The notes under the pieces: generated by a model
Told to the model about the DNA's origin: nothing
Seen by the model: the letters and a program-made list of their open reading frames with translations, nothing else
The model's database searches: none
NCBI GenBank assembly: GCA_011682665.1
Contig: JAACEG010000001.1
Location: 1-17,932 of the forward strand
Source: Lysobacteraceae bacterium
GTDB taxonomy: Bacteria; Patescibacteriota; Patescibacteriia; JAACEG01
Direction of reading: 5' to 3'
DNA: 17,932 nt
Part shown: positions 1 to 17,932 of the stretch, in pieces
Layout: every line of letters begins with the position of its first letter
Numbering within the stretch: the stretch's first letter is position 1
Position numbers and translations under genes: made by a program

Positions 1-90
1 GCGAAGCGACTGACGAAGCAATCCCAATAATTGGCGATATATTATTAGGATTGCTTCGTCGTTCCTCCTCGCAATGACATTTCGTAATTC
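1..90. repeat. Family B dispersed repeat, copy B1 (window edge)
   Basis: A 13-bp perfect inverted repeat (GACGAAGCAATCC at 12-24, GGATTGCTTCGTC at 48-60) is followed by CGTTCCTCCTCGCAATGACA and then ATTTCGTAATTC (79-90). The same phrases recur in reverse orientation at 5691-5760. This type of 'attgcgaggaggaacgacgaagcaatcc' repeat is common between genes in metagenome-derived genomes. It touches base 1, so the copy may continue outside the window. Confidence 0.7.
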
Positions 91-116
91 AAGGGAATTA
101 TTATATTTCGTTTATA

Positions 117-138
117 TTATGGTTTTTAAAAACCATAA
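117..138. repeat. 22-bp perfect palindrome downstream of mrpG
   Basis: Bases 117-138 form a perfect palindrome: TTATGGTTTTT followed by its exact reverse complement. It lies about 80 bp past the mrpG stop codon on the minus strand. It could help end transcription or bind a protein, but it has no loop and no clean T-tract, so its role is not determined. The surrounding bases 91-217 are AT-rich and hold no gene. Confidence 0.45.
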
Positions 139-217
139 ATTCAAAATTATAAATTTTAAATAAATTACGTTTTCTGAATATTCAAAATTTTAAACTGCTC
201 TAAAAATATAATAAATT

Positions 218-532
218 TTATAACTTATCTATGACCGCTCCTTTTGGTTTTATCCCGTTTCTATGAGCTGTTCTTGAAATTGTATGGGCCACAGAAGGGC
301 TAATTACTAAGAGAATCAAGGTAATTATAATTATATGGGCTATTAAAGAAAAATTGAAATTATAAAGAAAAAGATAAATTATTGCTGCTAAATCAAAAAA
401 AAGAAAACCAAAGGTGCTAGATAACGTTGAAGAATGAAGCCTTGTATAAACATCAGGGAATCTATAAAATCCTAAAATACTTAAACTAAAAAAAGTTAAA
501 CTAATAAAAATAAATAAATAAACTAAAAACAT
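218..532 (-). CDS. mrpG: Mrp/Mbh-type antiporter subunit G
   Basis: A 104-residue membrane protein matching the MnhG/MrpG (PhaG) family, a small subunit of multisubunit cation/proton antiporters and of antiporter-derived modules in membrane-bound hydrogenases. Visible hallmarks are an N-terminal hydrophobic helix (about 1-22), the signature GFYRFPDVYTRLHSSTLSST (about 21-41), two further helices (about 45-58 and 63-83), and the end motif SPSVAHTISRTAHRNGI. Length is normal for the family. It is the last visible gene of the minus-strand run E-F-G, separated from mrpF by 281 bp of repeat-like AT-rich DNA. The large subunits (A-D) are not in the window; in Mbh-like loci they follow G, which here would lie beyond coordinate 1. 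Confidence 0.9.
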   Translation of the reverse strand: MFLVYLFIFISLTFFSLSILGFYRFPDVYTRLHSSTLSSTFGFLFFDLAAIIYLFLYNFNFSLIAHIIIITLILLVISPSVAHTISRTAHRNGIKPKGAVIDKL

Positions 533-813
533 AAAAAATCAATTTCTAATTTTTAATTTTTGAATTAAAATAATGTATTTTCTTTGAATTACGAAATTAA
601 AAATAAATTCAAAATCCAAAGCACCAAATCCCAAATAAATCCAAAATTCCAATTTTCAGAATCAAGAACAGCTTAGAATTTAGAATTATTTGGAATTTGT
701 AATTTTGAATTTGGGGCTTGCTTTAAATTATATTTTGTAATTCAATGTATTTTAGTTCATCATTTAGGCTTCTCCCCTGCTAAATTGTTTCTCAATTACA
801 AATTATTTTATGA
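533..813. other. AT-rich repeat-like spacer between mrpF and mrpG
   Basis: No coding frame is supported. The spacer contains GAATTACGAAAT (586-597), a phrase shared with both family B copies. It also holds two facing low-complexity arms, CAAAATCCAAAGCACC (around 610-626) and TTTTGAATTTGGGGCTTG (around 704-721), which are roughly complementary and could form a loose hairpin. A similar 'ggatttgtgattttgaattt' phrase recurs at 8301-8321. The insertion separates two genes that normally abut, so F and G may be transcribed less tightly here than E and F. Confidence 0.5.
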
Positions 814-1053
814 TTATCTGATGTATTTAGCAAAATAAAGAATACTTATATAAGAAAGAAGAGCATAAACAATAGCTATATCAACTAAAATAATTTCTTT
901 CCAAATAATAGAAAAAACTATTAAAAAAGCAATAGCTAATGTAGTTATTGTATCAAAAATAACCAATTTATCAAAAATATTTTTAAGAAAAAATATTTTT
1001 AATAAAGCGACAAAAATTAAAATTAAAAGAATAAAAGCAGTTATTTGCCACAT
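814..1053 (-). CDS. mrpF: Mrp/Mbh-type antiporter subunit F
   Basis: A 79-residue, three-helix membrane protein (helices about 3-22, 33-50, 56-76) of the MnhF/MrpF family. The family pattern is visible as FDKLVIFDTITTLAIAF (about residues 27-43), the equivalent of the usual DRxxAxDxxTT core, and ILVDIAIVYALLSYISILYF near the C-terminus, matching the conserved LLDxALxxALxxFxxT region. Length is typical. It starts 2 bp after the mrpE stop codon, so the two are almost certainly cotranscribed and translationally linked. The protein probably forms part of the membrane scaffold of an ion-translocating complex; its individual catalytic role is not established for the family. Confidence 0.88.
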   Translation of the reverse strand: MWQITAFILLILIFVALLKIFFLKNIFDKLVIFDTITTLAIAFLIVFSIIWKEIILVDIAIVYALLSYISILYFAKYIR

Positions 1054-1055
1054 AA

Positions 1056-1565
1056 TTATTCAGTAATTATTTTAATCCATTTTGTAAAATTTCCCGCCAC
1101 TTGAAAAATTTTCGGCTCATTGTTTTTCACATAAAGCCAATGGATGTAAAGATTATTTTCTTGATCTACGTCAACCGATAATGTGCCTGGCGTTAAACTA
1201 ATAAAATTTGCTAATAAAGTTATTCCAAAATCAGTTTTTAGATTAGGAGATATTTTTATGATCCCAGGCTTTATTTTTTTAGTAATAATCCTATAAGCTA
1301 CTTCTAAATTTGCTTTAATTAAACTAAAAAGAAAAGGACCAAAAATATAGATCAAAAACAAGCCATATCTAAAAGGATTTAAAAATTTTTGACTAATTTG
1401 TATTTTAAGCAAATTAAAAATTTTCCAAACTATTAAGCCGGTTATAGTAGACAAAATAACCCCTAAAATAATTTCTTCTTTACTCCAATATAATATATCT
1501 CCTGAGCCAACAGTAAGCCCAAGATAAATAATTAGAGAAAAAACAAAAGAAACAACAAAATTCAT
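1056..1565 (-). CDS. mrpE: Mrp/Mbh-type antiporter subunit E
   Basis: A 169-residue protein of the MnhE/MrpE family: N-terminal hydrophobic helices (about 2-20 and 31-50), another near 65-85, then a cytoplasmic C-terminal domain. The family signature is clear in LLANFISLTPGTLSVDVD (about 117-134), followed by the usual IHWLYV-type strand. Length is normal (about 160-170). The ATG lies 1 bp past the stop codon of the ferredoxin-thioredoxin reductase gene, so the redox cassette and E-F-G form one continuous operon. E, F and G occur as a block at the start of membrane-bound hydrogenase loci (MbhA-B-C) and at the end of Mrp operons. Because A-D are absent upstream, an Mbh-like order with the remainder off the window is the better guess. 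Confidence 0.9.
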   Translation of the reverse strand: MNFVVSFVFSLIIYLGLTVGSGDILYWSKEEIILGVILSTITGLIVWKIFNLLKIQISQKFLNPFRYGLFLIYIFGPFLFSLIKANLEVAYRIITKKIKPGIIKISPNLKTDFGITLLANFISLTPGTLSVDVDQENNLYIHWLYVKNNEPKIFQVAGNFTKWIKIITE

Positions 1566-1566
1566 T

Positions 1567-1836
1567 TTATTTTACAAAAAGTCCGCAATAGCAATGGCCG
1601 TCTTTTTCAATTTCATCTCGATGCCATTGGCAAGGACAAATTTTTCCTTTATCTTCTTCTTTATTTCCGCTAACCCTTCGACATGGGCAATATTTGGCCC
1701 CGTACTTTTCTTCATTTGCGAACAATCCTTTAATTAGTCTTTCTACGACTTTTTTATCTGGATTTAATCTAAAGCCATTATCTTCAGCGTATTTTTTATA
1801 ACTTTCTATTAAATTTTCCTTTTTTTTATTATCCAT
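1567..1836 (-). CDS. Ferredoxin-thioredoxin reductase, catalytic (beta) subunit
   Basis: An 89-residue protein with the complete cysteine pattern of the FTR catalytic chain: CPCR (C50, C52), CPC (C67, C69), a conserved H72 and CYCGLF (C82, C84). By analogy with the cyanobacterial enzyme, C50, C67, C69 and C82 would bind the [4Fe-4S] cluster, and C52 and C84 would form the redox-active disulfide. It transfers electrons from reduced ferredoxin to thioredoxin in two one-electron steps in the cytoplasm. The spacing between the second and third CxC motifs (12 residues) is longer than in the plant-type enzyme (8). No variable/alpha subunit gene is nearby, as usual for non-photosynthetic bacterial and archaeal versions. 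Its likely partners are encoded immediately upstream: thioredoxin (11 bp away) and ferredoxin. Confidence 0.92.
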   Translation of the reverse strand: MDNKKKENLIESYKKYAEDNGFRLNPDKKVVERLIKGLFANEEKYGAKYCPCRRVSGNKEEDKGKICPCQWHRDEIEKDGHCYCGLFVK

Positions 1837-1847
1837 ATTTATTATAA

Positions 1848-2168
1848 TTATAAATTTTTATCTAACCAATCTTTTACAATTGGTTCTGGTTTTACTCCAA
1901 TAAACCCACTAACTGGTTTCCCATCTTTGAATAAAACAACGGTAGGAATTTGATTAATACCAAATTTTGAAGAAATTTGACGAGCTTCATCCACATTAAC
2001 TTTAGCTAAAGTAATTTTGTCTTCATATTCTTTAGCTATTTTTTCTAAAATTGGTGATAACATATTGCATGGAGTGCACCAAGTTGCCCAAAAATCAACC
2101 AAAATTGGCTTTTTAGATTCTTGAATTTTTTTATCAAAATCTTGATCAGTTAAAATTATTTCTGACAT
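1848..2168 (-). CDS. trxA: Thioredoxin
   Basis: A complete 106-residue single-domain thioredoxin. The active site is WCTPC (W30, C31, C34), with Thr in place of the usual Gly of WCGPC. The buried Asp (D25), the cis-proline loop QIPTVV (P75) and the terminal GVKPEPIVKDWLDKNL helix are all present. It reduces cytoplasmic protein disulfides. It sits between ferredoxin (60 bp upstream) and the FTR catalytic subunit (11 bp downstream), so it is most likely recharged by ferredoxin through FTR rather than by an NADPH-dependent thioredoxin reductase, none of which is seen in the window. The start is the only ATG giving the standard N-terminus; no Shine-Dalgarno site is visible. Confidence 0.95.
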   Translation of the reverse strand: MSEIILTDQDFDKKIQESKKPILVDFWATWCTPCNMLSPILEKIAKEYEDKITLAKVNVDEARQISSKFGINQIPTVVLFKDGKPVSGFIGVKPEPIVKDWLDKNL

Positions 2169-2228
2169 AATTTATTTTTTATTAAATTAGTAAATTTAAT
2201 TATCTAAAAATTTTATTATTTTTTGTTT

Positions 2229-2564
2229 TTATCTATTTCCTCGTCCTCTCCCTTTCCCTCTGCCATCTCGCGGACCTCTGCCCATACCTCTACCTCTACC
2301 TCTACCTCTACCTTCCCCGTTGCCCATACCCATATTTCCAACAGATTGAGGTTCGGAAGATGAATTTTCAGCGCTAATGTCTTTATCGCCTGAGCCCTCC
2401 TCAAATATTACACCAAAAGGGCAAACTTCTTTCCCTCCACATTTTGCTAATTTTTCTTGATCTATTATTTCCGCTTTTCCATCTGAACCTATTTGAATAC
2501 CCCCGGGACAATTATTTATACAAGCTCCACATCCTCTGCATTCTTGTTTATTTATTTTAAACAT
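2229..2564 (-). CDS. [4Fe-4S] ferredoxin with RG-rich C-terminal tail
   Basis: A 111-residue protein in two parts. Residues 1-55 are a ferredoxin fold with CRGCGACINNCP (C9, C12, C15, C19) and, later, C42 and CPFGVI (C48). The second half lacks CxxCxxC, so I infer one [4Fe-4S] cluster held by C9, C12, C15 and C48, with C19 and C42 free or forming a disulfide as in some single-cluster archaeal ferredoxins. Residues about 56-82 are an acidic/Ser-rich linker, and residues about 83-111 are an arginine-glycine tail built from GR dipeptides. The tail is encoded partly by a hexanucleotide tandem repeat. First gene of the intact operon Fd-Trx-FTR-MrpE-F-G, it is the likely electron donor to FTR. The tail's function is unknown; it could contact nucleic acid or an acidic partner. 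Confidence 0.88.
   Translation of the reverse strand: MFKINKQECRGCGACINNCPGGIQIGSDGKAEIIDQEKLAKCGGKEVCPFGVIFEEGSGDKDISAENSSSEPQSVGNMGMGNGEGRGRGRGRGMGRGPRDGRGKGRGRGNR
2286..2313. repeat. CTCTAC hexanucleotide tandem repeat inside the ferredoxin tail
   Basis: About four and a half head-to-tail copies of ACCTCT on the plus strand (AGAGGT in the gene) encode alternating Gly-Arg. The unit is two codons long, so slippage would change the number of GR dipeptides without breaking the frame. Confidence 0.75.
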
Positions 2565-2622
2565 ATTTTTAATCTTATTAATATTAACTTTTTAAAAATT
2601 ATGAAAATTTTTTAAACGACCT

Positions 2623-2871
2623 TTATTTATTTTCAATTATTTCTTTTAATAAAAACTCAATATTCTCTCTTTTTTAAAGTTTAATAGATTTTAAGCAAGA
2701 AGCTAAGTTATCCTTAAAATACATTTCAATTGCTTTCTTCAAAGCAAGGTTAATCGCATAAAATTATTCTGTTATTTTATGGCAATCTTCCTTCTTTTCT
2801 ATAAAATTAGATAACCCGTTAATCTGCCCTTTAATAATATTTAAACGTTAAATTATTGTATTTTTTCTCAT
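2623..2871 (-). pseudogene. CsoR/CstR-family repressor broken by three in-frame TAA codons
   Basis: Translating from the ATG at 2871 gives one uninterrupted 82-codon register that matches the CsoR/FrmR family except for TAA at codons 8, 36 and 66. Recognisable pieces are RLNIIKGQINGL (family RLxRIxGQxxGI), KKEDCHKITE-stop-FYAINLALKKAIE (family DCxDIxxQIxAxxxAL, where the stop replaces the conserved Gln) and DNLASCLKSI. The two Cys (C30, C59) are kept while the copper-binding His is Asn (N55), the pattern of the persulfide sensor CstR rather than copper-sensing CsoR. Total length is normal for the family. TAA ends ordinary genes in this window, so these are nonsense mutations; CAA-to-TAA changes would explain them. 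It lies directly upstream of the ferredoxin-thioredoxin operon, which it may once have regulated. Confidence 0.78.
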
Positions 2872-2873
2872 AT

Positions 2874-2901
2874 ATTATATATAAATTTAGATATTTGTCA
2901 A
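2874..2901 (-). promoter_or_regulatory. Sigma70-type promoter upstream of the broken csoR-like gene
   Basis: On the minus strand TTGACA (2896-2901) and TATAAT (2874-2879) are separated by 16 bp, a consensus pair. The -10 box ends only 2 bp before the ATG at 2871, so the transcript would start at or just inside the first codons. With no other obvious promoter before 2564, it may still drive the ferredoxin-thioredoxin-Mrp operon through the dead gene. Confidence 0.55.
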
Positions 2902-2986
2902 ATTATTATTTAATTTGATAAAACAATATTTCTTGTAAAAAATCAATTTATATTTCTATATTTAACTGTTTTTTCTTATTGATAAT

Positions 2987-3015
2987 AATATATACTCCCT
3001 AAAAATATTTGTCAA
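2987..3015 (-). promoter_or_regulatory. Second minus-strand promoter-like site
   Basis: TTGACA (3010-3015) and TATATT (2987-2992) are 17 bp apart on the minus strand, about 115 bp upstream of the other promoter. Both -35 boxes sit in the phrase ATTTGTCAAAT on the plus strand, which could also be a repeated operator. Confidence 0.35.
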
Positions 3016-3139
3016 ATAAATGATCATTTTCATTTTGCTGGTAATCGTAAATCGTTATATGGGCAATGATTTTATCATTAAACATGTTCGTAGCAACAAA
3101 ATTTCGTCTTAGCTTTACATAATTATTGGTGAAACTCTT
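2999..3139 (-). pseudogene. Unidentified gene remnant next to repeat copy A1
   Basis: A stop-free stretch of 46-47 codons ends at a TAG (2999-3001) and reads ...NNYVKLRRNFVATNMFNDK... then IIAHITIYDYQQ and NDHLFDKYF. Its composition (alternating hydrophobic strand, charged and aromatic residues) looks protein-like, but it has no start codon in a sensible place. It is preceded by an in-frame TGA, and 30 bp further by the edge of repeat A1. I do not recognise the family. It may be the 3' end of a gene destroyed around the A1 insertion, or chance in AT-rich DNA. Confidence 0.25.
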
Positions 3140-3174
3140 TCAACTGGCCCTTTTTATATATGATATCTCTTACT

Positions 3175-3390
3175 TAGGGACTGGTGATGAAAGCCGTTTC
3201 TACTGCAATTTTCATCTTTTGGTCAAATTTTCTTCAAATTTTTTTACCTTACCTTAAGATAGGCTAAAAAAAATATTTAAAAAATTTGTCTCAACTTGCC
3301 TGCCGGCGAGGCAGAAATCTAAAAATTTTTACCCCGTTGCCGACTGGCTAACTGGGGTCGTTACAAAAACGCTCTCGTCACCAGCCCCTA
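3175..3390 (-). repeat. Family A foldback element, copy A1 (216 bp, full)
   Basis: A complete copy in minus orientation. Its ends are the inverted repeats taggGActggtgatgaaagc and gctctcgtcaccagccccta. It carries the CCCC...GGGG hairpin module (3332-3357) and the 21-bp GC-rich nested module (3294-3314), and its centre is near CTTAAG at about 3252-3259. Six-base flanks TACTTA (3171-3176) and TACCTA (3389-3394) match at 5 of 6 positions, suggesting a target duplication. It is nearly identical, in opposite orientation, to copy A2. Confidence 0.88.
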
Positions 3391-3479
3391 CCTAAAAATT
3401 CGCGAGATAAAGAAGCGAGCAATGGAGAGATTACTTGTTTTTTGCATAGTCCGCACGAATTAACTAATTTTTAAATCTC

Positions 3480-3542
3480 TTGACAGAGGTTTTAAAAAGC
3501 TGTATCATATCAATATAGATTGATATCAATTTTGATTGATAT
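3480..3542 (+). promoter_or_regulatory. arsR-type promoter with double-palindrome operator
   Basis: TTGACA (3480-3485), a 17-bp spacer and TATCAT (3503-3508) form a good promoter reading into the regulator gene. Overlapping and following the -10 box are two abutting perfect inverted repeats of ATATCAAT-N4-ATTGATAT: 3507-3526 with spacer ATAG and 3523-3542 with spacer TTTG. They share the central ATAT. The ATCAA...TTGAT half-sites are of the kind bound by ArsR/SmtB dimers, so autorepression by the adjacent gene product is the natural reading. Confidence 0.75.
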
Positions 3543-3566
3543 GTTTAAAAGTAAAATTTTGAAAGA

Positions 3567-3878
3567 ATGAAAAAAGAAAAATTCTGCAAAAAAGCGCATA
3601 TTAAGCCGGGAATTATAAAAAGGGTTAAAAAACTCCTTACTATTATTGATAATATAAATCGCTTAAGAATTTTATCTTTATTTAAAAAACACAAAGAACT
3701 CTCTGTTTGTGATATCTTGAATTCTTTAAAATTACGTCAAAATTTAGGTTCTTATCATTTGCGCGTTTTGCGTCAGGCAAAATTAGTTTCCAGTGAGAAA
3801 AGAGGAAGTAAAATTTATTACCGAGAAAATAAAAAAAATATTCAAGAAATTTTAAAAATAATTAATGATTTATTTTAA
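3567..3878 (+). CDS. ArsR/SmtB-family transcriptional regulator
   Basis: A 103-residue winged-helix protein. Helix 2-3 contains NINRLRILSLF and ELSVCDIL (residues 44-51), equivalent to the family's ELCVCD metal-site helix but with a single Cys (C48). The recognition helix is LGSYHLRVLRQAKLV (60-74), and the wing contains KRGSKIYYR (78-86). Extra residues C7, H11 and H64 could contribute ligands, but the exact site cannot be assigned. The protein probably represses its own promoter through the two palindromes at 3507-3542 and is released by a metal, an oxidant or a sulfur species. The next gene downstream is a small SPW-like membrane protein, a candidate cotranscribed target. Both lie between inverted repeats A1 and A2. 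A weak GAAAGA precedes the ATG. Confidence 0.88.
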   Translation: MKKEKFCKKAHIKPGIIKRVKKLLTIIDNINRLRILSLFKKHKELSVCDILNSLKLRQNLGSYHLRVLRQAKLVSSEKRGSKIYYRENKKNIQEILKIINDLF

Positions 3879-4014
3879 CAATATAATTGAATATTATTTA
3901 AAATATTATTTTTTAAAGGTCGTGATATTTTAAAATATTAAGATTTTTTATAAATCTTTTAATAATTAATTTTTCTTATTATTTTTTAAAAAAATAATAA
4001 GATATTTTAAAAAT
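3879..4014. other. AT-rich spacer with two inverted repeats
   Basis: The spacer holds a 7-bp stem with a 5-base loop (AAGATTT at 3940-3946, AAATCTT at 3952-3958) and a near-continuous palindrome with 13-bp arms (CTTATTATTTTTT at 3974-3986, its complement at 3988-4000). Either could attenuate transcription between the regulator and the small membrane protein, but neither is a clear terminator. Confidence 0.35.
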
Positions 4015-4173
4015 ATGAAATGGCAAGATATTATTAATGGATTGGCTGGCCTTTGGTTGATAATTTCTGCTTTCCTTCACCTCACTGCCAATGCTAATCT
4101 TTGGAATTATCTTATTGTTGGCATAATCGTTAGCGTTCTTGGATTTTGGGGAGCGGCTGATCAAAAAAGTTAA
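4015..4173 (+). CDS. Small SPW-repeat-like membrane protein
   Basis: A 52-codon gene not overlapped by any better frame: MKWQDIINGLAGLWLIISAF, then LHLTANANLWNYLIVGIIVS, then VLGFWGAADQKS. Two hydrophobic helices (about 7-24 and 30-45) and the pattern 'W..IINGLAGLWLIIS' followed by 'LWNYLIVGIIV' match the SPW repeat family (one repeat unit: amphipathic start, GLWLIISP, short loop, WN.xIVGxIV). The usual SPW triplet itself is replaced by SAF. Function of the family is unknown. It lies 136 bp after the ArsR-type regulator, ends before a strong 17-bp hairpin, and is within the A1-A2 bracket, so it may be the regulator's target. Confidence 0.65.
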   Translation: MKWQDIINGLAGLWLIISAFLHLTANANLWNYLIVGIIVSVLGFWGAADQKS

Positions 4174-4212
4174 AATTTAGTTTAAGAGAATATTATTAGT
4201 TTGATTTCTCTA

Positions 4213-4250
4213 AAATAGAAACTATTATTTTATAATAATAGTTTCTATTT
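4213..4250 (+). terminator. 17-bp perfect stem-loop after the SPW-like gene
   Basis: AAATAGAAACTATTATT (4213-4229), loop TTAT, then the exact reverse complement (4234-4250). It lies 40 bp after the stop codon at 4173. The stem is AT-rich and is followed by GTAAGAGGGG rather than a T-tract, so it may be a terminator whose own AT arm supplies the U-run, or a stabilising 3' hairpin. Confidence 0.5.
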
Positions 4251-4314
4251 GTAAGAGGGGTTTAATTTATTTTATTGTTAAACTTATAACAATCTTGGTA
4301 AGAGAAAAATTAAG

Positions 4315-4530
4315 TAGGGACTGGTGACGAGAGCGTTTTCGTAACAACCCCAGTTAGCCAGCCGGCAACGGGGTAAAAATTTTTAGATTTCTGCCTCGCC
4401 GGCAGGCAAGTTGAGACAAATTTTTTAAATATTTTTTTTAGCCTATCTTAAGGTAAAGTAAAAAAATTTGAAGAAAATTTGACCAAAAGATGAAAATTGC
4501 AGTAGAAACGGCTCTCGTCACCAGCCCCTA
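4315..4530 (+). repeat. Family A foldback element, copy A2 (216 bp, full)
   Basis: A complete copy in plus orientation with the hairpin module (4348-4373) and the 21-bp GC-rich module (4391-4411), as in A1. The ends are TAGGGACTGGTGACGAGAGC and its near-complement GCTCTCGTCACCAGCCCCTA. Flanks TAAGTA (4311-4316) and TATTTA (4529-4534) agree at only 4 of 6 positions. Its right arm contains an ATG (4490) that reads in frame into the next gene. Confidence 0.9.
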
Positions 4531-4552
4531 TTTATATAATAATATTATTATT

Positions 4553-4876
4553 ATGGAATTTAAAGAATTATTAGAATTTATAAATTTAGAAAATAAGAGA
4601 CTTATTAAAAAATTCGGCAGAAATTCTACCCAACAAGAAAAAATTTTAGCCAGAACGGTTAAATTAACCGAAGAACTTGGTGAATTATGCAATGAAGTTT
4701 TAGTATTTAATGGCGATCAAAGACAAGAAAAATTAAATAAATATAATAAAAATAATTTGCCCAATGAATTCGCTGATGTTATAATAACTGCATTACTGCT
4801 TGCTAAATCAATGGATGTTGATATTAAAAAAGCGTTAACAGATAAAATAAAAAAAATTAATAAAAGATATAAGTAG
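4553..4876 (+). CDS. MazG-like NTP pyrophosphohydrolase
   Basis: A 107-residue all-alpha NTP-pyrophosphatase domain. The two metal-binding motifs are visible: EELGE (residues 40-44) followed by CNEVL, and EFAD (residues 72-75) followed by VIITALLLAKSM. Such single-domain enzymes hydrolyse nucleoside triphosphates to monophosphate and pyrophosphate, often cleaning out non-canonical or excess nucleotides; the substrate cannot be read from the sequence. I start at the ATG at 4553 because the frame upstream, back to an ATG at 4490, is translated from the end of repeat A2 (MKIAVETALVTSP) and is not part of the family. TATAAT at 4535-4540 lies just outside the repeat and could be the -10 box. It is the first gene of a plus-strand group with the two membrane proteins that follow. 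Confidence 0.85.
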   Translation: MEFKELLEFINLENKRLIKKFGRNSTQQEKILARTVKLTEELGELCNEVLVFNGDQRQEKLNKYNKNNLPNEFADVIITALLLAKSMDVDIKKALTDKIKKINKRYK

Positions 4877-5000
4877 GCTTAGATAATAAATTTTTCAGAA
4901 GCAATTGTCGGACCAAAATCATAATATTTTTCTTTTATTGATATTAAATATATAAAAATTTATAGTTGATTATATTAATTTTTAATTTTAAAATAATTAT

Positions 5001-5684
5001 ATGTTAAAACAATATTATGTATTAGAAAAATTTTATTTTTTTTTGAATATTATAATCTTTTTTCTTACCGTGAGCATTATTCATTTAATTAAAGGTGATA
5101 TTAATATTAACGATAAGATAATTATTCAAGAGGAATATGCTGAAAGTTTTTTTATAATGATTTTATTTATTGGCTCATATTTATTATTCAAATTATACAA
5201 AAAGGAAATGAAAAAAATAAAAATAAATTTAGATGATGCCTTTAAATATATTGGGAAGGTAAATGTACAATTGCAAGAAATAGAAAAGAATTTTACTGGG
5301 TTTAAAAAATTTCCAGAAAATAAAAAAGAGTTTAAGAATATTCTAAAATTTTTTGCTGGAAATGCTTTATCTATTGTTAACTCTGATTGGGTTCTGATTA
5401 GAATAATAGATGTGAGCAATTTAAAAACTTTACGGGAATATGCGCAAGCTAGAGGTAATTCAATTTTACTTAAAAGCGAAATCTCCAATAAAATGCTTGT
5501 CGAAAATAAAATCATTAATAAGCATACTGTTGTAACATCCAGCCAAAATAATTTAGGTTTAAAGACCTATTTTATTTTTCCTCTCAAAAAAATTAGCAAG
5601 GAACAAAAAATATTAATAAAAACCATAATTAATGAATCAGAAATGATGTTTATAATCTTTAGCTCAAAATTTTATAAAAAATAA
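5001..5684 (+). CDS. Two-TM membrane protein with a C-terminal GAF-like domain, function unknown
   Basis: A 227-residue protein I cannot assign to a characterised family. It has two transmembrane helices (about 11-30 and 48-66) with a short polar loop between, then a charged, probably coiled-coil segment (about 67-98). A cytoplasmic C-terminal domain follows (about 105-227) with alternating strands and helices: a helix FKNILKFFAGNALSIV, a strand pair WVLIRIIDV, a loop with YAQARGNS, then TYFIFPLKK and a final helix. This layout resembles a small GAF-type sensor domain anchored to the membrane, but no ligand residues can be named. Composition matches its neighbours. Start at 5001 is the first ATG; no Shine-Dalgarno site. 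The 120 bp upstream show no other feature. Confidence 0.6.
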   Translation: MLKQYYVLEKFYFFLNIIIFFLTVSIIHLIKGDININDKIIIQEEYAESFFIMILFIGSYLLFKLYKKEMKKIKINLDDAFKYIGKVNVQLQEIEKNFTGFKKFPENKKEFKNILKFFAGNALSIVNSDWVLIRIIDVSNLKTLREYAQARGNSILLKSEISNKMLVENKIINKHTVVTSSQNNLGLKTYFIFPLKKISKEQKILIKTIINESEMMFIIFSSKFYKK

Positions 5685-5690
5685 TTATCT

Positions 5691-5794
5691 TGAATTACGA
5701 AATATCTTTGCAAGGAAGAACACCTCCGCCAGCTGGCGGACGAAAAAAAGAAGCAATCCCGAGAAAAGTTCTGTTGTTGCAAGGAGGAACCTGC
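5691..5794. repeat. Family B repeat, copy B2, with a nested 16-bp palindrome
   Basis: TTGAATTACGAAAT, TTGCAAGGAAGAAC and GAAGCAATCCC follow one another as in the reverse complement of bases 1-90. The perfect palindrome TCCGCCAGCTGGCGGA (5725-5740) interrupts the series. TTGCAAGGAGGAAC occurs again at 5777-5790, so part of the unit is duplicated. It joins family A copy A3 directly at about 5795. Confidence 0.65.
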
Positions 5795-5922
5795 TTTTTA
5801 CCTTACTTTAGAGTAGGCTAAAAAAATTTACCTGAAAAATTTGTCTCAAAATCTAAAAATTTTTACCCCATTGCCGACTGGCTAACTGGGATCGTTACAA
5901 AAACGCTCTCGTCACCAGCTCC
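5795..5922 (-). repeat. Family A foldback element, copy A3 (truncated, fused to family B)
   Basis: Minus orientation. The left arm, hairpin module (about 5866-5891) and central palindrome are present up to TTTTTACCTTACTTTAGAGT. The other arm (with gatgaaaattgcagtagaaac and the terminal repeat) is missing and replaced by family B sequence. The surviving end reads GCTCTCGTCACCAGCTCC followed by TAAATA. It carries several substitutions relative to A4 and lacks the 21-bp module. Confidence 0.8.
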
Positions 5923-6088
5923 TAAATATTATGGAATAAAAATTGTTAAGTAAGACATTTCTAAACCCCGCACCATTTATCAGCGGTTAATTATTTTTTT
6001 GATTAAAATTAAAATTATAGTCAAATGGCGCGAGGCATATTGCTGTATTAAGACATTATTATATTGCTTTAACTGACAACATATTTAA
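5923..6088. other. Spacer upstream of the DUF389 gene
   Basis: No gene is supported. CGCACCATTT (about 5970-5980) and AAATGGCGCG (about 6022-6032) form a 10-bp inverted repeat with one mismatch around an AT-rich middle. This may be an operator or an old repeat, of unknown role. Confidence 0.3.
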
Positions 6089-6117
6089 TTGACATTTATA
6101 TCACAATAATTTATAAT
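6089..6117 (+). promoter_or_regulatory. Perfect-consensus sigma70-type promoter
   Basis: TTGACA (6089-6094), exactly 17 bp, TATAAT (6112-6117). The predicted transcription start is about 6124, which falls on the ATG at 6122-6124, so the mRNA would be leaderless or translation would begin at the next ATG (6149). Confidence 0.75.
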
Positions 6118-6121
6118 TATA

Positions 6122-6811
6122 ATGTTTGATATATTCTTAAAAAAAATAATGGATAAAAAAATTTTAGAAATTAGAAAAGAAAAGCAGGAAAAAATTGTTG
6201 AAAAATTAATAGATAACAGCCGTTTAACTTTAGAATACGATTTATTATTAATTTTTTCAGCAGTTATTACCGCAAGCGGGATATTAGTTAATAATATGGC
6301 TGTTGTTATAGGAGGGATGTTGGTCACTCCTTTGTTAGTCCCTATTTTAACTATTGCCCTAGGGATCGCTTCTGGAGATATGAAAGTCACGAACAGATCT
6401 TTAATAAATTCAGCAAAATCAATTCTCATTATAATTATTACCGCTATCTTGATTTCTTTTTTCTTTTCTAATAATTTAACTCAAAATATAATAGTCACTA
6501 ATTGTTTAGATCACCATCCTTTATATTTATTAGTTGCTCTTTTTTCCGGGATAGCAGCCGCCTTTGCTTATATTAGCCCAAAAATATCAGAAGCCTTGCC
6601 AGGCGTAGCCGTAGCTGTTTCCTTAATGCCGCCTTTAGCTGTTTTTGGTATTGGGATAGGTCAATGGCAATTATTATTAATCAAAGGATCCTTAGTAACT
6701 TTTCTCCTTAACCTTATTGGAATTATTATGGGCTCTTTAATTGTTTTTTCTTTATCAAAATTTTATCGTGTTAGAAGCATTGCGCAAAGAGAAATTAAAA
6801 AGGAAGAATAA
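6122..6811 (+). CDS. DUF389-family integral membrane protein
   Basis: Up to 229 residues with about six transmembrane segments (roughly 39-56, 62-83, 99-117, 135-151, 160-181, 187-211). Family hallmarks are NNMAVVIGGMLVTPLLVPI (58-76), which corresponds to the DUF389 'VxIGAMLISPLMGPI' motif, and ALPGVAVAVSLMPPLAVFGIG (158-178). The physiological role of DUF389 proteins is not known. The start is uncertain: ATG 6122 lies only 4 bp after a perfect -10 box, which means either leaderless translation or a start at ATG 6149 (residue 10, MDKKILEIRKEKQ). Nothing family-specific is lost with the shorter form. It converges on recA with a 52-bp gap. Confidence 0.85.
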   Translation: MFDIFLKKIMDKKILEIRKEKQEKIVEKLIDNSRLTLEYDLLLIFSAVITASGILVNNMAVVIGGMLVTPLLVPILTIALGIASGDMKVTNRSLINSAKSILIIIITAILISFFFSNNLTQNIIVTNCLDHHPLYLLVALFSGIAAAFAYISPKISEALPGVAVAVSLMPPLAVFGIGIGQWQLLLIKGSLVTFLLNLIGIIMGSLIVFSLSKFYRVRSIAQREIKKEE

Positions 6812-6863
6812 CTTTAACAAGATATAACTATTCTTATATATAAACTTAATATTTATAACAAAT

Positions 6864-7913
6864 TTATAAAGCAGAACTTTCTTTTTCTTTTTCTTTAAGA
6901 GCCTCCCATACCTTTGCTTTAATTTCTTTAATTAGCTTTGGATTTTGCCTTAGAAAGTTTTTAGCATTTTCCCTGCCAACTCCTAATTTTTTGTCACCAT
7001 AAATATAAGAGTTCCCTGATTTATTTATAATTCCGTATTCAACTCCTGTATCTAAGACATCGCCTGAGACTGAGATTCCTTCGTTATACATAATATCAAA
7101 AACCGTATTTTGAAATGGAGGGGCAACTTTATTTTTGACTATTTTCGCTTTTACTCGATTACCAATAATTTTATCGCCTTTTTTGATTTGCGCGCTCCTG
7201 CGAACCTCAATCCTTATAGAAGAATAAAATTTTAAAGCCAAGCCTCCTGTTGTTGTCTCGGGATTTCCAAAAAATACCCCAATTTTTAAACGGATTTGGT
7301 TGATAAAAATCAGCACAGTGTTTGTTTTTGAAATAATTCCTGTTAACTTTCTTAATGCCTGACTCATTAAACGAGCCTGTGTTCCCATCTGTCGGTCCCC
7401 CATTTCTCCTTCTATTTCTGACTTAGGCACTAAGGCAGCGACAGAGTCAACAATAATTACGTCAACAGCGTTAGAACGAATCAACGTTTCAACAATTTCT
7501 AAGGCTTGTTCTCCAGTATCAGGCTGGGAAATTAAAAGTTCATCTATATTAATTCCAATTTTTTTTGCATATTTTGGGTCCAAAGCATGCTCTGCATCAA
7601 CAAAAGCCACGATTCCTCCTTTTTTTTGGGCTTCTGCAGCAATATGTTGAGAAAGCGTTGTTTTCCCAGAAGCCTCAGGTCCGTAAATTTCTATAATTCT
7701 TCCGCGTGGCACACCACCAATACCTAAAGCAATATCAAGAGATAAACATCCCGTAGGGATGGCATCAACGGAACTTCTTTTTACTTCGCCCATTTTTATA
7801 ATTGCTCCTTCCCCAAAACGTTGTTTAATTTGGTTAATAGCTTCTTCAGTCGCTTTTAATTTTTCACTTATATTTTTAGTCTTTTCTTGTTTGCTTTTTT
7901 CATTTTTTATCAT
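6864..7913 (-). CDS. recA: Recombinase RecA
   Basis: A full-length 349-residue RecA. Walker A is GPEASGKT (78-85), the Walker B strand is [11 protein letters not shown], and loop L1 lies near [22 protein letters not shown]. The NPETTTGG loop and the C-terminal GENAKNFL-like region (here [13 protein letters not shown]) are present. It forms ATP-dependent filaments on single-stranded DNA for recombinational repair. No intein or frameshift. The end has only two acidic clusters and finishes [17 protein letters not shown] on the minus strand lies about 30 bp upstream of the ATG, but its -35 match is weak, and I see no LexA box. Family A copy A4 fills much of the spacer upstream. Confidence 0.98.
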
Positions 7914-8336
7914 AAAATTAATTTTTAGTAAATATTTTTAGATTATAAATTAAATTTTTTTGCGAAAAACGAATAAAAATAATCTGCTTTAAATTCCAAT
8001 TTCCAAGTAGGGGCTGGTGACGAGAGCGTTTTCGTAACGACCCCAGTTAGCCAGCCGGCAACGGGGTAAAAATTTTTAGATTTTGAGACAAATTTTTTTC
8101 AAATTTTTTTAGCCTACCCTAAGGTTAGGTAAAAAAATTTGAAAAAAATTTGACCAAAAGATGAAAATTGCAGTAGAAACGGCTCTCGTCACCAGCCCCC
8201 AAATAGATTACAATTTTAAAATTCAAAATACAAAACAACTATTTTATCCCACGATATTTGCGGGATTGAATTTAGGATATTTTAATTTTGATATTATTTA
8301 GGATTTGTGATTTTGAATTTATAATTTATTCACCTA
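7914..8336. other. recA upstream region: repeat A4 plus AT-rich DNA
   Basis: No gene. 7914-8003 holds the recA leader and a -10-like TATAAT (minus strand, about 7941-7947); 8004-8205 is repeat A4 with its flanks. 8206-8336 is low-complexity DNA containing ATCCCAC and GCGGGAT as a small imperfect hairpin (about 8247-8267) and a 'ggatttgtgattttgaattt' phrase like that in the mrpF-mrpG spacer. Confidence 0.5.
8008..8201 (+). repeat. Family A foldback element, copy A4 (about 190 bp)
   Basis: A clean copy in plus orientation with the hairpin module (8041-8066) but without the 21-bp module. The inverted ends GGGGCTGGTGACGAGAGC (from 8010) and GCTCTCGTCACCAGCCCC (to 8199) are perfect. The central palindrome is around CCTACCCTAAGGTTAGG. 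The flanks CAAGTA (8004-8009) and CAAATA (8200-8205) match at 5 of 6 positions; since these begin with C rather than TA, they argue that the element proper is GGGG...CCCC with a 6-bp target duplication. Confidence 0.92.
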
Positions 8337-9083
8337 TTATTCTTTTACAACTAAAATTTTTCTGAATATAATATTTGTTTTACTATATTTTTTATTAGCT
8401 GTTATTTTTATAATATTAATTCCTGATTGTAAAATAATATTTTCAGTAAAGATACCGTCAATGTTGGTCAAAACATTTTTATTATTAATAAAAACATTAG
8501 CCCCTTTTTCTACTCTTCCTTTTATTGTTATTATTTGTTTTTCAATTACTAAATTATTTGGAGGATAAATTATTTCTATTTGAGGAGGATTAAAAATATT
8601 TTTTGCCTCAGCCCCAAGATAAGTAAAACATAATAAAAAAATAGCTATAATAGCAATATTTTTAAAAAATTTTGGTGTGATTAAAAAATGAAAATTATAA
8701 AAATTTAAAAATTTTTTAATTTTTGTGTTATTTTTTCTTTTTTTAATATATTGTAAACTTTTTATATGTTCAAACAAAAAATATTCACGTTCTAAATCTT
8801 CTAAACAAATATTAACATCAAGTCTTAAAAATTTAGCGTATTTTTTTACAAAATTTTTAATATAAATTTGTCCTGGCAACTTATTATAATTTCCTTTTTC
8901 TATTGCTAATAAATATTTTTTTTGAATATTAACAGCTTTTTCGGCTTCATCTATCTTAATATTTTGAGAAATCCTTTTATTGTTTAATTTTTTTCCTAAA
9001 ATATTATTTTGTCTTATCTCGCACTTTTGGTTTAATCTTTTGCGAAAAAACGCTGAATTTATTAATTCTTGAAAATTAAACAT
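8337..9083 (-). CDS. RodZ-like protein: cytoplasmic HTH, one TM helix, extracytoplasmic beta domain
   Basis: A 248-residue protein. Residues about 28-96 are an Xre/HTH_25 domain of the RodZ type (LGKKLNNKRISQNIKID, then KYLLAIEKGNYNKLPG and YIKNFVKKYAKFL). A basic linker (about 110-138) precedes a single TM helix (about 139-158). The outer part (166-248) begins PPQIEIIYPPNNLVIEKQ and has GRVEKGANVFINNK and DGIFTENIIL, the pattern of Ig-like/glucodextranase-B-type beta domains that cap many Gram-positive and CPR RodZ-like proteins. The RodZ role is to link MreB or the division machinery to the envelope; mreB is not in the window. The N-terminal 27 residues are unusual and could mean a later start. 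It lies between the ferritin gene and recA on the same strand. Confidence 0.75.
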   Translation of the reverse strand: MFNFQELINSAFFRKRLNQKCEIRQNNILGKKLNNKRISQNIKIDEAEKAVNIQKKYLLAIEKGNYNKLPGQIYIKNFVKKYAKFLRLDVNICLEDLEREYFLFEHIKSLQYIKKRKNNTKIKKFLNFYNFHFLITPKFFKNIAIIAIFLLCFTYLGAEAKNIFNPPQIEIIYPPNNLVIEKQIITIKGRVEKGANVFINNKNVLTNIDGIFTENIILQSGINIIKITANKKYSKTNIIFRKILVVKE

Positions 9084-9230
9084 AGATTGTTTATATATTT
9101 ATTTTTTTAAAAAAATATTTATAAATATAACATTATTATTTTAAAAATATTTTTTCTTCTTTTCGCAAAAATAAAAAAACTCACTAATAAAAATACAAAA
9201 TAATAAATAAACAGATTCAAATTATAATTA

Positions 9231-9527
9231 TTAGATACTGTTTTTTTCAATTTCTGAAATGTCTTTTTTCCCCTTAAAAAGATATTTTTTTAGCTCTTTT
9301 GCAAAATCATCGTCATTTTGCCTAAGCCATTCTATCAACATAGCGCTATGTTCTTTTTCTTCGTTTGCATTATGAATTAATATTTTTTTTAAATTTTCGT
9401 CTGTACAAACATCCGCTCTTTGGTTGTATACATCAATCGCTCCTAATTCTTCTTCAAGGGAGTCTAGCGCTCTTTTAAGGTCTAAAGTGTTTTTTGACAA
9501 ATTGTCTTTGTTCTCATAAAACATCAT
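9231..9527 (-). CDS. EncFtn-type ferritin-like protein without encapsulin tag
   Basis: A 98-residue protein (from the ATG at 9527) strikingly similar to encapsulated ferritins: SLEEELGAIDVYNQR, DVCTDENLKKIL, HNANEEKEHSAMLIEWLRQ and a final KYLF. Numbered in this form, the ferroxidase residues known from Rhodospirillum rubrum EncFtn (E32, E62, H65) correspond to E27, E57 and H60. The usual Trp after AVD is Val here. These two-helix proteins form ring-shaped decamers with iron sites at dimer interfaces, oxidise Fe(II) and need an encapsulin shell for storage. The C-terminus ends SEIEKNSI and lacks the (L/I)GIGSL-type targeting peptide, and no shell gene is in the window. An upstream in-frame ATG (9575) would add 16 non-family residues; I prefer 9527 or 9524. 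Confidence 0.82.
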   Translation of the reverse strand: MMFYENKDNLSKNTLDLKRALDSLEEELGAIDVYNQRADVCTDENLKKILIHNANEEKEHSAMLIEWLRQNDDDFAKELKKYLFKGKKDISEIEKNSI

Positions 9528-9618
9528 AATAATATAGTTAAAAAAATTAGTTAAATTTTTAATTAATTTTATCAAATTTCAAAATTTATTTCTTAAAATC
9601 AAAATTAATTATATTTTA

Positions 9619-9647
9619 ATTATAATATTAAATAAATCTTGCGTCAA
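9619..9647 (-). promoter_or_regulatory. Promoter of the EncFtn-type gene
   Basis: On the minus strand TTGACG (9642-9647), 17 bp, TATAAT (9619-9624). The predicted start near 9612 leaves a leader of about 85 bases before the ATG at 9527. The spacer and leader are AT-rich; no convincing Fur-type box could be recognised. Confidence 0.65.
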
Positions 9648-9682
9648 TCAAAATTTTGGTTTTAAAATTTTTACGCCTAAAT

Positions 9683-10582
9683 TTATTTTTCATTGAATAA
9701 ATTAGTACTCAAATATTTTTCTCCTCTATCTGGAAAAATAACCGCTATTACTCCTGATTTAATTTTTTTAGAAATTTCTATGGCAGCATACATAGCTGCC
9801 CCACTACTCATTCCAACAAAGATTCCTTCTTTCTTAACAATTTGCCTTGTCATTTCAAACGCAAATTTTGTTTCAACCATAATTGTTTCATCAATTTTTG
9901 AAGCATCATAAATTGAAGGGATTATTGCTTCTTTCATATTTTTTAATCCCTGAATATAATGATTTTTTACTGGATGAGCGCAAACAATTTTGATTTTTGG
10001 ATTATTTTCTTTAAGGGCTTTTCCTACTCCCATAATTGTGCCTGAAGTTCCTATAGCAGAAACAAAATAATCGATTTTCCCATTTGTTTGTTTCCAAATT
10101 TCTTCACCGGTTGTTTTATAATGCGCAATTTTATTATATTTATTTGAAAACTGATCAGGCATAAAATATTTTTTAGGATTTGCTTTAGTAAGCTCTCTTG
10201 CTTTGATTATCGCGCCATCAGTTCCTAATTTTGCATCAGTTAAGATAACCTTTTTGCCAAAAGCCTTGATCATTTTTATTCTCTCAGGAGAAACCGCTTT
10301 ACTCATAACAATTTCAACGTCATAACCCTTTACCGCCCCAATCATAGATAGAGAAATACCCGTATTCCCAGATGTTGGTTCAATTATTGTTTTTTCTTTT
10401 GTTAATAAGCCTTCTGCTTCTGCTTGTTCAATCATTTTTAAAGCTATCCTGTCTTTTATACTTCCAGTTGGATTACTCCCTTCAATTTTAGCATAAATAA
10501 TAACGTTTTTATTTGGATTTAATTTATTTATTTTAACAAGAGGAGTATCCCCAATAGCTTCTAAAATATTTTCATATCTCAT
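9683..10582 (-). CDS. cysK: Cysteine synthase (PLP-dependent, CysK/CysM family)
   Basis: A 299-residue fold-type II PLP enzyme. From M1 at 10582: GDTPLVKI (11-18), the PLP-lysine motif GSNPTGSIKDR (K43), the PTSGNTG loop (69-75) that binds the substrate carboxylate, the GTSGTIMGVG phosphate-binding loop, and a C-terminal PDRGEKYLSTNLF. It would make cysteine from an activated serine (O-acetyl- or O-phosphoserine) and sulfide, supplying thiols and Fe-S sulfur. The NPTGSIKDR form and short length suit either CysK or CysM, so the donor is open. The frame extends 22 codons further to a TTG inside repeat A5, but MRYENILEAIGDTPL is the family start. TATAAT lies 6 bp before this ATG, suggesting leaderless mRNA. 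Confidence 0.93.
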   Translation of the reverse strand: MRYENILEAIGDTPLVKINKLNPNKNVIIYAKIEGSNPTGSIKDRIALKMIEQAEAEGLLTKEKTIIEPTSGNTGISLSMIGAVKGYDVEIVMSKAVSPERIKMIKAFGKKVILTDAKLGTDGAIIKARELTKANPKKYFMPDQFSNKYNKIAHYKTTGEEIWKQTNGKIDYFVSAIGTSGTIMGVGKALKENNPKIKIVCAHPVKNHYIQGLKNMKEAIIPSIYDASKIDETIMVETKFAFEMTRQIVKKEGIFVGMSSGAAMYAAIEISKKIKSGVIAVIFPDRGEKYLSTNLFNEK

Positions 10583-10608
10583 AAAATAATTATAAAAAAT
10601 TATTAGAC

Positions 10609-10752
10609 TTGTTACATAATTAGTTTTGTAACAACCCCAGTTAGCCAACAGGCAACAGGGTAAAAATTTTCAGATTTTGAAGCAAATTTTTCAATCCTGC
10701 AATACTGCTGAGTAAAAGATGAAAATTGCAGGAAAAATTAATTATGCAACAA
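10609..10752 (+). repeat. Family A variant, copy A5, with different terminal repeats
   Basis: The core is recognisably family A: GTAACAACCCCAGTTAGCCA, the hairpin module (10635-10660), AAAAATTTT.AGATTTTGA.GCAAATTTTT and AAAAGATGAAAATTGCAG. The outer arms are not GGGGCTGG. They are another inverted pair, TTGTTACATAATTAGTTTT on the left and AAAAATTAATTATGCAACAA on the right, matching at about 18 of 20 positions. The central palindrome is replaced by a short TCCTGCAATACTGCTGAG stretch. It fills the gap between ftsK and cysK. Confidence 0.75.
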
Positions 10753-10770
10753 ATCTATTCTTTCTTCTTC

Positions 10771-12987
10771 TCAATTATTATTATTCTCTATATTTTCTAA
10801 AGTTTCTTTAGGGATTAAAACCTGCCTTTGTTTAGCACCGTCAGCCGGGCCGACAACGCCTAAATTTTCTAATGTCTCAATAATACGCGCGGCTTTATTA
10901 TAACCAATACGCATTCTTCTCTGTAAAAAAGAGATTGAAGCTTGTTGTGACATAACAACAATTTCTCGAGCCTCATTTACTAATCCTTCATCTTCTTCAA
11001 AATCATTATTTAAATTATCAATGCCATTTCCATGTCCTTCAACTATTTCCTCGTCATATTCTACTTCGTCATAATTATCCTTTAAATAATTAACTACTTT
11101 TTTAATTTCATTTTCAGATATAAAAGCGCCTTGCAATCTTTTTGGTTTGGAAACTTCTGTGGAGATAAAAAGCATATCACCTCTACCAATTAATTTTTCT
11201 GCCCCGCCACAATCTAAAATTGTCCGCGAATCCATAAGGGATGCAACGCTAAAAGCAATTCTTGAAGTTATGTTTGCTTTAATCAGTCCAGTAATGACAT
11301 TAACTGAAGGACGCTGAGTAGCAATAATTAAATAAATTCCGACCGCTCGTGACATTTGAACCAAACGAATAATAAGCGCTTCAATTTCATGCCCTGCCGC
11401 GGCCATTAGATCAGCCAATTCATCAATAATAATAATAATGCTTGGCATAATATTCCCGGAGGCTCTATAAGAAAAAATATCTCTATTTTTATTTTTTGAC
11501 AAAATATCAAAACGTTTTTCCATCTCCGAAACTGCCCATTTAAGCGCGTTTATAGTTTTTTTAACATCTGTAATTACAGGACACAAAAGATAAGGGATTC
11601 CATTATAAACAGGGAGTTCTATTCTTTTTGGATCAACCATTATAAAACGAAGGTTATCTGGACTATTTTGATAAAACAAATTTATAATAATAGAATTTAT
11701 ACAAATGGTTTTTCCTGAGCCTGTTGATCCAGCGATTAAAAGATGTGGATTTTTTGCAAAATCTGTCATCCAAATTTTTCCAGAAACATCTTCTCCTAAA
11801 CTTATCATTAAATTTGATAGCCTATTTTTAAATTCTTTAGAAGTTATAATGTCTCTTATATGAACCTTAGCGACTGATTTATTGGGAACCTCAATGCCAA
11901 CTAAAGATTTTCCAGGAATTGGCGCTTCTATTCTAATGGGATGAGCCGCTAAAGATAGAGAAATATCATTATTTAACGTAATAATCTGTGATAACTTAAT
12001 TCCTTCCGCTGGTTTTAGAGTATATTGTGTTACGCTTGGTCCTACACTGGTTTGCCCCATTTCAACTTCTATCCCAAAATTTTTTAAGGTTTTTTTGATA
12101 ATATGCGCATTATTAATAATATCTCCGCTCGTTGGTTTTTCTTTACTCTTTTGTAGTAAATCAATCGGTAAATCTATTTTTTGCTTCAAAAAATATTTTT
12201 TATTAAACTTTATTTTATCTTGCTCTCCTTTTAAATCTTCTTCTGAATTATTTATTTCGGATTGAATAAAATGTGGATCGTTTTCTTTATTATATTCATC
12301 ACGACATTCATCGCGCTGATTATCATCTTGATCAATCTGCTTTTTGTCTTTATATTTACTATATTTTTTTTGCTGTAAATAATTATATATTTTGTTTCTA
12401 AGCCGAGCTGACAAGATTGCTATTCTTTTAAAAAATATTTTTAAAAAAACAATGCCTCTTAATAAATCATCTAAAGAAATATTAAAGATTAATAAGGTAG
12501 ATCCGATAAAAATAGTTGCCAACATAGTCAGTCCGCCCCAAAATCCTAAAAAATAAACCAATGGATAGTTTAAAATAATTCCTATGTATCCTCCGCCTTT
12601 GCCTGCTGACGCGATTGCAAACGCCTGCTTTAAACTTTTCCATAAAGGACCGAACGGCAATGGCTGGGTTAATTGAATTAAAGCGTAAAAACTTAAAATA
12701 AAAAAAGTCATTGCTAAATAATGAATAACTTTTAACGCTTTTTTCCTCGCCGACACAAGAAGATAAACAATACCCGCTAACAAAAATGGAAATACAAAAT
12801 ATCCAACGCCAAAAAACTTTGCTAATATTTTCTCCAAGCCAAAACCAAAACGACCTGCTAAATGGAAAAAACTTAAAAAAGAAAGAATAATAAAAGCCAA
12901 TAAAATTACTATTACTAATCCTTTTTTGGCTTCTACATCAATTTCAAATTGATTATCATTTCTAACCCGTGTTTTTTTTAATCTCAT
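10771..12987 (-). CDS. ftsK: DNA translocase FtsK/SpoIIIE
   Basis: A 738-residue, complete translocase. Four or five N-terminal membrane helices (about 24-42, 60-80, 86-106, 132-170) anchor it, probably at the septum. A charged, low-complexity linker (about 200-265) precedes the motor. The alpha region is at 270-400; the beta ATPase has Walker A GSTGSGKT (420-427), Walker B IIIIIDELAD (516-525) and the sensor-like IIATQRPSVNVITG. The gamma winged-helix domain (about 668-728, ISFLQRRMRIGYNKAARI...) normally reads chromosome-orienting sequences. It pumps chromosomal DNA during division and helps resolve dimers. Length is typical for short-linker FtsK. The motor half has noticeably more GC than the linker, as conserved residues require. 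Confidence 0.96.
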   Translation of the reverse strand: MRLKKTRVRNDNQFEIDVEAKKGLVIVILLAFIILSFLSFFHLAGRFGFGLEKILAKFFGVGYFVFPFLLAGIVYLLVSARKKALKVIHYLAMTFFILSFYALIQLTQPLPFGPLWKSLKQAFAIASAGKGGGYIGIILNYPLVYFLGFWGGLTMLATIFIGSTLLIFNISLDDLLRGIVFLKIFFKRIAILSARLRNKIYNYLQQKKYSKYKDKKQIDQDDNQRDECRDEYNKENDPHFIQSEINNSEEDLKGEQDKIKFNKKYFLKQKIDLPIDLLQKSKEKPTSGDIINNAHIIKKTLKNFGIEVEMGQTSVGPSVTQYTLKPAEGIKLSQIITLNNDISLSLAAHPIRIEAPIPGKSLVGIEVPNKSVAKVHIRDIITSKEFKNRLSNLMISLGEDVSGKIWMTDFAKNPHLLIAGSTGSGKTICINSIIINLFYQNSPDNLRFIMVDPKRIELPVYNGIPYLLCPVITDVKKTINALKWAVSEMEKRFDILSKNKNRDIFSYRASGNIMPSIIIIIDELADLMAAAGHEIEALIIRLVQMSRAVGIYLIIATQRPSVNVITGLIKANITSRIAFSVASLMDSRTILDCGGAEKLIGRGDMLFISTEVSKPKRLQGAFISENEIKKVVNYLKDNYDEVEYDEEIVEGHGNGIDNLNNDFEEDEGLVNEAREIVVMSQQASISFLQRRMRIGYNKAARIIETLENLGVVGPADGAKQRQVLIPKETLENIENNNN

Positions 12988-13022
12988 AATTAAAACAGCG
13001 TTAAACTTTTAAATTTATTAGT

Positions 13023-13050
13023 ATTATAACAGATAAAAACACAAATACAA
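13023..13050 (-). promoter_or_regulatory. ftsK promoter (extended -10)
   Basis: On the minus strand TTGTAT (13045-13050), 16 bp, then TATAAT (13023-13028) with an upstream TG near the extended -10 position. The leader to the ftsK ATG is about 30 bases. Confidence 0.55.
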
Positions 13051-13068
13051 TAAGTTATTAAAAAAAAT

Positions 13069-13096
13069 AAAAGGAAATCAAAATTGATTCCCTTTT
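13069..13096 (-). terminator. Rho-independent terminator after the fabB-like gene
   Basis: On the minus strand AAAAGGGAATCAA (13096-13084) pairs with TTGATTTCCTTTT (13081-13069), one mismatch, and is followed by ATTTTTTTT. It starts about 16 bp after the TAG stop, so the ketoacyl synthase gene is separated from ftsK transcription. Confidence 0.75.
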
Positions 13097-13111
13097 TATT
13101 GATACTTTTTC

Positions 13112-14347
13112 CTAAAGCGGATAACGCTTAATTATAAGCGTTGCATTGCATCCGCCAAATCCAAAATTATTTGACAAGACAACCTTAGGAAAAAAGAAAT
13201 CTTGTCGTTTTCTTAGAATTAGAGGACCGAGGTCCTCAACCGCTGGATCAATTGTCTCAATATTATGCGACGCGGTTAAAAATCCTTCCCACATCATAAT
13301 GACTGAGTAAATAATCTCGTGAACTCCGGCAGCACCTAAGCCGTGGCCTGTTAAAGATTTCGTTGAACTTATCCAAGGGATATTTTCCTTAAATACTTCT
13401 TTTATGGATTCCAGCTCAACTATATCCCCGACGGGTGTGCTAGTTCCGTGGGCGTTGATGTAATCTATATCAATAGGACGCATATTAGCTGTTTCCAGCG
13501 CTTGCCACATACATCTTGCTTCTCCATCTCTGGACGGACGAGTCATATCAACCCCATCAGAAGTCGCTCCATAACCAACAACTTCTGCTAAAATTTTAGC
13601 GCCACGATTAAGAGCATGCTCTAATTCTTCAAGAACAATAACCCCACCGCCTCCTGCAATTACAAACCCATCACGATTTTTATCATAAGGACAGGAAGCT
13701 TTTTCTGGCTCACTATTATATTTTCTTGAAAGAACTTTCATTCTGTCAAAAGAAGCGGCAATTTTCCAACCTGCTTCATCAACTCCGCCGGCAAACATAA
13801 CATCTTGTTTTCCTAGAATTATTTTCTCATAAGCTTCTCCAATGCAATGCGCGCTAGTGGCGCAGGCAGAAGAAATAGAGAAACTAATACCTTTTATTTT
13901 GAATAAAGTACTAATATTAGCGACACTAGAGCTTGGCATTGTTTTAACAACAAATCGGGGAGAGAGCTTTTTAAGACTTTTTCCCCTCACAATGTCAGCC
14001 ATTAAAATGGCCTCTGCCGGGGATCCTCCTCCAGTCCCAATAATTGCTCCTGTTCGCGGGTTACTGATTTCACTTTTTTCTAAGCCAGACTGTTTGACAG
14101 CCTGGCGCATTGATAAATAAGCAAAACCTGCCCCCTTGCTCATAAATTTTGCTATTTTTTTATCAATAAATATAAAAGGATCTATCATTCTCCCCGCAAT
14201 CTGCGATCCCATACCAATCTTTTCAAACTCAGGACAAAATACAATTCCCGACCTACCGTTAAAAAGCGAACTGGCAACCTCTTTGACACTGCTACCGATA
14301 CTGGAAATAATCCCCATTCCTGTTATAACCACTCTTCTGTTTTTCAT
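13112..14347 (-). CDS. fabB: Beta-ketoacyl-ACP synthase, FabB-like
   Basis: A 411-residue condensing enzyme with the full Cys-His-His set and structural Lys: C162 in SISSACATSAHCIG, H300 in NAHGTSTPVGD, K330 in SSTKSLTGHGLGAAG and H335. The wording of many blocks (GTGGGSPAEA, GKQDVMFAGG, DKNRDGFVIAGGGG, VGYGATSDGVDM) is that of FabB (KAS I) of Gammaproteobacteria rather than FabF. It would extend acyl-ACP by condensation with malonyl-ACP, but no acyl carrier protein, FabD, FabG or FabZ is nearby. It is richer in GC (42-43% in three 60-base samples I counted) and has a strong AAAGGAGG site and a clean terminator, unlike most neighbours. This suggests acquisition by transfer. Whether it feeds lipid synthesis or another acyl product is open. 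Confidence 0.93.
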   Translation of the reverse strand: MKNRRVVITGMGIISSIGSSVKEVASSLFNGRSGIVFCPEFEKIGMGSQIAGRMIDPFIFIDKKIAKFMSKGAGFAYLSMRQAVKQSGLEKSEISNPRTGAIIGTGGGSPAEAILMADIVRGKSLKKLSPRFVVKTMPSSSVANISTLFKIKGISFSISSACATSAHCIGEAYEKIILGKQDVMFAGGVDEAGWKIAASFDRMKVLSRKYNSEPEKASCPYDKNRDGFVIAGGGGVIVLEELEHALNRGAKILAEVVGYGATSDGVDMTRPSRDGEARCMWQALETANMRPIDIDYINAHGTSTPVGDIVELESIKEVFKENIPWISSTKSLTGHGLGAAGVHEIIYSVIMMWEGFLTASHNIETIDPAVEDLGPLILRKRQDFFFPKVVLSNNFGFGGCNATLIIKRYPL

Positions 14348-14359
14348 TAGCTTTTTATT

Positions 14360-14367
14360 CCTCCTTT
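14360..14367 (-). promoter_or_regulatory. Strong Shine-Dalgarno site of the fabB-like gene
   Basis: AAAGGAGG on the minus strand, 12 bases before the ATG. It is the only near-perfect ribosome binding site I found in the window; most other starts have none. A TATAAT (14384-14389) lies just upstream. Confidence 0.65.
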
Positions 14368-14436
14368 GATTTTTTATTTTTATATTATAATTATTTTTTA
14401 TTTTTTAAATTTATTTTTGATATTTAAAATAATATA

Positions 14437-15771
14437 TTACATTTTTAAAATTTTTTGAGCTGCTTCTATTATTGGATAAACAGTCGGCGCCGCGGTTAAA
14501 AGCGGATGTGTCGCGACTTGTAAATTAGCCAATTCTTGAGCGGTCATTCTTTGTTGAATTGCGACAGCAATTAAATTAATCATTTCTGCAACGCTTTCCG
14601 GACCGACGATTTGTCCGCCTAATAATGTTTTAGATGATTGGCTAAAAATAAGTTTTATTCTAATCATTTCTGTATTTGGCAAAGTTCCAGGATGATGATT
14701 AGGCGTTGCGCTTTGCCCAATAACTATTTTTATTTTTCCTTTATTTGCTTCTCTTTCATTTAATCCTACTGATCCTAAAACTAATCCATTAAGAAAAGTG
14801 GAAAAGGCAGCCACCGTTCCATTATTTTTTATTGTTTTATGATATAAATTAGCTCCAGCAATCCGCGCTTCATAACAAGCGACAGAAGCAAGCATTATTA
14901 AATTATTTTTTTTAGTAAAAAAATTTTTTGTTTCCGCGCAATCACCAATAGCGAAAATATCAGGGATATTTGTTTGCATAAATTTGTTTACTAAAATTCC
15001 TCCTTTTTTAGCTGTTTTAATTTTAGCTTTTTCAGCTAAATTAATGTTAGGCCGTGCTCCAACCGCCATAATTACCAAATCAGCTGTAATTTTTTTTCCA
15101 TTATTAAGTTTTACTTTTTCTACTTTATCTTTTCCAATTATTTCTTCCACCGCTGTTTTAAGATAGAGTTTTACCCCTTTCCCTACAATCCTTTCTTCTC
15201 CAGCAAGCGCGAATTTTTTATCAAAATTAGCGATTAAACAATGATCTAAAATTTCCACTATGCTAATATTTTTGTTTTTCAGCGCGCTTAATTCTTCGGC
15301 TAATTCCACGCCGATAAATCCCCCTCCAATAATAACAATATTTTTTGCTTTAATAATTTTATTTCGCAAATTTTTTAAATAGCCAATATCTTTTCTAATT
15401 TGATAAACACCATCCAATTCTATGCCTCTAATAGGAATAATTGCGGGGCTTGATCCAGTGGCTAAAATTAATTTATCATAGTTTATTCCTTTATTATTTT
15501 TTAAAATTACTTTTTTATTGCCTGTTTCAATTTTTATTATTTGACCAATTATTAGATCAATTTTGTTTATTTGATATATCTTATCTGACGTTATATCTTT
15601 TTCAACTGCTTTTAAGCGATTAAAAATATATGGCAGTCCGCAAGGAATAACACATTTTTTATCCTCTCTTGCTAAAATTATTTTTTTATCAGGATTATTT
15701 TTTCTGGCTGTTATCGCCGCAACTAATCCCGCCGGACCTCCGCCAATAATTAAAATGTCTGTTTTTCTCAT
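14437..15771 (-). CDS. FAD-dependent CoA-disulfide reductase / NADH oxidase family protein
   Basis: A 444-residue pyridine nucleotide-disulfide oxidoreductase of the single-cysteine branch. FAD-binding GGGPAG (10-15); the redox-active Cys in CVIPCGLPYIF (C44); NAD(P)H-binding IVIIGGGFIGVELAEEL (145-161); the second FAD motif DIFAIGDCAE (271-280); and a C-terminal dimerisation domain ending in ATHPLLTAAPTVYPIIEAAQ. Relatives act as CoA-disulfide reductases, NAD(P)H-dependent polysulfide/persulfide reductases or water-forming NADH oxidases, and the sequence alone does not separate these. In this setting (ferredoxin-thioredoxin system, cysteine synthase, CstR-like relic) a thiol or persulfide substrate is attractive, but this is an inference. 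It is cytoplasmic, with no signal peptide. Its 3' end is about 90 bp from fabB. Confidence 0.9.
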   Translation of the reverse strand: MRKTDILIIGGGPAGLVAAITARKNNPDKKIILAREDKKCVIPCGLPYIFNRLKAVEKDITSDKIYQINKIDLIIGQIIKIETGNKKVILKNNKGINYDKLILATGSSPAIIPIRGIELDGVYQIRKDIGYLKNLRNKIIKAKNIVIIGGGFIGVELAEELSALKNKNISIVEILDHCLIANFDKKFALAGEERIVGKGVKLYLKTAVEEIIGKDKVEKVKLNNGKKITADLVIMAVGARPNINLAEKAKIKTAKKGGILVNKFMQTNIPDIFAIGDCAETKNFFTKKNNLIMLASVACYEARIAGANLYHKTIKNNGTVAAFSTFLNGLVLGSVGLNEREANKGKIKIVIGQSATPNHHPGTLPNTEMIRIKLIFSQSSKTLLGGQIVGPESVAEMINLIAVAIQQRMTAQELANLQVATHPLLTAAPTVYPIIEAAQKILKM

Positions 15772-15831
15772 AATTAAATATTTTTTAATTCTTTAATTCT
15801 ACTGAACTTTTTATTTTTTTAAAAAATTACA

Positions 15832-15996
15832 TAGGGGCTGGTGATGAGAGCGTTTTCGTAACGAAATTTTTAGATTTTGAGACAAATTTTTTAAATAATT
15901 TTTTTAGACTACCCTAAGGTAAGGTAAAAAAATTTGAAGAAAATTTGACCAAAAGATGAAAATTGCAGTAGAAACGGCTCTCGTCACCAGCCCCTA
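15832..15996 (+). repeat. Family A foldback element, copy A6 (161-bp core, module-free form)
   Basis: The most symmetrical complete copy. GGGGCTGG starts at 15834 and CCAGCCCC ends at 15994, with perfect 6-bp direct repeats TACATA on both sides (15828-15833 and 15995-16000). It lacks both the hairpin module and the 21-bp module: CGTAACGA runs straight into AATTTTTAGATTTTGAG. The arms are about 80 bp and meet near ACTACCCTAAGGTAAGG. It lies between the divergent flavoprotein gene and the khpA promoter. Confidence 0.93.
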
Positions 15997-16000
15997 CATA

Positions 16001-16221
16001 ATAATTAAAGCTTTATCAAACTAACAATAATTAAATTCAATTATATATTATCATATATTTACATTTAATACAATCTATTGACAAATTATGCATTCAATTG
16101 ACAATTTATTTTTTGTATGCTATTATTTATATAATAATTATATTAACAAGTATACCAGTTAATGTAAAAAGGTCGGACTGGTTAAAATAGAATATTTATT
16201 AAACTACTAAAAAGAAATAAT
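16001..16221 (+). promoter_or_regulatory. khpA: khpA promoter and leader
   Basis: TTGACA (16098-16103), 17 bp, TATTAT (16121-16126) with an extended TG at 16118-16119 forms the promoter. A second TTGACA lies exactly 20 bp upstream (16078-16083). The leader of about 90 bases contains ACCAGT...ACTGGT (about 16155-16183) as a small inverted repeat around AAAAAGGTCGG. No Shine-Dalgarno site precedes the ATG beyond AAAGAAA. Confidence 0.7.
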
Positions 16222-16557
16222 ATGGCAGATAAAACACATGATCAAGAATTCATAGAATATATTGTAAGAGCTATCGTATCACATCCTGATGATGTAAAAA
16301 CTGTAAGAACAGTAGATGAAATGGGAGTTCTTTTAACTCTTAAAATCAACCCAGAAGATATGGGATTTGTTGTTGGAAGACAAGGACAAACAGCCCGCGC
16401 TCTTCGAACATTGCTTAAAATCATCGGCGCGAAAGCAAATGCAAGAATCAACTTAAAAATTGAGGAACCAGAAGGCGGAAGACGCTCAACTCCGAAAAAA
16501 GAAGAGAAGTCAGAAACAAATGTTGAGGAAGATATGGTTGATGATTTAAAAATCTAA
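16222..16557 (+). CDS. khpA: KH-domain RNA-binding protein KhpA
   Basis: A 111-residue protein: one type II KH domain (about residues 8-82) with the GxxG nucleic-acid loop GRQG (52-55) in FVVGRQGQTARALRTLL, preceded by EYIVRAIVSHPDDV. A charged tail (about 83-111) ends EEDMVDDLKI and is longer than in most KhpA proteins, which stop near residue 80. KhpA, often with KhpB, binds many RNAs and affects cell elongation and division in Firmicutes. The gene usually lies between rpsP and trmD. Here trmD follows, but rpsP is absent and a repeat plus a new promoter occupy the upstream space. GC content and codon choice look somewhat higher than in trmD. Confidence 0.92.
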   Translation: MADKTHDQEFIEYIVRAIVSHPDDVKTVRTVDEMGVLLTLKINPEDMGFVVGRQGQTARALRTLLKIIGAKANARINLKIEEPEGGRRSTPKKEEKSETNVEEDMVDDLKI

Positions 16558-16574
16558 ATTTAGATTTATAAAAA

Positions 16575-16604
16575 AAACCGCTATTGTAAAATAGCGGTTT
16601 TTTT
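16575..16604 (+). terminator. Strong intrinsic terminator between khpA and trmD
   Basis: AAACCGCTATT (16575-16585), loop GTAA, AATAGCGGTTT (16590-16600), then TTTT. The A-run before the stem and the T-run after it make it work in both directions. It lies about 17 bp past the khpA stop and would uncouple trmD from khpA. Confidence 0.9.
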
Positions 16605-16629
16605 GTTAAAATTATAATGAACTTATAAT
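16603..16629 (+). promoter_or_regulatory. Candidate trmD promoter
   Basis: TATAAT occurs at 16613-16618 and 16624-16629; TTGTTA (16603-16608) is a weak -35 at 15 bp from the second. The second -10 ends 5 bp before the trmD ATG, as at cysK and the DUF389 gene. Confidence 0.4.
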
Positions 16630-16634
16630 ATAAT

Positions 16635-17309
16635 ATGAAATTTAATATTCTTACAATTTTTCCTAATATTTTTAATTCTTATTTTTCAGAATCTATTTTA
16701 AAAAAAGCACAGGATAAAAAAATTATTAATATCAACATTATTAATATTAGAGATTTTACCAACGATAAACATAAAACTGTTGATAATCCTCCTTATGGCG
16801 GAGGTCCCGGGATGGTAATGAAAATTGAACCGATTTATAAAGCTTTGCGATCTTTAAAGAAAAAAAATAATAAAAAAAGAAAAATTATTTTATTAACGCC
16901 AGCGGGAAAACAATTTAATCAAAAAATAGCAAAAAAATATTCTAAATTAGATGAACTTGTTTTTATTTGCGGACGCTATGAAGGGATTGACGCCAGAGTT
17001 GAAAAACTTGTTGATGAAAAAATTTCTCTCGGTCCTTTCATATTAAATGGAGGAGAAATTGCCGCCATAAGTATTATTGAAACAGTTTCAAGATTAATTC
17101 CCAATGTTTTAGGAAATAAAAAATCTTTAATAGAAGAGACCTTCTCTTCTACGTTAAAATCAAACAAATCTTTTATTGAATATCCGCAATATACACGCCC
17201 GGAAATTTTCAAAATAAATAACAAAAAATATAAAGTTCCAAAAATTTTGCTTTCAGGAAATCATAAAAAAATAATTGAATGGAAAAAGAAAAAATCTAAA
17301 TTTAAGTAA
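16635..17309 (+). CDS. trmD: tRNA (guanine-N1-)-methyltransferase TrmD
   Basis: A 224-residue SPOUT methyltransferase that makes m1G37 in tRNAs to prevent frameshifting, using S-adenosylmethionine. Conserved motifs: DNPPYGGGPGMVM (50-62), LLTPAGKQFNQ (86-96), the trefoil-knot segment FICGRYEGIDARVE (110-123), SLGPFILNGGE (131-141, where most homologues have SLGDYVLTGGE) and YPQYTRP (183-189), ending GNHKKIIEWKKKK. The Asp of the GDYVL motif is Pro here; related CPR-type sequences may share this, but I cannot check. It is slightly shorter than E. coli TrmD (255) because the C-terminal domain is compact. It is preceded by a strong terminator and converges on the tmk remnant with a 16-bp gap. 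Confidence 0.96.
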   Translation: MKFNILTIFPNIFNSYFSESILKKAQDKKIININIINIRDFTNDKHKTVDNPPYGGGPGMVMKIEPIYKALRSLKKKNNKKRKIILLTPAGKQFNQKIAKKYSKLDELVFICGRYEGIDARVEKLVDEKISLGPFILNGGEIAAISIIETVSRLIPNVLGNKKSLIEETFSSTLKSNKSFIEYPQYTRPEIFKINNKKYKVPKILLSGNHKKIIEWKKKKSKFK

Positions 17310-17325
17310 AATTATTCTAAAACTA

Positions 17326-17834
17326 TTAATTCAACAATTTTCTAATTTTGTTCCACAAAATTTCATTAATCTTTTCAACGCTTAAGTTAGCGTTTATTTT
17401 TTTCCAACCATATTTTTTTCTAAGCTTCAAATGTATCTTGCGAACTTTTTTAACTAATTTTTTATCAATCTCATATTTATGATTTTTTTCAATAGCCTTA
17501 TTAAATCTTTTTCCATCAAATAATATTGATAAATCTTCTTTTAAAAGATGCAAATTTATTTTTTCTAAAAATTTTTGCTCTACGCCTACGCCAATACCCC
17601 AAGCAATCCCCGTTCCAACATAATCTTCAGCGATTATATTAATTCCTTGTTCTAATTTCTTTTTTAAAATCGGTTCAAATTGGGTTCTGTTTAAAACATA
17701 AATAATCTGCGCCTCTCTTGGGCTAAGATTATAACTATTTCCTTGCCGCAAAAAATTATTTAAAATTTGTCCAGACGGTTCTAAATTATATAGTGGATAT
17801 TTTAAATATTCTGCTTTTATATTTTCTTTATTTA
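17326..17834 (-). pseudogene. tmk: Thymidylate kinase lacking its P-loop end (interrupted by repeat A7)
   Basis: About 168 codons match a divergent thymidylate kinase from the FPxY-equivalent region on: EYLKYPLYNLEPSG, SPREAQIIYVLNRTQFEPI, the DR(Y/H)-like IIAEDYVGTGIAWG, LLKEDLSILFDGKRF and GWKKINANLS. The enzyme makes dTDP from dTMP. The N-terminal 30 or so residues with the GxxGxGKT ATP-binding loop are missing. Upstream the frame enters repeat A7 (KISLRKRSRYQPL is repeat-encoded), offers only a TTG at 17886, and then meets a stop in the repeat. There is no Met anywhere in the remaining protein to serve as an alternative start. Either the element split the gene and the P-loop lies beyond the window, or the contig end is misassembled onto a repeat. 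Confidence 0.8.
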
Positions 17835-17932
17835 GGGGCTGGTAACGAGAGCGTTTTCGTAACGAAATTTTTAGATTTTGAGACAAATTTTTTAAATAAT
17901 TTTTTTAGCCTACCCTAAGGTAAGGTAAAAAA
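17829..17932 (+). repeat. Family A foldback element, copy A7 (cut by window end)
   Basis: TATTTA (17829-17834) followed by GGGGCTGGTAACGAGAGCG, CGTAACGA, AATTTTTAGATTTTGAG and CCTACCCTAAGGTAAGG. It is the module-free form, closest to A6, and the window stops just past the central palindrome. It lies inside the tmk reading frame, the only copy seen within a gene. Confidence 0.88.

Follow-up and report, generated by a model that had tools for sequence, protein, structure and literature searches.

A mobile hairpin-forming repeat of Patescibacteria with three classes of ends and a one-strand pairing bias

Background

MITEs are usually viewed as double-stranded passengers that are defined by their ends. 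Those derived from the IS5 family, for example, are short and ORF-less, carry IS5-like terminal repeats with a 3-bp target duplication, and are presumably moved in trans. Bacterial genomes also harbor intergenic palindromic repeats of 100-200 bp (Correia/NEMIS and ERIC). Transposition of the IS200/IS605 type leaves no target duplication and, to our knowledge, a single-strand-dependent step is known so far in HUH/Y1 elements and integron cassettes. According to passages of PMC3116915, REPINs are hairpin-forming mobile DNA in which hairpin and length are conserved above sequence and compensatory changes occur, and PMC4133298 presents TIMEs as miniature elements derived from Tn3.

The Patescibacteria repeat described here resembles each of these systems in part. 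Its AGAC type shares the features of IS5-derived MITEs listed above; unlike them, the repeat has a core that is absent from the partner elements examined, other copies of this core bear different ends and duplication lengths, and its folding is strand-specific across a bacterial class. Correia/NEMIS and ERIC are likewise intergenic and palindromic and, compared by description, differ in lineage, ends and targets. With REPINs and REP-RAYT systems (passages of PMC3116915) it has in common that it is hairpin-forming, non-autonomous, extragenic, multicopy and marked by compensatory changes, while it differs from REPINs in its target duplications, its DDE-type ends and its length of about 160 nt. 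As far as known, its interior is unrelated to that of TIMEs.

Results

Seven copies of the repeat in one contig

The window (the whole stretch of 17,932 nucleotides analyzed) is an entire contig, C104, of a genome that is 76% complete (G000). All seven copies listed by a sequence-only reading of this DNA were found (Table 1), together with the inverted ends, the arm-to-arm likeness and the CCTAAGG-type center that it had described. The closest pairs of copies were 85-97% identical over 76-221 nt. A 30-mer from the right arm occurred exactly four times, while its reversed control had no occurrence even with up to 4 mismatches; therefore the repeat is not due to chance. Six copies are of a GGGG...CCCC end type. 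The seventh, A5 (75-89% identity to the others over 54-79 nt), had been taken for a variant of the same set, which it is not: it has ends of its own, AGACTTGTTAC...GCAACAAATCT, with ATT/ATT alongside. A small additional hairpin (ACCCCAGTTAGCCA...GGGT) is present in A1 to A5 and absent from A6 and A7. A5 sits between cysK-like and ftsK-like genes (named by eye).

Table 1. Repeat copies and the interrupted gene in the window; copy limits exclude the duplicated flank bases.
Feature	Position	Strand	Left flank	Right flank	Remarks
A1	3177-3388	-	TACTTA 3171-3176	TACCTA 3389-3394	GGGG end type; 212 bp; two small hairpin inserts; flanks 5/6 identical
A2	4317-4528	+	TAAGTA 4311-4316	TATTTA 4529-4534	GGGG end type; complementarity to A1 96%; flanks 4/6 identical
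A3	about 5795-5922	-			GGGG end type; incomplete, lacking one outer arm
A4	8010-8199	+	CAAGTA 8004-8009	CAAATA 8200-8205	GGGG end type; lies upstream of a gene read by eye as recA-like; flanks 5/6 identical
A5	10605-10756	+	ATT 10602-10604	ATT 10757-10759	AGAC...GTCT end type (IS5-like ends); 3-bp duplication
A6	15834-15994	+	TACATA 15828-15833	TACATA 15995-16000	GGGG end type; 161 bp, without inserts; exact 6-bp duplication
A7	17835-17932	+	TATTTA 17829-17834	second copy on contig C50, beside an element's right arm	GGGG end type; ended by contig end; within tmk; 6-bp duplication
tmk (thymidylate kinase), 3' part	17326-17834	-			interrupted by A7; Pfam PF02223, E 8.1e-10

Target duplications and occupied sites

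The ends and their duplications fall into three classes, of 3, 5 and 6 bp. i) For the GGGG type, flanking hexamers were identical in 12 of 22 distinct two-ended copies counted in G000, a number reached by none of 20,000 shuffles. The duplicated target is TANNTA, as expected from the TA-rich target proposed earlier, and the 6-bp duplication could formally be read as 4 bp inside a fixed T-ANNT-A context. ii) For the AGAC...GTCT type, 3-bp flanks (mostly AWT) were identical in 25/54 copies (shuffle mean 13.6) and 13/31 copies (mean 3.4), again with 0/20,000 shuffles in each case; the 3-bp length depends on the 3-mers, since 5-mers gave no significant excess (5/54, shuffle mean 3.2). iii) For GGG-ended relatives in other genomes, 5-bp flanks were identical in 15/39 (shuffle mean 0.65; 0/20,000), compared with 0-3 at lengths 3, 4, 6 and 7. 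The 6-bp duplication that the sequence-only reading proposed thus stands for the GGGG type and does not extend to the other classes, nor is there one family with a single target length, since A5 and many relatives duplicate 3 bp and the GGG-ended relatives elsewhere 5 bp. Among the window's own hexamers only those of A6 match exactly; those of A1, A2 and A4 are imperfect and weak singly, and the signal is significant genome-wide. The GGG-starting ends and 5-bp duplications of TIMEs presumably resemble those of the GGG type.

Occupied and empty sites were also found. Deleting the A7 element with one TATTTA re-joins the tmk frame into an open frame of 199 codons, and tmk is uninterrupted in the congener G001, which supplies the empty site in a sister species that had been called for. 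(A Pfam-model search of G000 for tmk returned 0 matches and missed even the known fragment, so its result was not used.) The spacer stretch holding A4 is absent from G001, and between G002 and G005 presence and absence at one locus run in both directions (L079/L085; junctions not clean). The elements thus show the features of MITEs: terminal inverted repeats, a target-site duplication, many copies, no internal transposase gene, and occupied and empty sites. On this sequence evidence the family is real and mobile, and the duplications and the occupied/empty site support the earlier proposal of a non-autonomous element moved in trans.

Distribution and length

At least 40 places in G000 carry the element (40 among 96 candidates scored). 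A model of the core matched 44 of the 239 genomes of the class at E<=1e-4, the window's genome included; named genome records accounted for 41 loci, 40 of them under titles of Patescibacteria groups and one under 'uncultured bacterium'. Near-identical copies occur in G000 and G444. Of the 82 model matches, 77 were 159-167 nt long despite a differing mid-stem, while among the 53 copies collected by sequence 17 had inserts and reached 169-206 nt; small optional hairpins occur at one position. A 16-base end pattern matched in 6 of 379 phylum genomes, being too strict for use. In Rfam, the window and 20 further loci gave no element match at the gathering score and only chance-like ones below it, and literature searches among open-licence papers brought up no title dealing with such elements in Patescibacteria.

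Candidate transposase partners

Four of five transposase loci examined bear AGAC...GTCT ends, three of the four with identical 3-bp flanks. The transposases match DDE_Tnp_4 (2.7e-28), and IS5 family models score a partner below their cut-off (75.5 of 140 bits). Removal of one partner element, with TAGACCTGTTGCGTATTAA ends, together with 3 bp restores the frame of a tyrosine recombinase. Two IS5-like partners of a single genome differ in their ends (TAGACCTGTTGCG and TAGACCTGTCCC), and both variants are also seen as arms of the repeat elements; the core is absent from the IS5-like partners examined. Since four IS5-like insertion sequences have AGAC ends, three of them between identical 3-bp flanks, they are likely mobilizers of the AGAC type, an assignment made by matching ends and duplications. 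A PF01609 search gave 11 rows. Two of them, both in G049, were the C18 and C8 elements that had been found before; when nine of the 11 loci were searched for paired ends, AGAC ends came up at C18 alone, those of C8 being missed there and found separately.

For the GGG ends no partner was found where looked. Searches of G000 (76% complete) gave 0 matches to this kind of transposase, two of them being word-based and blind to distant relatives. The full-length element with GGGGCTGGTGAC ends that had been anticipated was likewise not found, the full-length partners that were found bearing other ends. When G000 and G001 were scanned for an autonomous element with the window's ends, what came up were contig ends, the ends of copies already identified and a single end-to-end remnant of 36 bp, and a pair of GGG ends 2.25 kb apart in G461 encloses genes that are not transposase-like (by eye). 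GGG ends enclose unrelated interiors in both G049 and G461. IS6 and Tn3 ends, which GGG-type ends may resemble, were considered as candidates.

Covariation and strand bias of the stem

Double changes were seen at 22 of 38 consensus pairs, and pairing of arms with their own partner was 782 of 833 versus 706 ± 11 when arms were dealt within genomes. For arm covariation alone, end sequences fitting different transposases could suffice. Read on the + strand, the mismatches are G.T rather than A.C: G.T pairs are tolerated there and A.C pairs far less. The G.T:A.C ratio was 25:4 (outer stem) and 57:3 (inner stem) in 33 copies gathered by sequence similarity alone, 62:10 and 106:20 in 69 copies gathered with the model, and 31:7 for pairs predicted from both strands (5:4 in the eight ++ copies under such prediction). 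These counts are non-independent, as copies are related; collapsed by genome and position, they were 57:12, with 17 genomes versus 1 and 6 ties. Statistically, the + strand has thus been kept able to form a hairpin of ~160-165 nt whose internal loop is asymmetric and conserved. The loop region lacked the bias or reversed it (71:110; 61:49), as expected if its columns are not standard pairs, which is not proof.

Orientation to neighbor genes was unbiased (++ 19 and -- 26, of 78), and the G.T:A.C bias was the same at -- sites (21:4). The 22 GGGG-type copies of G000, taken as control, showed no bias (20:18 outer, 48:38 inner); nine insert-free ones gave 8:3 and 10:8, too few for a strong control. 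Arms of this type paired with their own partner no better than when dealt (0.871 versus 0.880; 19 distinct arm pairs). A mutational strand bias behind the G.T excess was rejected given the unbiased neighbor orientation and the G000 copies without bias. Since the excess holds across lineages irrespective of neighbor-gene direction and is lacking in the recent burst of G000, one folded strand has probably been selected during propagation. Compensatory changes at fixed positions, which the sequence-only reading took as a sign of a structured RNA instead of a mobile element, do occur in relatives and leave mobility standing, so that both hold. Covariation with G.U tolerance on one strand fits a structured RNA, and folded single-stranded DNA would give the same.

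Discussion

It is quite probable that the repeats are protein-free MITEs moved in trans by DDE transposases, with a fold kept on one strand and a core module that switches transposase systems. The transposases would act on the terminal repeats and thereby move miniature elements that encode no protein. The folded strand would be needed for propagation and not for the life of a single inserted copy, because the recent burst in G000 decays unbiased while long-lived lineages retain the bias. Because the same core lies within ends of differing duplication lengths and is lacking in the IS5-like partners examined, it may be a structured module in its own right that has passed from one transposase system to another.

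The repeats could also be ordinary IS5-derived MITEs only, with ends equal for the transposase, arms differing as its specificities do and the bias an accident of kinship. The differing ends of two partners in one genome, both serving as element arms, would fit this, as would the unbiased recent copies of G000 and the GGG ends around unrelated interiors; it is unlikely, however, given the bias of an inner stem distant from the ends, its spread across positions and genomes, a length largely kept though the mid-stem varies (but exceeded in the copies with inserts), and the examined partners without the core. Covariation, G.U tolerance, a conserved internal loop and optional small hairpins at one position would all suit a structured RNA of the host (sRNA or cis element) turned repetitive, its mobility minor. 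Such an origin is very doubtful in view of the three duplication lengths, the tmk insertion, presence and absence in relatives, the near-identical copies in G000 and G444, the bias being equal at -- sites with neighbor orientation unbiased, and the missing Rfam match.

Long palindromes have their arms corrected by template switching, and such mutation in quasi-palindromes, rather than selection, could have made the arms equal. This is very improbable, as the process predicts no strand bias and the GGGG arms of G000 were not homogenized. Movement as single-stranded hairpins by a tyrosine (Y1/RAYT) transposase would account for hairpin capacity and length outlasting sequence, with compensatory changes, as in REPINs (passages of PMC3116915); yet it is scarcely credible where insertion, duplication-free in transposition of the IS200/IS605 type, duplicates 3, 5 or 6 bp of target and the matching ends belong to elements with DDE transposases. 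Sites of the attC kind were rejected by reasoning, for the conserved ends face the opposite way and target duplications are present.

For MITEs moved in trans with one folded strand, the folding species may be an RNA transcribed from the element or, almost as likely, single-stranded DNA during replication or transposition; a hairpin acting in the mRNA of neighbors is unlikely. A wider version, which we hold tentatively, is a class- to phylum-wide module whose heritable trait is the one-strand fold (RNA or ssDNA); the fold itself would have a part in spreading, tied to no single transposase, and the module would have lasted by exchanging its ends between systems with 3-, 5- and 6-bp duplications.

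What is new is a stem that covaries across lineages, with mismatches of one strand that are G.T rather than A.C. In contrast to the usual view of MITEs, the conserved part is here the interior, the constraint lies on one strand and the ends vary. Should spreading require the fold, a single-strand-dependent step would exist among DDE-type elements as well. The family also provides a common repeat for reduced genomes, where little has been described of mobile DNA, and explains why contigs of the window's assembly end inside copies.

A miniature element whose GGGG type has a 6-bp target duplication

The sequence-only reading had described a seven-copy palindromic repeat family in the window, and all seven copies (A1 to A7) are present. 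By kind the element is a MITE. The source genome (G000; 678,970 bases in 109 contigs, 76% complete), of which the window is the entire contig C104, matches the element at at least 40 places when the better strand is counted (a lower bound, as 40 of 96 candidates were scored), and a pattern search turned up more element ends. Several G000 contigs end ~100 bases into a copy, so that some of the breaks in the assembly are accounted for by the element. Variable hairpins occur at one loop position, short GC-rich palindromes are nested at a few fixed points within copies (also in L059, L063, L101 and L231), and three deletion derivatives (L065, L130 and L142) have lost inner parts and kept both ends.

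The left and right six bases were compared for G000 copies whose two ends were recognised by script (22 distinct copies in 23 rows, one row being a cut duplicate). Flanking hexamers of the GGGG...CCCC-ended copies were identical in 12 of the 22 (mean 3.2 with right flanks dealt to other copies) and agreed at five or more of six bases in 19 of 23 rows (dealt mean 8.8), neither count being equalled in 20,000 shuffles; z was 6.3 at 6 bp and at most 2.6 at all other lengths from 2 to 10. One copy, L002, had no 6-bp duplication in this comparison, while a 36-bp remnant consisting of the two ends alone has TAATTA on both sides. The GGGG type thus duplicates 6 bp, and its target in G000, TANNTA, bears out the TA-rich preference proposed earlier; since the T and A at its outer edges hardly vary, the duplication may instead be 4 bp inside T-ANNT-A. 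The proposed 6-bp duplication stands for the GGGG type and fails for the AGAC type, including A5, where it is 3 bp.

Features located in the window and related contigs
Feature	Location	Strand	Observation
Split thymidylate kinase gene, the only one found in G000	window 17829-17932 and end of G000:C50
Dispersed repeat	window 1-102 and 5680-5790		GCAATCCC...GATTGCTTCG...CGCAATGACA; small palindrome CCGCCAGCTGGCGG; 42-nt arms, 86% complementary; similar sequence beside copies L003 and L008
AT-rich repeat family	window 8200-8358 and 598-714		69-89% matches at many places in G001, a congener
Nested GC-rich palindrome	window 3295-3314		CCTGCCTGCCGGCAGGCAGG type
LOOT RNA (RF03000)	L157 1238-1363	-	79 bits; ~140 bases from a copy in G002
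Four AGAC-ended transposase loci			3-bp flanks ATT/ATT, AAT/ACT, ATA/ATA, ATT/ATT

Occupied and empty sites

Left of A7 the C-terminal part of a thymidylate kinase is encoded (PF02223, E 8.1e-10); the N-terminal part lies next to an element copy's right arm, on contig C50, and TATTTA is present on both sides of the interruption. The joined gene, minus the element and one TATTTA, is a single open frame of 199 codons across an inferred C104-C50 junction; the A7 element introduces a stop three codons in. A search for empty sites in relatives was successful: in G001 the gene is uninterrupted and the DNA continuous through the same TATTTA. A search of G000 with the C-terminal part gave one match; the cells may live with the broken gene, a second copy may lie in the missing quarter of the genome, or the population may be mixed. 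Likewise in G001, matching stretches from the two sides of the A4 spacer adjoin each other. At a locus shared by two species of another genus, each species carries one element; the two lie at different points, and each is missing from the corresponding point of the other species. As the junctions are not clean, element loss may also be responsible there.

Other ends and a candidate mobiliser

A5 and many relatives start with AGAC and end with GTCT. Their 3-bp flanks, usually AWT, were identical in 25 of 54 copies (shuffle mean 13.6) and, in a second set, in 13 of 31 (mean 3.4), with 0 of 20,000 shuffles reaching either count; 5-base flanks were not significant (5 of 54; mean 3.2). In the ISL2 group of IS5, target duplications are 3 bp long (ANT), and by its ends and duplication the AGAC type is an IS5-derived MITE. 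Among GGG-ended copies of other genomes, 5-bp flanks were identical in 15 of 39 (mean 0.65; 0 of 20,000 shuffles), and 0 to 3 were identical at 3, 4, 6 and 7 bp. Other miniature elements (L257, L260 and L261) have GGG ends in common and unrelated interiors.

One genome, G049, carries a 1,021-bp element with ends TAGACCTGTTGCGTATTAA flanking a 299-codon DDE transposase (DDE_Tnp_4), on which IS5 family models score below their cut-off. The element lies inside a tyrosine recombinase gene, and taking it out together with 3 bp restores an open frame of 289 codons. AGAC...GTCT ends were found at four of five transposase loci examined, the fifth having different ends. The class search found relatives at six loci, in 4 of 380 genomes. 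Helpers are thus far scarcer than elements: among 28 genomes that bear elements or are related to those that do, a helper was found in 1, with a search that overlooks distant relatives. The full-length transposase element expected for GGG ends did not appear at solitary ends in 40 regions. Since the core was not seen inside the transposase elements examined, and its ends go with duplications of three different lengths, it behaves as a module that may have passed between transposase systems. A second IS5-like element of G049 (L288, on contig C8) is 55% identical, and beside it is a reading frame which, by eye, resembles a group II intron reverse transcriptase.

Distribution and length

An exact right-arm pattern matched 41 stretches in named records, from Falkowbacteria, Peregrinibacteria, Doudnabacteria, Liptonbacteria, Portnoybacteria, Staskawiczbacteria, unnamed Parcubacteria, Paceibacterota and Patescibacteria, and one uncultured bacterium. 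It had zero matches in viral contigs, and one copy used as query had zero in phage and plasmid records; searches of open-licence papers brought up no title on such elements in Patescibacteria. A covariance model built from 33 copies matched 44 of 239 class genomes (E<=1e-4). Despite widely differing mid-stem sequence, 77 of 82 copies read from this search were 159-167 nt long; among 53 sequence-found copies, 36 were 160-164 nt and 17 had inserts, reaching up to 206. REPINs, as described in PMC3116915, likewise keep length and pairing above sequence.

One strand is kept foldable

Outside the variable middle, RNAalifold gave 38 pairs for the 33-copy alignment, and 22 of them had double-sided changes. 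The effect of shared ancestry was separated from that of pairing by dealing arms to other copies within one genome: own partners paired at 782 of 833 positions vs 706 +- 11 for dealt arms. By itself this excess could reflect transposase specificities, and the stronger test is that of strand. G.T on the + strand is A.C on the opposite strand, and the scoring treats both equally. Non-Watson-Crick cells of the + strand stem were far more often G.T than A.C. For the 33 copies of the alignment, which were collected by sequence with no structure model, the G.T:A.C counts were 25:4 (outer stem) and 57:3 (inner stem); for 69 model-collected copies they were 62:10 and 106:20. Counting each combination of genome, position and type once left 57:12, and genomes with a G.T excess numbered 17 vs 1, with 6 ties. 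Counts in the loop region, whose conserved columns lack standard pairs, were 61:49 and 71:110.

The 22 GGGG copies of the recent G000 burst gave 20:18 and 48:38 (8:3 and 10:8 for the nine without inserts), and had no per-copy pairing (0.871 own vs 0.880 dealt). Burst copies, once inserted, decay without visible constraint, while in lasting lineages one strand has stayed foldable, which marks folding as a trait probably needed for spreading. The folded molecule would be either RNA that the element itself produces or single-stranded DNA in replication or transposition. Folding within the neighbours' mRNA is an unlikely reason, since the bias holds where neighbours would transcribe the opposite strand (21:4 at -- sites, 13:1 at ++ sites; 5:0 and 5:4 in a smaller set) and orientation is even (++ 19 and -- 26 among 78 copies; ++ 19 and -- 13 among 47 AGAC copies). 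With a crude ORF finder, 9 of the 78 copies lay within a frame.
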